From contig CM054179.1 of assembly GCA_028829895.1 (NCBI GenBank), forward strand, positions 100,339,875 to 100,403,874: a stretch of DNA of 64,000 nucleotides, in the 5' to 3' direction. The stretch is from Sinotaia quadrata. Lineage: Eukaryota; Mollusca; Gastropoda; Architaenioglossa; Viviparidae. Every line of letters starts with the position of its first letter. Within the stretch, counting starts at the first letter, position 1. The position numbers were made by a program, and so were the translations under genes. Positions 1-64,000 of the stretch are shown here, in pieces. The notes beneath the pieces are model-generated. The model ran no database searches and was not told the DNA's origin. It worked only from the letters and a program-made list of their open reading frames with translations.

Positions 1-1265
1 AGGGACCGCAACCCCGCCTCCACTGAACAAAGGAATAGAGCGAAAATCTATCTGGTTACATTCTCTCTATATGTGTATAATGCGTGTTTTCAGTTCGTGA
101 ACTTGTGAACATAATTGACCATTCAGTAGGTCGAAATGGAAACCGAAAATTGAGAAGATGATATGGTTTGTTTATTATTCCTAATTTCTAAAGAAACAAA
201 GGATAGTATTAGACTAACAAATAAAGGTTACGTTTAATACTGCCGTCATCCTAGATTCTTCCCGTTCATCCAATCGCTAAAAATGTTGGTTGTAGTGTGA
301 GATTTTTGTTTCTCTCAAATACGGTTACATATTCAAATAGTAAAGTACGTAGGTGGGCTGTTGACTAACAAAAATTAAACAAGTCGATGTTAATACCATA
401 ATTGTTCTTGTCTAGATTTTGTCCTTACAGACATGTATATGCTAGAGTTCCGAACGTGAAATTAACGAGCGTTGAAAGCAAAAGATAATCAGAAATCGAC
501 TAACCATATCTTATAATTGATAATAAAACTTCGCAACAAACTATATCCGTTGTCGCCAGTTTCCTTTTTAAAAAAATCTAGCAAACAACATTCATAGTCT
601 TTTTCGGTGCCCTATTACGACTGGAGAAGTCGACGTTACTTGCGTAACCCATACTCTGAAAGTGGTGTGGATTTTTTAATAAATAGTTATACTGAAAACT
701 CTGCAAGCTGCGCTGTTTAATTATAAGGATATCATTAATTGCAGAGACTGGGTTTCACCATTATTTGTGGAGACTAATTTTGGTTCAATCATATTTGTTT
801 AAAAGAGGTTAGAAAAACCAACATTTACAACAGGATAGGTAATCAGGAATTTTGAATGGAATCATTACAAACCCCTCCCTATGCAAGATGCTGATAAACA
901 ATATTTAATTATAAATTAATCACTTTGGAATGCTAGTACAGTCCTCACCCAAGTGAGTATTTAGAATTACACATGGGTGAAAAGGGAGATAAAACTATGA
1001 GAAACGTGCTCACGTAAATTATAGAAACAATCGGTAGTTTGAATGCGCATGCGCACAGTGATGGAGTTTATTGAGTGCTAGCATTAATGCTTGTTAGTGG
1101 TCAGACAACAGAACCTACTCACAGTAGCATGGCCATGACTCCTGATATTCGAAGCTGCTTATGAATATGTGCAGAAGAGAGCCACGTTACAGGTGAAGCA
1201 ATGCAACTCAACAAAGAGCTGTGTGATAGGTAGTGGCCTTTTGAACTAGTAATTATTCATACGAT

Positions 1266-1319
1266 CACACACATACGCGCGCCACACACACACACACACA
1301 CGCACACACACACACACAC
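1266..1319. repeat. (CA)n microsatellite, interrupted
   Basis: Mostly CA dinucleotides with CG and TA interruptions, so it is likely an old tract. Confidence 0.9.
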
Positions 1320-2417
1320 TAACATTGTGCGGATTTAATAGCTGTATACAGACTATTAAAATGTTAAAAATTGTGATCCCTATTTTCATAATAGGATAAA
1401 TGCTCTAATGGACTTTATTTGGTGGACCTTGTATCACTAAACTGTGTTTTATTTTTATATGGCATTAATTTGTGAAAACGTTAATCGCGATTAAAATGTT
1501 GACACGTGCATAGAATTCTGAACTGTAATATATTTATTTGCAATTGTAATTACGGAAATGCTTCTCAAATTGGCCGTTCCTTGTCTTCACCTATCTATAC
1601 GTAGCCTGTCATGACTGAGTGAAGTTAGTGGTGGGCCGTCTGTCTCTCTGTCTGTCTTGTGCACGATAAACCACGCCCTTTGTGGTCTTTAGCTACAACT
1701 ACAGGGAGCGGATACAATGTTTATAGGGTAGCACACGATACTTTCATTCATTATCGCACTCACACCCACAAATTAAAAATGTCGAAACTAGTCAGAATGT
1801 TTCGAGGTTCACGTGCGTGCTAAGCGAGAGATCAGCACTGATAATGAAAATACAACGCCTGCTTTTTTAACAGCCGTATTCGGGCTTAGTAGCAGATTTG
1901 TGCTTTCATTGTAATAACCTTTCCTGTAATCGCGTACCCTTCTCTATACTCAGCAAAGTTAGGCGCTTACGGTCAGCAGTTCCATGTATCTAGCAGCGTA
2001 TTGTATATTTTGTTTGTGACTAATAATGCAGACAGTTATAGCGTAGAATACACTCTAAAGGAGATGAAGGATAATTAGAAAACGCGTCTTTATGTGAATT
2101 TCAAAGCCGAAGGTAACTGTGAATTTAGGTCAGTCGTGCCATGATTTTAATAAGTGGTGTTAAGTGTTTTGATTATAGACATGCAAATATCAAAGACGCA
2201 GATGATAGTCCCAATGGATTATAGTTAAATGAGCGAACGTGTTTCTGCGAGATTTCAAATGTATTAATGCTCGGATTCAACACTTAACTCTGCTTGGCAG
2301 AAACCATCCCTTTCTGGTACTTGACGGTGTGGTGACTGTCACATTAATAACGCTGTGATTGGTCAACGCTGTGTCGACTCATTACAAGACTCCACGGTTT
2401 ACCACCACCGACATCAT

Positions 2418-2419
<2 letters not shown>

Positions 2420-2511
<92 letters not shown>
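2420..2511. repeat. (TG)n microsatellite
   Basis: About 46 TG units with a single CG interruption. It gives spurious Val-Cys and His-Thr open frames on the two strands. Confidence 0.97.
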
Positions 2512-2513
<2 letters not shown>

Positions 2514-4282
2514 CAAAATAATCAATCACAGACCTACAGTCTCTTTACAGGAGACTTTTCTGCTAGGTTTGTAGTGGACCTAGTATTGCTGCCGAAAAAA
2601 TGGTGCTCCCCATCAATGTCTTTTACTTCACAACAAAGAAATGTCCTTTGTGATTGCCTTTCGTGCTGTTCTCACTAAGATAACGCCTTACATTGCTACT
2701 CTGCAAATAATTATTTACAACTTTTAAGCAATTTTAACAGTATTAATAATTGATTGTGAAGCTCGGGAATAGCTCCCGTGTTTATATATTTCAATGCACG
2801 AAATCTGAAAAAGAATAGTCTCTTAAATACATTTTTAATAAATGTAATGTCATTCAGACTCTAGTAAATAAACCACATTACCTTATTATTAAAGATTTCT
2901 CTCTCACAAACTCAAACGAAGAAATTAGAAATTCCTTTTTTTTTTTTCTTTCCCAGTCGTTCGGAGACTATTATACTAGGAAACAACTTTTTTCTTAGTC
3001 AGACGGACCTTTCTTCAGCGTCTGCTCGGTCAAGCTTTGTAGTTGAGAGTGACCAAGACGAGTTCTCAATGCACAACGTTAATCTTTGTCATGTGACTTA
3101 TGTTTGTCTCTTTCCTATTGTATTTTAATGGTGGAGATTTGGCTTTGCTCTTCTCTCTCATAAATCTAGCAGTGCGTCTTTTCCCAGTCTTGTTTATTTT
3201 TACATCTTCCTTCATGATCAAAGTACGATGCATTAAGGATAACTTTCTGGTCTAGGCGTCGCCGTTTCACTTCTGATGATCGTTGAGCGACCACGGTCAG
3301 TGCTTCACAACTTTCCCGCTAACTGTCAGTAAGCAATATCTAACAGCTTAGCACTTCCGATTTCAATTGACGGCTTCCCCTCTCGAGTCAACAGCAGTCT
3401 TAACTCGGTTAACTAACTGATATTGATTACACAAAAGTCGGAAGTATCTTACAATTTCGGAAGTATCATTTCTGATTATTTATTATACGAACTTTCTGCC
3501 ATACAAAATTTTATTTCCAAGGTACGGGCAAAATTAAATGCTAAAATGCACCAAGAAAGTAATACAATAAATGTACGCAAACACGACCTGAGGACAATAC
3601 TGAAGTCTGCACAGTCATTCCTTTCTATTAAAGATGTGGTACAAGGCAAAATACAAAAAAACGTCATCTGAACATTTGAACTACAGGTTAACTAGAGAAG
3701 CAAGCGTTGAACGTTTAGTCACTTTGTGACATCATGCGGGGATCTCGAGCATCGACGAGAACTTTGCTTTTTTTATTTTTACTTTTTAACCCTTTAAATA
3801 ATAGCGTTTGGTAAAGTTACTGGCTACTTCAACTTTCCTGGAGGTTTGGAAATATTAAATTGAATAAGATATAAAATAATTTATAAATGTCGAAGGTACA
3901 TCATTCAAGTAGTCCACTTGACCGTTAATCCGTTGGCCGTCTTTGGTATATATGCCTTACCACAAAAACGGGTCACTATTTATACAAAACAACCAATCAG
4001 TTACTTTTTAAATTCCTTAACACATTTCTAAACTACAGAGTATTTTGAATTTTTTAAAATCACTTTATAAATTATTTTTTTATAAATATTTTAGTACATT
4101 GACCCATTCCATTGTCACTAGCAAAAATATACTGACGGATGGATGTTGATGGCATTTAACTCATAAAACACAGTAGCAAGAATGAAATATAAGCTATAAT
4201 CAAACTATTTCTAATTTGGCTGCATCCTATGTTCAATCCCTTGGGTTATTTTGATTGTTTAGTAAGACAGATAGATAGTGTG

Positions 4283-4960
4283 GCAGAGTAAATTTGCCGG
4301 TCCCTATCTCTCAACTGAATTATTGTATAATTTGTTAAATGTCAACGTGACATGACCTTCGGATACTGCACTTGACGATATTTTTGTAAGTACCAGAGTT
4401 AAAATAAGAACTCAGGTAAAGAATATGCTAGAATTTGCTGATGGCTGATGCAATCAAAACCAGTTCCAAATGGAATGAGTAGTTTTACTAATTGTCTCAT
4501 ACTTGCTCATAACAATTTCATCCAATGGGGATAGGCCAAAACTTACCTGTTGAAAAAAGTTCTATATTCTAATCACTTTGATTTTGACGAAACTCAAGTC
4601 TGGTCATAAAGGCAATCATTAGCTTATGGTAAGTTAACTCACTGACAAAGAAAGAATGGACTTAGAAATATTTTGTGTATGTTTTTATTTTATCTATGAT
4701 TTTATTTGGAGAATGCTTGATGAAACTGAAATAATATTTCTATGTTCACTAATTTGATTACATTGTACGTTATACTTGTGAATTTTGATCAATGCTATAT
4801 TTCTTTTGCTGCGTGTGTATTTCGGCTAACAAATATTTTTGTAGGATTTGTAAGTTGAGAAAACATGTAAGAGAGAAAGGAGTTTAGAGATGAAATATGC
4901 CTGAAACTTAGTGCTGCCTTTAAATGGACTGGTGCAGAAAGAAACGTGCTTCTTTTTTGA
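4283..4960 (+). repeat. Dispersed repeat R1, copy 1
   Basis: This roughly 680-base segment matches, in inverted orientation, the segment at 49890-50560 over nearly its whole length. Shared landmarks include GCAGAGTAAATTTGCC at the start, TTCATCCAATGGGGATAG in the middle and GGATTTGTAAGTTGAGAA near the end. Shorter pieces recur at 43940-44010 and 58950-59045. No coding capacity is visible, so a non-autonomous transposable element is the likely nature. I could not define terminal repeats or a target duplication. Confidence 0.7.
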
Positions 4961-5169
4961 TGCTTTGATCTTTTCTAACCTTGTATCCACTTCAGACCTC
5001 ACACTTGGTGTGTTTATCCAAAATTGTTGTAGAACTTATCAGTAAACATGTTGATGTAAGTTGATTCCTGTGAATTCTGCTGAGGGCCAATACAATGGAA
5101 ATTAAAGTTTGAGTTTGGTCTTGAGAATTCATGAAGATGTTATGAAAATTCCTCATGGTGTGCTTGAAC

Positions 5170-5700
5170 AGCACACACAAAGATTCTGGAACACTCCTCG
5201 TGATGTTCTTAGATAGTGCATATGAAGTTCTGGACGATTCTCCATCTTGTGCTTTGCGAGCACATTGAAGATTCTGGAACAGTTGTGTAATGTGCCCACA
5301 AGTGGTACATTGGACCATCATGTAATAAGAAATAAAGTTACTTGTTGCAAACTGTGTGATTGTGAACATGTGCCAGCGACAGCTGCCATCATTGAAAAAA
5401 TTATGTACATTGACTATAACTATCTCTCTGAAACTTCAGTCTCATTTCTATGATGAAACCATATCTATGAACTTGATTTTATATATATATATGCTAATTT
5501 GACTGTGATGTCTATGATAGGATAAACTGAACGAGTCTCTGATGTTTAATCAAACTTTGTGTGAAATTATGTAAATGTCAACACTCTTTGATTATATTCA
5601 TATGCTGTATATTTGATTGTTGATTTAATAAATTTATTTTTAATTTTAATGTTTATTATTAAATATAAATTAAGAATCTCAATCACTTGTAACTAGTTAT
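5170..5700 (+). repeat. Dispersed repeat R2, copy 1
   Basis: The 3' part (about 5326-5700) resembles 32200-32780 in the same orientation. Shared stretches include TTTAATAAATTTATT and TCACTTGTAACTAGTT (ATTAGTT in the other copy). The AATAAA-like end suggests a retroposed or terminal-exon-derived unit. Its 5' limit is uncertain and no protein is encoded. Confidence 0.45.
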
Positions 5701-5734
5701 GAGTTGTTAATGAATAAGGATGCCAAGAGATAGA

Positions 5735-5921
<187 letters not shown>

Positions 5922-7066
5922 ACATCAGGCAGAAAAGATCATATCATATTTACAAAATAGTGTGTTTGCTCATTATACTAATGTTGTATTTTAATAAACA
6001 GCCAAGATAAATTTAATCGGACTTCATTAATTTTATTTTGTCCCATCTGAAGTGCCACCGAAGAACGCGATCCAAACATCCAACAGATTCTCAGTGTTAC
6101 ACTTCATTCAGGCCTATTACTAATATGTTTTATTGTGTTTCATTCGCATACTGATTAATAAGTAAAAGAACCAGAATACGTGATGTCTTCAAAAATCTTT
6201 TAAAAAAAAATATTCTGTGAAATTTTATTTTATATAGCACTTTCATAGTCCTTTCGTACTCATTTACATTTATTGATCTTTCAACAGTCTTTTAATTCTC
6301 TTTCTAATGGTTTAAAATCTTGACTACCTTAGTTTTTGCCGCTAATCTCTGAATTAGTGAGGGAACAAATGTTACCATATGACACCTTCCTATGCACCCA
6401 ACCACCACATACCCTCTCTCTCCCTTCCTCCCTCCAAAAATGCAATCATGCCTCTATAATAACGTATATATACGTTATAAAAAATATCAGTGTGCACTGG
6501 GAGTTTTCAATGTGTAATGTGAGTGGGAGGGTGGGTGGGTGGTGGAATAAGTCTTTGAAACTAAAGCAAATGACGTAGAGCAAAGTATTGTCGATATAAA
6601 CTTGGAATTAGAGAGAGAGTGGACGGAGAGTATTTTTAAAAAAAACTTTTCAATTTAGCTTACGTAACGACACTAGACTGCCAATCCGGTTTATGCAACA
6701 GCCTAGAGATCTGCGATTCTTTCCCTTCCAGGCAATAACTGAGTCATTTCCTTGCCGGTCACTTCCGGTGATTTTTTTACCGGGTGCTTCGCAAGCGGTC
6801 TAGTCTGGCGACAACCGTTAACTGTTTTTGGAGTAAATTAACTACAATGGAGTCACCTGTCAGAGGTTCTAATGATTTCCTTCATTTCCAACGTCAAGAG
6901 ATTTACTGCGGGCTAAGTTTATTTCTAAATCAAGCACGGAACTCGGGTTACGATTTTTAGAAGACTCCTAAAATACACACACATTCTAAACTTAATGAGC
7001 CAAGAATCCAGTTTAATTCGACATAAGAATTGCTGTAACACATAATTATTGTCACACAACACACAC

Positions 7067-7070
<4 letters not shown>

Positions 7071-7119
<49 letters not shown>
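7071..7119. repeat. (CA)n microsatellite
   Basis: About 24 uninterrupted CA units, preceded by imperfect CA-rich sequence from about 7052. Confidence 0.95.
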
Positions 7120-7120
<1 letters not shown>

Positions 7121-8151
7121 AGGTTTTTGTTTGTGTTGGGTTTTTTTGGGGGGGTTGCCTAACAGAACATAATGCGAACTTCATTTAGTTACTCCGGAGA
7201 AAATGAACCTTTAGTACACGAATTTAAATGAGTAAACCAAAAGGTCAAAGAACGAGAAGTAGTGTGCCGATTCCCAACCCTCAAAGTAGCTTCTAACTGC
7301 AATTAGATAAAAGCTGTGACTAACAGGCACATGAGGGCTTAAACGCCTTAAAGTGTCGCATACTACGTGAATTTTCTTGTGTTTTAACGTCAAATGCCGT
7401 AAAATAAAAAATCCATACAACACTTGAGACTCAGTATGCCAATAGTTTTATGCTACAGATCGCTGCTAAATCACAGATATTTCGTTATTCATTCTAGGTT
7501 TTTGATATTTTACTTGTAAGACCTACTTAGCTAGAGCGCCTCCTAGCGTGCTTATCTCCCCATAGTCTGGACTTGCCGAAAGCGTCAGTGTCACGGTGCT
7601 TGCTTGCTAATGTAGGGGGCGCTTTCGCGCTGTGGTGACGGTGAAGGGCTTATGAGTTCATAGCAAAACAAGGGAGATAAATAAAGGCGCAGCAACATTA
7701 ACAAATAATAGTAAATGTAGCAAGTAATGTCGAACTCGCGTTATAACAACAGGAGTTGTTTTTAGTTTGTTTTCTTTGTTTGTTTTCTTTGTTTGTTTTC
7801 TTTGTCTCATTTAACAATTTGTTTTCCTTCAGCATTTGTCAGCATTGATGTCACTTTCCAGATTTGTAACACGCAAGCATGTATCAGCTGTACACGTTTT
7901 AAGTTCTTCAAATAATTGGTAAGAAACAAGGGATCGGTAGTATTCGGGGTAGGTGTGTGCGGGAGCGATACGGGTGTGTGTGAAAACATGACTTGTCATT
8001 AAGAATTGATTCTTCAGCTAAACTGAAAACAAGGGCTAAGCTTTAAAGTTGACGTAACTACTTAAGCATTTGCATCGCCGAAATACCCAGTTCAGTCCCT
8101 TAACTGGTACCAAGGTTTTGGTAGATAATCCCCTCTGCGTGTCTCTTCTAG

Positions 8152-8232
8152 CACTCTCTCTCTCTCTCTCTCTCTGTTTCGTTCCATTCCCGACACACGC
8201 ACGCACGCACGCACACAAACACACACACACGG
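8152..8232. repeat. Composite (TC)n and (CA)n tract
   Basis: A TC run at 8152-8175 is followed by CACGCA-type repeats from about 8193 to 8231. Confidence 0.85.
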
Positions 8233-8476
8233 CGTCTATAAACTTTATAAAATCTTTTTTCTTTTATGGAATTGTTCATTACCTTATTATGGCATAGTAG
8301 TGTGCACCTTCTGGAGACAATTTTATTTTATCATGATGCTTAGTATTAATAATTATATTATTTCATATTTTCCCATGGCAATCTCTGTGTCCGTGTATTA
8401 ATTGTATTGCTTGTTCTTTCCACCATTCTATATAATGAGCCCCTAATTTAAACGAGGAATAGTCAAATTTTCTCGT

Positions 8477-8492
8477 TCTCTCTCTCTCTCTA

Positions 8493-8562
<70 letters not shown>
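8477..8562. repeat. (TC)n microsatellite
   Basis: A long pyrimidine tract of TC units with a few TA/CC interruptions near its 5' end. Confidence 0.95.
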
Positions 8563-8565
<3 letters not shown>

Positions 8566-8819
8566 AACTAGAAAGCGATGCGAGATTTGTGTCATAAACC
8601 ACCAAACTCATAAAACCCCTCAGCCTTCTCAGGTCAAATGTCACTTGACTAAGGTCTATAATAGATTAAGTAATCTTTCATGTCTTGAGACAGCGAGGAC
8701 CACGTATCCGATGGTTCTTGTCTAGCTACAATCGAGATTTTCGTAGCCCTTATTAAAAAAAACCATATCATTACATATCATGATAAATACACTTACGGAT
8801 AGCGTTTAGTCCTCATTAG

Positions 8820-9440
8820 AAATATCATCGCGTATCATTCTACTTAAATGACCAGCGTATCCTGATCAGATGTATCAGCCCCTGTCATGCGCTAAGTATA
8901 CTTACGCCTTACCATGCCTTGATCAGATGTATCAGCCCCTATCATACTAAGTATATTTACACCTTACGTAGCCCTGATCAGGTACATCAGCACCTATAAT
9001 ACGTACACCTTATGTATCCCTGATCAATTACGTCACCCGTACTAAGTGTACTTAACACTTTACCTAGTCTGATCATTTACGTCTGCCCATACTAAGTATA
9101 CTTATACTTTACGTAGTCTGATCAATTACGTCTGCCCGTACTAAGTATACTTACACCTTACATAGCCTAGATCAGATATATCAGCCCCTATCATACTAAA
9201 TATTCTTACGTCTTACTTAGCCCTGATCAGATTAGCCCCTATCATACTATATATTCTTACGTCTTACTTAGCCCTGATCAGATTAGCCCCTATCATACTA
9301 AATATTCTTACGTCTTACTTAGCCCTGATCAGATTAGCCCCTATCATTCTAAGTGTACTTACACCTATGCAGTCTTGATAAGATATTTCGGCCCATATCA
9401 TGCTAAGTGTAGTTAGGCCGAGCCTAGCCATCATCCGATT
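8820..9440. repeat. Minisatellite, about 51-60 bp unit
   Basis: Repeated units contain TACTAAGTATACTTACACC, CCTGATCAG and AGCCCCTATCAT. The centre (about 9188-9345) is a nearly perfect 51-bp repeat; outer units are more diverged. Each unit carries a TGATCA palindrome. Confidence 0.9.
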
Positions 9441-9449
9441 TGTCAGCCA

Positions 9450-11800
9450 GTTTCTTACTCAATACAAATCAAAATTTAGATCAATAATTATATATTTTTG
9501 TTTTTAAAAATACGAATAACTTACGGGTTTGTTTGGGATGTCGCACGAAAGACGACGTGAGCAGTGGAACATGTCCAGTCCATGTCAGAGTCCAGTTGGA
9601 TCAGTGGCTTTGCACGAATCATGCTCACAGTTGACAAATCTGTTTGGGTTTCTAACCTTCAATACCATCAGCCAAGACAATAGTCCGATTGTGTCCTCGG
9701 TAATCTACTGTTAGCAGACATCTAGTGAATGCACACGTGAGTGTGTTTATGCGTGTGTGCGTGCGTGTGTGTGTGTGTGTGTGTGCATGCCTGTGTGTGT
9801 GTGCATGTATGCGTGTGTGCGTCTAATGCGTGATTGTGTGCATGCGTGTGTGAGAAAATTGGGGATTTCTTTCGATACGTGTGACAAGGACGTACTGTCC
9901 TTCCGCACCTTCCGCCAAAATTACGCCATTAATGGAATGAAGATGTTGCTTCCTGAAGTCTATTGACCCCATTGAAGACTACACAGAACGACCTAGATTC
10001 TGGAGGGGGGAAAGCAGACGTATTAAGTTTTCACCGGAAATGATCAGTGGATACAGTTGAACATTGTGTACGACAGGCAAAATGACAATCATTTCATTGG
10101 GCTTGCCAACCAGTAAGTCAAAACTGGTAAATAAAAAAAAAATTATTTAGTATACATATATACTTACATACAATGTTCAAGATGTTTCTCGAAACTGTGG
10201 ATGGGGGTCACAGGCTGTTAGCAGTTTTACTTCCGTATTGAGTGACTTTGACCTCAGATATTGTCCGTACAATTTGACAAAGTAGGTTGGGATATTTAAA
10301 AGATATTGTTTCATAATTGTAAGTCATAATAAGTTTTCTTCATTTGTTACTTTTTTTAATTTGTTGATTTATTGTTTTTTCCTTTGCTCGTGCGACCAAA
10401 GTGCATTTTAGTAACGATATTTGCATTTCCTTGACAGAATACAGTTTTAAAAGAAGTATTTCTATACAACCCCTACCAACAAATATACATGGAGTGTTTA
10501 GTATGTGCAACGGGTGCATGAAAAAAAGTTATCAGGCAATAATCATGTACTCTATGTTATATTGCTACATTTTGCGTATGTATTAAATCAATGATGACCA
10601 TGAATGTAAGAGTGTTCTGTCAAAGAACACATGTAAACAAAACCTTAGCCAAGTGTATTCTCTGTTGGCAGGTGGGCATTTTGTCTACTTTGTCTATCTT
10701 GTCTACATTGTCTACTAAGCTACCTTGTTCGCTGTATCTATGTTCAATGAGCGCTGAGCCGTGAACAACACCAGAATGGGATCTGTAATAACTTGGACAT
10801 TGAATTCGCTGGAGCATCGAGCCGTGAATCAGCGCTAGAGTGAATGACTCACGGGCATAAAGACATAAGTTCTAAGGACTATGTGAGCAAGCTTACTACA
10901 AACTCCTCTGGACCAGGGCAACATGAGAAGCACCTAAATTAAGTACACTACATTAAAGACTATACAACAACACAAATCTAATCGGACTCCATTAGAATCG
11001 CTTAAACTCAAACGAGGAATATATGACCTGCCAGAACATTTTGCGCCATAGGGCTCAACGATCTTTACCTTACGACATCACGTGGTCGTGATTTAAAATT
11101 GAATTCATTTGCATAAATATATATCTGTTTATCTGTAACGTTAACCTATTATCACACGTAACCACGCTGTCTTATATTATTTCTTACTGAATACAATTAT
11201 TGTTTGGTAAATAGACCACTCGAGTTAGCATGACTTACTTGTAAGTTATATGTATAAGTCGTCACCTGAAATATTTATACTATCCTGGCTGATGATATCG
11301 GGGGGGGGGGGCTCAAGCTATCTCTACAACTATCACTCTCCTATTTTACATTATCTATATCCCATCTTCTAACATGAAAATGATAATTTTACAATACGCA
11401 AGGGGAGGGGGGTGGAGGGGATCTAACCTATTAAGAACTGCAATAAAAGAAAATGTAAAAGTCATCTAAAAACCAAACTGTAACTTAAAACACAGATAAT
11501 AATACTATACATTAATTTGTTATTAGCAATTAAATTTTTAATGTTTAAGAGTAGTTGTAAATTCCATTTACCTAGACTAATTAATCATCATGTTTAAGTA
11601 AATTATTGAACAGATACTAATGAATACTTTGTTTTTAATGTATATTAAGTGCAATATCTGTAGAGTCAAGACCCTGGAAATATAATTGCTTGATTTAGTT
11701 TTATTACTAAATGAAATGTGTGTACAAAATAAATTTTTAATGAAAATAAGCTGCAGGAGACCTCAGCTCGATTGTTACAGTTTGTTTGAAAGCATACCAC
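9450..11800. other. No gene seen
   Basis: Contains a TG-rich tract at about 9739-9850, and G runs near 11299-11310 and 11401-11420. Short open frames such as 9529-9714 and 10401-10586 lack ATG starts or plausible splice context. Confidence 0.45.
9739..9850. repeat. Degenerate (TG)n tract
   Basis: TG and TGCG/TGCA dinucleotides with frequent interruptions. Confidence 0.85.
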
Positions 11801-11810
11801 TATTCTTTTC

Positions 11811-11985
11811 TAGCTCGACTATTAAACCAAAACAAAACAAAAAAACAACACCAGAAAATCAGATTTAAAGCTCGACTATTAAACCAAAACAAAACAAAAA
11901 AACAAACCAACAGAAAATCAGATTTAAAACACGACTATTAAACCAAACCAAAACAAAAAACCCCAGAAAATCATATTTAAAACAT
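11811..11985. repeat. Tandem repeat, about 60 bp, three copies
   Basis: Three units contain CGACTATTAAACCAAAAC followed by A-rich sequence and AGAAAATCAGATTTAAA. The A-rich part varies in length. Confidence 0.9.
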
Positions 11986-12428
11986 TTGTCACGAACTCAG
12001 TAAAGTTTAACTGTTAGCGTGTTAGATAAAGAAATTATTGTTAATTTTAATCAAGTTTCATGAAAAAACAATTGTATTAAAGTATCAAACTTCGCTACAG
12101 AAAATCACCAAATTTGTGCAATAAACACTACTTAACGAAGTTAAATCACATGAGTTTTTTTTTTGTATTTTGTATTTTGTATTTATTTATTTTATTTTTT
12201 TGTATTTTTGTGAAAGTGTGAATATTTTGCCTTGCTTTATTTGTATTTGCAAATAGCTGGAAAGTGCGCACTCATACAGCCACACCATTTTAAATCTTGA
12301 ATCGCACGTAGCTTGCTTAAATTTGAGACAAATATCAAAGTCTAAGGCAAGGAATCAATATGATTGCATTCACATTTCCGAAAGTTGAAAGAACAGTCAA
12401 ACAGTTCTCATAATCTCCATCAAAAGTC

Positions 12429-12545
12429 TTAGGAGTCGTCATTGTTATCAAACACTTCAAGTCCCGTTCCGGCACAAAACTGTCCCTTAGGAGTCGTCAT
12501 TGTTATCAAACACTCCAAGTCCCGTGGCACAAAACACTGTCCCTT
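12429..12545. repeat. 58-bp direct duplication
   Basis: Two copies of a unit beginning TTAGGAGTCGTCATTGTTAT start at 12429 and 12487 and differ by a few bases and a small indel. Confidence 0.85.
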
Positions 12546-13174
12546 AGTTATAGTATATGAGCCCCAGAGCCTTATATCAATGGATAATGATCGATGTGGG
12601 TTCCGGGTGGCTGACGGAACTTTTCTTTATGTTTGGGGAACTAGATTAAAACAAACTCGAAATGACCTCTATATATCGTGAAACCTCTTGCTGGCTAGAT
12701 ACCAAGTGCGATAATCTGAAACCGTCGTTTGTTGTATATTTAGCTCGCCAGGCTAGAGAAACTTTTAACTTGTATAGAGTGATTCTACTACGAGCCACGG
12801 CGGTCTTGTAAACACATGTCGGCATCCGGGATACAGTTCAACACGTGACAAACAAACTGTACTTCTGCAGCTAATACGTAATTGTATCTTCCGCGGAATG
12901 CCAAAAGAGGAAGTTGTGTACGCAGTGACATGAAAACGAAACTGAATTCATGTGTGTACAGATAAGAAATGACCCAATTATCTAAAGTTCCCCGTCGGCG
13001 AAACCTCAACGACAGTAGGCGCTGAGCGAAAGCATTTTTAGTGAAAATAATGCAAAAATACAGTCTGCCTGTCTGTCTGACTCTCTCTCTCTCTCTCGCT
13101 CGCTCTTTGTACAGCCTTTTGAATTCCCCTCGCTCTTTCTTGAATTGTCTCCGTTTGATGCAAAGTTAAATTAT

Positions 13175-13405
13175 TTTTCCTACTACTCCACACTAGAAGT
13201 AAAGGTGTTGGACTGCCTTAACTTAATCCACTACTCCACACAAGAAGTAAAGGTGTTGTACTAACTTAACTTTCCCACTACTCCACACTAGAAGTAATGG
13301 TGTTGGACTACCTTAACTTAATCCACTACTCCACACAAGAAGTAAAGGTGTTGTACTAACTTAACTTTCCCACTACTCCACACTAGAAGTAATGGTGTTG
13401 GACTT
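13175..13405 (+). repeat. Minisatellite arm 1, about 47-48 bp unit
   Basis: About five units carry ACTACTCCACACTAGAAGTA followed by GGTGTTGGACTACCTTAACT. Alternate units share variants (CACAAGAAG with TTGTACTAAC), giving a two-unit higher-order pattern. The same unit occurs in inverted orientation at 13560-14160. Confidence 0.92.
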
Positions 13406-13559
13406 GATATTTACAAGCAGACTGATGCGAGTGTAAAGCTCGTCCCGTGTGACATGGTCTGTGCACGCAAAATGACCTCTTAGTTGAAAATCAGAAAGTG
13501 TACACCACAGAAAAAGTCGCTCTAAGAAATGAATCAACACTTACGAGTACAGTATACTT

Positions 13560-14160
13560 CACACTAGTCCAACAACATTACTTCTAGTGTGGAGTAGTGG
13601 AGCAGCTAAGGTAAAGTGAGGAGTAGTGAGGGAAATAAGGTAGTCCAACATTACTTCTAGTATAGAGTAGTGAGCAGTTAAGGTAGTACAACACCACTAT
13701 TGTGTAGTAGTGTGAGAAAAATAAGGTAGTCCAACATTACTTCTTGTATGGAGTAATGAGCAGTTAAGGTAGTCCATTACTTCAAATGTAGAGTTGTGGA
13801 GCAGTTACGGTAGTCCAAAACCATTAGTTTTAGTGGGGAGTAGTGGAGGAGTTAAGGTAGTCCAACTCCATTACTTATTGTCTGAAGTAATGGAGCAGTT
13901 AAGGTAGTCCAACAACATTACTTCTAGTGTGTAGTAGTGTGGAAAATAAGTTAGTCCAACACCATGACTTTTAGTATAGAGTAGTGGAGCTGATAGGGTA
14001 GTCCAGCATCATTACTTCTAATATGGAGTACGCAGTTAAAGTAGCCCAATTCTATTACTTCTAGTGTGGAGTAGTCGGGAAGTTAAGGTAGTCCAACACC
14101 ATTACTTCTAGTATGGAGTAGTGGAGCATTTAAGGTAGACCAAAACACCTTTACTTCTAA
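13560..14160 (-). repeat. Minisatellite arm 2, inverted relative to arm 1
   Basis: About twelve diverged units read AAGGTAGTCCAACACCATTA then CTTCTAGTGTGGAGTAGTGG, the reverse complement of the 13175-13405 unit. About 155 bp of unrelated sequence separate the arms, so the pair forms a large imperfect inverted repeat. Confidence 0.92.
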
Positions 14161-14245
14161 TATGTATGGATGGCTAAATGGTGGTGTTCAATTTGTTTAT
14201 GTTTTCAAACTAGGACATTTTATATCGTAAATGACTTACTAGAAT

Positions 14246-14425
14246 AGGGTTTATCAACCAGGGATCCGCGAGGGGTCGCTATGGGGTCCCCAAGAGATCA
14301 TGACTGAAAACATAATAATCATCGAATATATATTAATTTTTTATGGGGTTATCTCAGGGGTTCCCTGAGATTTGAAAATTATTTGAAGGGTTCCTTCAGG
14401 GTAAAATGGTTGAGAAAAACTGCGC
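14246..14425 (+). mobile_element. hAT-like short element, copy 1
   Basis: A roughly 170-bp unit with imperfect inverted ends: TTTATCAACCAGGG on the left and, in reverse complement, TTTCTCAACC on the right. GGGGTCCCCAAGAG and GGGGTTCCCTGAGA lie inside. The ends resemble hAT-family termini from general knowledge. The same layout recurs at 24896-25065, and halves of it lie at 47886-47970 and 49190-49257. No transposase is present. Confidence 0.6.
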
Positions 14426-14429
14426 TAGA

Positions 14430-15360
14430 GACAAAGCGTTTGGTTAGTTCATGTTAACTAATTATGACCAGATTGTGTCCACTAAAAGCATAAACATTTC
14501 AGACTGGGCCGGTAAAGTGACGAAAATCTATGACTTATCAGTAGAGGACACGCCCTTATCCCTAGCAACATGTTTTCAGAGCAAATTGGTGTGACGTTTA
14601 AGACAGCAGCTGGACATCATTCCGTTATGAGAACACTCTGAAATTATTTTCTGTTATTTTTACTTTGTGCTGTCGCTTTCCTTATTCATAATTTTATAAC
14701 CTATTCTTATCTCCCCTCTGGAAATGCTGTTTTCTGTTTTATTATTATTATTTGTCGTCTTTTATATGCTGAAGTAGGTGCTGTTTATCAAGAGACAAAA
14801 ATATTTTGAAAATGATCCACTTCAACATGCAATCTCACTTTCTCTTTCTCTCGAGTTGCTCCATCTAGTCTTACTGAGTTGTCTTCCCAAATGACCGCAC
14901 ACATGCCTTAACACGTCAAAATACTGTGATCTCCCTTTCAGCACCCTTAAAGCTGAACTGTTTAGTTGGTGCAAAAACGAGGTGTTGAGTTATCGTCCCT
15001 GTTATGAGCCAACGACTGATTGATTGGTCGTCTTGTTTTTTACTACTAATGGAAGGGAGATTTCAGAAAACAAGAAAGTACCTCTGATAGTAAATTTGCA
15101 AATCCATTTACCGTTATTTATTTGATTATTTATTGATTTATTGATCCTCGTGTACAATGCAATACCCAAATGAACCGAAGCGAGTCGCGCTTTGCAATAG
15201 ATTAAACTATTGATACCTTTATGCATGAGCGGATTTACCATTTACCCAGAACAATCATACCTGATAAATTGTCTACAGAAAATTATCTTTAAATTCAGAT
15301 TCCTTTTCTATTATTGCATATTATCTTTGATGAAGCGCCTATGGCATTTTTTCCTTTCAG
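14430..15360. other. No gene seen
   Basis: AT-rich sequence with a TTATCTCCCC motif near 14709. The minus-strand open frame at 15002-15241 has no supporting splice sites. Confidence 0.4.
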
Positions 15361-15364
15361 CTTA

Positions 15365-15737
15365 GTGTGTATAATAGTGAGAATGAGACAGACACTGACA
15401 CATACGGGAGAGTAAGAAAGAGCGAGAAAGAGAGAGAGAGTGCGGAACAGAGAGAGACAAATAAATAAATTGACAGAGAAAGAAAGAATAAGAGAATGAG
15501 AAGCGGAAAGAGAAATAGAGGAGAAAGAGAGAGAGCGTGACTGGTGACTGAACAGAAGGAGATAGAGAAAGAAATAGAGAGCAAAGAGATAGAAAGTGAA
15601 AGAAAGAGACAGAAAGAGAGAGCAAAGAGATAGAAAGTGAAAGAGAAATGAGAGAGAAAAACAGAGCGCGAGAGTTTGAGGAACAGAGAGAGGCAGAGAC
15701 AGACAAAAAATAGATAGACAAATAAATAAACGGAAAC

Positions 15738-15775
<38 letters not shown>

Positions 15776-15850
15776 TAAAACATGAGAATCAGAGAGAGTG
15801 AGGAACAGAGAGAGAGAGTGAGGGAGAGAGAAAGAGAGAGAAACGTATAT
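15365..15850. repeat. Long purine (GA-rich) tract
   Basis: Nearly 490 bases in which the plus strand is almost all A and G, built from diverged GAGA and GAAAGA units. It creates long Ser/Leu open frames on the minus strand that I do not accept as coding. The purine asymmetry and mirror-like stretches could favour triplex (H-DNA) structure. Confidence 0.93.
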
Positions 15851-16149
15851 AACACTCGCTCTTGACACCTCCTAAACCGACTCGTAAATTGTATATTGAA
15901 AAACACAATTTTGCAAATTAAAGTGTTTTCTGTTGCTAGTCAAAACAATCATTGACAAGCGACAGAGTTTCCCGGATGTTTAGCAACCTAGCAAAGCACA
16001 AGAAATTTGACCCAACCGTCTGGAGATGAAATTCAAGCACCAGGAACCCAAACCGAATTCGCGCCTTTGAATTAACTGTGTCGAGATAAAATGCTAGATA
16101 TATTTGGGCCTCCATTGTATTACTCCAAGATTTAGGTCATTGTTGGGTG

Positions 16150-16206
16150 CCAATGGAAAGGGAGATCCGGCTTCCTTGTCTGGCATCCGGGATGGTAACT
16201 ATAAAT
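16150..16206 (+). promoter_or_regulatory. Candidate promoter of the secreted-protein gene
   Basis: A CCAAT box at 16150-16154 and a TATAAAT box at 16200-16206 lie in the correct order and spacing. Transcription would start near 16230. A 5' UTR exon could run from about 16230 to the GT at 16361 (ACG before GTAGGC) and join the acceptor at 16604, eight bases before the ATG. This is inferred from sequence only. Confidence 0.4.
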
Positions 16207-16449
16207 GGCGCTTCACTTACTCTTAGAATCACTTGAAGGAAGCAGTTGCAGAAATACATGTACATTTGTGAAAGGAGGTTGGCTGTTGGGGTACCTGTTT
16301 CTTTCTCTCCAGAATAGAGTGAATTAGTTCTTTACTTCAGAAACGTATCCAGAGATTACGGTAGGCACTGTGTGAAGTCTCCACATCAGTTCTCTGCGAA
16401 CATTTAAATCACGTGACCTAGGCTTCACTTTCACTTATTGTTTCCAGCA

Positions 16450-16540
16450 TCTCTCTATCTATCCATCCATCCATCTATCTATCCATCCATCCATCTATCT
16501 ATCCATCCTACATCTATCTATCTATCTATCTATCTATCTT
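16450..16540. repeat. (ATCT)n/(ATCC)n microsatellite
   Basis: Interspersed ATCT and ATCC tetranucleotides, lying in the putative first intron of the secreted-protein gene. Confidence 0.9.
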
Positions 16541-16612
16541 GTCTGTCTAGGTAGCTAGTTAAACACTTTTCTGAAAGTGAGTAGTAATAATTTATTTATT
16601 ACAGATAAAGTA

Positions 16613-18666
16613 ATGGATGCCCAGTCTCTTTACACTGCTGTCGTTGTGCTGGTCGTGCTGGTTATGTCGTCAGCTGACCCGGCCACTGTGAGTACTTTCA
16701 ATTATCTTAGCACATCAGACTGTCTTTTAAAATGTTTATTGTATTTTAAATGTGTATGTATGAGTGTGTATACATTGTAAGGATTTATGCGTATTTGTGT
16801 AAGCGTATGTATACGTATGAATGCGTGTGTGTTACTTAACATATGTAGTAACTGACTGCTGACGTTTTTCCCCTCCCATAACATGACGTCACCATTACTC
16901 CAATTTCTTCGCTTTTGTCTCCGAATATTTTAATTTTTTTTTCCACAGCAGTCGCCCATCTGTAGATTTTCGCTCATCTTGTAATTCCTTTTCTCACTTT
17001 ACTTTTTCAGTCCAGTTTGATTCTAAGTTGTTACCCCCACCCCCAGTTAATGACACCCTCTCCTCCCCCACTCACTCTTTCTTACCGCAGGTAATAGCGT
17101 CAATGCTAACAATATGTTTTAATTGTTCAGACGTCCCAGAGCAAGATAGACGCCTACCTCGAATCCAAGCAGTTGATTACGTCAGTTAGAGAGTTGTCTT
17201 CCCATGCGAAGGAAGGTAAGCCAGTCACATGTTGAAAGAAAGGAAAGGAAATATACTTTGTGTTTGGAAAGAGTTCAATTTGCGTGTGTGTGGTAAAATT
17301 TAAATTTAAATTATTCCCCCCCCCCTCTACAAGTGACTAATTAGGCCATTACTCTTTTCTCATTGATATATAATCGCATATGACGTAAGAAAATATTAGT
17401 AATTAAAAAAAAATATGAAAGAAGTGTTGGGAATGTCAAGTTTTTATTTGTTTAATGCAGAAGAGAAATAACAAATAAACACTTTATTGCTTTACTTGTT
17501 TAATATATATATATATAATATATATATCACTAGAGTCGACTTTGGGCTTAATGACACTATCATGACAATTTAGTCTTGAAATATATAAACCGATTGATGT
17601 ATTAAACAAAGTTTTTGTATTACATACCCATACGGCGTTTTAGAATTTCCATTTAGCCTTGGGTTTTATCTTTTCTTTCTTTTAAAAAAATCGCTTTGCA
17701 GTTGTGTTTTTTATAATTAAGTAGGCTCAATCAAACTTCTATGTGTAGTTAATTTTGGCCGTTGGTTATTTTGGCTGCTTGTTGTTTTGGTTGTAGTTTG
17801 CTTAGGTTGTTGTAGTTTTTTCTGTTGTTGAATGCTTTGTTAGTTTGTTTAGATAATTGCATGTTTGTTTTGATTGCGGAAAGTTTTAGCTTTTGTGTGT
17901 TTGTTTGTTTGTGCTGTAGTTTGTTTAGGTTACTGTGTTTTAGTTATCTTTACAATTGTTAACGTTGTCATTATCAAAGTCTTTGTCACAGTCATGGCCG
18001 TTATAAGCATATTTATGTCTGAGGTATCAGCTTGTTTTGTGGTGAGATTATTGAAATTTAGTTCCATGACAGCTGATACATCTTTAGGTGTTTAGTATAC
18101 TCATGTATTATGAATACTCTTAGATTGTTGTATCTCAGGAAATAATAAAGTAAGAAATTACTCTTGTTAAAAGTAATCCTCAATTTGTCTTTAACAACAT
18201 TAGAAAGAGAAGTGTGGTGATAATCTGTTGTGATATTTGCAATAGGGATAAACTAATTGATATGATTACTAAGGAAATAAAACACGTAGATCTTCATTCA
18301 TCATATAGTCTTACCGTGCTTTGGCTTATCTAATGGATGGTTAATTTTTTTTTGTTCTAACTATACGATTTATATAACTGATCGTTTAAAATAACGTGCT
18401 TTTAATTTCATTCCTATTTATAAATTACTGCACTTTCTCACTCTCCAGCTTATTCATTCTAATTCTTCCAATCGCTCATTCCCGGCATATTTTGTTATTC
18501 AGAATCATCCATTTAACTAAATTTTGCTATTTTGTTGTTTTTATTTCAGGCACCTCCCTTGACCTACTGCACCAAAATATTCTTGATTTACAGGCTCGAA
18601 TTGCTCAGCTTATTACTGATCTCTCGCTAGTTGACGGTAAATATCTCCATTTGGAATGAACGTTAA

Positions 18667-18722
<56 letters not shown>

Positions 18723-21700
18723 GTCTGTCTGTCAACCTATTTCTAGGCCTGCTCATGTACACACACGTACATATATACACCTAGCATACATCCACATTCA
18801 CACGAACTTGCACGCGCGCACACACCGCTCACACGCAGACATAAAATACAAAATCAGTCAGTAAACGAAATAAAATTAAATGTATTAAACGCGACCCAAC
18901 GACGCTTGAATTATTAAAGATAACATTGTTAATTGGTAACATGCCTGTTACTGCAGTTTCAGAGTGCGAGACGCAGATGGTAATCAAGATGGCGGCAACC
19001 AGAATAGGAAGTCACGAGGTTCTTGGTTTGCTGGTGGCTAGTGGTAAGCAATCGTGATTGTGGTCTCTAGACAAGATTGTGGTCCAGCATGTACCACATA
19101 GTAGATGTTACAGTGATCTTTGTGGAATGAAACCCGGATGAATTATATTATAGTACAAAGTTCCTACGATCTACGTTTACGCTCGTTGCCATGGTTTCCA
19201 TGAATGGCCAGTTTATTAAATTGTAGGCAAATTGCAGATGTCTCCAATACCACCCCACCATTCGACATTTTGCATTCATGTTAACATGGTCTCCAGTAAC
19301 CAATGTATTTTATTTTAGATATGCTTCAGTGGTCTCTAGTATTTTCCAGCATATAACTTGGTATCTTTTCCCTGGTCTTTGCTATAATCTAGCAAATATT
19401 ATGGAAAAGCTCGTTACTGTGGCATGAAAGTCTATTTATGTAAATAATGTAGGTACGCTATTGACTGCTCATGACTACGCAGGATTTAATATGGTAGGTA
19501 CGTTATTTATCTTTCTGACCACCAAAATATAAAACTGTAGGGACATCACTGTAAGTAGCCACTGACTGTGTAATAATGTATAGTCATTATTGCAAAGTCA
19601 GGATCACCATGCACATAATTCTGTAGATGTATTACTGATCTTCATGACCGCCAAGAATTTAATATTGTACTACGCTATTGTTCTTAATGACCGCCAAGTA
19701 TAGAATAGTGTACTACGCTATTGTTCTTAATGACCGCCAAGTATAGAATAGTGTACTACGCTATTGTTCTTAATAACCGCCAAGTATATAATAGTGTACT
19801 ACGCTATTGTTCTTAATGACCGCCAAGTATAGAATAGTGTACTACGCTATTGTTCTTAATGACCGCCAAATATAGAATAGTGTACTACGCTATTGTTATT
19901 AATGACCGCCAAGTATAGAATAGTGTACTACGCTATTGTTCTTAATGACCGCCAAGTATAGAATAGTGTACTACGCTATTGTTCTTAATGACCGCCAAAT
20001 ATATAATTTTGAAGATACATTGTTGTTCTTAATAACCGCCAAGTATATAATCTTAAAGATACGTTTTTATTCTTAAAATGACCGCCAGATATATAATCTT
20101 GAAGATACATTGTTGTTCTTAATGACAGCCAAATAGATTAAACTCGCGCTTTGGCACTCAGACTCAAGACATTTATTTTTCTGCTGACAGTTTCTCATGA
20201 CCTTAAATGATCAAAATGTTTGTCTTCTTGAACCTCAGATTCTTTAGGAGTGCTGAGTCGTCGTCTGGCACTGGCACTGGCTTTCCTGGAACAGGTTGCA
20301 CAGCAACTAGAAGGTTCGAATGCCCGTGGTTTACATACCTATGTATTTAAATTTACACATATGTACATTTACATACTCATTTGCACACCTACACACGTGT
20401 ACGTACACAGATATATACTGATACCTACACAGATGTATTTACGTTTACACACCTACGTATTAAACCCTACACAAATGTTGATTTATATACACACTTATAA
20501 ACGCTGATATGCACATACACGCAATCATTTGTACACATACACACAATTCCACAAATCATAAACTAAATACCACAAGCTATACTACACATAAAAGTCGGAT
20601 GTTTGACAACAAAGAAATCTTCACTGATAAATAAAGGAAAGAGAAAACAAATCAAATCCAAAAATAGAATTTTAGTTTGTTGAACGAAAATGAAAAAAAA
20701 AAAAGATATTTCTGCAGTGAGTTACAATAACGCAGCGAACTTGCATTTATTTCAGAAGTCAGTGTGATCGATAATGAAAACGATCACAAATTCTAATCTG
20801 TTTTACTAATTGACTTGTTTGGATGAAGTTCGTTGGCTATGTTGGTTTTTGCTTGGTCGATTGTTGTTTGCAAAAATACAGGCTTTGTGTGTTGCGTTAT
20901 TTCACTGTTTGCACATTTACATTCTGTTCGACACGAATAGCGGTTATTATTGCATTTACATTTTAGGCTGAGACAAACAGACTTACAGACTTGTGTACTG
21001 AAAGTAAAAAAACAACATTTAGAACTAGAAAAAATAACGACTTAAAATAGAGAAACAGAACCAAGAAAGCAGATTGTGATGTTACGTTAATGATATGAAG
21101 TTTAATAATAACACAATTTTTTTTATTTAAAAAACTCTATTGCAGAAGAGATTACTTTGTCACGTGACGTAGGGCCCTATTATGCGGCTTTGATTTTTGG
21201 AACCAACACTTCTCTCGCCATTATCCAAGATGCAGGTATCTTCCTTCCTTCCTTCCTTCCTTCCTTCCTTCCTTCCTTCCTTCCTTCCTTCCTTCCTTCC
21301 TTCCTTTCATCCTTCCTTTCATCCTTCCTTCCTTCTAAATTTCTTTCTAAATTTCTTTCTGGCAAGGATTTAAAATTATGAAATTAATTAATAGAATTTG
21401 TGCTTTCCACAAAATGTGTCCCTCCGATTGTCTTCATAATTTCTCACACTATATTTTCATTCCCAACTAAATATTTACCCCTATATCAACATTCATACTG
21501 TAGGTACTGTATGTTCATAGTTCTGTGAACTAAAGCTAAATGAATATTTACAACCTACCTCAATATTCACACAACAGGCATTGTACTGTCTGACTTAAGC
21601 AAGCTAAAGCTAAATAAATATTTAAGCTGTACCTCAAAATTCTAAGCTAAATAAGTATTTGGGTTTTGCATCAATATTCACATTCTAGGCTTTCCACTTT

Positions 21701-23058
21701 GCAGTAGGAGTACATGCATTTCATGCCCCTCTACAATCTGTTCATGATGGTCATCATCACCATGACGACGATTGAGGGCAAGACATTCTTTATAAAGCTC
21801 TCAGTGTTTGACAGTACCAAGGTCAAAACATAGATAAGGACACTAGCAGACAAGGTCAAATAATACATGGGAGCGCTTTACAGATGAAATTATACAAATG
21901 GACTTAGCTTGCATTGTTACAAGAGATAGACGACTTAAAAAAAAAAATCCAACAGCCTCTTAAGTAGGTTTTCGTTTAATAAATATATGACATTATGCCC
22001 ACGTATTTTAAAAATTAAAGTGGAGGTAACTCTGCCCTTGCTGATGAAAAGATTTGCCTTGAGGGCGCTCTTGCGAGTGACAACCATCTCATTGTGAACG
22101 AGGGTGACCAGTTGTTTTGTTCAGTCCAGGCAGTTAGTTTAGCCTTGAAATGCAAAAGAACGTTCCAAGATTAATTTGGAGAATATTGAGAATACGTGCA
22201 TCATATGATGTAAACATTTTACCTTTTTGTTAATTTTTTTTAAAAATGAATACATGACAGTAATATTATATTAAGTCCGTGTGATGGTTGTAGAAGGGAT
22301 AACTCCTCTAATCTCCCTGAAGTTATTTTTACGATGGAATTGTGGACTGCTGCAATTTGCACTATATAGTCAATTGGGTCTTATCCATGGTAAATTTACA
22401 GTGAAAGGAATAAATTTTGAATCTTGTTGACAATTTCCTTAACCGTCAGACGAAAAGTAGACGTCAACGGCGACAAAATACAACAATGAAATGCAAGAAT
22501 CGAAGTACTGAGTTTACATAGCCCACCTTCCCTCCTCCAAATGTCTCCCTTGGCCCTTTCCTTCCCCCCTCCCTGCCCTCCAGGTGTTGCAGTGTTCTAA
22601 GTTCGAATGTGTGCATTTGACATTTGCTGTATTTTCTTAATCTGTAATAGATATACATTTTCCACATCTCTCTGTATTATTGTGTACATAATAATTGTCG
22701 TATTTAAATATGCCAAGGTCATTCACCTCATTCACCTTCCATCCGGTCATCCTTCACTGAATCATTTCTGCACGTTTCTTTCATCTGTCAATAACTTCGA
22801 AATGCACTCTCTTCTGTCTTTTATATTTTATTTTCAGAAACCACTATAAAACCACTCTTGCCGGACAAATCACATCCGGGTGATTTGCGTGTCCGTCGCC
22901 AGTTGAGAACAAACGTGAATCTGGGAAGAGGTTGGAGCGTGGGTCTAGGGGGTGTTAACTGGCGCAGTTCGAACGAACAAGTTTCCTTTAATCTTCGCCC
23001 CACATTCAGCGGATTCAGACCGGATGGATTCAGGGCAACTTTGACAATTCGCTTTTGA
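16613..23058 (+). CDS. Seven-exon gene for an unrecognised secreted protein (about 239 aa)
   Basis: Coding exons: 16613-16687, 17131-17215, 18550-18636, 18957-19043, 20239-20313, 21146-21235 and 22838-23058. All introns are GT-AG; the first is phase 0 and the rest are phase 1. The frame stays open and ends at TGA. Residues 1-23 (start MDAQSLYTAVVVLVVLVMSS) form a signal peptide. Exons 2 to 5 each encode about 25-29 residues, mostly predicted amphipathic helix (for example LDLLHQNILDLQARIAQLI and RRLALALAFLEQVAQQLE). Exon 6 has one NTS glycosylation sequon. The last exon gives a basic, glycine-rich, beta-like tail (NVNLGRGWSVGLGGVNW) ending in TLTIRF. Only one cysteine is seen. I do not recognise the family; the tail only loosely recalls attacin-type glycine-rich domains. 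Exon 4 could instead start at 18963, and the exon 5 donor (GTTCGA) is weak. Splicing is well supported by phase; function is unknown. Confidence 0.75.
17500..17528. repeat. AT-dinucleotide palindrome
   Basis: An alternating AT run with self-complementarity, in intron 2 of the secreted-protein gene. Confidence 0.85.
18668..18732. repeat. (ATCT)n microsatellite
   Basis: About 14 ATCT units followed by GTCT units, starting some 30 bases after exon 3 of the secreted-protein gene. Confidence 0.95.
19640..20130. repeat. 43-bp minisatellite in intron 4
   Basis: About eleven units contain GACCGCCAAGTATAGAATAG followed by TGTACTACGCTATTGTTCTT. The central copies are almost identical and the edges diverged, as expected for unequal crossover or slippage. 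Confidence 0.93.
21237..21335. repeat. (TTCC)n microsatellite abutting a splice donor
   Basis: The CTTC/TTCC tract begins within a few bases of the exon 6 donor (GTATCT at 21236), so length changes could influence splicing of this intron. Confidence 0.95.
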
Positions 23059-23991
23059 TTTTACACACAAATAATAACCATTTAAAAGTTGTGGCCCATT
23101 TTCTATGACTAAGTATCGGCTTAGATCTTTCAGCTCATTACACTAATTGCAATTCTGCAGTGTTGGAATTTAGAATATGCATTTGTTTTTTGACGCTGGT
23201 GGTGTAGTACTAAACATACTCAATGAAAGAAACACTGTCTTTTTATGTTGTATTTAAATGTGCCAGCAGACTTCACTTTAGTCAGTTTATTAGCACTGGA
23301 GTGCAACATGATTTCATATTTCAGGCCAATGTACATTTGAAATGGGATTAGTGTTTCAGATCAGTGAAGAAGTCTGCAAAATGATCAGTGTATTTTAAAG
23401 TAGAGTTAGTGTTTCGATTCCATATCAGCCAAAATTTTAATATGCTTTAAGAGGTCACATTTTAAAGAAAGGTTTAAAATGTATTTTTTACTCCAGATCA
23501 ACGCAGATTTTATCAACTATCTGTAAATCTGTGAAACATTACAAGCAGGATATTTTTTAGTCAGCAGGCGAAGTACAAACAGGTTTCCAAATGCAATTTC
23601 AAGTGCAGTTTCCGAATTCAGTTCTATGCCAGATATACAAACAATAATGTTTCCGCTTACATATCAGTGAAAACTGTAAGCAAGTTTTCGATTTCTCTTG
23701 AAAGCATATACTTGATTTCAGATTAATTTAGAGACAATTTTAGAAGAAACAGTTAGTCTCGTTTACATTTCTATATCGCAATAAGTAAAAGGTATTGCAA
23801 GTTTCTTGATTATATTTCTATGACGTAAACAATAATAGGAATTATAATTCTTTTCAAGTGATAAATCAGTTCTGAAGTCGTACAATTGTGCTGTGTGTTA
23901 CTTTAAAAAATATTATATATATATATATTAAAAGCGATGTGATTACGATAGTGGCTTATAAACATATCAACCTTTCATTATCTTGTCATTA

Positions 23992-24215
23992 TGTTTAATT
24001 ATTTACTTTCAAATTCATTCGTCTCACATGGCTTAATACGTGTATGTACCACTATTGACATAATTAAGTATTTACTTTCAAATTCATTCATCTCACATGG
24101 CTTAATACGTTTATGTACCATTATTGACATAATTGATTATTTACTTTCAAATTCATTCGTCTCATATGGCTTAATACTGTATGTACCATTAGTGACATAA
24201 TTGATTTTCAAAGTG
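23992..24215. repeat. Tandem repeat, about 68 bp, three copies
   Basis: Three units contain ATTTACTTTCAAATTCATTC and CATGGCTTAATAC followed by TGTACCA and TTGACATAATT. Confidence 0.92.
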
Positions 24216-24895
24216 AATTGAAAATACTCCCATGATAAGCATTTATATTTAATAAAAGTATTTTTTTAAAAAACTAAATTGTTTTTACTTTAATAACGCA
24301 TGCCACAATCTTCAAAGAAATACATGAATACCATTACAGTGTGTGATGTATGGGTGAGTGAATGCAACTATAGATGTTGGTATTGTGCGCAACACTCACT
24401 CCACTCGCAACCTGAGCTTAGTTTTGCATACAATTAATTACAAAGCTGTGATTTGGTCGCACACGGACAGATCGAAACTCAGATGTAGAGTCGTGACCAC
24501 CACCACCCAGTCACTCTGGTACCTAGATAGATGTAGAAAACTGAGAAAATAAACAAAAAATGTGGTTATGTGAACTAGGGATGTTTTATTTAATTGTTTC
24601 ATAAGGGTACTACACTTCAATGTTTCAAGTTGGCTGCTCTAAAATGTTCAAATAAAGACAAAGCAATGTTACATTTTGGCATAAGTAAATAATACTGTAA
24701 CTTAAGTTATAGTAAATAAGAGTCCACTCAGTTAAGTGAGTTCAAGTTGATGGCAATCAGTAAGGTTTACGTACATTTCAATTATAACGTGCACTTTATT
24801 ATTTCCACTGGGCTGGCTGCTTCTATAATAACTGTAATCCGATAATGTTTTCTCTGGCAGATTTGGTTGTCTGAGAATGGGTGACTGTCAGTTCT

Positions 24896-25065
24896 ATCTA
24901 GGACAGGGTTTCTATGAGGGGTCACCAGGGGTTCCCCGAGAGTTCGTGACGAAAGAATAATAAACCTTGTAGATACAGTAATTTTTATGCAGGGGTTCCC
25001 TGAGACCTGAAAATTGTTTCAAGGGTTCCTCCATTGTAAAAAGTTTGAGTAAGGCTGGTCTCAGA
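24896..25065 (+). mobile_element. hAT-like short element, copy 2
   Basis: It begins near ACAGGGTTTCTATGAGGGGT and ends near AAAAGTTTGAGTAAGGCTG, with the GGGGTTCCCTGAGACC core shared with the copy at 14246-14425. Non-coding. Confidence 0.6.
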
Positions 25066-25181
25066 TGAAGAAGGATGGTAGCCAGTAATATTAACCTCAG
25101 GGCTGGGTGGTAGCAAACTGTGAAGCAAAATCGGCCAAGCTGGGTACAACGTAAACTAACCGGCATCCCGGATAATTGCAA

Positions 25182-25184
<3 letters not shown>

Positions 25185-25240
<56 letters not shown>
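25185..25240. repeat. (GT)n microsatellite
   Basis: About 27 GT units ending in TGTTGTTG. Confidence 0.96.
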
Positions 25241-25241
<1 letters not shown>

Positions 25242-25861
25242 GTTGTTCCAAAATCAAAGTAGCATAGTAGAGTTCTACATCATGTAGCAAAAAGAGCCCT
25301 TCTGGAATAACGATTTTTAAAATAGGTGTTTCTATAAATTTTGATTTCTATAAATTTAATAAAATCAAAGTATGTTTACTTGGTTCTGTCTCTATTTTAA
25401 GTCATTAATAGATCTGAACGATGTTCTGTTCAGTCTGTCTGTCTGTCTAACTATCGGAAGATTGGTCTGTAGAAAAGCTGGAGCAAGCTTCGTGCCGTAA
25501 AAATATAAATATGCCAGCAGTGACGTAAAAACACCTCCTGTGTTTTGCAAACAAACTCGACCAAGCACTGCCCACACAGTCATAGAAGTCCTTATCGTAC
25601 AAGTCCATTCGTGTAAATGAGATTAGCGAGCATTGTGATAATTTTATACAATCGATCACTCTGACTTCTGAGGTAGTTACAAATTCGCTGCATAACTGAG
25701 CACACTGCACAAATATCTTTGTTGGATATGCACTCAGACAAAGTAGAAATATATTTGGATTTCCTGTCTGTTCTCTTTTTTATTATCGGTCAACATATCT
25801 GTATCGTTCCACATCTGGAGTCCAGAAGCGAGGATATCTCAAAAGTATATGGTTTATATGT

Positions 25862-25969
<108 letters not shown>

Positions 25970-27153
25970 AAGTGTGAATTTTTCTGCACATATATATTTA
26001 CTTGTAAATGTGTATACGTTCACACTAACTGTGTGTGCGTCCGTGTACATATATGTATATAAGTGTATAGGTATGTAAATGAGTGCGCAAAGTATACATG
26101 GATGTAATTTTAAGTGTGCATCTGTGTAGGTGTGTCTATATAGAAGTGTAAATGAATGTTCAAGTTGGCATATGCATACGTTTCTGGGACATTTTGCTGG
26201 GGGTGGGGGGCAACATGTTAATTATCCACCACCGCGGGCCTCCCATAGCCTTAGGCTAACCCAAAACACATCTTCTGGCTGGTCACACGTTTTGAAAAGA
26301 AGGGAGATAAGATAGAACAGAAGAATGATAGTCTAGACTCTAGAATACAGCTCCGATCCCCCGAATCTTGTGGCCAGGAATTATTAAATAAAGGTGACAG
26401 ACTGCAGCAAATAATATGCAAGTATGTTTGCAGTACTTACTCTTTCTAAAATGTAAACTAACACTCATATTTCCATTTTGTGATGGAGCAAAGTTGCCCG
26501 CACATCTTATAGTATAATTAATATATAAAATGTAACTCTATGATATATCGAGGTTAGCATCTTTCCCCACGGATTGGAATGCTAAAGCTAGCGACAATTA
26601 AGTCAATCTCGGGTACCTACCTACCTTGCAAACAAAGTGACACGTGACATGGGTGGAGCACTGGGATGTCCCAGCAACACGTAGTGGACAGAAAGAATTA
26701 CAGACTCGCCAGTCCTAGGGAATATCTTAACAAACAGAATCAGGTGCGACATACCACAATCACACAACATGGGCATAAATACAATCATAATTTAATTCTC
26801 ATCCATATCATGATTACATTTTCTACTGGGAACATGCAACATAAACATACAAGTGTACACAATATTTCTAAATCTAATTACCAAATCATATAATCAATAA
26901 TTCTTAACACATGAAAAATATTTCAAAATCCAATTTCCTGCTTTCTCTCTATCAGTCAACAACTTACCAGTAAACTCAAGGTTTTGCCTTAAGACCAGAC
27001 TGGATACAGAAAAAAATCGAAGTGACTAGAGATAAATTTTACAAGGTAGGCCTACGACTTTTGTTTCAGATGAAGTAAGTTTGAGAAAAAATGTCAATGA
27101 AGGAACTTTTTAGACAACAATTTTTACGTGCGGTTACTCTGGGTTTTTTTCAG

Positions 27154-27377
27154 AGAAGCCCGCCAATTGGACTGCTAACATCGTCATTAACTGTGGCTTT
27201 AGTGATCTGCAGTCCTTCTCCTTCGGTTATTATTTTCGTACATGGGTTCCGCCATTGATTGTTACAACTGCTGACAACAAGAATGTCAGAAATTTGGCTG
27301 AATTCCCATTAGGAATCAGTTCGTTGGGAAGACTCATGCAGGAGTTCCTGGGAGAAGGTTGGGTTTGTCGAGCCTAA
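27154..27377 (+). CDS. Orphan terminal exon; possible alternative last exon
   Basis: After a strong acceptor (T tract then CAG at 27151-27153) a phase-1 frame stays open for about 74 codons to TAA. It reads like a real protein (PANWTANIVINCGFSDL, then FSFGYYFRTWVPPL) with balanced composition, two cysteines and an NWT sequon. Exon 6 of the upstream gene ends in phase 1, and its known last exon is 221 bases against 224 here, so this could be a mutually exclusive last exon after a 5.9-kb intron. It could instead end an independent gene whose earlier exons I did not find between 23.1 and 27.1 kb. I do not recognise the product. Confidence 0.5.
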
Positions 27378-29290
27378 GGACGTACTTAAAACCAGTGTTT
27401 CACTAGCAGACTGGCAGTGTGCAGCGAGCAACACTGCTCCCACGGTCCGCGCGCAAGATTAGCTGGCAGTATCAAATGTCACATTATTAAGTATTTTCTT
27501 TCTCTACTTTCTTACTCTGATTCTGTGATGAAAATGAGAATTTATTGAACTCTTAGGAGTCTTATTATTGTTTATGTACCATAATATAATGATAAAGTCT
27601 CATTAGGTATCTGAGGGGACAGTACTTTCTTAGAAGTTAGTATAAGTGTATTATAAAATGTATTCGTTCATATGTTTTTTTCTCGATTGTCAAATTATAA
27701 AATCTATTGTTAATTTTTATCCCTACTTCTTATGCCTATCACGTGATTTATTCTGGAGTAATGGCGGGTGGGTTGTGGCTCGTTAATATAAATTAAAGAC
27801 GAATCAAAATACTCCTTCAGCAAGAAGTTCCACCTGTTATTATTTGTCAGTACAACGTCTGTCTACAAATGTATTTGAGGGAAAATAGAGTTCTGGAAAC
27901 GCCAGTGGATCCACCACGTAGAAAAGGAGGAGGGTCATCCATTTGATATTTTAATAATATACAAATTAAGATTGTTATCCACTGATATCCAGTTATGAAT
28001 TATTAATAAATAGAATATAATATCAATACTAATAACCAACACAGGCTTAGTCACACGCTTTATACAATGTGTCATTGTCAAATTACACTTTCAAGAATAA
28101 TAAACATGGGTTAAAAAACTTAATGATGATTTTACTTTTAACAATTCGAAGACGTAGGCAAGTGTCATTAAGGAAACTGATTTAGTCGATCAATGTCACA
28201 CATTTTTGGAGCGTCTTTCATTCCGTGCCATTGTTTTTGAATATGTTGATGTAATATATTGTTTTTATTGTACAAGAGAGAAAAAATTCTTTTAAAGTTG
28301 GTTAAATAAAACATTCATAAATATGTACTGTCAATTTAACGGAAATTAGAGGTTAATTTTGACTTCTCGTGTGAAATGCAATACAACTGTAATTAAGTGT
28401 TATGAATAAACTTGCAATTGATGACTGGCAATCACATTGTAGGCATTAGATTTACGAAACTTTGGGGTTTTTTTGGAATATCGTCGTGGGTCTGGATCTC
28501 TCTCTAATTCTGACTATCTTTCTCTGTGTTTTGAGTGTCTTTCTGTTTCTAATGCGGTATTATATCACTCAGTTTAGATTTAGAACCTTCCACAAAGCAG
28601 TGCGCCTAGCAAAATGGCGCAATTCCTTGACAGGTGGAGAGAGAACTATATTCATCTCTTTAACTTTCACTTGGGCTGATGGCATTCCTACCTGGGTCGA
28701 TTTCGCTAGCTTGGCATGAGGTGTGCCGCAGTTGGGAGAGTTGGAGATAATAGATAGTTGAAGGGTGGTTAATTAATTTATACACTGCCAGAAAATAACC
28801 AACGACTGTATTAGAACGTATACTTGGACATTCGTATTTAAGGTGGCGTGAACAGTTGTTAGTCATGAGAACCTAAAATTACAAACAGTAAATTTCTGAA
28901 CATTGCAGTAAGGCTCGTTGCCTGCTTAGATACAGATGTTAGTGTTCCTTTTGGCATTTTACTTCTTGCAGTAAAGGTCACATTAGGAAAAAACAACTTT
29001 AAGTATTACATCTGTGTACATGGGAAGAATTCCAAGAACTGCAATCTTCATACTTTTTTTTTCATTTGGGGATTGAGTGGGTGGGAAGCAGAAATGCTTG
29101 ATAAAGTGTGGAATATGTACATCAGTATACTTCTCTAAGTGCTGGAGTGAGTAATGAAACGTTACATGTTGGCATGGAAACTGCAGCAATGTGTGCGATC
29201 CTAGTGATCCTGAAGCAACGATATAGGTCTATTGTCAGCTGCAGATGAATTCGTTTCTCCTCTGGATCAACGTCTGGCATGTATTTATAT
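27378..29290. other. 3' flank, no gene seen
   Basis: AT-rich sequence with AATAAA-like signals near 28008, 28098 and 28305, which could serve the exon at 27154-27377. An open stretch at 28462-28719 encodes one hydrophobic segment but starts at TTG and has no clear splice partners. Confidence 0.35.
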
Positions 29291-29307
29291 CTCCTGGGGA
29301 TGGATCG

Positions 29308-29560
29308 GGCTGGAGATTGATAAGGCTGTATCTCCCAAATTGATGTTGTAGGCTGCAGTCTTAGCAGGTTGCATCTCCCAAACTGATATTGTCGGCTGCA
29401 GTCTTAGCAGGTTGCATCTCCCAAACTGATATTGTAGGCTGCAGTCTTAGCAGGTTGCATCTCCCATTCTGATATTGTAGGCTGCAGTCTTAGCAGGTTG
29501 CATCTCCCAAACTGATATTGTCGGCTGCAATCTTAGTAGGCTGTTTCTCCAATACTGACG
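29308..29560. repeat. 43-bp minisatellite
   Basis: Five to six units contain GGCTGCAGTCTTAGCAGG and TTGCATCTCCCAAACTGATA, each with a CTGCAG site. It lies upstream of EF-hand copy A. Confidence 0.92.
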
Positions 29561-29974
29561 GAAGGCAATGCAATAATTAACTGCAAAGGGAGTTAATCAA
29601 TGGCAGAAGTAGCTACTAAATTGATGACCAATTCTGTCTGCCTGATGTGTCCTCCTTAGAGCAGACTCAGTACCGAAATCTACAGCTGATGGAGTAGTGA
29701 AATGTGTATTGATGCTGTCTGATTGTTATTTTCATTGCTCGTGACAGTATAATAGGATGTGTTCTGCAGTTATCTTTTCTTTGCAATGAGAAGCTTTCCT
29801 GGTCTTATGACGAAGTTTGTTTCCTGAAATTAATAGTTTGTTCTCTTTATGGTTGCATTAACGGATAACAGGTCTTTTAGTTCGTCTTCATTAATTCAGT
29901 AACGTATTTGACATTTATCCTTGTCATGCACTTTTGCTCTAATGATAAATAAGCATTTTCAGAAGTCAGACTGT

Positions 29975-30490
29975 CTATCGATCATTACCGCTTGATTTAG
30001 ATCTTGCTGTTATGAAATTAAGAGGTGTAATATTTAATTACAATATCGTTTATTGCCAGCTACTTGGAGACAACGTTAGCTAGCGATTTTCTAAAAGGCT
30101 GGGGATACTGCTAGCAGCCAAGATATTCAAGAAATTCGATGCCTACAAAGGAAAGTCAGTTATAGAGCCAAGCAAAAAGCTATTTTTCTGCATAATGAAA
30201 CAAGGGAGATTATTCTTGTTTTATCTCATTACGTTTATATTAACCTCCCTTGCAGCGTAGTGTTCACGTATATTAGTGACAATGAATTTTATTCTCTTCG
30301 TCATCTTACCAACGTACATCAGGTAAGAGAAGCTTTTTATTAAAACAGAAATGAGTCACTACCGGCCTTATGAAAACAGTTCTTCCATAAAGCTATTCTC
30401 TGCATTCCATAACTTTCTGAAATTTCCTCACCCTTCTATTGCTTCTTCACCTCAAGTACTCTCCTGATCGATCATTATCTAAGGTTCATC
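29975..30490 (+). repeat. 5' duplication block of EF-hand copy A
   Basis: This segment aligns with 53060-53480 (copy C), and its 3' half aligns with 43540-43880 (copy B) and with the complement of 62940-63260 (copy D). Landmarks are ATTGCCAGCTACTTGGAGAC, the inverted-repeat pair before the ATG, the signal-peptide exon and GAGTCA in the start of intron 1. It shows that the family arose by genomic duplication including flanks. Confidence 0.75.
30202..30251 (+). promoter_or_regulatory. Conserved upstream hairpin, copy A
   Basis: AAGGGAGATTA (30202-30212) and TAACCTCCCTT (30241-30251) are inverted repeats pairing at 10 of 11 positions (plus a G-T) around a 28-base loop, 30 bases before the ATG. 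The same arrangement precedes the ATG in all four copies, which argues for function in DNA or in the 5' UTR. Confidence 0.65.
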
Positions 30491-33400
30491 TTATCGTTTT
30501 TGTTTTTCCTTTCTACACGCGGTTTGCTGATTTTACTATGATTTTACAACTGGCAAATAATGCTTTTGTTTTGAATTGACTATCGTTTTTTTTTGTCTTT
30601 AACAATGGATAGTTGTATTTTAATTTTAGTGTTGGTTTTACATTATTTTATTATAATAGTACTACTGTCATATATGGTTTTGTTTTAATTTTAGTATTGT
30701 CTTTATATGACTTTACTACTTTAATTTTACTACCACAACATAGCGGTATTGTCTTTAATACTCTGATAATAAGGTGTTTTTGGTCTTTGTCTTAAAATAG
30801 TGTTACATTAATTTAAAAACTGACTGTAATTAGCTACTCGATTCCTACTCTACTGCGAATTCACAAAGGAAGATTTTTTAAATTTTTTAATTCTATTTAT
30901 TCTTTCTCATTTCGGATCAGTCGAAGCACTGAAATCTTAAAGTTACACTAATCTTTAAAACGTTTTGATAATTACTTAGACATTTGAGTGGAAATATACG
31001 TGGAAGTGTTGATGATGTCTGTAACACAGTAACGGGTAGTAATATAAAGACATTTTTTAAAAAATTGTCATCGTAAAATAATCCAAATAATCTAAATTAA
31101 TTCTAATGATTAAATAAAATTATATTAAAACAACCTAAGAGTAACAGAGGAAATTCATAATAGATTATAATAAATTATATTTTTTTGAAAGTAATTATTC
31201 TAAAATTATTCAACAATAAATTCACACATACACACAAACACACACACACGCAAGCGCGCACAAAATCATATACATATAAACATACACAGTAGTTTGCATG
31301 TAAGAACATATATTTGTATCTATTATTATTTTTGTTGTCTATTTAACTTTTATAATTGGCATGCAACGCTTCTTTTAAATCAAATAACTATCAAATGAAT
31401 ATCCGATCCAGATCAGATTTTTAGACAGTACGAGATCATTGAGTTAAATCTGTCATACGAGTGATTTAGCGTCTCTATCAGATCATTTCCAGCGTAATTA
31501 CGTTGCTAGAGGGCGGGGCTTACGGATAAATGATTAGGTATGTGATAACTTACAACTTTGCCAGCTTGGTTTTCAGTTTCACTGCCACTTAACACGCACG
31601 CTGTCAGTAGCAGAAACTGATTTTAAACGCTGATACAGTCATGAATTAGTAGACAGTTCTGCTATCATGTTACGTTAAGATTTTAGATTCGTAATGGCCA
31701 TGCATTGAAACAAGTGCTTTGTTGTCCTCTCTGAGAGTGAAATGTAAATTGACAAGCACTTGAGCTTGTGTGTTTCACATGTGAGCAAAGATGGAGTTTG
31801 TGTGTTTGACATCTGAGCAAGCTGAAGCTTGTGTTTGACATCTAAGAAGGGACAGAGTGTGGGTGTTTGACATCTTAGCTAGCTTGTGTGTTTGACATCT
31901 GAGCAAGGACAGAGTTTGGATGTTTGACATCTTAGCTAGATTGTGTGTTTGACATATGAACAAGGACATAGTTTGGGTATTTGATATCTTAGCTAGCTTG
32001 TGTGTTTGACATCTGAGCAAGATGGAGCTTGTGTGTTTGACATCTGAGCAGGATGGAGCTTGTGTGTTTGACTTCTGAGCAGAGTGGAGCTTGTATGTTT
32101 GACATATGAGCAAGGACAGAGTTTGGGTGTTTGACAAGAGAACAATGGCTAATGGAACATTCTACAGCAAGCTAGAGGAACACATGAAGAATTGACAATT
32201 GTATTGTGAACAATAAACTTGTGACATTGTTATGAAAGCATGTGAAAGACTATTGTGGAATCATCTAGACAAGGTTATGTACAAACTGTTATCACTTATC
32301 TCTCTATAACTCCATTTCTGTTCTCTGATAAGAATGATCCTGTGAATTATATTTTAGGATATAAGACTATATAGGCATTGAAATTGAACATGGTTTCATG
32401 GAAACATTGATGTCAAATAATCTTTTCATTGTATTTGTTATATGTACATTTGATTGTTTATTTAATAAATTTATTGACCTTCTTATACATATTGATACCT
32501 ATATGTTGGAGATATAGTGGCTGGATGGGGGCTCATTAAATATAGATTAAAGATGGATTTATCTTCTTCTTTGGTAAGATGTTTTCCATCTACGGAAATA
32601 TTGAGTGATAGTAAATGTTTCTCTGTAATGTTGTGGAAGAGAGAAAACGTTTACAGTGCCCACATATTCGACAAGTGAGAGAGACAAGTGGTGTCTTCTG
32701 GAGAATTATTAATGACATTAAATTAAGTTTCTCATCACTTGTAATTAGTTGTGGCTGTTTTAATAATCATAACCAGTAACTAGGGTGACGTTAGTGGTGT
32801 CACAATCTGCAATAAGTTACCCTACCACCTTCTCCTATCCAGTACGCTCAAAATAAATAGATGCATAAATAAAATAAATATTTACAAACTGTTTTCTTTT
32901 ATTTGATACATTTTATAAAATGTTATTTTTCATGCAGCCTTCAGATGCATGGAGCAGATGGGCAAAGGGATAAAAGACAGCTGCAGTGTGACTATGATGG
33001 TCAGTTAACATCATTGCTTGTGGTTTTACAAAGCATTCTCAGTAGTCAGATCAGTGACGTTTTACAAAATATTCTCTGTAGTCAAGTCATAACAGTCACG
33101 TTTTACAAAGAACTTCGAGTAGTCAAGTCATAACAGTCACGTTTTACAAAACGTTCTAGGCAGTCACATCATAACAGTCATTTTACAAAGCATTCTGTGT
33201 AGTCAAATCACAGCAGTCACATTTTAGAAAACGTTCTGGGAAGTCAAGTCACAACAGTCACGTTTTATAAAACATTCTATGTAGCCAAGTCACAACAGTC
33301 ACGTTTTACAAAACATTCTGTATAGCCAAGTCACAACAGTCACGTTTTACGAAACATTCTGTATAGCCAAGTCACAACAGTCACGTTTTACGAAACATTC

Positions 33401-35728
33401 TGTATATTCAAGTCACAACAGCAGTGTAGTACACGTGACTCTCTGAGGGAGGTGAATTGCAGTTGAGGAAGTCTGTATGTATACCTTATATATCTCGAGT
33501 GTCTGCATATCCATGTGTCTAAATTTATATGTGTGTGCGTGTGTATTTGTGTTTGTCTGTCTATGTATCAATGTGTTGGCGTGTCACTATGTTCTAAATG
33601 ACTTTATTTCGATTGCATTCTTCAAAAATTGCTTTCTTTCATTAATCAGGTTCTTGTATTTTTCTTTAGCAGTTTGTTTTTTTATTGCATAACCAAATAC
33701 TTTGTAGAGATTTAGCTTGTCTTTCAACATTATGTCAGCCATTTTTAATACAATGACGTGTACGCGTTTTATTAATTAACCTAGATTTCTAGGTTCAAGG
33801 ACAACTGGAGAAAAGGTCGACATTATTACTGATCGATAGACATTTCTTCTATAGCAACAAGGTCGACAATATTACTGATCGGCAGTCAGCTAGATTTTTA
33901 GGTTCAAGGACAACTGGAGAAAAGGTCGACATTATTACTGATCGATAGAAAAATCTTCTATAGCAACAAGGTCGACAATATTTGCTGATCGGCAGTCAGC
34001 TAGATTTCTAGGTTCAGGGACAACTGGACGGTGGCCAAAAGGTCGACATTTTACTGATCGATAGACAACAGGTCGACATTATTACTGATCGACAGACATT
34101 TCTTCTACAGCAACAAGGTCGACAATATTACTGATCGGCAGTCAGCTAGATTTCTAGGTTCAAGGACAACTGGACGGCAGCCAAAAGGTCGACATTTTAC
34201 TGATCGCTAGACAACAGGTCGACATTATTACTAATTAATAGACATTTCCTCGACGGCCAAAAGGTCGACACTATTACTGATCGGTAGACAACAGGTCGAC
34301 AATGTTATTCATCGATAAACAACTCGGGGACAGCCAACAGTTCGACAGTTTTACTGATCGATAGGCAACTGGGCCGACAACCAATAGATCGACAGCATTA
34401 CTGATCGAAGGGCAACTCTAGACAGACAATAAGTCGACAATATTACTGATCGATAGAAAAGCTTTAGACAGCCAAATTGTCGACAGTATTACTGATCGAT
34501 TTACAACTCGGCAACAATCAAGGCAATAAAGACAGGTACCCATCTAGCAAAATTGCAATGCTGCTCAGTGGCCACCGAACTGTCGAATGTTCTGGTGATA
34601 TCCATTTGTATTTACTATATTTTATTAGAATCTCATTTAACGTTAAAACTGAGTTGAAATTTACTTTTTTGAACCCTAACCATAGCTGAAATCGTATCCT
34701 GACAGAGAAACAAAGACAAACATTTTTAGGCGGGATTTATTTTTCACTGGATAGGATAGTGGGGAATAACATCTACTGGAAATTTTACCAAATGAAAACC
34801 TGTCATGGCAGAAGGCAATGACGATATGGCTGTCACTGAGTTTGTTTACCCACACCAGTAATATTGTTGTCCTTTTGTCTGGTCGCTCCTTTATCTGGTC
34901 GCTCTTTTGTCATGTCACTCTTTGTCTTGTCGCTCTTTTGTCTTGTCGCCCTTTTGTCTTGTCGTTCTTTTGTCTTGTCGCTCCTTTGTCTGGTCGCTCT
35001 TTTGTCTTGTCGCTCTTTTGTCGCTTTGTCTTGTCACTCTTTTGTCTTCTCGCCTTTTTGTCTTGTCGCTCCTTTGTCCGTCATCCAGTTTTCATGTCAT
35101 CCAGTTTTCCTGTCGCTTTTTTTGTCCCGTTGCCCGTATGGTAGGCATTTTAACAGTTCTGTTTAGATTTTTTATCATCATGACATTCAAAGTAAGATCA
35201 TAGCGTCTAAAAGTGTCGCACACTTTTACTGTAAATCTGCTCCTGGAGTAACCAGGTGAACATAAATACTAAAAATGATTTGCCTTCAATCTGCTCAAGT
35301 TCTAACCAATGTTCCCTTTAAGGTGCGCCGCCGCGCAGCTGATTAGTAAACACCGCGAAGCAGTTTCAAACTTTCGCGCACAAGTTTTGATAGCAAGCTC
35401 AAACAACAGCCAGTTCTGTAACGCTTTATCGTTTCTTTTCGAACACGTGCTTGAAGAAGCGTCGGTCACTTTTCTGGATTCCATTCAACCCTTTCCTGCC
35501 ATTCTGCGCGCTTAGCGTTCTTTGAGGTCCTACTCCGTGTAGACTGTAGCATGTCCAAAGAAGGGCCGGACAATGGCTGGTTCCAGCACGTGATATAATC
35601 TGGTGAGATAAAATAACAAAACAATGGTCCCAATTAGAGCAGTTAAAAAGAATTATCAACTTCATCAGATTGTTTATCGAAAGCAGTGAAGTCATCCATC
35701 TTTCGAAGTGATCAGACGGTATGAAAGT

Positions 35729-35759
<31 letters not shown>

Positions 35760-38700
35760 CTCGGGACGAATCCTAACACACTTCCTTCTTTTTTTGAATG
35801 AGGTTTTTTTTTTTATCAATAACCACCGTATGCTAACTGCTAAAGATAAATGTTTATTTTTTTTTTATTTTCTTGTCCACTCTAATCTGTGGTTATGCCG
35901 TCTAGAGTAGAACATATACACCACTTGTGTCCATTGTTGCTAGATGTTTCTGGTGAGAATTGTGACGACACAGACCAGAAGACCTTATGTACATTCAGCT
36001 ATTGGTTACCGTGTCACGTGATGGAAGTAATTGTAGCAGCAGATCATCCTATCACGTGTTTGTTGACATTCCCCATGTACTCTGTTACTATGGTATTTGG
36101 CTTGTCACGTGTAATTTTGTAACAGTTGTCTTATGTAGACTAAATTCGCTGGCAATTTGCAATATTTGTGATAGAACGGCTAAAACTTGTAAGTCAACAA
36201 GCTGTTGTAGGTTGAACAATCGTAATTTACAATTTCATCAGGCTGGCCAGAAGGAACAGTGACGTATTCGTCATTTGTTGATGCAATTTCTTCTTTTTTT
36301 TTCCTATGGGAGACTTTCCTTTTCCTAACCTTTTTCCTGTGGGAGACTCTTCTCTTTCCTAACCTTTTTCCTGTGGGAGACTCTTCTCTTTCCTAATCTT
36401 TTTCCTGTGGGAGATTCTTCTCTTTCCTAACTTTTTTTTTTCTGGAGCGTATTTCACAACTACGCTTGTTAAAATTAATATAATGTTCTAATTTTTTTTG
36501 TCTGTTTCTTATTAACAGGATCCAAGAATATTAACCGTGACGAATTCATCTGGTGTTTTTGGTCACAAAACATTTTATTCAAGCGAACGTTTTATAGAAC
36601 CTATTCCCGTTACGACCGTAATAGGGACGGTAACCTGAGTCAACAGGAGCTCGGTCAGCTGTTTGATGAACTGGATACGAATAGTAAGTATGTTTGTTTG
36701 TATGTACATAATTCTGGTGTGTGCGTATCGTGTGGCATATGCGCATGCAATCCTATTTATAGAAATGTGATTTGGACAGGGGAGATCACTTGAAACAGCA
36801 TTGATTAAATAGGCTAGTGATGCAAAAAGGCGGAGAAACTAGCGAGCGACCGACATTGTGGCGGTCCCTTAAGGCAGATAAATAATAAATATAAATTAAT
36901 AAATACATTTTATTTTAATTAAAAGAAAATGAACCCGCTTTTCACAGCAAGTGTTTTCATTTAACGTTTCTCTTAGGAATTGAAAATATTTGTTCAAATA
37001 TTTTTTTTCAATGTTAATGAAAAATAAAGATAGACGTGACATATTAAATATAGGTCACTGTGAAATGGGGTCATCCGCTTTAGTGAATGAAAGATATTTG
37101 TTAATTTTACTGATTCCGCTAATCTATTTTTAACTTTTTACCCCAAAGATGGGTTTCACCGAGGGAGCACACTGCTTGGTTTCGCACCTTTTGAAACAAA
37201 TCTCAGTTTTAGCATACTTTAATTGCATTAGCTTTCTGTCTGAAATATGATAGTGTTTTATAAACAAAATCAATGTGTGTTTGTTTTTCTTGTAAACATG
37301 TTTAATCGTTTTTCTTTCGATTTGTATAGAAGACCGCAAACTTACCGACGATGAAAGAAACAAAGTCAAGCCACCCGTGAGTTATTTATAGTTTCATAGT
37401 AATCAGTAGAAGTGGAAAATGAGATTTTTTTCTTGTTTCATTCGTTCACCATAATGGTAGGAGTCGGAATATTACACTGGCGTTCAGGCGGAACACGTGT
37501 ATACACCCTAATAATATTACGTGGAGTCGGAATATTACACTGGCGTTCAGGCGGAACACGTGTATACACCCTAATAATATTATGTGGAGTCGGAATATTA
37601 CACTGGCATTTAGGAGGAACAAGTGTGTACACCATAATAATATTACGTGGAGTCGGAATATTACACTGGCATTCAGGAGGAACACGTGTATACACCTTAT
37701 GGTGCAGAGTAGTGCATGCAACTTTCCTGTAGTAAGCAAGTTAGAAACGCATTGGCAAAGTTTATCACATTTATGATGTGATAGCATGCAGGATGGTTCA
37801 CAGAGCACATCAAATCTAACGCTGAACTAGAAATATCCAGTACATATCATCTGCTAGTGAGATTAATTAAAATGTTCCATTTCAGTTAAATCCGTTGACA
37901 GGTAGCCTCCGTGTCAATGTGGCCAGTTAGTGCGTTATATAATGTCAAGAGTTTCTCAGTCTTTTAGAATGTAATTATAGACTTCGAGATTTTTTAAAAC
38001 CGTCACGCATATCTTGGTAGTTGAAGTTTTATTTCGTATGCCTTACACCCACTGCCTGGCTTTGGAATGCAGAATTGCGCCCCGATTGTCAATTTGGAAA
38101 TTTGAAGTAAAATGGAGCGGTAATATAAATCTTCTTAGTAATTTTATTTTATCGAAGTCGTTGAAATCTTGCAAGCAGTACTCGCAAGGTAAGGGAAGTC
38201 ACTACTTAGTAATAGTTCGAATAATCTTTTGCTTAACCTATACTGCGAATAATACTTCTCTTCACTCTATTCTTTAGATGATTGGAACTCGGGAAGTTAA
38301 TTCGGGTAGTTAATTGTCAACAATGAATAAGAATAGTTATTTGACATAAATAATTTACATTCCATCGTGTTTAGACAACCGAGACCCGGGTAGTTACTGT
38401 CATTGAACGTAAACATTAAGAACAACACTGCCCTTAAGTAATTTACAAGCTTTTGTTGTAGTTGACGGAAACTTGAAAGCTTAGAATTGATAAAATACAA
38501 CTTGTAATAAATCGCGGTGGACATTCATACCTATGACACATGGTCCAGCTCATCTATCTACAAATTGATATGACATGAGCATTCTCGTCATCGTCACCAT
38601 TGTCATCTTTATCCATCGCTAGCATTTTTTATGACATCATCATTATCGACTTTATCGTCATTTTCTTCATCTTCACTGTCATCATCAGCATATATCCAAC

Positions 38701-39450
38701 CATCATATATCATATTCTCTGCATGTCAGTCATTTTGAATCATAATACAAAAATACAGCCAGTCAACAGTCAGTCTACATCACTCATAATTACTTACAAT
38801 CATAAGTCATAAGCATTCATGCGCTCTCAGTTAATAAAACAAATATGATAAGCAGTAAATCAGATAATTAATTATATCAGTCAGGTATAATCAGTTATAT
38901 TAGTCAAGTGTAATCAGTAATCACTTCTCAATCCAGTTTTCATCATTCATCAATGGATCAACAGAATATATTCTTCAGTTTCATTTTATTGTTTATTATT
39001 TTTTATTTTTAATATTTTTATTATTATTATCATTTCGTGTATTCCTTCTTGTTCCTTTCCTTTCCTTTCCTTCCTTCCTTCCTTCCTTCCTTTCTTTCTT
39101 CCTTCCTTCCTATAGTATCAGTAGCAGTAGCAGTGGCAGTACTAGTAGTAGCTGCAGCAGTCTTTTTGAATTGTCTGTTCAGTTTTGTTTTTTAACAATA
39201 TTGTACTTACGATTCCTAACTTTGTTATGGACGTTTGCATGCAGGCTTAGCATCTCAACACGGGTTTTGTTTTTATTATGCGTTTCGTTTCGTTTCTTTC
39301 TTTACTTACTTTCTACAGAAATCATTTTATTAATTTAAAGTAGTAATATATTATACTGTTTTTATTTTGAATTTTACCTTAAAATAATGAACTAAAGCAA
39401 AAAATAAAACTTGTCTAAAATAATAGTAATCTTTTCCATTTCAGATATAA
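30282..39450 (+). CDS. Secreted EF-hand protein, copy A (about 106 aa)
   Basis: Coding exons: 30282-30322 (signal, MNFILFVILPTYI), 32938-32999, 36519-36683, 37330-37376 and 39445-39450 (Ile then stop). Intron phases are 2, 1, 1, 0, as in copy B. Loop 1 spans exons 2-3 (DYDG|SKNINRDE): position 6 is Lys instead of Gly, so binding is doubtful. Loop 2 is canonical (DRNRDGNLSQQE). Loop 3 spans exons 3-4 (DTN|KDRKLTDDE) with Arg at position 6. Calcium binding follows from EF-hand knowledge; secretion is inferred from the hydrophobic N-terminus, which is short and has no clear cleavage site. The exon 2 donor is GTCAGT. Alternative last exons in the right phase are 37885-37929 and 37981-38277. The 39445 choice is preferred because its acceptor, downstream sequence and AATAAA are conserved in copy B. 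Confidence 0.68.
31195..31262. repeat. Short CA-rich tract
   Basis: CACACA and CAAACACA repeats in intron 1 of copy A, flanked by very AT-rich sequence. Confidence 0.7.
31765..32135. repeat. Minisatellite, about 31 bp, intron 1 of copy A
   Basis: Units contain GAGCTTGTGTGTTTGACATC and TGAGCAAGGACAGAGTTTGG, with alternate TTAGCTAGCTTG variants. An open minus-strand frame across it is a repeat artefact. Confidence 0.9.
32200..32780 (+). repeat. Dispersed repeat R2, copy 2
   Basis: Resembles 5326-5700, sharing TTTAATAAATTTATT and TCACTTGTAATTAGTT, in intron 1 of copy A just upstream of its exon 2. Non-coding. Confidence 0.45.
33005..33425. repeat. 41-bp minisatellite after exon 2 of copy A
   Basis: About ten units contain CAAGTCACAACAGTCACGTT followed by TTACAAAACATTCTGTATAG. 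The array begins almost at the splice donor at 33000. Confidence 0.93.
33781..34505. repeat. Higher-order minisatellite with GTCGAC sites
   Basis: A roughly 109-bp super-unit starting CTAGATTTCTAGGTTCAAGG recurs at 33781, 33889, 33999 and about 34146. It is built of shorter AGGTCGACATTATTACTGAT units carrying GTCGAC and GATCGATAGAC. The distal part decays into single units. Confidence 0.9.
34510..34865. other. Intronic sequence, nothing recognised
   Basis: Unique sequence in intron 2 of copy A between two arrays. Confidence 0.35.
34868..35125. repeat. TTGTCTTGTCGCTC-type minisatellite
   Basis: About fifteen imperfect units of 15-21 bases (CTTTTGTCTTGTCGCTC). All three plus frames are open and read Ser/Leu/Phe-rich peptides, a repeat artefact. 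Confidence 0.9.
35130..35884. other. Intron 2 of copy A, no exon seen
   Basis: Contains a GC-richer patch (35325-35520) with an open frame on each strand but no splice support, and a short (GT)n tract at 35729-35757. Confidence 0.35.
35885..36260 (+). repeat. Intron 2 block shared by copies A and B
   Basis: Aligns with the region 46190-46830 of copy B: GAGTAGAACATATACACCAC and TTGTGTCC, then GGAAGTAATTGTAGCAGCAGA, CTCTGTTACTATGGT and CACGTGTAATTTTGTA all have counterparts in order. In both copies the block lies just upstream of the EF-hand exon 3, which confirms paralogy at the DNA level. Confidence 0.7.
36290..36432. repeat. Tandem repeat, about 36-38 bp, before exon 3 of copy A
   Basis: Four units contain TTTTTCCTGTGGGAGACTCT then TCTCTTTCCTAACC. 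The array ends about 90 bases before the exon 3 acceptor. Confidence 0.85.
37450..37710. repeat. 63-bp minisatellite after exon 4 of copy A
   Basis: Four units contain GTCGGAATATTACACTGGCG and GGAACACGTGTATACACC. The unit is a multiple of three, so frames stay open on both strands; I regard them as artefacts. Confidence 0.92.
39055..39112. repeat. (TTCC)n microsatellite
   Basis: TTCC and TTTCTT units in the last intron of copy A. Confidence 0.9.
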
Positions 39451-39800
39451 ACCTAATTTCAAGAAAACTGATATCCTATTGGTTAATGACGTGATCGGAA
39501 ATGAGCAATGTTTAATGCTCAAGTGGCTGTTGTTTATCAATAAAGATATACATGATCTTTCTTATTCTGTTGACATATAATGTTTCAGTTCTCTTGTTTG
39601 GTTTGCATTTTAGGATATTTTTGAAATGTTAACCGTTAGCGTTGTAAACAAACGACATTTAGAGAAAAATAAAAAAAATAGATGAAAGACGTGTATCCAT
39701 TTATCTGAGTTTGATGAACATGAAGATGGAACGAATATGTATTAGTTTTGTGAGAATGTTATGGAAAGCAAAAGTAAAAAACCTCAGTTACAGGTGTGAA
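39115..39800 (+). repeat. 3' duplication block of copy A with poly(A) signal
   Basis: Aligns with 50735-51345 of copy B. Shared in order are GTAGCAGTAG, AATATTGTACTTAC, CCTAACTTTG, the polypyrimidine acceptor, TACATGAT with TTATTCTGTT, GAGAAAAATAAA and TGAACATGAAGATGGAACGA-like sequence. AATAAA at 39668-39673 is the likely poly(A) signal of copy A. Confidence 0.72.
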
Positions 39801-39879
39801 CAATGCCTAAGTATGGTTACTTTCGTCTTTAAAAATTTAGTGTATCCTGTAAAGGGCAAAGGTGCAGTAGATCCTGGAA

Positions 39880-40640
39880 TTAACATAGCAAAGGTAGAGT
39901 GTATCCTGTAATTAACATGGCAAAGGTAGAGTGTATCCTGTAATTAACATAGCAAAGGTAGAGTGTATCCTGTAATTAACAGGGCAAGGATGTAACGTTT
40001 CCTTTAATTAAGAGCAAAGGTACAGAGTATCTTGTAATTAGAACGGCAAAGGTGAAGTGTGTTCTGTAATTAACAGGGCAAATGTATAGTGTATTCTGTA
40101 ATTAACAGGGCAAAGATTTAGTGTATCCTGTAATTAACAGGGCAAATGTATAGTGTATTCTGTAATTAACAGAGCAGATGTCTAGTGTATCATGTAATTA
40201 ATAGGGCAAAGATGTAGTGTGTCATGTAATTAATAGGGCAAAGTTGTAGTGTATCATGTAATTAATAGGGCAAAGTTGTAGTGTATCATGTAATTAATAG
40301 GGCAAAGTTATAGTGTATCATGTAATTAATAGGGCAAAGTTGTAGTGTGTCATGTAATTAATAGGGCAAAGTTGTAGTGTATCATGTAATTAATAGGGCA
40401 AAGTTGTAGTGTATCATGTAATTAATAGGGCAAAGATGTAGTGTCTCATGTAATTAATAGGGCAAAGTTGTAGTGTATCATGTAATTAATAGGGCAAAGT
40501 TGTAGTGTGTACTATAATTAACAGAGCAAAGGTGCAGTGTATCCTGAGCTAACAGGACAATGGTGTAGTCACTGTAGTGTATCCTGTAATTAAGAGGACA
40601 AAAGTGTAGTGTATCTACACTACATAGATGTAGTGTTTCC
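39880..40640. repeat. 32-bp minisatellite downstream of copy A
   Basis: About twenty-three units contain GTAGTGTATCATGTAATTAA and TAGGGCAAAGTT. Inner units are nearly identical and outer ones have AACAGGGCAAAG variants. Confidence 0.94.
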
Positions 40641-40671
40641 TGTATTGCAGAGGAGAAATATATAGTGAATG

Positions 40672-40771
40672 TAGCTCACCTGTGATAGATTATTTATATA
40701 TCAGATCAACATTTTATCTTTAGCTCACCTGTGATAGATTATTTATATATCAGATCAACATTTTATCTTTC
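40672..40771. repeat. Perfect direct duplication, about 50 bp
   Basis: Two adjacent copies of a unit starting TAGCTCACCTGTGATAGATT and ending TTTTATCTTT are identical, so the duplication is recent. Confidence 0.9.
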
Positions 40772-40774
40772 ATT

Positions 40775-42705
40775 TCTATCCTTACTGTCTTAGTGTTTAT
40801 GCTGTAGTCAACGAAAGTCGAGCAAGGTCATTGGTGTCACCGGCAATGATAACCGATGACTCTTGCATTTAGTCAAATATTTGTAAAATGCAAAATGACA
40901 GGCCTACACGACAGTTATCTGTCATCCCACATAATGTTTTCATTGTTTCATGAGTCAAGTGTTGATCTCTACTAACACTTTTATAGTTCACATTTTAATA
41001 AAAGCCACAAATGTGTTGCATGACTGTAATTCGTTAGCAAGCTGTTAAGGGAGATAATTTGTGATGAACTATTGCCGGCAGACATCTTCGAAGAACACTT
41101 TTATATTTGTATATTTATTTTCAAGAAAAGGATATAAATATTTAATATTGCGAATATTTAGATAGTTATATAGATATAGAAATACGCCTAAAATATTTGA
41201 AATTTCTTAAAACTTAAAGAAGAAATAATAGATTAACATAAAAGTTATATTTTCAAAGACATTTTTTAATATGTATCATTTTATTATTAGCATTGAAAAT
41301 TTTTTTTTTAATTTGTTTATATTCATATAGCTCTTAATTTCAATTTTTAACACTCTATCTTCACAAGATAGGGTTATCGCTTTACCACAAACAAATATAT
41401 AAACCACGAGAATTTGGCGTCTTTTGCACATTTCAAAACTTCTATCTAATAAGTATTTAAATGCAATAGTACTATGCTAAAGATATCCAGTATAGGATAA
41501 TTATAATTTTATACTTTTTCTCATGTTCTTGATTGTAGTTTCGGGGTGGGTGGGTGGGTTGTCGTGCTGTTTTCCTATCACAAACACTTACTGAGCTACT
41601 ATGTCAACATGTTAGAACTTAACGGGTGCTTTTAAAAGCTGAATGGTTAATTTATTGATTTTTACATAATCTTGACTTTCGGCGTTCGTTGTTTTTTACG
41701 AGCGACGGCAACTGATTCCAACATTAATGAAATCTAAAACTTTCAATTCAATTGCTGCCCTGTTCATGTTAGAAATGTAAAGCTATTATCACCATTGCAT
41801 TGAGATTCAGCCCTTGTGTCAGTGTACGTCATTTTGTCAATCTGAATTGAAGAGCGGTAAGTCTGTAAGTTCCATTGATCTCATTTTCTAGTAACATTGA
41901 ATAAACTTCAATTTTACTATGAATCAAGTTGAGAAATTTAAACCTAAGATTCTGGTTTCTGATCTGAATGGAGATTCGAAAGGCGTCTTAGAGTAGATAG
42001 TTAACTGGCATTATTGTTATGTTATCACTGGCAGTAAATTGATGTATATTGTTTAGACTATCTTTTATACACTTGCTTGAATCAGGAATCTGTTTGCTAT
42101 TAAGTGAAAACTGCTGTCATTGAGTGAAAAAGGTATGAGAGAGTGTGTAACAAATATTGCCTGTAATGTTCAGAGCTATGACAGAATCACCGAATAATGT
42201 GAATATGCATGACTCGAACACTAGGAAACCGTGTGTTTTTAATGCATTGTTGACTATTAGTCTGTTCACTATCTTGTACATCTTAATTTGGACAATGGAT
42301 TTACATTGGGAAAGAAGGCAAGGTTTATAATAAATTAATTTAAAGAAAAGTAAAATCTTTTTATGACATCTCTTAAAAACACGTGACAGATTTAATTGAT
42401 TTTGCATAAATTAAACGTGACATGGTACTTCAGAAATGGTTTCAGAAATGTCACAGGGAGAGCTCTTTAACTGATTTGCCAGCAAAGTTATTAAATAATT
42501 TTTCTAGCATGTCCTGGTGGGGTGGGTGGGTGAGGACATAATTTGACAGCAGTCAATAAAAGCTACTTCTGAGATGAGGTTTTACACCTATTTCTAATGT
42601 TAACTCAATACACTGAGAGATACTTAACACATACAGAATACTTTGTTGAGATGGGGAGGGTATGAGAGAGAGGGAGTGCGGGGTAAATGCTTGGGAGACA
42701 GTAAT
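40775..42705. other. Intergenic region between copies A and B, no gene seen
   Basis: AT-rich. An AAGGGAGATAA motif lies near 41047. The minus-strand open frame at 42117-42407 lacks plausible splicing and any family motif. Confidence 0.4.
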
Positions 42706-42709
42706 ACAG

Positions 42710-43210
42710 AAAGAATATTGATATATGAAAAGGAAGCATAATAAAGTAAGAAGATTGATATATGAAAAGGAAGCATAATAAAGTAAGAAGATTGATGTAT
42801 GAAAAGGAAGCATAATAAAGTAAGAAGATTGATGTATGAAAAGGAAGCATAATAAAGTAAGAAGATTGGTGTATGAAAAGGAAGCATAATAAAGAAAGAA
42901 GATTGATGTATGAAAAGGAAGCATAATAAAGAAAGAAGATTGATGTATGAAAAGGAAGCATAATAAAGAAAGAAGATTGATGTATGAAAAGGAAGCATAA
43001 TAAAGAAAGAAGATTGATGTATGAAAAGGAAGCATAATAAAGAAAGAAGATTGATGTATGAAAAGGAAGCATAATAAAGTAAGAAGATTGATGTATGAAA
43101 TGAGAGACAGCAATGCGAAAAGAAGATTGATGTATGAAAAGCATAATAAAGAAAGAAGATTGCTGTATGAAATGGGAGACAATAATGCAGAAAGAAGATT
43201 GATGCATGAA
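42710..43210. repeat. 37-bp minisatellite upstream of copy B
   Basis: About thirteen units contain AAGAAGATTGATGTATGAAA then AGGAAGCATAATAAAGT. Three shifted minus-strand frames remain open because the unit lacks stops in those frames; not a gene. Confidence 0.94.
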
Positions 43211-43556
43211 ATATTTATAAATTGTGTCATTTGTGTCTTTCATATACTGTATCTCAAGCTTTTTGTTAACGACAGCACGTTATGATTTTTTTAATTTCGT
43301 GTGTCTTAATTAATACTTTGATAATATATCAGGCAAGGTCTCACATGCACTAAAATATTATTCTAAAGGAACATAACTAAATTTTAATTTTCATTATCAA
43401 ACATTTGCAAATCGGTTGACGTTATCAGTGACTCGAGAAGTGGACTTGCTGGAGACCTCCAGACAAGCAAAAGACGTGGTCCATCGGCAATATATACAAG
43501 GGTTTCGAGAACGTAGTGAATCGAACGCCTTCTCTTCCACTAAATCTATAGGAAAT

Positions 43557-43610
43557 GGGAGATTATTCTCTGTTTTTTTCTTGCATTAAAACTTTTCATT
43601 AACCTCCCTT
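43557..43610 (+). promoter_or_regulatory. Conserved upstream hairpin, copy B
   Basis: GGGAGATTA (43557-43565) pairs with TAACCTCCC in 43600-43610 around a 34-base loop, 24 bases before the ATG of copy B. Confidence 0.65.
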
Positions 43611-43634
43611 CTGGCGTTAGATTCGTGATCGCTA

Positions 43635-46600
43635 ATGGCCGTCATGAAGTTCTTCATTCTCTTCGTCGTCATCATTCTAAAAATGGGCCTCAGGTGAGTG
43701 AAGGTGTCATTACAATAGAAGTGAGTCATCATTGGTCAGATTAAAACAGCTCTTTTTATAAATCTATTTTTTTTATTCTGTATATTTCATTCACTCAGAC
43801 ACCTCGATTGCTTCTTTACCTAATGAACTAGAATACTAGATAGATCTTTATCTAACGTGCATTTGTGTGCGTTTTTCATTTCTCGTTTCTAAAGACAGTC
43901 TGAGTAAATTTACTTACCCCTATTAAGCTAATTTGTTATATAAATTGTTCAGTGTCGAAGTGACTCGACCTTGGGCACTGCTTATGCTGATATTTTTAAT
44001 ATATTGTATGTTCATTGAAAACAGTAGTTAAATACAAAACAATGATCTGAAAACAGTATTACACTATTGAAAGAAGTAAAAAGAAAAAGCAGTAAAGGTA
44101 TGAAAAATACTCTCGGGACAGTAGTACACACAAGGAAACTAATAGAAGTAGGAAAAGAAAGGAAAACTGTCTAATAGAAGTAGGAAAAGAAAAATACTGG
44201 TCTAATAGAAGTAGGAGCAGAAAAGAAAACTAATAGAAGTAGGAACAGAAAAGAAAACTTTCTAATAGAAGTAGGAAAAGAAAAGGAAACTTTCTAATAG
44301 AAGTAGGAAAAGAAAAGGAAACTTTCTAATAGAAGTAGGAAAAGAAAAGGAAACTAATAGAAGTAGGAACAAAAAAAGAAATCAGTCTAATAGAAGTAGG
44401 AACAGAAAAAAAACTAATAGAAGTAGGAACAGAAAAGAAAACTTTCTGATAAAAGTAGAAAAAGAAAAAAAAACTAATAGAAGTAGGAACAGAAAAGAAA
44501 ACTGTCTAATAGAAGTAGGAACAGAAAAGAAAACTGTATAATAGAAGTAGAAAAAGGAAAAAAACTGGTCTAATAGAAGTAGGAACAGAAAAGAAAACTG
44601 TCTAATAGAAGTAGGAACAGAAAAGAAAACTGTATAATAGAAGTATGAACAGAAAAGAAAACTGTATAATAGAATAGGAAAAGAAAAAACTGGTCTATTA
44701 GAAGTAGGAACAAAAAAGAAAACTGTGTAATAGAAGTAGGAAAAGAAAAGAAAATATTCTAAGAGAAGTAGGAAAATAATAGAAACTGATCCAAGTGCAG
44801 TAGTAAATTTAGAAAACAAACTCCAGTAGTAAAAGTTTAGAAAACACGCTTTCAGTAGCAATATTATTTGTTTTTCAATGAGTTACAGGGTAATAATCGA
44901 ATAGGACCACACATCTTGTTTAGCCCTGTTGCAAATATGGGGGCGGGGGTGAGGGACTATCAGTTGTCAGACCTTCAAGAATAGCTGATTTGCCTTAAGG
45001 TTGGATAAGCTGTAACGCCTCAACCAACAATTCTACCGTTTGATCGGTGTCTACAGGTAATCTCCCATTTAGCTGAATATGGTCGGGTACAAGCGTTATT
45101 TGTATCGCTGGAGTATGACGTTTGATTGACCAATGCTAGGAAGTCTTGACGTTAATTCAGTGAGAGATATTAAGATCGTTATTTGATTTTAAAAAAAACA
45201 AAAAAAAACCTTTTATTAAGGATGATATTGTGAGATGTAAAATAATATAAGCGCAAAATATTATAATGCAAGGATCTTGACAGATTAATTGTTTTATTTA
45301 AGTGTATAGCATTGCAGTCAGTTGGCAGATATGTTTGTCCTGTTAATGTTCAACTCACCCCGAAAAAAATTAAATTATTAATAATAATAATAATTTGTTT
45401 TATTACATATAGTTTTTTTTCATTATAAATTTATAGCCACCAGAAGAGCATAGATAGCATAAAGTACATTGATGAAGCAGAGAAGAAATTGTGCTTGGAA
45501 GAACGAGCGCATCCAAAAATTATCGCACCCTTTACTGATTATAACAGTAAGTTAACATCAGTGTATTGTAATCTTGATACTAAGCGAACATCATTATCTA
45601 ATGGTAAACAAAATCTTTTGATTGATAAATTGTAACAGTAGCTTAGCATACATGCTTGTCAGTGACGGTTGAATAGCTGTTTAGACGTGCCGTCCGACAG
45701 TTTGGTGCATCGTGTGTATCAATGTGTGTGAGTGTGTCTGTGTGTGTGTGAGTGTGTGTGTGTCTGTGTGTGTGTTTGTGTGTGTCTGTGTGTGTGTGAG
45801 TGTGTGTGTGTGTGTCTGTGTGTTTGTGTGTGTGTGTGTGTGTGAGTGTGTGTGTGTGTGTCTGTGTGTGTGTGTTTGTGTGTGTGTGTTTATACGTTTG
45901 TTAATCGGCGCTTCGGTCGGTGTGTCAGTATGTCTCCTGATTACGATGTATATCATATAATGATGTCATCCACCGTTTGTAATGACCAGTCAATTTGCAA
46001 ACTTCCAAATTTAAATTGATCAACAAAGTGGCAGCCCGGGATCAAAATGAATCCGTACACAGTGACTGTTTTCGAAAGTGTTCTTTGTGCAGACAACAGG
46101 CTGTTAACTGGTCTAAGATGCAGATGATATGCTCTTTTCACTTATTTGTGGTTGTGGTTGTGGTATCTATGGTTGTGATACACTAGAGTAGAACATGTAC
46201 AAAACCTGTGGTTTTACCGCACTATGGTAGAGTTTGTGGTTGTACCGCACCAGAATAGAACATGTACACAATCTGTGGTTGTACCGCACCAGAATAGAAC
46301 ATGTACACAATCTGTGGTTGTACCGCACTAGAGTAGAATATGTACACAGATGTACCCGCAATAGAGTAGATGTACACAATCTGTGGTTGTTCCTCTCTAG
46401 GGTGGATCATGTATACAGTGTGTGGCTGTACCTCAGTAGCATAGAGCATCTACATCATTTGTGTCCAGTTTTTTTTTTAAAAAATAAATTTCTTCCGGTA
46501 AGAACTTTGACCTTGTGCATGCTATTACGGTGTTAATATTGTGATGGCGATTACAGACTGGAGTTTTGTTTGAAAAATTTGTTCATTTTATTTTTTACAT

Positions 46601-47528
46601 TTTGGATTTTTTAAATTACCTTTTAATGATTTAATGTGCACATTATTACAGATTGCGTATGTTGCAATGGAGATAACTGTAGCAGAGCATCACCTATATC
46701 ACGAGTTATTTGTTGATATGCCATGTTCTCTGTTACTATGGTTATTGTGTTGTTCATGTGTAGTTTTGTATCATCTGTCTGTTGTGGTCCGTAACCTACT
46801 AGTAATGTGCAATGTGCGCTTGATACAATACCTGTGTTTTCCTCGCGGGGATGTGTAAATGAATCAAATGCTGTAGATTAAAACTTAAAAAATCAGAATT
46901 TTTATTTCCCTTAGTGTTTCCAGACGGTATAGCATCTTGTACGTCATTTATCGACGTCTTTTATTTCCGTTTGACACTCTCGGGAATCTTTCAGGAAATG
47001 GCTCCACTGCTAAATGCTAAAATTAATTTGATGCATAATGTTTGTCTGTTTGTCTGTTTTTTTTTTTTAATCTGCAGAAGACGGGAAAATTTCACGTGAC
47101 GAGTTCTTAGAATTTTCGTCGAGAAATAACCCTTGTGATAAGTTTGAGATAACAGACGAAATCCCTGAAAATGTTCCTCACGATCATAGCGTGTCTGGCA
47201 GGAAATACATCAGTCGTGTATTTGACAGTTTGGATGACGATGGTATGTCAAGTGGCTTCAATCTGTACACCATAATGATCAATACGCATGAATACAGTTA
47301 GCGATTGACTCACATAGTGGCGGTCAGAAACGCGAGTGAATACTAAATTTAAATTAATAAGGAAAGTTTATTAAAATCAAACTACTTATTCAAAGCAGTA
47401 TTTTCATTAAAATGTTCACGTTGGAATGAAAATTATAGTTTTGCCATTTTAGTTGGAATGTTTTTGGTATTTCTCATTTTCAATGTGCTTCTGCAAGAGC
47501 CCTTCTGTAGTCACCCATTCAAAGACTC

Positions 47529-47560
<32 letters not shown>

Positions 47561-50500
47561 CATCATCATCTTCTTCTTCTTCTTCTTCTTCTTCTTCTTC
47601 TTCTTCTTCTTCTTCAATTTTACTATTATTGCTATTATTATTTTTATTGACAATATTTTAATACCTGTTTATCTTTCAACCAACGTGTTTTGTTTTCTAT
47701 CATTTTTTTTTTATAGGAGACGGATTTCTCACTGACTTGGACTTTCGCGCAAGTAAAGTAAGTTACTTTTACTTTCATTGTTATTGCTAAGAGAAGTATT
47801 TGTCTAACAAGTTTGGATCATCCTAATAGTACTGACTATGGTCAGAATATTAGAATGGCCTTTAAGAACAGGTGTACACTGTAGATCAGCGTTCCATGAG
47901 AGATCCATAGGGGTTTCCCAGGAGTTGGTGATTGAAAAAAATCATAAACGGGTATATTTTTAACTTCGCGCACAGCGTTACGCAAGCGCTGGACGATGAC
48001 CTAGATGTCTCGTTAGCACTTTCGTTAGTGTTTCATTGAGAACATTCTCAGCCTTTGACGGAGATAATGGGAGGCCATTGACATTTGGTGAGCGCTGTAT
48101 TGCATGGAGATAACGGGAGGCCATTGACAATTGGTGAGCGCTGTATTGCACGGAGATAACGGAAGGCCATTGACAATTGGTGAGCGCTGTATTGCACGGA
48201 GATAACGGAAGGCCATTGACATTTGGTGAGCGCTGTATTGCACGGAGATAACGGAAGGCCATTGACAATTGGTGAGCGCTGTATTGCACGGAGATATGGG
48301 AGGCCATTGACATTTGGTGAGCGCTGTATTGCACGGAGATATGGGAGGCCATTGACATTTGGTGAGCGCTGTATTGCACGGAGATATGGGAGGCCATTGA
48401 CATTTGGTGAGCGCTGTATTGCACGGAGATATGGGAGGCCATTGACAATTGGTGAGCGCTGTATTGCACGGAGATAACGGAAGGCCATTGACAATTGGTG
48501 AGCGCTGTATTGCACGCCAGGCTGATGACGCCAGCTAGTCCCTCCTGAATTACCAACACATATGTATAATAATTTTGTAGCTTTACTATTCAGTATTGTT
48601 AATAAATAATAAATGTTCATGTTGTAAACAACATTAATTAAAATCAATTTACGAACTCTATTTAAATTAAATCTACTGAGACAGAAATTTATAATGTCTG
48701 CATTATGGGGTTTTACAATTTTTAAAGGAAAAGGAAGAGATTAATTTAAAAGAAGGTAGCTACACTTCACTGTCTGATTTTATTGAATGGAAGTTGGCTA
48801 AAAGTCATTTTAATTTTAAATAAAAATAGCTAATCTTGCATATATCTCATACCACCATACTTCCATAGCACCTTGTAGATTAGAAATTAGGTAAAGGGAA
48901 AAATCAATCTCAACATTTAGAAAGAAAAAGAAAAGCTGCAGTCTCCTCTTCTTACAATACTGACTTGCATTAAAGAGTAAGGCTAATAAGTTAGCCAAAA
49001 AAAACAAAAAACAAGCCTTCTAACAATATTCACTTGTAGTAAAGAGTAGGCTAATTATTTAATTTGGCCAAAGTAAACAGATCTTATAATACTGACTTGC
49101 ATTAAAGAGTAGGCTAATAAGTCGACCAAAGTAAACGAATCCACAGAAAAATCTTCTCTAATCTACTGATCGCGCTAACTTGCCGTCAGATGTAGATATA
49201 ATGATTTTTATTCCGGGGTTCCTGAAAATTATATTCTCCAGGATCCAAAGGTTGAAATGACTGCAATAGATGATGGTCACGGTACACTGACTTCTCCCGT
49301 AATACGCAGCATATGTAAATGCAGTGACCTACTTTTTTGGAAGGACGGGCGTATTTATTATTCGTTTCCTGACTGTTATATGCTTGGAGATTTTAATACA
49401 GGGAGCGAATACCAGGTTTATTTATTTAACTTAATGGAATTGTGAGCACTTGCAAGAAACGCTAGCAAGTTAGGACTGAGATGTATAAAACTTTAATTTC
49501 TTATGCAAAAAGTACTTCCAATAAAGAATTGATGTACAAAAATCTTTCATTTCTTATGCTAAAAGTACTTCCAATAAAGAATTGATGTATAAAATTCTTT
49601 CATTTCTTATGCAAACAGTACTTCCAATAAAGAATTGATGTATAAAAGTCTTAAGCAAATGTTACCCGTCACTACAGACTGGCATATGGAAGTCTTTGAT
49701 TTCTTTATGTCAGGAAACTCTCCCAAAAGAACAGATGTATAGGAGTCTTTAATGACTTCTGCAAATAAAACAACCCGCAAGACATTTACTTCACTGGTTA
49801 ATATATATCCAGTTCTTTGATTGCTTATATTAAGTATGGCATTTTTTCTTCCGCATGCTGAAAGCTCTCTGAAGTGTTTGTAAATATGATCTTCTGCAAA
49901 AGTCTAGTAAGACAGCACTAAATTTCAGGATTATTTCATCTCTAAACTCATTTCTCTCTTACACACATTCTCAACTTACAAATCCTGCAACAATTTCGTT
50001 AGCCCTACACATACAGCATAAGAAAATAGCATCGATCAAAATTCAGAAGAATAATTAACAACGCCATCAAATTAGTGAACGTAGAAATAATGGTTCAGTT
50101 ACATAAGCTTTCTCTAATTCAAATCATAGATCAATAATAAACATATACGAAATAGACTAAGTCCACTTTTTCTTTATCAGTTCAGATAACTTACCATAAG
50201 CCAATGATCTCCTTTATGACCAACTAGAGTTATCTTCAAATTCAAAGTCATTGGAATAGAGTGCTTCCTCAACAAAGAAACTTCCTCTCTATCCCCATTG
50301 GATGAATTTGTTATGACTAGTTTGAGACTGCTAGGCAGAAAAAACTATTCATGCAGTTGGAGCCGGGTTGGATTGCATCAGCAATTTCTAGCCTACCCTC
50401 CACCTGAGTTGTTTACGTCCGACTTTGACACTTAAAAACATCAGCACTAGCAGTCCCCAAGGTCGGGTCATTTTGACATTTAACAAATTATATAACAATT

Positions 50501-51076
50501 AAGTTTAGAAATAGGGATATATATATATAGGCAAATTTACTCTGCCTCGGTATTCATGTGTAATTATCTGTAGTAAGGAATCAGATACTATCAGTTAAAA
50601 TAGCAAATATATCAATCATCTAAGGAATAAATCACATAGTCAGTTATAATTAGTTATCTTCAGTCACATATCTATCAATAATCAGTTAATCACCATCATA
50701 TGTTCTTCAGTGTTGATTTATCATTCGAATATTATGCGTAGCAGTAGTAGTAGTAGTTGTTGTTGCTGTTGTTTCCTGTTTTATTTTGTAAAAATATTGT
50801 ACTTACAACACCTAACTTTGTCTGCGAGTAAACTTATCATCTCAAAATGGATTTCATAATTGTTTTCTTTCAGTTTTTTATTTATTAAATATTTTCTAAA
50901 GAAATCATATTTTATTTAAAGAAGTAACCTAATTTACTGTTTCATTCATATATGTAACATATTAAAAAATGAACTGTGGTAAAAAAATAAATAAATAAAT
51001 TGAAACTTGTTTAAAAATTGCAGTTACCATTTCTTTTCAGGAAGATTGGAAATGGATTATCAGTGGCGCAATGTGA
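43635..51076 (+). CDS. Secreted EF-hand protein, copy B (about 136 aa)
   Basis: Coding exons: 43635-43693, 45437-45546, 47078-47242, 47717-47757 and 51041-51076; intron phases 2, 1, 1, 0. The start MAVMKFFILFVVIILKMGLS is a signal peptide. Exon 2 adds a charged segment (EAEKKLCLEERAHPK). Loop 1, split across exons 2-3, is canonical (DYN|KDGKISRDE). The loop 2 position is degenerate (VPHDHSVSGRKY) and should not bind calcium. Loop 3, split across exons 3-4, reads DDD|GDGFLTDLD, with Asp at position 12 instead of Glu. Last-exon residues are EDWKWIISGAM then TGA. An alternative last exon at 48728-48823 (31 codons, ending SHFNFK) is in the right phase but lacks a counterpart in copy A. Extracellular calcium binding is likely; a role in matrix or mineral is only a guess. 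Confidence 0.75.
43940..44010 (+). repeat. Dispersed repeat R1, short fragment
   Basis: GTGACTCGACCTTGGGCACT and GCTGATATTTTT match the region near 4345-4385 of R1 copy 1. It lies in intron 1 of copy B. Confidence 0.55.
44110..44790. repeat. 32-33 bp minisatellite, intron 1 of copy B
   Basis: About twenty units contain CTAATAGAAGTAGGAACAGA and AAAGAAAACTGT. The minus-strand Phe/Leu-rich open frame at 44382-44861 is an artefact. Confidence 0.93.
44865..45436. other. Intron 1 of copy B, nothing recognised
   Basis: Unique AT-rich sequence leading to the exon 2 acceptor. It contains TAATCTCCC near 45059. Confidence 0.35.
45720..45892. repeat. (TG)n tract with TGAG/TCTG interruptions
   Basis: Interrupted TG dinucleotides in intron 2 of copy B. 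Confidence 0.95.
46190..46450. repeat. 39-bp minisatellite, intron 2 of copy B
   Basis: About six units contain GTGGTTGTACCGCACCAGAA and TAGAACATGTACACAATCT. A single diverged unit stands at 35889-35925 in copy A, so the array expanded only in copy B. Confidence 0.92.
46450..46850 (+). repeat. Intron 2 block of copy B shared with copy A
   Basis: Counterpart of 35925-36180: TTGTGTCCA, GGAGATAACTGTAGCAGAGC, TTCTCTGTTACTATGG and TCATGTGTAGTTTTGTA appear in the same order. Copy B carries about 150 extra bases after TTGTGTCC. Confidence 0.68.
47527..47615. repeat. (CAT)n followed by (CTT)n
   Basis: Compound trinucleotide repeat in intron 3 of copy B. Poly-His, Ser and Leu frames are artefacts. 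Confidence 0.96.
47886..47970 (+). mobile_element. hAT-like short element, left half
   Basis: GATCAGCGTTCCATGAGAGA to AAATCATAAACGGG matches the left half of the copies at 14246 and 24896. The right half appears 1.2 kb further on. Confidence 0.5.
48050..48515. repeat. 45-46 bp minisatellite, last intron of copy B
   Basis: Ten units contain GTATTGCACGGAGATAACGG and CCATTGACAATTGGTGAGCG. The long frames on both strands are repeat artefacts; they shift between units of 45 and 46 bp. Confidence 0.94.
49190..49257 (+). mobile_element. hAT-like short element, right half
   Basis: ATTCCGGGGTTCCTGAAAAT and ATCCAAAGGTTGAAATGA match the right half of the element. With 47886-47970 it suggests an element split by about 1.2 kb, or two separate truncated copies. 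Confidence 0.45.
49490..49655. repeat. Tandem repeat, about 53 bp, three copies
   Basis: Units contain TTTCATTTCTTATGCAAA and AGTACTTCCAATAAAGAATT. Confidence 0.9.
49890..50560 (-). repeat. Dispersed repeat R1, copy 2 (inverted)
   Basis: The reverse complement aligns with 4283-4960 along nearly its full length, from GCAGAGTAAATTTGCC to GGATTTGTAAGTTGAGAA. It lies in the last intron of copy B. A short TA run (50517-50528) is inserted near the end equivalent to the R1 start. Confidence 0.7.
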
Positions 51077-51345
51077 ACAGTATCTAATATTTAATATGAC
51101 GTTGTTTTCAAGGAGGCTACATGATACTTATTCTGTTTACAAAGCCTTTCTCAATACTGTAAGCTGTGTTATTTTAGCTTTGAATGTTTCTTAAGGGGTT
51201 ACGGTTAAAGCTGTAATTTAAAACGCTTTTGGAGAAAATAAAGTTACAGATGACAGACTAACGTCCATTTATTTGAGATTTCAAACATGAAAGATTGAAC
51301 GAATGTTTGATATACATTGTTGAGAATGCTGCACACAACATGTTA
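50735..51345 (+). repeat. 3' duplication block of copy B with poly(A) signal
   Basis: Counterpart of 39115-39800. AATAAA at 51237-51242 sits in the same GAGAAAATAAA context as in copy A and is the likely poly(A) signal of copy B. Confidence 0.72.
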
Positions 51346-51400
51346 ACAGCTACGTGTGTGCGCCATGACCGAGATTGGTCAACTAGTCAGTGTCCTGTTA

Positions 51401-51401
<1 letters not shown>

Positions 51402-51479
<78 letters not shown>
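51402..51479. repeat. (TC)n microsatellite
   Basis: About 39 TC units, directly upstream of the LINE fragment. Confidence 0.96.
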
Positions 51480-51481
<2 letters not shown>

Positions 51482-51562
51482 TGTATAATGTATCATAGGA
51501 AACATTCTTTCTCTGTTTTTCTTCTCTTTTCTCATTTGTATAGCGTATCATAAAAAGGCAAT

Positions 51563-52530
51563 TTGCAGCAATGTCAGAACTATAGAGCGATAAATCTTAT
51601 ATGCCACCCGAGCAAAGTCATGCTAAAGAGCATATTAAACAGACTGAAGCTGCAGGCAGAGGAAATCATAGCTGAAGAAGAGGCAGGCTTCAGACCAGGG
51701 CGAAGCATAACTGATCAGATTTTTAATCTGAGACTGCTATGTGAAAAGTACCTTCAGCACCAACAAGACCTTTATCATGTCTGTAGATTTTAAGAAGGCG
51801 TTTGACATGGTTTGGCATGCATCCCTTTGGTCCACTATGAAGCTGTACAACATCAATGCCAACCTCATCAAAGTCATAGAGAGCTTTTACAGCAAGGCCA
51901 CCAGCGCAATCCGCTTCAACAGCCAATTAGGAGATTGGTTCAGGACAACAGTGGGAGTCAGACAAAACTGTTTACTTTTTCCTATTCTCTTCAACACCTT
52001 CCTTGAAATAATCATGACTGATGTTCTGGAAGACCATGAAGGAACTGTCAGTATTGGAGGCAGAACAATAACGAACTTGCTCTTAGCTGATGACATCGAT
52101 GGCCTTGGAGGAAATGAGGAGGAGCTAGTTCAGTTGGTGGAAAAACTGGACAGGACAGCTACTGCTTTTTTGGAAATCAGTGCAGAGAAGACCAAATTGA
52201 TGACAAACAACACCAGTGTGTCATTGGCAATGACATCATGATTGGTGATCAGAAATTGGAAATAGTTATAAATTCAAGTAATTAGGAGCCATTGTACAGA
52301 CGAGGGATCAAAACCTGAAATATTGTCCAGAATTGTGATGACAATTGTAGCAATGGCAAGGTTTAAGACAGTTTGGAAGACAGAAACATCTCAGTCAGCT
52401 CAAAGATCAGACTGATGCACTCCTTGGTTGTATCTGTATTTTTATATGCCTGTGAAACCATCGCAGTGGATCTCGAAAGGAGGATACAAGCTATTGAAAT
52501 GAGATGCAGAAACAGGTCTTAAAATATTGA
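51563..52530 (+). pseudogene. Non-LTR retrotransposon reverse transcriptase fragment
   Basis: The conceptual product runs through reverse-transcriptase motifs in order: NYRAINL; AGFRPGRSITDQIF; after a one-base frameshift near 51780, VDFKKAFDMVWH; GDWFRTTVGVRQ; and LLLADDIDGLGG, where the ADD catalytic triplet is encoded at 52086-52094. It then degenerates past a stop at 52239, with recognisable pieces such as DEGSKPEILSRIV in other frames. The endonuclease and 3' end are missing. I assign it to the LINE class but not to a clade. It is dead, and sits between EF-hand copies B and C. Confidence 0.88.
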
Positions 52531-52629
52531 AGCATATTTTTCATTCACTTAACTTACCCATGCTCGGGAATAAACAAATTCAATTAAATATTTATTTTAT
52601 AAGTCGATAAAATTAATTTCAATTTCTCC

Positions 52630-52980
52630 TATGAAAGTACGAATGACTTATCTCCCTTTATTTACCAAATTTCTAACATAATAGTGTTTTTATTGCACAC
52701 ATTCATTGTAGCGGCAATTCTATTTAAATTCCTTCTTCAAATTCCTCAATTATCAATGATCTAGAATAGCATAACTTTAAGTTACAATGAAGTTAAATGT
52801 TAACACACACACACACACACACACACACATTATTCAAACAATAATATTTGAAGTACGCTTTCAATTAATTTTCTATATCATCTTTATTATCTGTTAAAAT
52901 TTTGTATGTGTAGAGTGATAAGTCCGTTTAAACGGTTTTCTGAATTGAAGATGGGCACAGCTTATAATGCATTTGAAATT
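52630..52980 (-). repeat. Duplicated block, partner of 57005-57345
   Basis: Both segments contain TTATCTCCC(C)TTTATTTAC, CTGTTAA(A/G)ATTT and TGAATTGAAGATGGGCAC (or TGAGTTGAAGTAAGACAC) in the same order and orientation. One partner lies before copy C and the other beyond the 3' side of copy D, so the block may be EF-hand gene flank. A CA tract (52804-52828) is specific to this copy. Confidence 0.6.
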
Positions 52981-53059
52981 TTTCTTTGTCATAAATGTGC
53001 CTATTCATAGTAATATTTTGTTCGAAATGAAAATAAATACTTTCACATCATCATCATAA

Positions 53060-53480
53060 ATAGTTGACGTCATGAATAATTCGATCATTGCCGTTTGAAT
53101 TAGTTTTTATTGTTTTTCCTCATAATATTATGAAATCACAGGAGTATTAATCTATTTAGAATATAATTTATTGCCAACTACTTGGAGACTGCGTTAGATA
53201 ATGATTTACTGACCGTCAAGAGACATTGTTAGCAGCAAAGATATTAAGAAATCTGATGGCAAGGGAGATTATTCATGTTTTATTGCTTTAATTTTATTTC
53301 TAATAGCCTCCCTTGCACCATATTTTGATGACCCCCCCTTTGACTCTCCGTCCTCCTGCCAATGTTCGTCAGGTGAGCGAAGCTGTCATAGAAGTGAGTC
53401 ATCATCGGCTTTATGAAAGCACTTCTTTCGTAAAGTTGTTCCTTTCATTTTTACAGCTTTCTGACATTTCTCACTCTGAA
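53060..53480 (+). pseudogene. EF-hand copy C, 5' fragment with broken signal exon
   Basis: DNA homologous to the 5' block of copy A covers promoter, hairpin, exon 1 and the start of intron 1. The exon equivalent (ATG 53328 to donor at 53373) is 45 bases, so it ends in phase 0 rather than phase 2. A C run has changed the frame: the product reads MTPPLTLRPPANVRQ and lacks a hydrophobic core. I found no exon 2 or EF-hand loop downstream before 58 kb on this strand. This looks like an abortive or decayed duplicate. Confidence 0.65.
53261..53314 (+). promoter_or_regulatory. Conserved upstream hairpin, copy C
   Basis: AAGGGAGATTA (53261-53271) and TAGCCTCCCTT (53304-53314) flank a 32-base loop, 13 bases before the ATG position. 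One stem base differs from the other copies. Confidence 0.55.
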
Positions 53481-53585
53481 CTTTCGATTACTTCTTCACA
53501 GGAAGTACCCCCCCCCCCGGTCAATAATTATGTGAATACTTTATATTTTCGTTTTTCTTTTATGCAGGCGGTTGTAGTCGTGTAA

Positions 53586-54032
53586 ATGCTTACTGAATAC
53601 TGGATAAAATGTATTTGGAACGATGGTAGGGGAGTTATGGATACATGCAAAAGCTGCAAGTCTACTGTTCCAAGTGAGGTAATTATCGATTCATACAGAC
53701 AGGAATGTGACTACCAAATGCGTGTAGCAAACAGACAGGAATGTGCCTACCAAATGTGTGTAGCATACAAACAGGACTGTGGCTACCAAATGCGTGTATC
53801 ATGCAAACAGGAATGTGGCTACCAAATGTGTTTAGTATACAGACAAGAATGTGGCTACCAAATGCGTGTAGCATACAGACAAGAATGTGGCTATCAAATG
53901 CGTGTAGGATACAGACAGGAGTGTGACTACCAAATGCGTGTAGCATACAGACAAGAATGTGGCTATCAAATGCGTGTAGGATACAGACAGGAGTGTGACT
54001 ACCAAATGTGTTTAGTATACAGACAAGAATGA
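53586..54032 (+). other. Open frame over a 36-bp repeat (12-residue periodicity)
   Basis: The frame stays open for about 148 codons, of which some 110 are a repeat of RQECGYQMRVAY type with two-letter variation. It starts with ATG at 53586, where a unique region (GVMDTCKSCKSTVPSEV) precedes the repeat. The opposite strand is also open over most of it, and the unit is a multiple of three, so openness alone is weak evidence. I rate a true cysteine-rich repeat protein as unlikely but worth recording. Confidence 0.2.
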
Positions 54033-54137
54033 GGCTACCAAATGCGTGTAGCATACAGACAGGAATGTGGCTACCAAATGCGTAGCATACAGACAGGAAT
54101 GTGGCTACCAAATGCGTGTAGTATACAGACAGAATGA
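53690..54137. repeat. 36-bp minisatellite near copy C
   Basis: About twelve and a half units contain AGACAGGAATGTGGCTACCA and AATGCGTGTAGCATAC. One unit near 54073 is shortened, and a TGA ends the plus frame at 54030-54032. Confidence 0.95.
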
Positions 54138-54149
54138 ACAAACATTTTT

Positions 54150-55358
54150 AAAAAGTCACTCCCATGCAGCAGTGCACAGCGTTTTCCATCCATCTCTCAA
54201 CTGGTCTTTTCGACTCACCCTAATTTGACCCAGTTCTTGCTGAAATCTGTAGGCTGTCATCAAATCTTCTAGACTGGCTACCATCTGCACATCATACACT
54301 AAGACGTCATTGCCCATCTCCAGTCAATAGCTCTACTAGATACAGTTCTAGAATCTCCATTAAGAGGAAATATTGCGTTGAATAAGGGCAAACGTATACG
54401 GAATATAGATCCTTGTGAAGGCTGACCTGTCACCTGTCACCTGCCACCTGTCACCTGTCAGCCTGTGGTAAGCTGAGTGAAACACACGCCTGATTAACTA
54501 TTTTATTAATTATAGTGTTATTTATATAGACTAAAGCATTGATGACAGTTTTTTACGATGTACTGTATCCTTCGATTCATCCTTCTTGAAATGGAAACAA
54601 AATATTTCGCATGATACACTTCATGTTAGAGAGATGGCAGAAGAAGAGGAACAAAGCTAATTAACATACTCAGGCATACTCACACACGTTGATGTTGGTT
54701 GGTTTGTTTCTCCCAGCATTCTCAACAATCTCTGTTAAACATTCGGTCAGTCTTCTCGAATGAAATCTCAAATAAATGGACAGTCGTCTGTCATCTTATT
54801 TTATTTTTTTTATTTTATTTCCTCCAAGCAACATTTTAAATTACAACACTAACGATAACCACTTAGGAAACGCAGAGTTACGAGAACTTAACAGTTTACG
54901 TGAATAGAATAATAAAAACATCGTGTAACCCTCACTGATAGACATCAAAGTGTCATTAGTCAGTGGTCACTTCCGGTTATATCTTTAACTGATAGGCTGT
55001 CAATTTTCTTGAACTTAAGGTGATTTCTGAAAGGAAATAGTAATTGCAATTTTAAACAAGCTTCACTTTTTTTTAAAAAAAGCCTATTTTAACAAAATTA
55101 AACATGTGAAATCACTTTACTGCTTTAAAAAGCAAAGGAATATCTTCATAAAATAAGAACTAACTAAAACCGACAAAAAAAAACTCACACAAGGATATCT
55201 TCATAAAATAAGAACTAACTAAAACCGACAAAAAAAAAACTCAGACAAGAAATTCGTTTGAGGTGATATAAGTGAGTTTGACAAAGTTGGGTGTTTAAAG
55301 AACAATATTATACAAAATAAATCGAAGCAGGAAAATATATACTACTTACTACTACTGT

Positions 55359-55394
<36 letters not shown>

Positions 55395-55440
55395 CACAAC
55401 AATAATGAATTGGACTAAGGAATTGAAAGGAGAGTATACA
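54150..55440. other. No gene seen
   Basis: Contains CACCTGTCACCTGCCACCTG repeats at 54424-54460, an A-rich 57-bp duplication and an (ACT)n tract at 55337-55400. Confidence 0.4.
55138..55256. repeat. 57-bp direct duplication
   Basis: Two copies of a unit containing ATATCTTCATAAAATAAGAA and CTAACTAAAACCGAC, almost identical. Confidence 0.9.
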
Positions 55441-55459
55441 GACATACCCTCATAATGCA

Positions 55460-56080
55460 ACGTCACAATAACTAAGAAAGATATCAAGAAGGTAACAAAG
55501 ACGGAGAACAATAAAGTTCCAGGCCTAGATCAAGTACGTAAATTATATTCTGGTTGAAACATGTTAAATCCTTACATGGTGGACTTGCTGAACAACTGCA
55601 AGACATACTAAACAAGCCAGAAACATTATCACCCTGGATGGTAAATGTATAAACGAGCCTGATTATGAGAAATCGAGAGTAAGGCACAACACCAAACACC
55701 TCCCAACCAATCACGTCCAGCAGAACGGCAACAATCACCGCTGTCGTTGTTCCAAGTGATAGAAGCATAAAAACAAAAGAAAGAAAAAAATCGAAAAATA
55801 GTAGCATCTGAGATTATAAATCCAGTCTATACAATGTAAAAGCAAAAGTGATACCTATAGTGATAATAGCCTTGGGGAACAAAACATATGAGTTGAAAGA
55901 TTATCTGAATAAGCCACAGAATCGTATCAGTACTAACAGGTGCCTCAGTCCTCCGTAAAACCTTGGATCTCCCTGAATCTTGGTAAGATTCAGAGACCTT
56001 GGTTCATCACAATCGAGAGTCAAACAGAAGTCGTGAGAAAAGGCGTATTATTAATTTTAAAAAAAGAAGAAGAAGAAGAT
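55460..56080 (+). pseudogene. Degraded second LINE fragment with 3' tail
   Basis: The 5' part reads ITKKDIKKVTKTENNKVPGL and then DQV, like the APGPDG region of R2-type and related reverse transcriptases, followed across frameshifts by a LVDLLNNCK-like piece and a PWM-like piece. After about 55840 it reads VIPIVIIALGN and LKDYLNK, like the C-terminus of the same class of element, so the middle is deleted. It ends in an (AAG)n tail at 56063-56081. The assignment rests on motif memory. Confidence 0.5.
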
Positions 56081-56089
56081 AAAGGCTAC

Positions 56090-57004
56090 CACAACTACTA
56101 CTACTAACAATAATTAATGTGATGATGAAGTTGCAGAATACAAGATGTTGGTTTACTGATTGATGAATGAATGTTTGCTTGAAGATAACTGCTGATTGAT
56201 TATGATAGTTTATGTTAATTATAATTGATTATCTGATTTTATTCATAACTGAGGTATATGTTTGCTATATTAACTGATAATGGCTGATTATTTATAATTG
56301 TTGATTGCACATAATTATTGAAATTTTGATTGATTGTTGACTGATGGACTTGAATGATTGTGATTTGTTGTTGATTGACGAATCTTGCATAATTATAACT
56401 TTTATTCCGACTGAGAATGATTGACTGACAATGGAGGAGGATGGTTATAATATACCCTAGTGATGAACGTGAAGAAGAAGATAATGATGATGAGGACAGT
56501 GATAATGTTGAAGATATGCGCAATACGATTATATGCGAGAACGTGCGTTGGACCCAATACCAAACAGTGAAGATCATCACTCCTATTTCAAGTTCTATTT
56601 CATCATTTTTACCTAACTCTATGGATTTCAGACATCAAAATAATTATTGATTACAATAAGTAAGGATCTTTAAATAACTCACATGTCTCCATCCTATCCA
56701 GACCACTATAAAAACCGTCACCTATATAGATGGAAAGAAAGCAATATATACGTCAACATGAAGGGGGAATGCATATATATATATATATTGTTTGAAACAA
56801 GTGTGATTTGTTTCAAAAGGCAATCAAATTAATATAAATACAGTCACTAAATACTGAGAAATGCTACTTATAGTCTCGACTAAATCTCTTACACACATAA
56901 AATGTCTCATTAAAATGATAATTTTTCTTTGAATTACCCATTGCACATTAGGAAACTAGCTTTAACCAATTTTAATTTTAGTACATTCTTCCACTTCCCT
57001 CAAG
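56090..57004. other. No gene seen
   Basis: TGATTGATT-rich low-complexity DNA (56150-56430) and a GAAGAAGA/GATGATGA stretch (56460-56515) that yields an acidic open frame, 56441-56650, which I do not accept. Confidence 0.4.
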
Positions 57005-57345
57005 TTTAGTAACTTATCACTTATCTCCCCTTTATTTACTACATTTCTAAGCCATTTCTTTTGGTGTAAACATTCTTTACAGTGTAGTACTTTACATCAT
57101 GTAATCATCATATTCTTAAATTAACAATATTTAACTTAAAAATACTTTTCATAAGATCAGAGTTTAAGTTTAAAAACCTTAGCATTTTTCATTAAAATCA
57201 CACACACATACCATGATTTTTTTTCGAACACAATATTTTAATAAATATATTTTATTCTAAAACTTTTTATTGCTCTGTTAAGATTTCGTATGAATGATAA
57301 AACGAGTCGTCAAACTTTGGATATCTGAGTTGAAGTAAGACACTT
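57005..57345 (-). repeat. Duplicated block, partner of 52630-52980
   Basis: See its partner. On the minus strand it lies 1.4 kb beyond exon 3 of copy D. A possible minus-strand exon at 57361-57320 (acceptor AAATAG, reading GSYGKCLTSTQISK) is in phase 1 but does not complete a proper EF-hand loop. Confidence 0.55.
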
Positions 57346-57349
57346 TCCA

Positions 57350-58490
57350 TAAGATCCTATTTGTAGCTTCTTGGTGGTTGAATCAAAAAGCCTTTCAATT
57401 TTCAAGGTCGTCGCACACAAACGGAGAGAGGTATATGCTTGACATACCACTTGCAGGCAGTGTCTCATGAGATGGTAACAGCATGCCACCCCTCCCTCCA
57501 TCTCACCACCCACGCTCTCTCTGCTCTCGTACAATGCAGACATGTATTTCACTCTTGCTTCCCAGAGGATGCGAGCTACTTCTTCAATCGCAGAAGTTTT
57601 CTCTCAGATCAAAATTCGATCTCAATTGTTGAACCCAAGATTGTAGTCCAACCCTGTAAATTAATTATTCACAGTTTTAAGATTAAGGTAATGAAAAATA
57701 AATTGAACTATGAATCGTAGGACCAGTTCCTGGGCTACATATTCACTACTCTGCAAAGAAAACAGCTATTAACCCGTTCAGTGTCAGGTTAAAAAAATCC
57801 CGTCAGACGGTACTGTATTACAGTACCCAATAGAACATGTTTCCTTCACTCTGATTGGTTATTTTTAGTGACTAGGATTGCTGAGACTGAGCGTGTGCAT
57901 CTATAGGGAGTTATGGTCCCAGTGTCACTCTACTGGGTTAAAAGCATTAAACAGCTATTAAAATGCATTTTATAATAACAATGTCTATTACAACTATTAA
58001 ATAATTATATGCTATTCTTCTAGAAGGTTCACACAAAATCTCGTACTTGGAGATTGAAATAAATTTTAAAATCTTCCAAAACTTTGTCCCAATTCAGTTA
58101 TGATTTACATCCGCACACGACGCATTTGGAGACAACCCCATGTGTCTTCTCTCGTGACTATTTTCCCGGAAAAAAGTTAATTTATTTTCGTTTTCAATTC
58201 TCGAAATTACTTTCCATCCCTTGACTTGTGCGTCACATGTCCTCTTTGTTCTTTAAGACGAAGCAAAGGGTATTATTTTTTCGATTTCATTCATCCTAAG
58301 GCAAGCTTTAATGCAAACGCCATTACGTACACTTGCAATGTCATTGGCCGATAAGCGCTAATGCGTTTACGCTGGTTCATCTTCTGACTCCCATTGTTAA
58401 GTTGTACTGGTGTTAAAGACTGACCTCTTAACTCTTTGGCCGGTCGGCTTCCGTTTGTACGAAGTCTTCTACGTTTTCCTCAAACTAACG
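57350..58490. other. Presumed 3' region of copy D, exon 4 not identified
   Basis: I found no convincing equivalent of exon 4 or of the terminal exon of copies A and B on the minus strand here. TAATGCGTTT and GTCATTGGCC stretches are unremarkable. Confidence 0.35.
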
Positions 58491-58751
58491 GTAACTACCC
58501 TTTCAACATACGCTTATCGGCTCGGCTCATGATACTAGTCTGATGCCCGTGAAAAACCGGAAGATATATTAAAGTGATATTTCCATTTATTTTATCTACA
58601 GATGCATGGGGCACGAACATTTCACTCCGATGTCCGTGTTCTAATCCGGGCAAAATTAAATTGTCACTAGATGTGGGTGACCCTGACTCGCAGATACTAC
58701 CGGATAAGCACATACCATTTTGTTGTACCGACTGAAACGAAATAGGCGTAC

Positions 58752-61700
58752 CATTTTTATCCACAGTATTAAACAGAGCGTCGAGGTCCTCCGTCCTCAG
58801 CCGACCAATTCCATCAAAATTAGAGTGAGAAACTTGAAGCGCTTCTGTCTGAAGTGAGACGGGCAATGTCAAAATGCACGGAAAGAATTCCTCACGTGAG
58901 ATTTTCCTGTCTTCTGCACATTAAGAAACAGCCAGAAATTTGAAGGAGTGCCCAAGGTCGGGTCCACCTCGACAATTTAACAGTTTATATAACAATTAAA
59001 TCTAGAAATTAGGATAGGCAAATTTACTCCTCCACAGTTATATTCTCAAAATTAAGCATTCAGTAAGAATTCAGCTCTACCATGATTGACATGATACTGA
59101 TGTGTACAATTACATGGTTGCCTCCCTTGGCCAGAATTATCACAACAAAACTATGCCCGATGTTACATTCCAGTACTTGTTTAAAGACCCTGTCTCAGCA
59201 TGAGGACTTAAAGATTGTTAATTTTTAATATTCCACTTATGCTGATGACAGACTGGTTGCCAGACTCACCCTTCTGTCTCCCTTAATTAATTATCTCAGT
59301 TTAGATATTAACTACAGTGACAGATGAATATGTGTAATATTGCGTGAACTAGGCATATTATCTGAATAACAACAAATTATGCATACAAACATTCACATTT
59401 GACTCAGCCCCCAACCCAGTTTTCTTTCAGTCCTCCTTTTTTCACTAGTAATTAGTCAACTTCTGTTATTATGATAACAAAAATAAATTAATATTTAACT
59501 GTTTAACAAAATAGTAAATCCATACATCAATACATTCAATACAAAGGTCATTAGAACTACCTATTCACTTTTTACAAGTTTGTATGGCTCGTAACACAAA
59601 TTTCTGATCTCAGAGTCTATCAGATGCCCACATATCTTTCATCAGCAGCAGCAGTTATGGCAGTTCACGCCCCAATAATTCGTCGTTGGTCGTCCGGCCC
59701 ACTGTCCGCATAACTCGTCACACATCGTGGCATCAGGTCCTCAGCTCAATAGCCATAGAACTTCATATCCACAGAATGTCAATCTGGAATTTCCAACTGA
59801 ACTCCAATGAAGAGGTGGGACCAAAATTAGTACCAAATGTAAATCAGGAACAAAAACCCGTTCTGAAACAATAGCAATCATTTCCATGAGTGATAACCTT
59901 ATAGTTTGTCAATCTGTACGTTGTGGCAACAGACAATTAGGTGTCCTATTACAATTGACCTCAATTCATATTTTTACAAGGAAGATAAAATATGGTTTAC
60001 AATTAAATAGAAATATGTCACACACGGGTGGATTATAATTATCATATTAGCAAAAATGTTCCAAACGCACACAGCATTTTATAATTGTCATTTTAGCCAT
60101 TTCACAATATCATTATACATTTCAATAATCATTAGAATTATGGGGCACATGTTAACCCGGTCACTCTATTCTCTGGCCATACGTCAGAAGAAATAAAATA
60201 TGCAAAATCACACTACAACATTCTTAATAAAATATAGTTAACAAATATTAAGAAATCAATGTGTTACCTTGTCTGAATATTTAGTGGGCTTACCTTTGAT
60301 TCACAGAATATGTGCAACTCTTATAAGTCTAAATAAAATATTCCAATTCACTTTCATGGTATTTATGCACATCTAAGGATTAATGGTGGGAATTCGGTCA
60401 GTCAAGCATCGGGCTTGAACAACAATCTCCCCTCTCCACTATTGTTCAAGTGTATTGCATAATTGACTTATAGTAATCAGTATTTTCGTTTTAATATTTT
60501 GGGGACTTTCCTTAATTGCACGTAATTCCCATAGAGCGTGATGCATACAATTACATAATTTGGCTGCATTCACTGGTGCAAAGGAATGTATAACACAATA
60601 GATGAAGACATCAAAAGAACTTCAAATGAAAAATAATTTTTAGATAGGTCAGGCATAATTTGCCCTTGACCCATAACACCCTTCTAAATAAAAAATACTT
60701 CTGGTGATGCTGAAGCCAGGATTTTGTGACAGATGATATAACACAGATTGGAATAAAAAGGATTTTGCTATATCTTAGATATAATCCACTACTCAGCAAA
60801 TAGAAAAAGAAACATAACAGTCCAAACATAAGGATTTCGGACTACAGAAAGAGAAATTTGTTGACTCCTTTAAAATTTGGAAACTTGCACACAGATGGTC
60901 ACTCCAGCTGAAGGTGGGTGATGTTAGTCAGTTATATGTATGTTAAATATTTTGACCGGGAGAAATGGCTTTTCTTTTGTTTTACAAATAACTGTTTCAC
61001 TGCTTCAAATGACCTAGTTTTCACGAACTATTTTTGTCTCACAAAATGACGTCACAGCCATTGCCCAACCCTTCTTTTGATACACGCTGCTCGGAGTCGG
61101 ATCTCAAAGTGGAAAGTGCAGAGTGGCAGGAAAGGGTTGTATGGAACCCAGAAAAATGAATGACTTCATTCCAAGCATGCGAGCAGAGAACGAGTCTGCT
61201 CATTCAAGCTTATATGAGTGGATTGTGGGCAAAGAGTTACTCACTCAAGCTTACGTAAGCGGGCTGTACACAACGCATTACTCACTCAAGCTTACGTAAG
61301 CGGGCTGTAGACTATGCGTTACTCACTCAAGCTTAGGCAAGCGGGTGTAGACAACGCGTTACTCACACAAGCTTACATAAGCAGACTGTAGACATGTTAT
61401 TCACTCAAGCTTACATAAGGGGAGTTTAGACACAGCGCTAAACATGTCCGTTCAGCTGTTTACTGCAAGAGAAGATTTAAAGTAAATTTGTGCGAAGCTT
61501 ATAAACGCCTTTGGTTTTGACACTGAATATTATAATTATTAAAGTGTAACTAGCACTGTCAAACGCTTTTGGGTGACAATGACAATAAATTTTTATAAGA
61601 CTAGATGGAACTCCTTTGTGACGGTGTAGAAGAAAACGAAATGGTTCAAAAAAGAACGCGCGTGTTAGAGCAGGTAAAACATTTGTTTACCCACCCACCC

Positions 61701-63160
61701 CAAGTTAAATCATACCGACATCGCAATGGCATGCTGTCACACCGACAAACTGAAACAGAATGGCAGCCACATAAATACACACCGACAGACAGATGCATGC
61801 TTGCAATGACTCAAAGACACACCCACCTGCAGACAATTCGAGACACTGTGACACAAACACACAGAATGCACGTATACAGACTTTCTAAATAGCTATTCAA
61901 TTGTCTCTGACAGCCATGTGCACTATTGTTCTGAGAAGATTTTGTAAAAACTAAAATGTTATCTAATTATGTTCACTTACTATTCAGGTCACAATGTACT
62001 CCCAAGTGAACTGCAATTCGTTGTATATTCCGCACTGCTTCATGTTTATGGTGGCTAAATAAATATTAAAATATAAGAAAAATATATCTACAGAAAAGCA
62101 AATTATTATTACTTTTATTAATTTTAATATTTTCTGTGTGAGGCCGTTAGACAGGAACACGAAAGGTTTATCAAATTTAACGAGGCGGTGTAAAAACTAA
62201 ATGCAATTAATCTCAGATATTTTCGCTTTTTATTATTTTGCACTTAGCTAGATTTAATAACCCTTAGATCTCTCAATATCAGCCTTGATAATATATATAT
62301 ATATATATGTATATGTATATTCAATCTTTGATTCTCAACAGTATATACGTAGTATATGAAATATAACTTTTAATTAGTTTGTTCGTATCGCTATTTTGTT
62401 TCATTGTTTAAATAGTTTATAATTGCTAGTAATATCTACTGGGGATTAGAATAGCCATAGTTGTGTAAGAACTCAAAATTGCCGTAAGTTGTGTAGGAGT
62501 TCGGAATAGCATAGGCTTGTAGGCGATCGGAATAGCCGTAAGTTGTGTAAGAACTCAGAGTAGCCTAAAGTTGTGTAGGAGATCGGAATAGCCTAAGTTG
62601 TGTAAGAGATCGGAATAGCCGCAAGTTGTGTAAGATGCTGGAATGGATGTAAGTTGTGTAATAGACTGGAATAGGCATAAGTTTTATAACTAAGAGTGAT
62701 ATGCCCCACAATTGAAACAAACCATAAACTGTTTCTATAATTTGCTAGGGCTACAAAATTGACTTCCTTCAATGTCAACAAGCAAACAAAAGTTATATAC
62801 TTGACAACTTGACAATATCATCGGAATGTATTTGTAACATGGAGGCACACTATTCACTAAAACCCATATTTATTATATTAAGTACGCATGTTATTATTAA
62901 ACACTTATAAAACAATAACCGCCTGTAGAAATGAGAAACGAGAAAAATAAAGATGCGCGTTAGATAAAGATTTCTCTAGGAGACATTTAGGCAATTGAAG
63001 TGTCAGAGTGAGTGAAAGCTAACGGCTGCAAAGAATAAATGTGTAAAAAGAACTGTTTTCATCTGACCAGTGATGACTACTATTGTAATGATACCTTCAC
63101 TCACCTGAGACACGTTGGTAGGATTACGATGAAGAGAATGAAGAACGTCATAACGGCCAT
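58752..63160 (-). CDS. Secreted EF-hand protein, copy D (inverted, 3' end unresolved)
   Basis: Minus-strand exons: 63160-63105 (MAVMTFFILFIVILPTCL, signal peptide), 62054-61981 and 58913-58752, with intron phases 2 and 1 as in copies A and B. Exon 2 starts SHHKHEAV against SHQKSIDS in copy B. Loop 1 spans exons 2-3 (DLN|KDRKISREE), with Arg at position 6. Loop 2 is NFDGIGRLRTED, with non-standard residues at positions 1, 5 and 12. A third loop begins VDKNG at the exon 3 end, where copies A and B splice in phase 1. Here the donor is GTACGC and no good exon 4 was found. The frame also reads through for about 85 codons to 58495, so exon 3 may be terminal with a novel tail, or the copy is decaying. 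The intron 1 flank is closest to copy B. Confidence 0.62.
58950..59045 (-). repeat. Dispersed repeat R1, short fragment
   Basis: The reverse complement reads GGAGTAAATTTGCCTATCCT, then TTAATTGTTATATAA and CCCGACCTTGGGCACTCCTT, matching the R1 start. It lies in intron 2 of copy D. Confidence 0.65.
59060..61190. other. Intron 2 of copy D, nothing recognised
   Basis: AT-rich unique sequence. Open frames at 59686-59874 (+) and 60611-60829 (-) lack splice support or known motifs. Confidence 0.4.
61195..61435. repeat. Minisatellite, about 53 bp, with AAGCTT sites
   Basis: Five units contain ACTCACTCAAGCTTACGTAA and GCGGGCTGTAGACAACG. It lies in intron 2 of copy D. Confidence 0.92.
62445..62690. 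repeat. 28-33 bp minisatellite, intron 1 of copy D
   Basis: About eight units contain GGAATAGCCGTAAGTTGTGT and AAGAGATC, with frequent single-base variants. Confidence 0.9.
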
Positions 63161-63191
63161 AATAAACGCGAATACTATGCACAAAAAATAA

Positions 63192-63244
63192 AAGGGAGGT
63201 TAATGGAGAGCTGTACTGCAAGAACTCGGAGCATAATCTCCCTT
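63192..63244 (-). promoter_or_regulatory. Conserved upstream hairpin, copy D
   Basis: On the minus strand AAGGGAGATTA (63244-63234) and TAACCTCCCTT (63202-63192) flank a 31-base loop, 31 bases before the ATG at 63160. Same order, stem and loop size as in copies A to C. Confidence 0.65.
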
Positions 63245-63264
63245 CATTCTGCATCAATTCCGCG

Positions 63265-64000
63265 CGCGCTCTCTCTCTCTCATGACGCTTTTGTTGTTGT
63301 TGTTATGTTCACTTCTCTACAACCTGTGCACGAGTTGAGGTTTTTTCGTCCTCTGACGTTCTCGCCTCTAGGGGTGCGCAGGCATGGCTTCGCTCCCCTC
63401 GCTTGACTCGGGGTGGGGGAGGGGCAGGGGCAGGGGTTAGGATTTCGTTGCTGTCGTCCGTCGTCCCGAATTTTTTTTCTTTTTTCATTGGCTTGTTGAC
63501 CGTTTGCTTTGCTCCCGTGGTTCTGTTGCCTGTTTTACAGAGAAAATGATTAGCCTTTATAAAGCACTATGTAGTTAATGCTAGCAGTCTCTGTGTAATT
63601 TATTTTTATAAATTGCAGGATTTTCACCATATCAGGTTGCTTAGGAGGGACAGTCTACACAGACTCAGCCAGTGACGACGATTAGACTCTGCCAGTGTCT
63701 AAGTTAAGTGAAAATAGTCATTGGCCAGGAGTGTGAGAACAGTTTATAACCACGTAGGAACTATTGGGAACTTTGTGCAAATCTTTGTTATTGGAGAACT
63801 GAGAAGAAACTATATGAACTTGGTCAAGGAAAACATAACTAGCTAGGGGATGCTAACTTTTTTCTGATAGATATTATGAATATTGTGCTATGTGTATTTT
63901 GTAAATGATTGCTGTTTTATTTCGTTTATTTGTTTAATTTTCTTTTATATAAATATTTTATTAATTTTCATCTGTCTTATGTCACTTCTTACCATCTTCA
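63265..64000. other. Upstream of copy D, no gene seen
   Basis: A GC-richer patch with G-runs (63409-63435) follows the presumed promoter of copy D. The plus open frame at 63203-63406 overlaps the conserved hairpin of the opposite gene and is not accepted. Confidence 0.4.

Follow-up and report, generated by a model that had tools for sequence, protein, structure and literature searches.

We found that the window (the whole 64,000-nucleotide stretch of DNA analysed here) carries four paralogous segments, A, B, C and D, within positions 29,992-63,249, with A, B and C on the plus strand and D on the minus strand. To judge from their sequence, these are three whole gene copies and one broken copy, all clearly derived from a single ancestor. 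We consider it probable that they represent a duplicated family at a single locus, in which three intact small EF-hand genes with signal-like N-termini, accompanied by one relic, encode proteins that are loosely constrained or diversifying; A, B and D would most likely be a small group of paralogues with secreted, calcium-binding products. We favor this explanation on the grounds of mainly colinear segment homology, shared phases of introns 1-3, EF-hand_1 matches, ligand cells and the quartet grouping of the copies. In the model that we propose, the three intact genes and relic C would have arisen by duplication of entire gene segments, plus one inversion. In the product of each intact gene, a signal-like N-terminus would precede a 10-13.5 kDa protein bearing two to three EF loops; the mature exons have lost most sequence similarity while keeping the frame and the ligand residues. 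We infer that A, B and D are expressed and that their products are secreted and bind calcium, perhaps serving as extracellular calcium binders in shell matrix, mucus or gland fluid. The preliminary description of this locus had listed two complete copies, one broken and one inverted: its broken copy (C), its inverted copy (D) and its assignment of A, B and C to one orientation and D to the other all hold, but the complete copies number three rather than two, because D possesses an exon 4.

The gene models for A, B and D contain five exons each, joined at AG/GT junctions (12/12), and their coding sequences, of 321-411 nt, are still open; the predicted products are 106 aa (A), 136 aa (B) and 110 aa (D) long. 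Gene A (plus strand) begins with a 41-nt signal exon (30282..30322), a region that is 64-66% identical to its counterparts in B, C and D. Exon 2 (32938..32999, 62 nt) holds the start of loop 1, and its donor, gtcagttaacat, matches that of B, gtaagttaacat. Exon 3 (36519..36683, 165 nt) contributes to a Pfam EF-hand in the joined product, and exon 4 (37330..37376, 47 nt) supplies the remainder of loop 3. The terminal coding bases and stop lie at 39445..39450, after which comes a 3' UTR with AATAAA at 39539 and 39668; by blastn, this 3' region is homologous to those of B and D. Gene B, also on the plus strand, comprises a 59-nt signal exon (43635..43693), a 110-nt exon 2 (45437..45546) whose upstream intron aligns with that of D, a 165-nt exon 3 (47078..47242), a 41-nt exon 4 (47717..47757) and a final coding exon that includes the stop (51041..51076), followed by a 3' UTR with AATAAA at 51237.

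Gene D reads in the opposite direction, from a 56-nt signal exon (63105..63160, minus strand) through exon 2 (61981..62054, 74 nt), where the introns on either side align with B, and exon 3 (58752..58913, 162 nt) to exon 4 (56683..56721, 39 nt), whose donor, gtgagttattta, is the same as that of A. Exon 4 was missed by two automatic searches that presumed an end phase of 0, and emerged, with another end phase, on reading the strand. The last two coding bases lie at 55025..55026 on the minus strand, so that the stop codon, T|AA, is made across the junction of exon 4 and the terminal exon; the 3' UTR that follows carries AATAAA at 54819 and 54805 and is homologous to the 3' regions of A and B. 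Thus, AATAAA is present in the 3' regions of all three intact genes. C (53109..53600, plus strand) is a truncated copy that comprises only the signal-exon region. It is 62% identical to A over 545 aligned columns; blastn recovers just ~490 nt of it, and the frame that opens at its exon-1 ATG lacks a hydrophobic core: the maximum 9-residue Kyte-Doolittle value is -0.36, versus 2.76 (A), 3.90 (B) and 3.74 (D). C is plainly broken: what remains is a 5' portion in which the signal exon is ruined.

The three intact genes share most of their architecture. The cumulative phases after exons 1, 2 and 3 are 2, 1 and 1 in A, B and D alike, and introns 2 and 3 both cut after the first nucleotide of the fourth codon in a calcium loop. 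Length differences are multiples of three for exon 2 (62/110/74 in A/B/D) and exon 3 (165/165/162), and not for exon 4 (47/41/39), whose lengths are not congruent modulo 3. Because exon 4 ends in phase 1 in D, as against phase 0 in A and in B, intron 4 is not common to the three in phase. The common architecture proposed in the preliminary description stands for the phases of introns 1-3, the positions of introns 2 and 3 within the loops and the sizes of exon 3, and fails for the phase of intron 4.

Kinship is also evident in the DNA. Blastn blocks join A-B, A-D, B-D and A-C; they are mostly colinear between copies, reach ~60-76% identity in the larger non-coding blocks, and have a best E of 2e-50 (B-D), as expected if entire genomic segments were copied. 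In a quartet analysis the four segments fall into (A,C),(B,D), a grouping with 22 informative sites in its favor, versus 5 and 3 for the alternatives, and a bootstrap of 100. One A-D block (37250-37313) is weak (E 0.006) and out of order, and one B-D block (43902-43983/59029-58943) is an interspersed repeat. The earlier suggestion that architecture alone reveals the kinship was too strong, since it also shows in the DNA itself, namely in the introns, the 3' region and the region of the signal exon. Its companion, that searches with single exons miss the kinship, was borne out: D exon 3 alone scores under the cut-off of each of the three EF-hand families reported for it, while the joined D product clears that of EF-hand_1, and in a tblastn search with B the third exons of D and A match only at E 6.1 and E 36, respectively.

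An EF-hand profile search on the joined products, which had been recommended as a check, placed all three above the Pfam EF-hand_1 (PF00036) gathering cut-off of 25.4 bits (A 35.2, B 28.6, D 27.3), and all three under the cut-off of 30 for the pair model EF-hand_7 (23.6, 29.4 and 26.8); EF-hand_1 is the sole EF-hand family that the D product passes. As for the middle loop, A retains it in full, D has a degenerate version and B has lost it. Each mature protein contains 2 cysteines. The N-termini are hydrophobic by the Kyte-Doolittle scale (maxima 2.76-3.90); in A this signal-like stretch is short, and weaker than in B or D. Because the exons were partly picked for their EF-loop look, two further counts are not blind tests: ligand positions 1, 3, 5 and 12 are occupied throughout loops 1 and 3 of all three proteins (24 of 24 cells), and a control over both strands of 220.8 kb, which sought exons of 150-183 nt with acceptor and donor sites by criteria drawn from the A, B and D models and hence post hoc, returned 3,722 candidate exons, 256 of them open and three with both half-loops. 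These three are exactly the third exons of A, B and D. It is extremely improbable, in our estimation, that the loops are chance EF-like words out of AT-rich intergenic DNA. The exons were initially spotted by eye, and the sub-threshold score of D exon 3 by itself would fit such an origin; however, the three control hits all lie within homologous segments, the joined products pass EF-hand_1, and the homology of the segments does not depend on the coding interpretation. Overall, the sequence supports the original proposal that small EF-hand genes, with products that are probably secreted, were duplicated locally into a family.

The mature exons have diverged while frame and ligands were retained, which suggests that the proteins are either loosely constrained or diversifying. 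Diversifying selection, under which mature exons would outpace introns in the manner of conotoxins, in proteins whose targets would be prey, partners, pathogens or gametes, is an explanation that we entertain only tentatively. Consistent with it, the exon 3 proteins are 20-26% identical in codon alignments of A, B and D, and in the B-D pair 42 of 110 nt of exon 2 align, as against 227 of 237 nt before the exon (at 74%) and 134 of 154 nt after it (at 70%), whereas the signal exon of this pair is conserved (82-84% DNA identity; pS 0.33, pN 0.14). Window z-scores, which are biased by short exons and repeat-masked flanks, place exons 2-4 under both flanks in six of nine pair comparisons, but over both in two (exon 3 B-D, z 12.7; exon 4 B-D, z 1.2), with one mixed. 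Moreover, exon 3 aligns at least as well as some windows in the A-B introns. A lenient global aligner gives 62% of 108 aligned nt for A-B exon 3 versus 66-71% in the adjoining introns; as this puts exon 3 just somewhat under the introns, we claim no significant excess from the lenient alignment. Synonymous sites are saturated (pS 0.56-0.75 versus pN 0.46-0.56, with only the B-D core at pN 0.69 over pS 0.62), so that an excess of pN over pS is not established and Ka/Ks is unusable as a test of positive selection. Positive selection on the mature exons is possible. A more elaborate version strikes us as unlikely: that of a secreted calcium-binding set in which ligand codons and frame would be held and the rest actively diversified between paralogues faster than introns, for calcium-dependent recognition or secretion, akin to toxins or fertilisation proteins but without cysteine scaffolds.

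The same six comparisons could also reflect decay, with every copy a drifting pseudogene and the open frames mere leftovers. C is clearly broken, and intron 4 of D is out of phase with those of A and B. Nevertheless, despite the divergence, all three coding sequences remain open with every junction intact, the lengths of exons 2 and 3 stay congruent modulo 3, and no ligand cell has been lost. We thus judge general decay to be quite improbable and retain the reading of three intact genes and one relic.

A search for further copies past position 64,000 had been recommended; none turned up in the 77.6 kb that follow the window. No fifth copy was detected within 220.8 kb around the locus or, at limited sensitivity, genome-wide. 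Elsewhere in the genome, 13 matches form a second EF-hand cluster (C4:12.42-12.59 Mb), which we weighed as a sister family and rejected as the same family: in five of the neighbourhoods and two 9.9 kb stretches, the loop is whole in one exon, the gene type looks like calmodulin, and no signal exon emerged from a crude scan. Outside the genome, no relative was found: the B protein as query retrieved one protein (E 0.93). Profile A1, built from A, B and D with D lacking exon 4, retrieved 359 proteins at E<=10; the named organisms among the best 120 were bacterial, plus one nematode. Further searches gave five bacterial loci and no viral locus. We rejected these matches as relatives, as they look like superfamily background. 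None of the matches listed in these protein searches (B query, profile A1) was named PFMG1 or EFCBP.

By analogy, the A/B/D family is most likely comparable to the signal-peptide EF-hand mantle proteins of the pearl oyster. One report describes five EF-hand genes that are 14-62% identical to PFMG1, three of them with signal peptides, and expressed in the mantle (PMC3120837); EFCBP is termed an extracellular EF-hand protein in the title of a reference cited there. By these descriptions, rather than by sequence, PFMG1, EFCBP and the EST genes 000262, 000493 and 002138 resemble A, B and D in EF-hand, in a signal peptide that is putative in A, B and D, and in strongly diverged relatives. Similarly, conotoxin superfamilies, as outlined in another report, combine conserved introns and a conserved signal exon with a highly diverse mature exon that bears trinucleotide indels (PMC3862624). 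The present locus is alike in its conserved surroundings (signal exon, introns) and diverged mature exon, with exceptions in some windows. Unlike conotoxins, A, B and D have EF loops in place of a cysteine framework, and the copies number four, one of them broken.

The locus is a good, though not unprecedented, case of divergence after duplication in an ordinary kind of gene. Homology searches with single exons overlook this gene family, which can be recovered from the homology of its segments together with the phases of its splice sites. Should the fast divergence of the mature exons prove adaptive, three paralogues and one relic at one locus would offer a compact natural test of which parts of an EF-hand vary freely outside the cell.

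The EF-hand loops themselves are of the kind found in calmodulin and troponin C: against PDB, profile A2 matched calmodulin-type chains (best 4.2e-8) among the best 60 listed of 273 sequences at E<=0.01. A, B and D differ from calmodulin and troponin C in having a signal-like N-terminus, fewer loops, and introns within the loops. In addition, loops 2 and 3 of A are just 20 residues apart, shorter than the standard EF-loop spacing of ~36 residues.

We found that genes A and B (+ strand) and gene D (- strand), three intact small EF-hand genes of five exons each, share most of their architecture. The models comprise exons 30282-30322, 32938-32999, 36519-36683, 37330-37376 and 39445-39450 for A (106 aa), 43635-43693, 45437-45546, 47078-47242, 47717-47757 and 51041-51076 for B (136 aa), and 63160-63105, 62054-61981, 58913-58752, 56721-56683 and 55026-55025 for D (110 aa), with AG/GT at 12/12 junctions and AATAAA in all three 3' regions. 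The cumulative phases after exons 1-3 are 2, 1 and 1 in every gene, and that after exon 4 is 0 in A, 0 in B and 1 in D; the shared phases claimed in the preliminary description thus hold for introns 1-3 and fail for intron 4. Exon 2 (62, 110 and 74 nt in A, B and D) and exon 3 (165, 165 and 162 nt, the sizes originally reported) differ by multiples of three, which the differences in exon 4 (47, 41 and 39 nt) are not. Exon 4 of D was absent from two automatic searches, both of which assumed phase 0; its donor equals that of A over 12 bases, and the D stop codon spans the exon 4/exon 5 junction. Past the donor of D exon 3 the reading frame continues without a stop for ~85 codons (58498-58751), so a read-through form would be open too.

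As previously proposed, introns lie inside the calcium loops: in each gene, introns 2 and 3 split candidate loops 1 and 3 between bases 1 and 2 of codon 4. The joined products give DYDGSKNINRDE, DRNRDGNLSQQE and DTNKDRKLTDDE as loops 1, middle and 3 of A, DYNKDGKISRDE and DDDGDGFLTDLD as loops 1 and 3 of B, which has no middle loop, and DLNKDRKISREE and DKNGDGFYSGLD for D, whose middle loop is degenerate. In loops 1 and 3, ligand positions are filled in 24/24 cells (D, N or S scored at positions 1, 3 and 5, E or D at 12), and the position 6 glycine is present in three of six. When the joined products were compared with Pfam, a check suggested at the outset, A (35.2 bits), B (28.6 bits) and D (27.3 bits) all exceeded the EF-hand_1 cut-off of 25.4 bits; all three fell under that of the pair model EF-hand_7, and for D no EF-hand model other than EF-hand_1 passed. 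As a control, both strands of 220.8 kb were scanned for exons of 150-183 nt under criteria derived from the A, B and D models themselves: 3,722 candidates had acceptable sites, 256 were open, and exactly three, the third exons of A, B and D, showed a half-loop at either end. Assuming cleavage following the exon-1 junction serine, the predicted mature proteins are 92 (A), 116 (B) and 91 aa (D), with two cysteines apiece. We conclude that A, B and D form a real small family of EF-hand genes, a known kind of gene, whose predicted products are probably secreted; the local family first described is upheld, with secretion graded as probable.

The preserved frame of these genes is in clear contrast to their diverged products. 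Pairwise, exon 3 proteins are 20-26% identical and exon 3 DNA 40-51%, versus 27% (sd 3.7) in random ungapped pairs; exon-1 regions are 58-71% and B-D exon 2 flanks 70-74% identical. Per-window scores for exons 2-4, distorted by short exons and repeat-adjacent flanks, lay under both flanks in 6/9 pair comparisons, over both in 2/9 and mixed in 1/9; between A and B, exon 3 aligns at least as well as certain intron windows. With pS of 0.56-0.75 and pN of 0.46-0.56, synonymous sites are saturated, and the values therefore do not decide on positive selection either way.

Blastn self-comparison of the window, with tandem repeats masked beforehand, revealed homology among four neighbourhoods: those of A (29,992 onward), B (43,542 onward), D (- strand, 63,249 downward) and C (53,109-53,600), a broken + strand relative. 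A and B share blocks at 30204-30537/43557-43914, 36021-36176/46667-46828, 36926-37015/47373-47462 and 39182-39817/50778-51379, plus one that is short and weak; B and D share 43557-43899/63242-62918, 45214-45445/62290-62046, 50551-50795/56317-56054 and 50993-51386/55073-54657, plus shorter ones. Several blocks join A and D, A matches C at 29992-30524/53110-53573, and the B-C and C-D matches span the exon-1 region. Identity in the larger blocks is ~60-76%. Because the blocks reach the 3' regions of A, B and D, duplication took whole genes, 3' regions included, which bears out the earlier claim that whole genomic segments were copied. A weak A-D block (37250-37313, E 0.006) was out of order and was given no weight; nor was B-D block 43902-43983/59029-58943, being an interspersed repeat. 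This repeat occurs at 4279-4665, 43902-43999, 50157-50546 and 58943-59036, and one copy stops ~30 nt short of the 5' end of D exon 3.

Only ~490 nt around exon 1 remain of C, and its ATG frame there lacks a hydrophobic core. In C, blastn found no later-exon homologue up to a 36-nt minisatellite and the D 3' end; C and D thus adjoin tail to tail. In the exon-1 region, the quartet resolved as (A,C),(B,D) with bootstrap 100 (22 informative sites vs 5 and 3). We infer that the locus order may derive from duplication of an A-B pair, together with inversion of one half and truncation of the other, which would yield A, B, C, D. The masked self-comparison of the window revealed no intergenic DNA common to the duplicated pairs.

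Further copies had been thought worth seeking beyond position 64000; the 77.6 kb downstream yielded none, and no fifth copy was found in the 79 kb before the window. The sole outside match there (62 nt at window coordinate 106336, E 0.006) is AT-rich and on reading was taken for chance. The window occupies 100339875-100403874 of contig C3 in a chromosome-level, animal-sized genome (984 Mb, 26 contigs; C1-C4 of 142-156 Mb). Across this genome, DNA queries from the B and A exon-1 regions matched A, B and D only. The C query matched only C; copies as diverged as A vs C (62%) therefore escape, which makes the genome-wide count a minimum. Searches with the B and D proteins recovered their own exons, plus one match on contig C1 for D at E 0.18. 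A PF00036 search, with 150 of 367 candidates scored, gave 131 matches, none of those listed inside the window, in keeping with the intron-split loops. Thirteen EF-hand matches cluster on one strand at 12.42-12.59 Mb of contig C4; five neighbourhoods there, plus ~20 kb, look like tandem arrays of calmodulin/troponin-like exons.

Among titles and abstract openings on the topics searched, we recognised no report of this family. In the portions of the sources consulted, the pearl oyster is described as having several mantle proteins of the EF-hand type, some of which bear signal peptides and share just 14-62% identity with PFMG1 (PMC3120837); conotoxin genes as variable in the mature exon but stable in the signal exon and introns (PMC3862624); and EF-hand proteins are reported from snail trail mucus (PMC11940790) and a salivary-gland venom set (PMC11359391).

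In each of the four copies, an inverted pair of GGGAGATTAT-like and CCTCCCTT words, ~40-50 nt apart, precedes the first ATG, or what is left of it, by ~20-80 nt (30204-30251 in A, 43557-43610 in B, 53263-53314 in C and near 63242-63190 on the - strand in D). The related AAGGGAGATAA occurs 12 times in 220.8 kb vs 0.2 expected from base composition; its abundance is among the genome features that suggest a mollusc. Minisatellites with units of ~32-46 nt, some copies ~95% alike, occupy introns and gaps (39789-40650, 42628-43219, 44127-44820, 48012-48527 and 53620-54159). Downstream of gene B, a reverse-transcriptase fragment spans 51554-52238 in two frames, the longer scoring 63 bits with RVT_1 and the shorter 25.1 bits, under cut-off; 5,400 proteins are related to this fragment at E<=1e-10.
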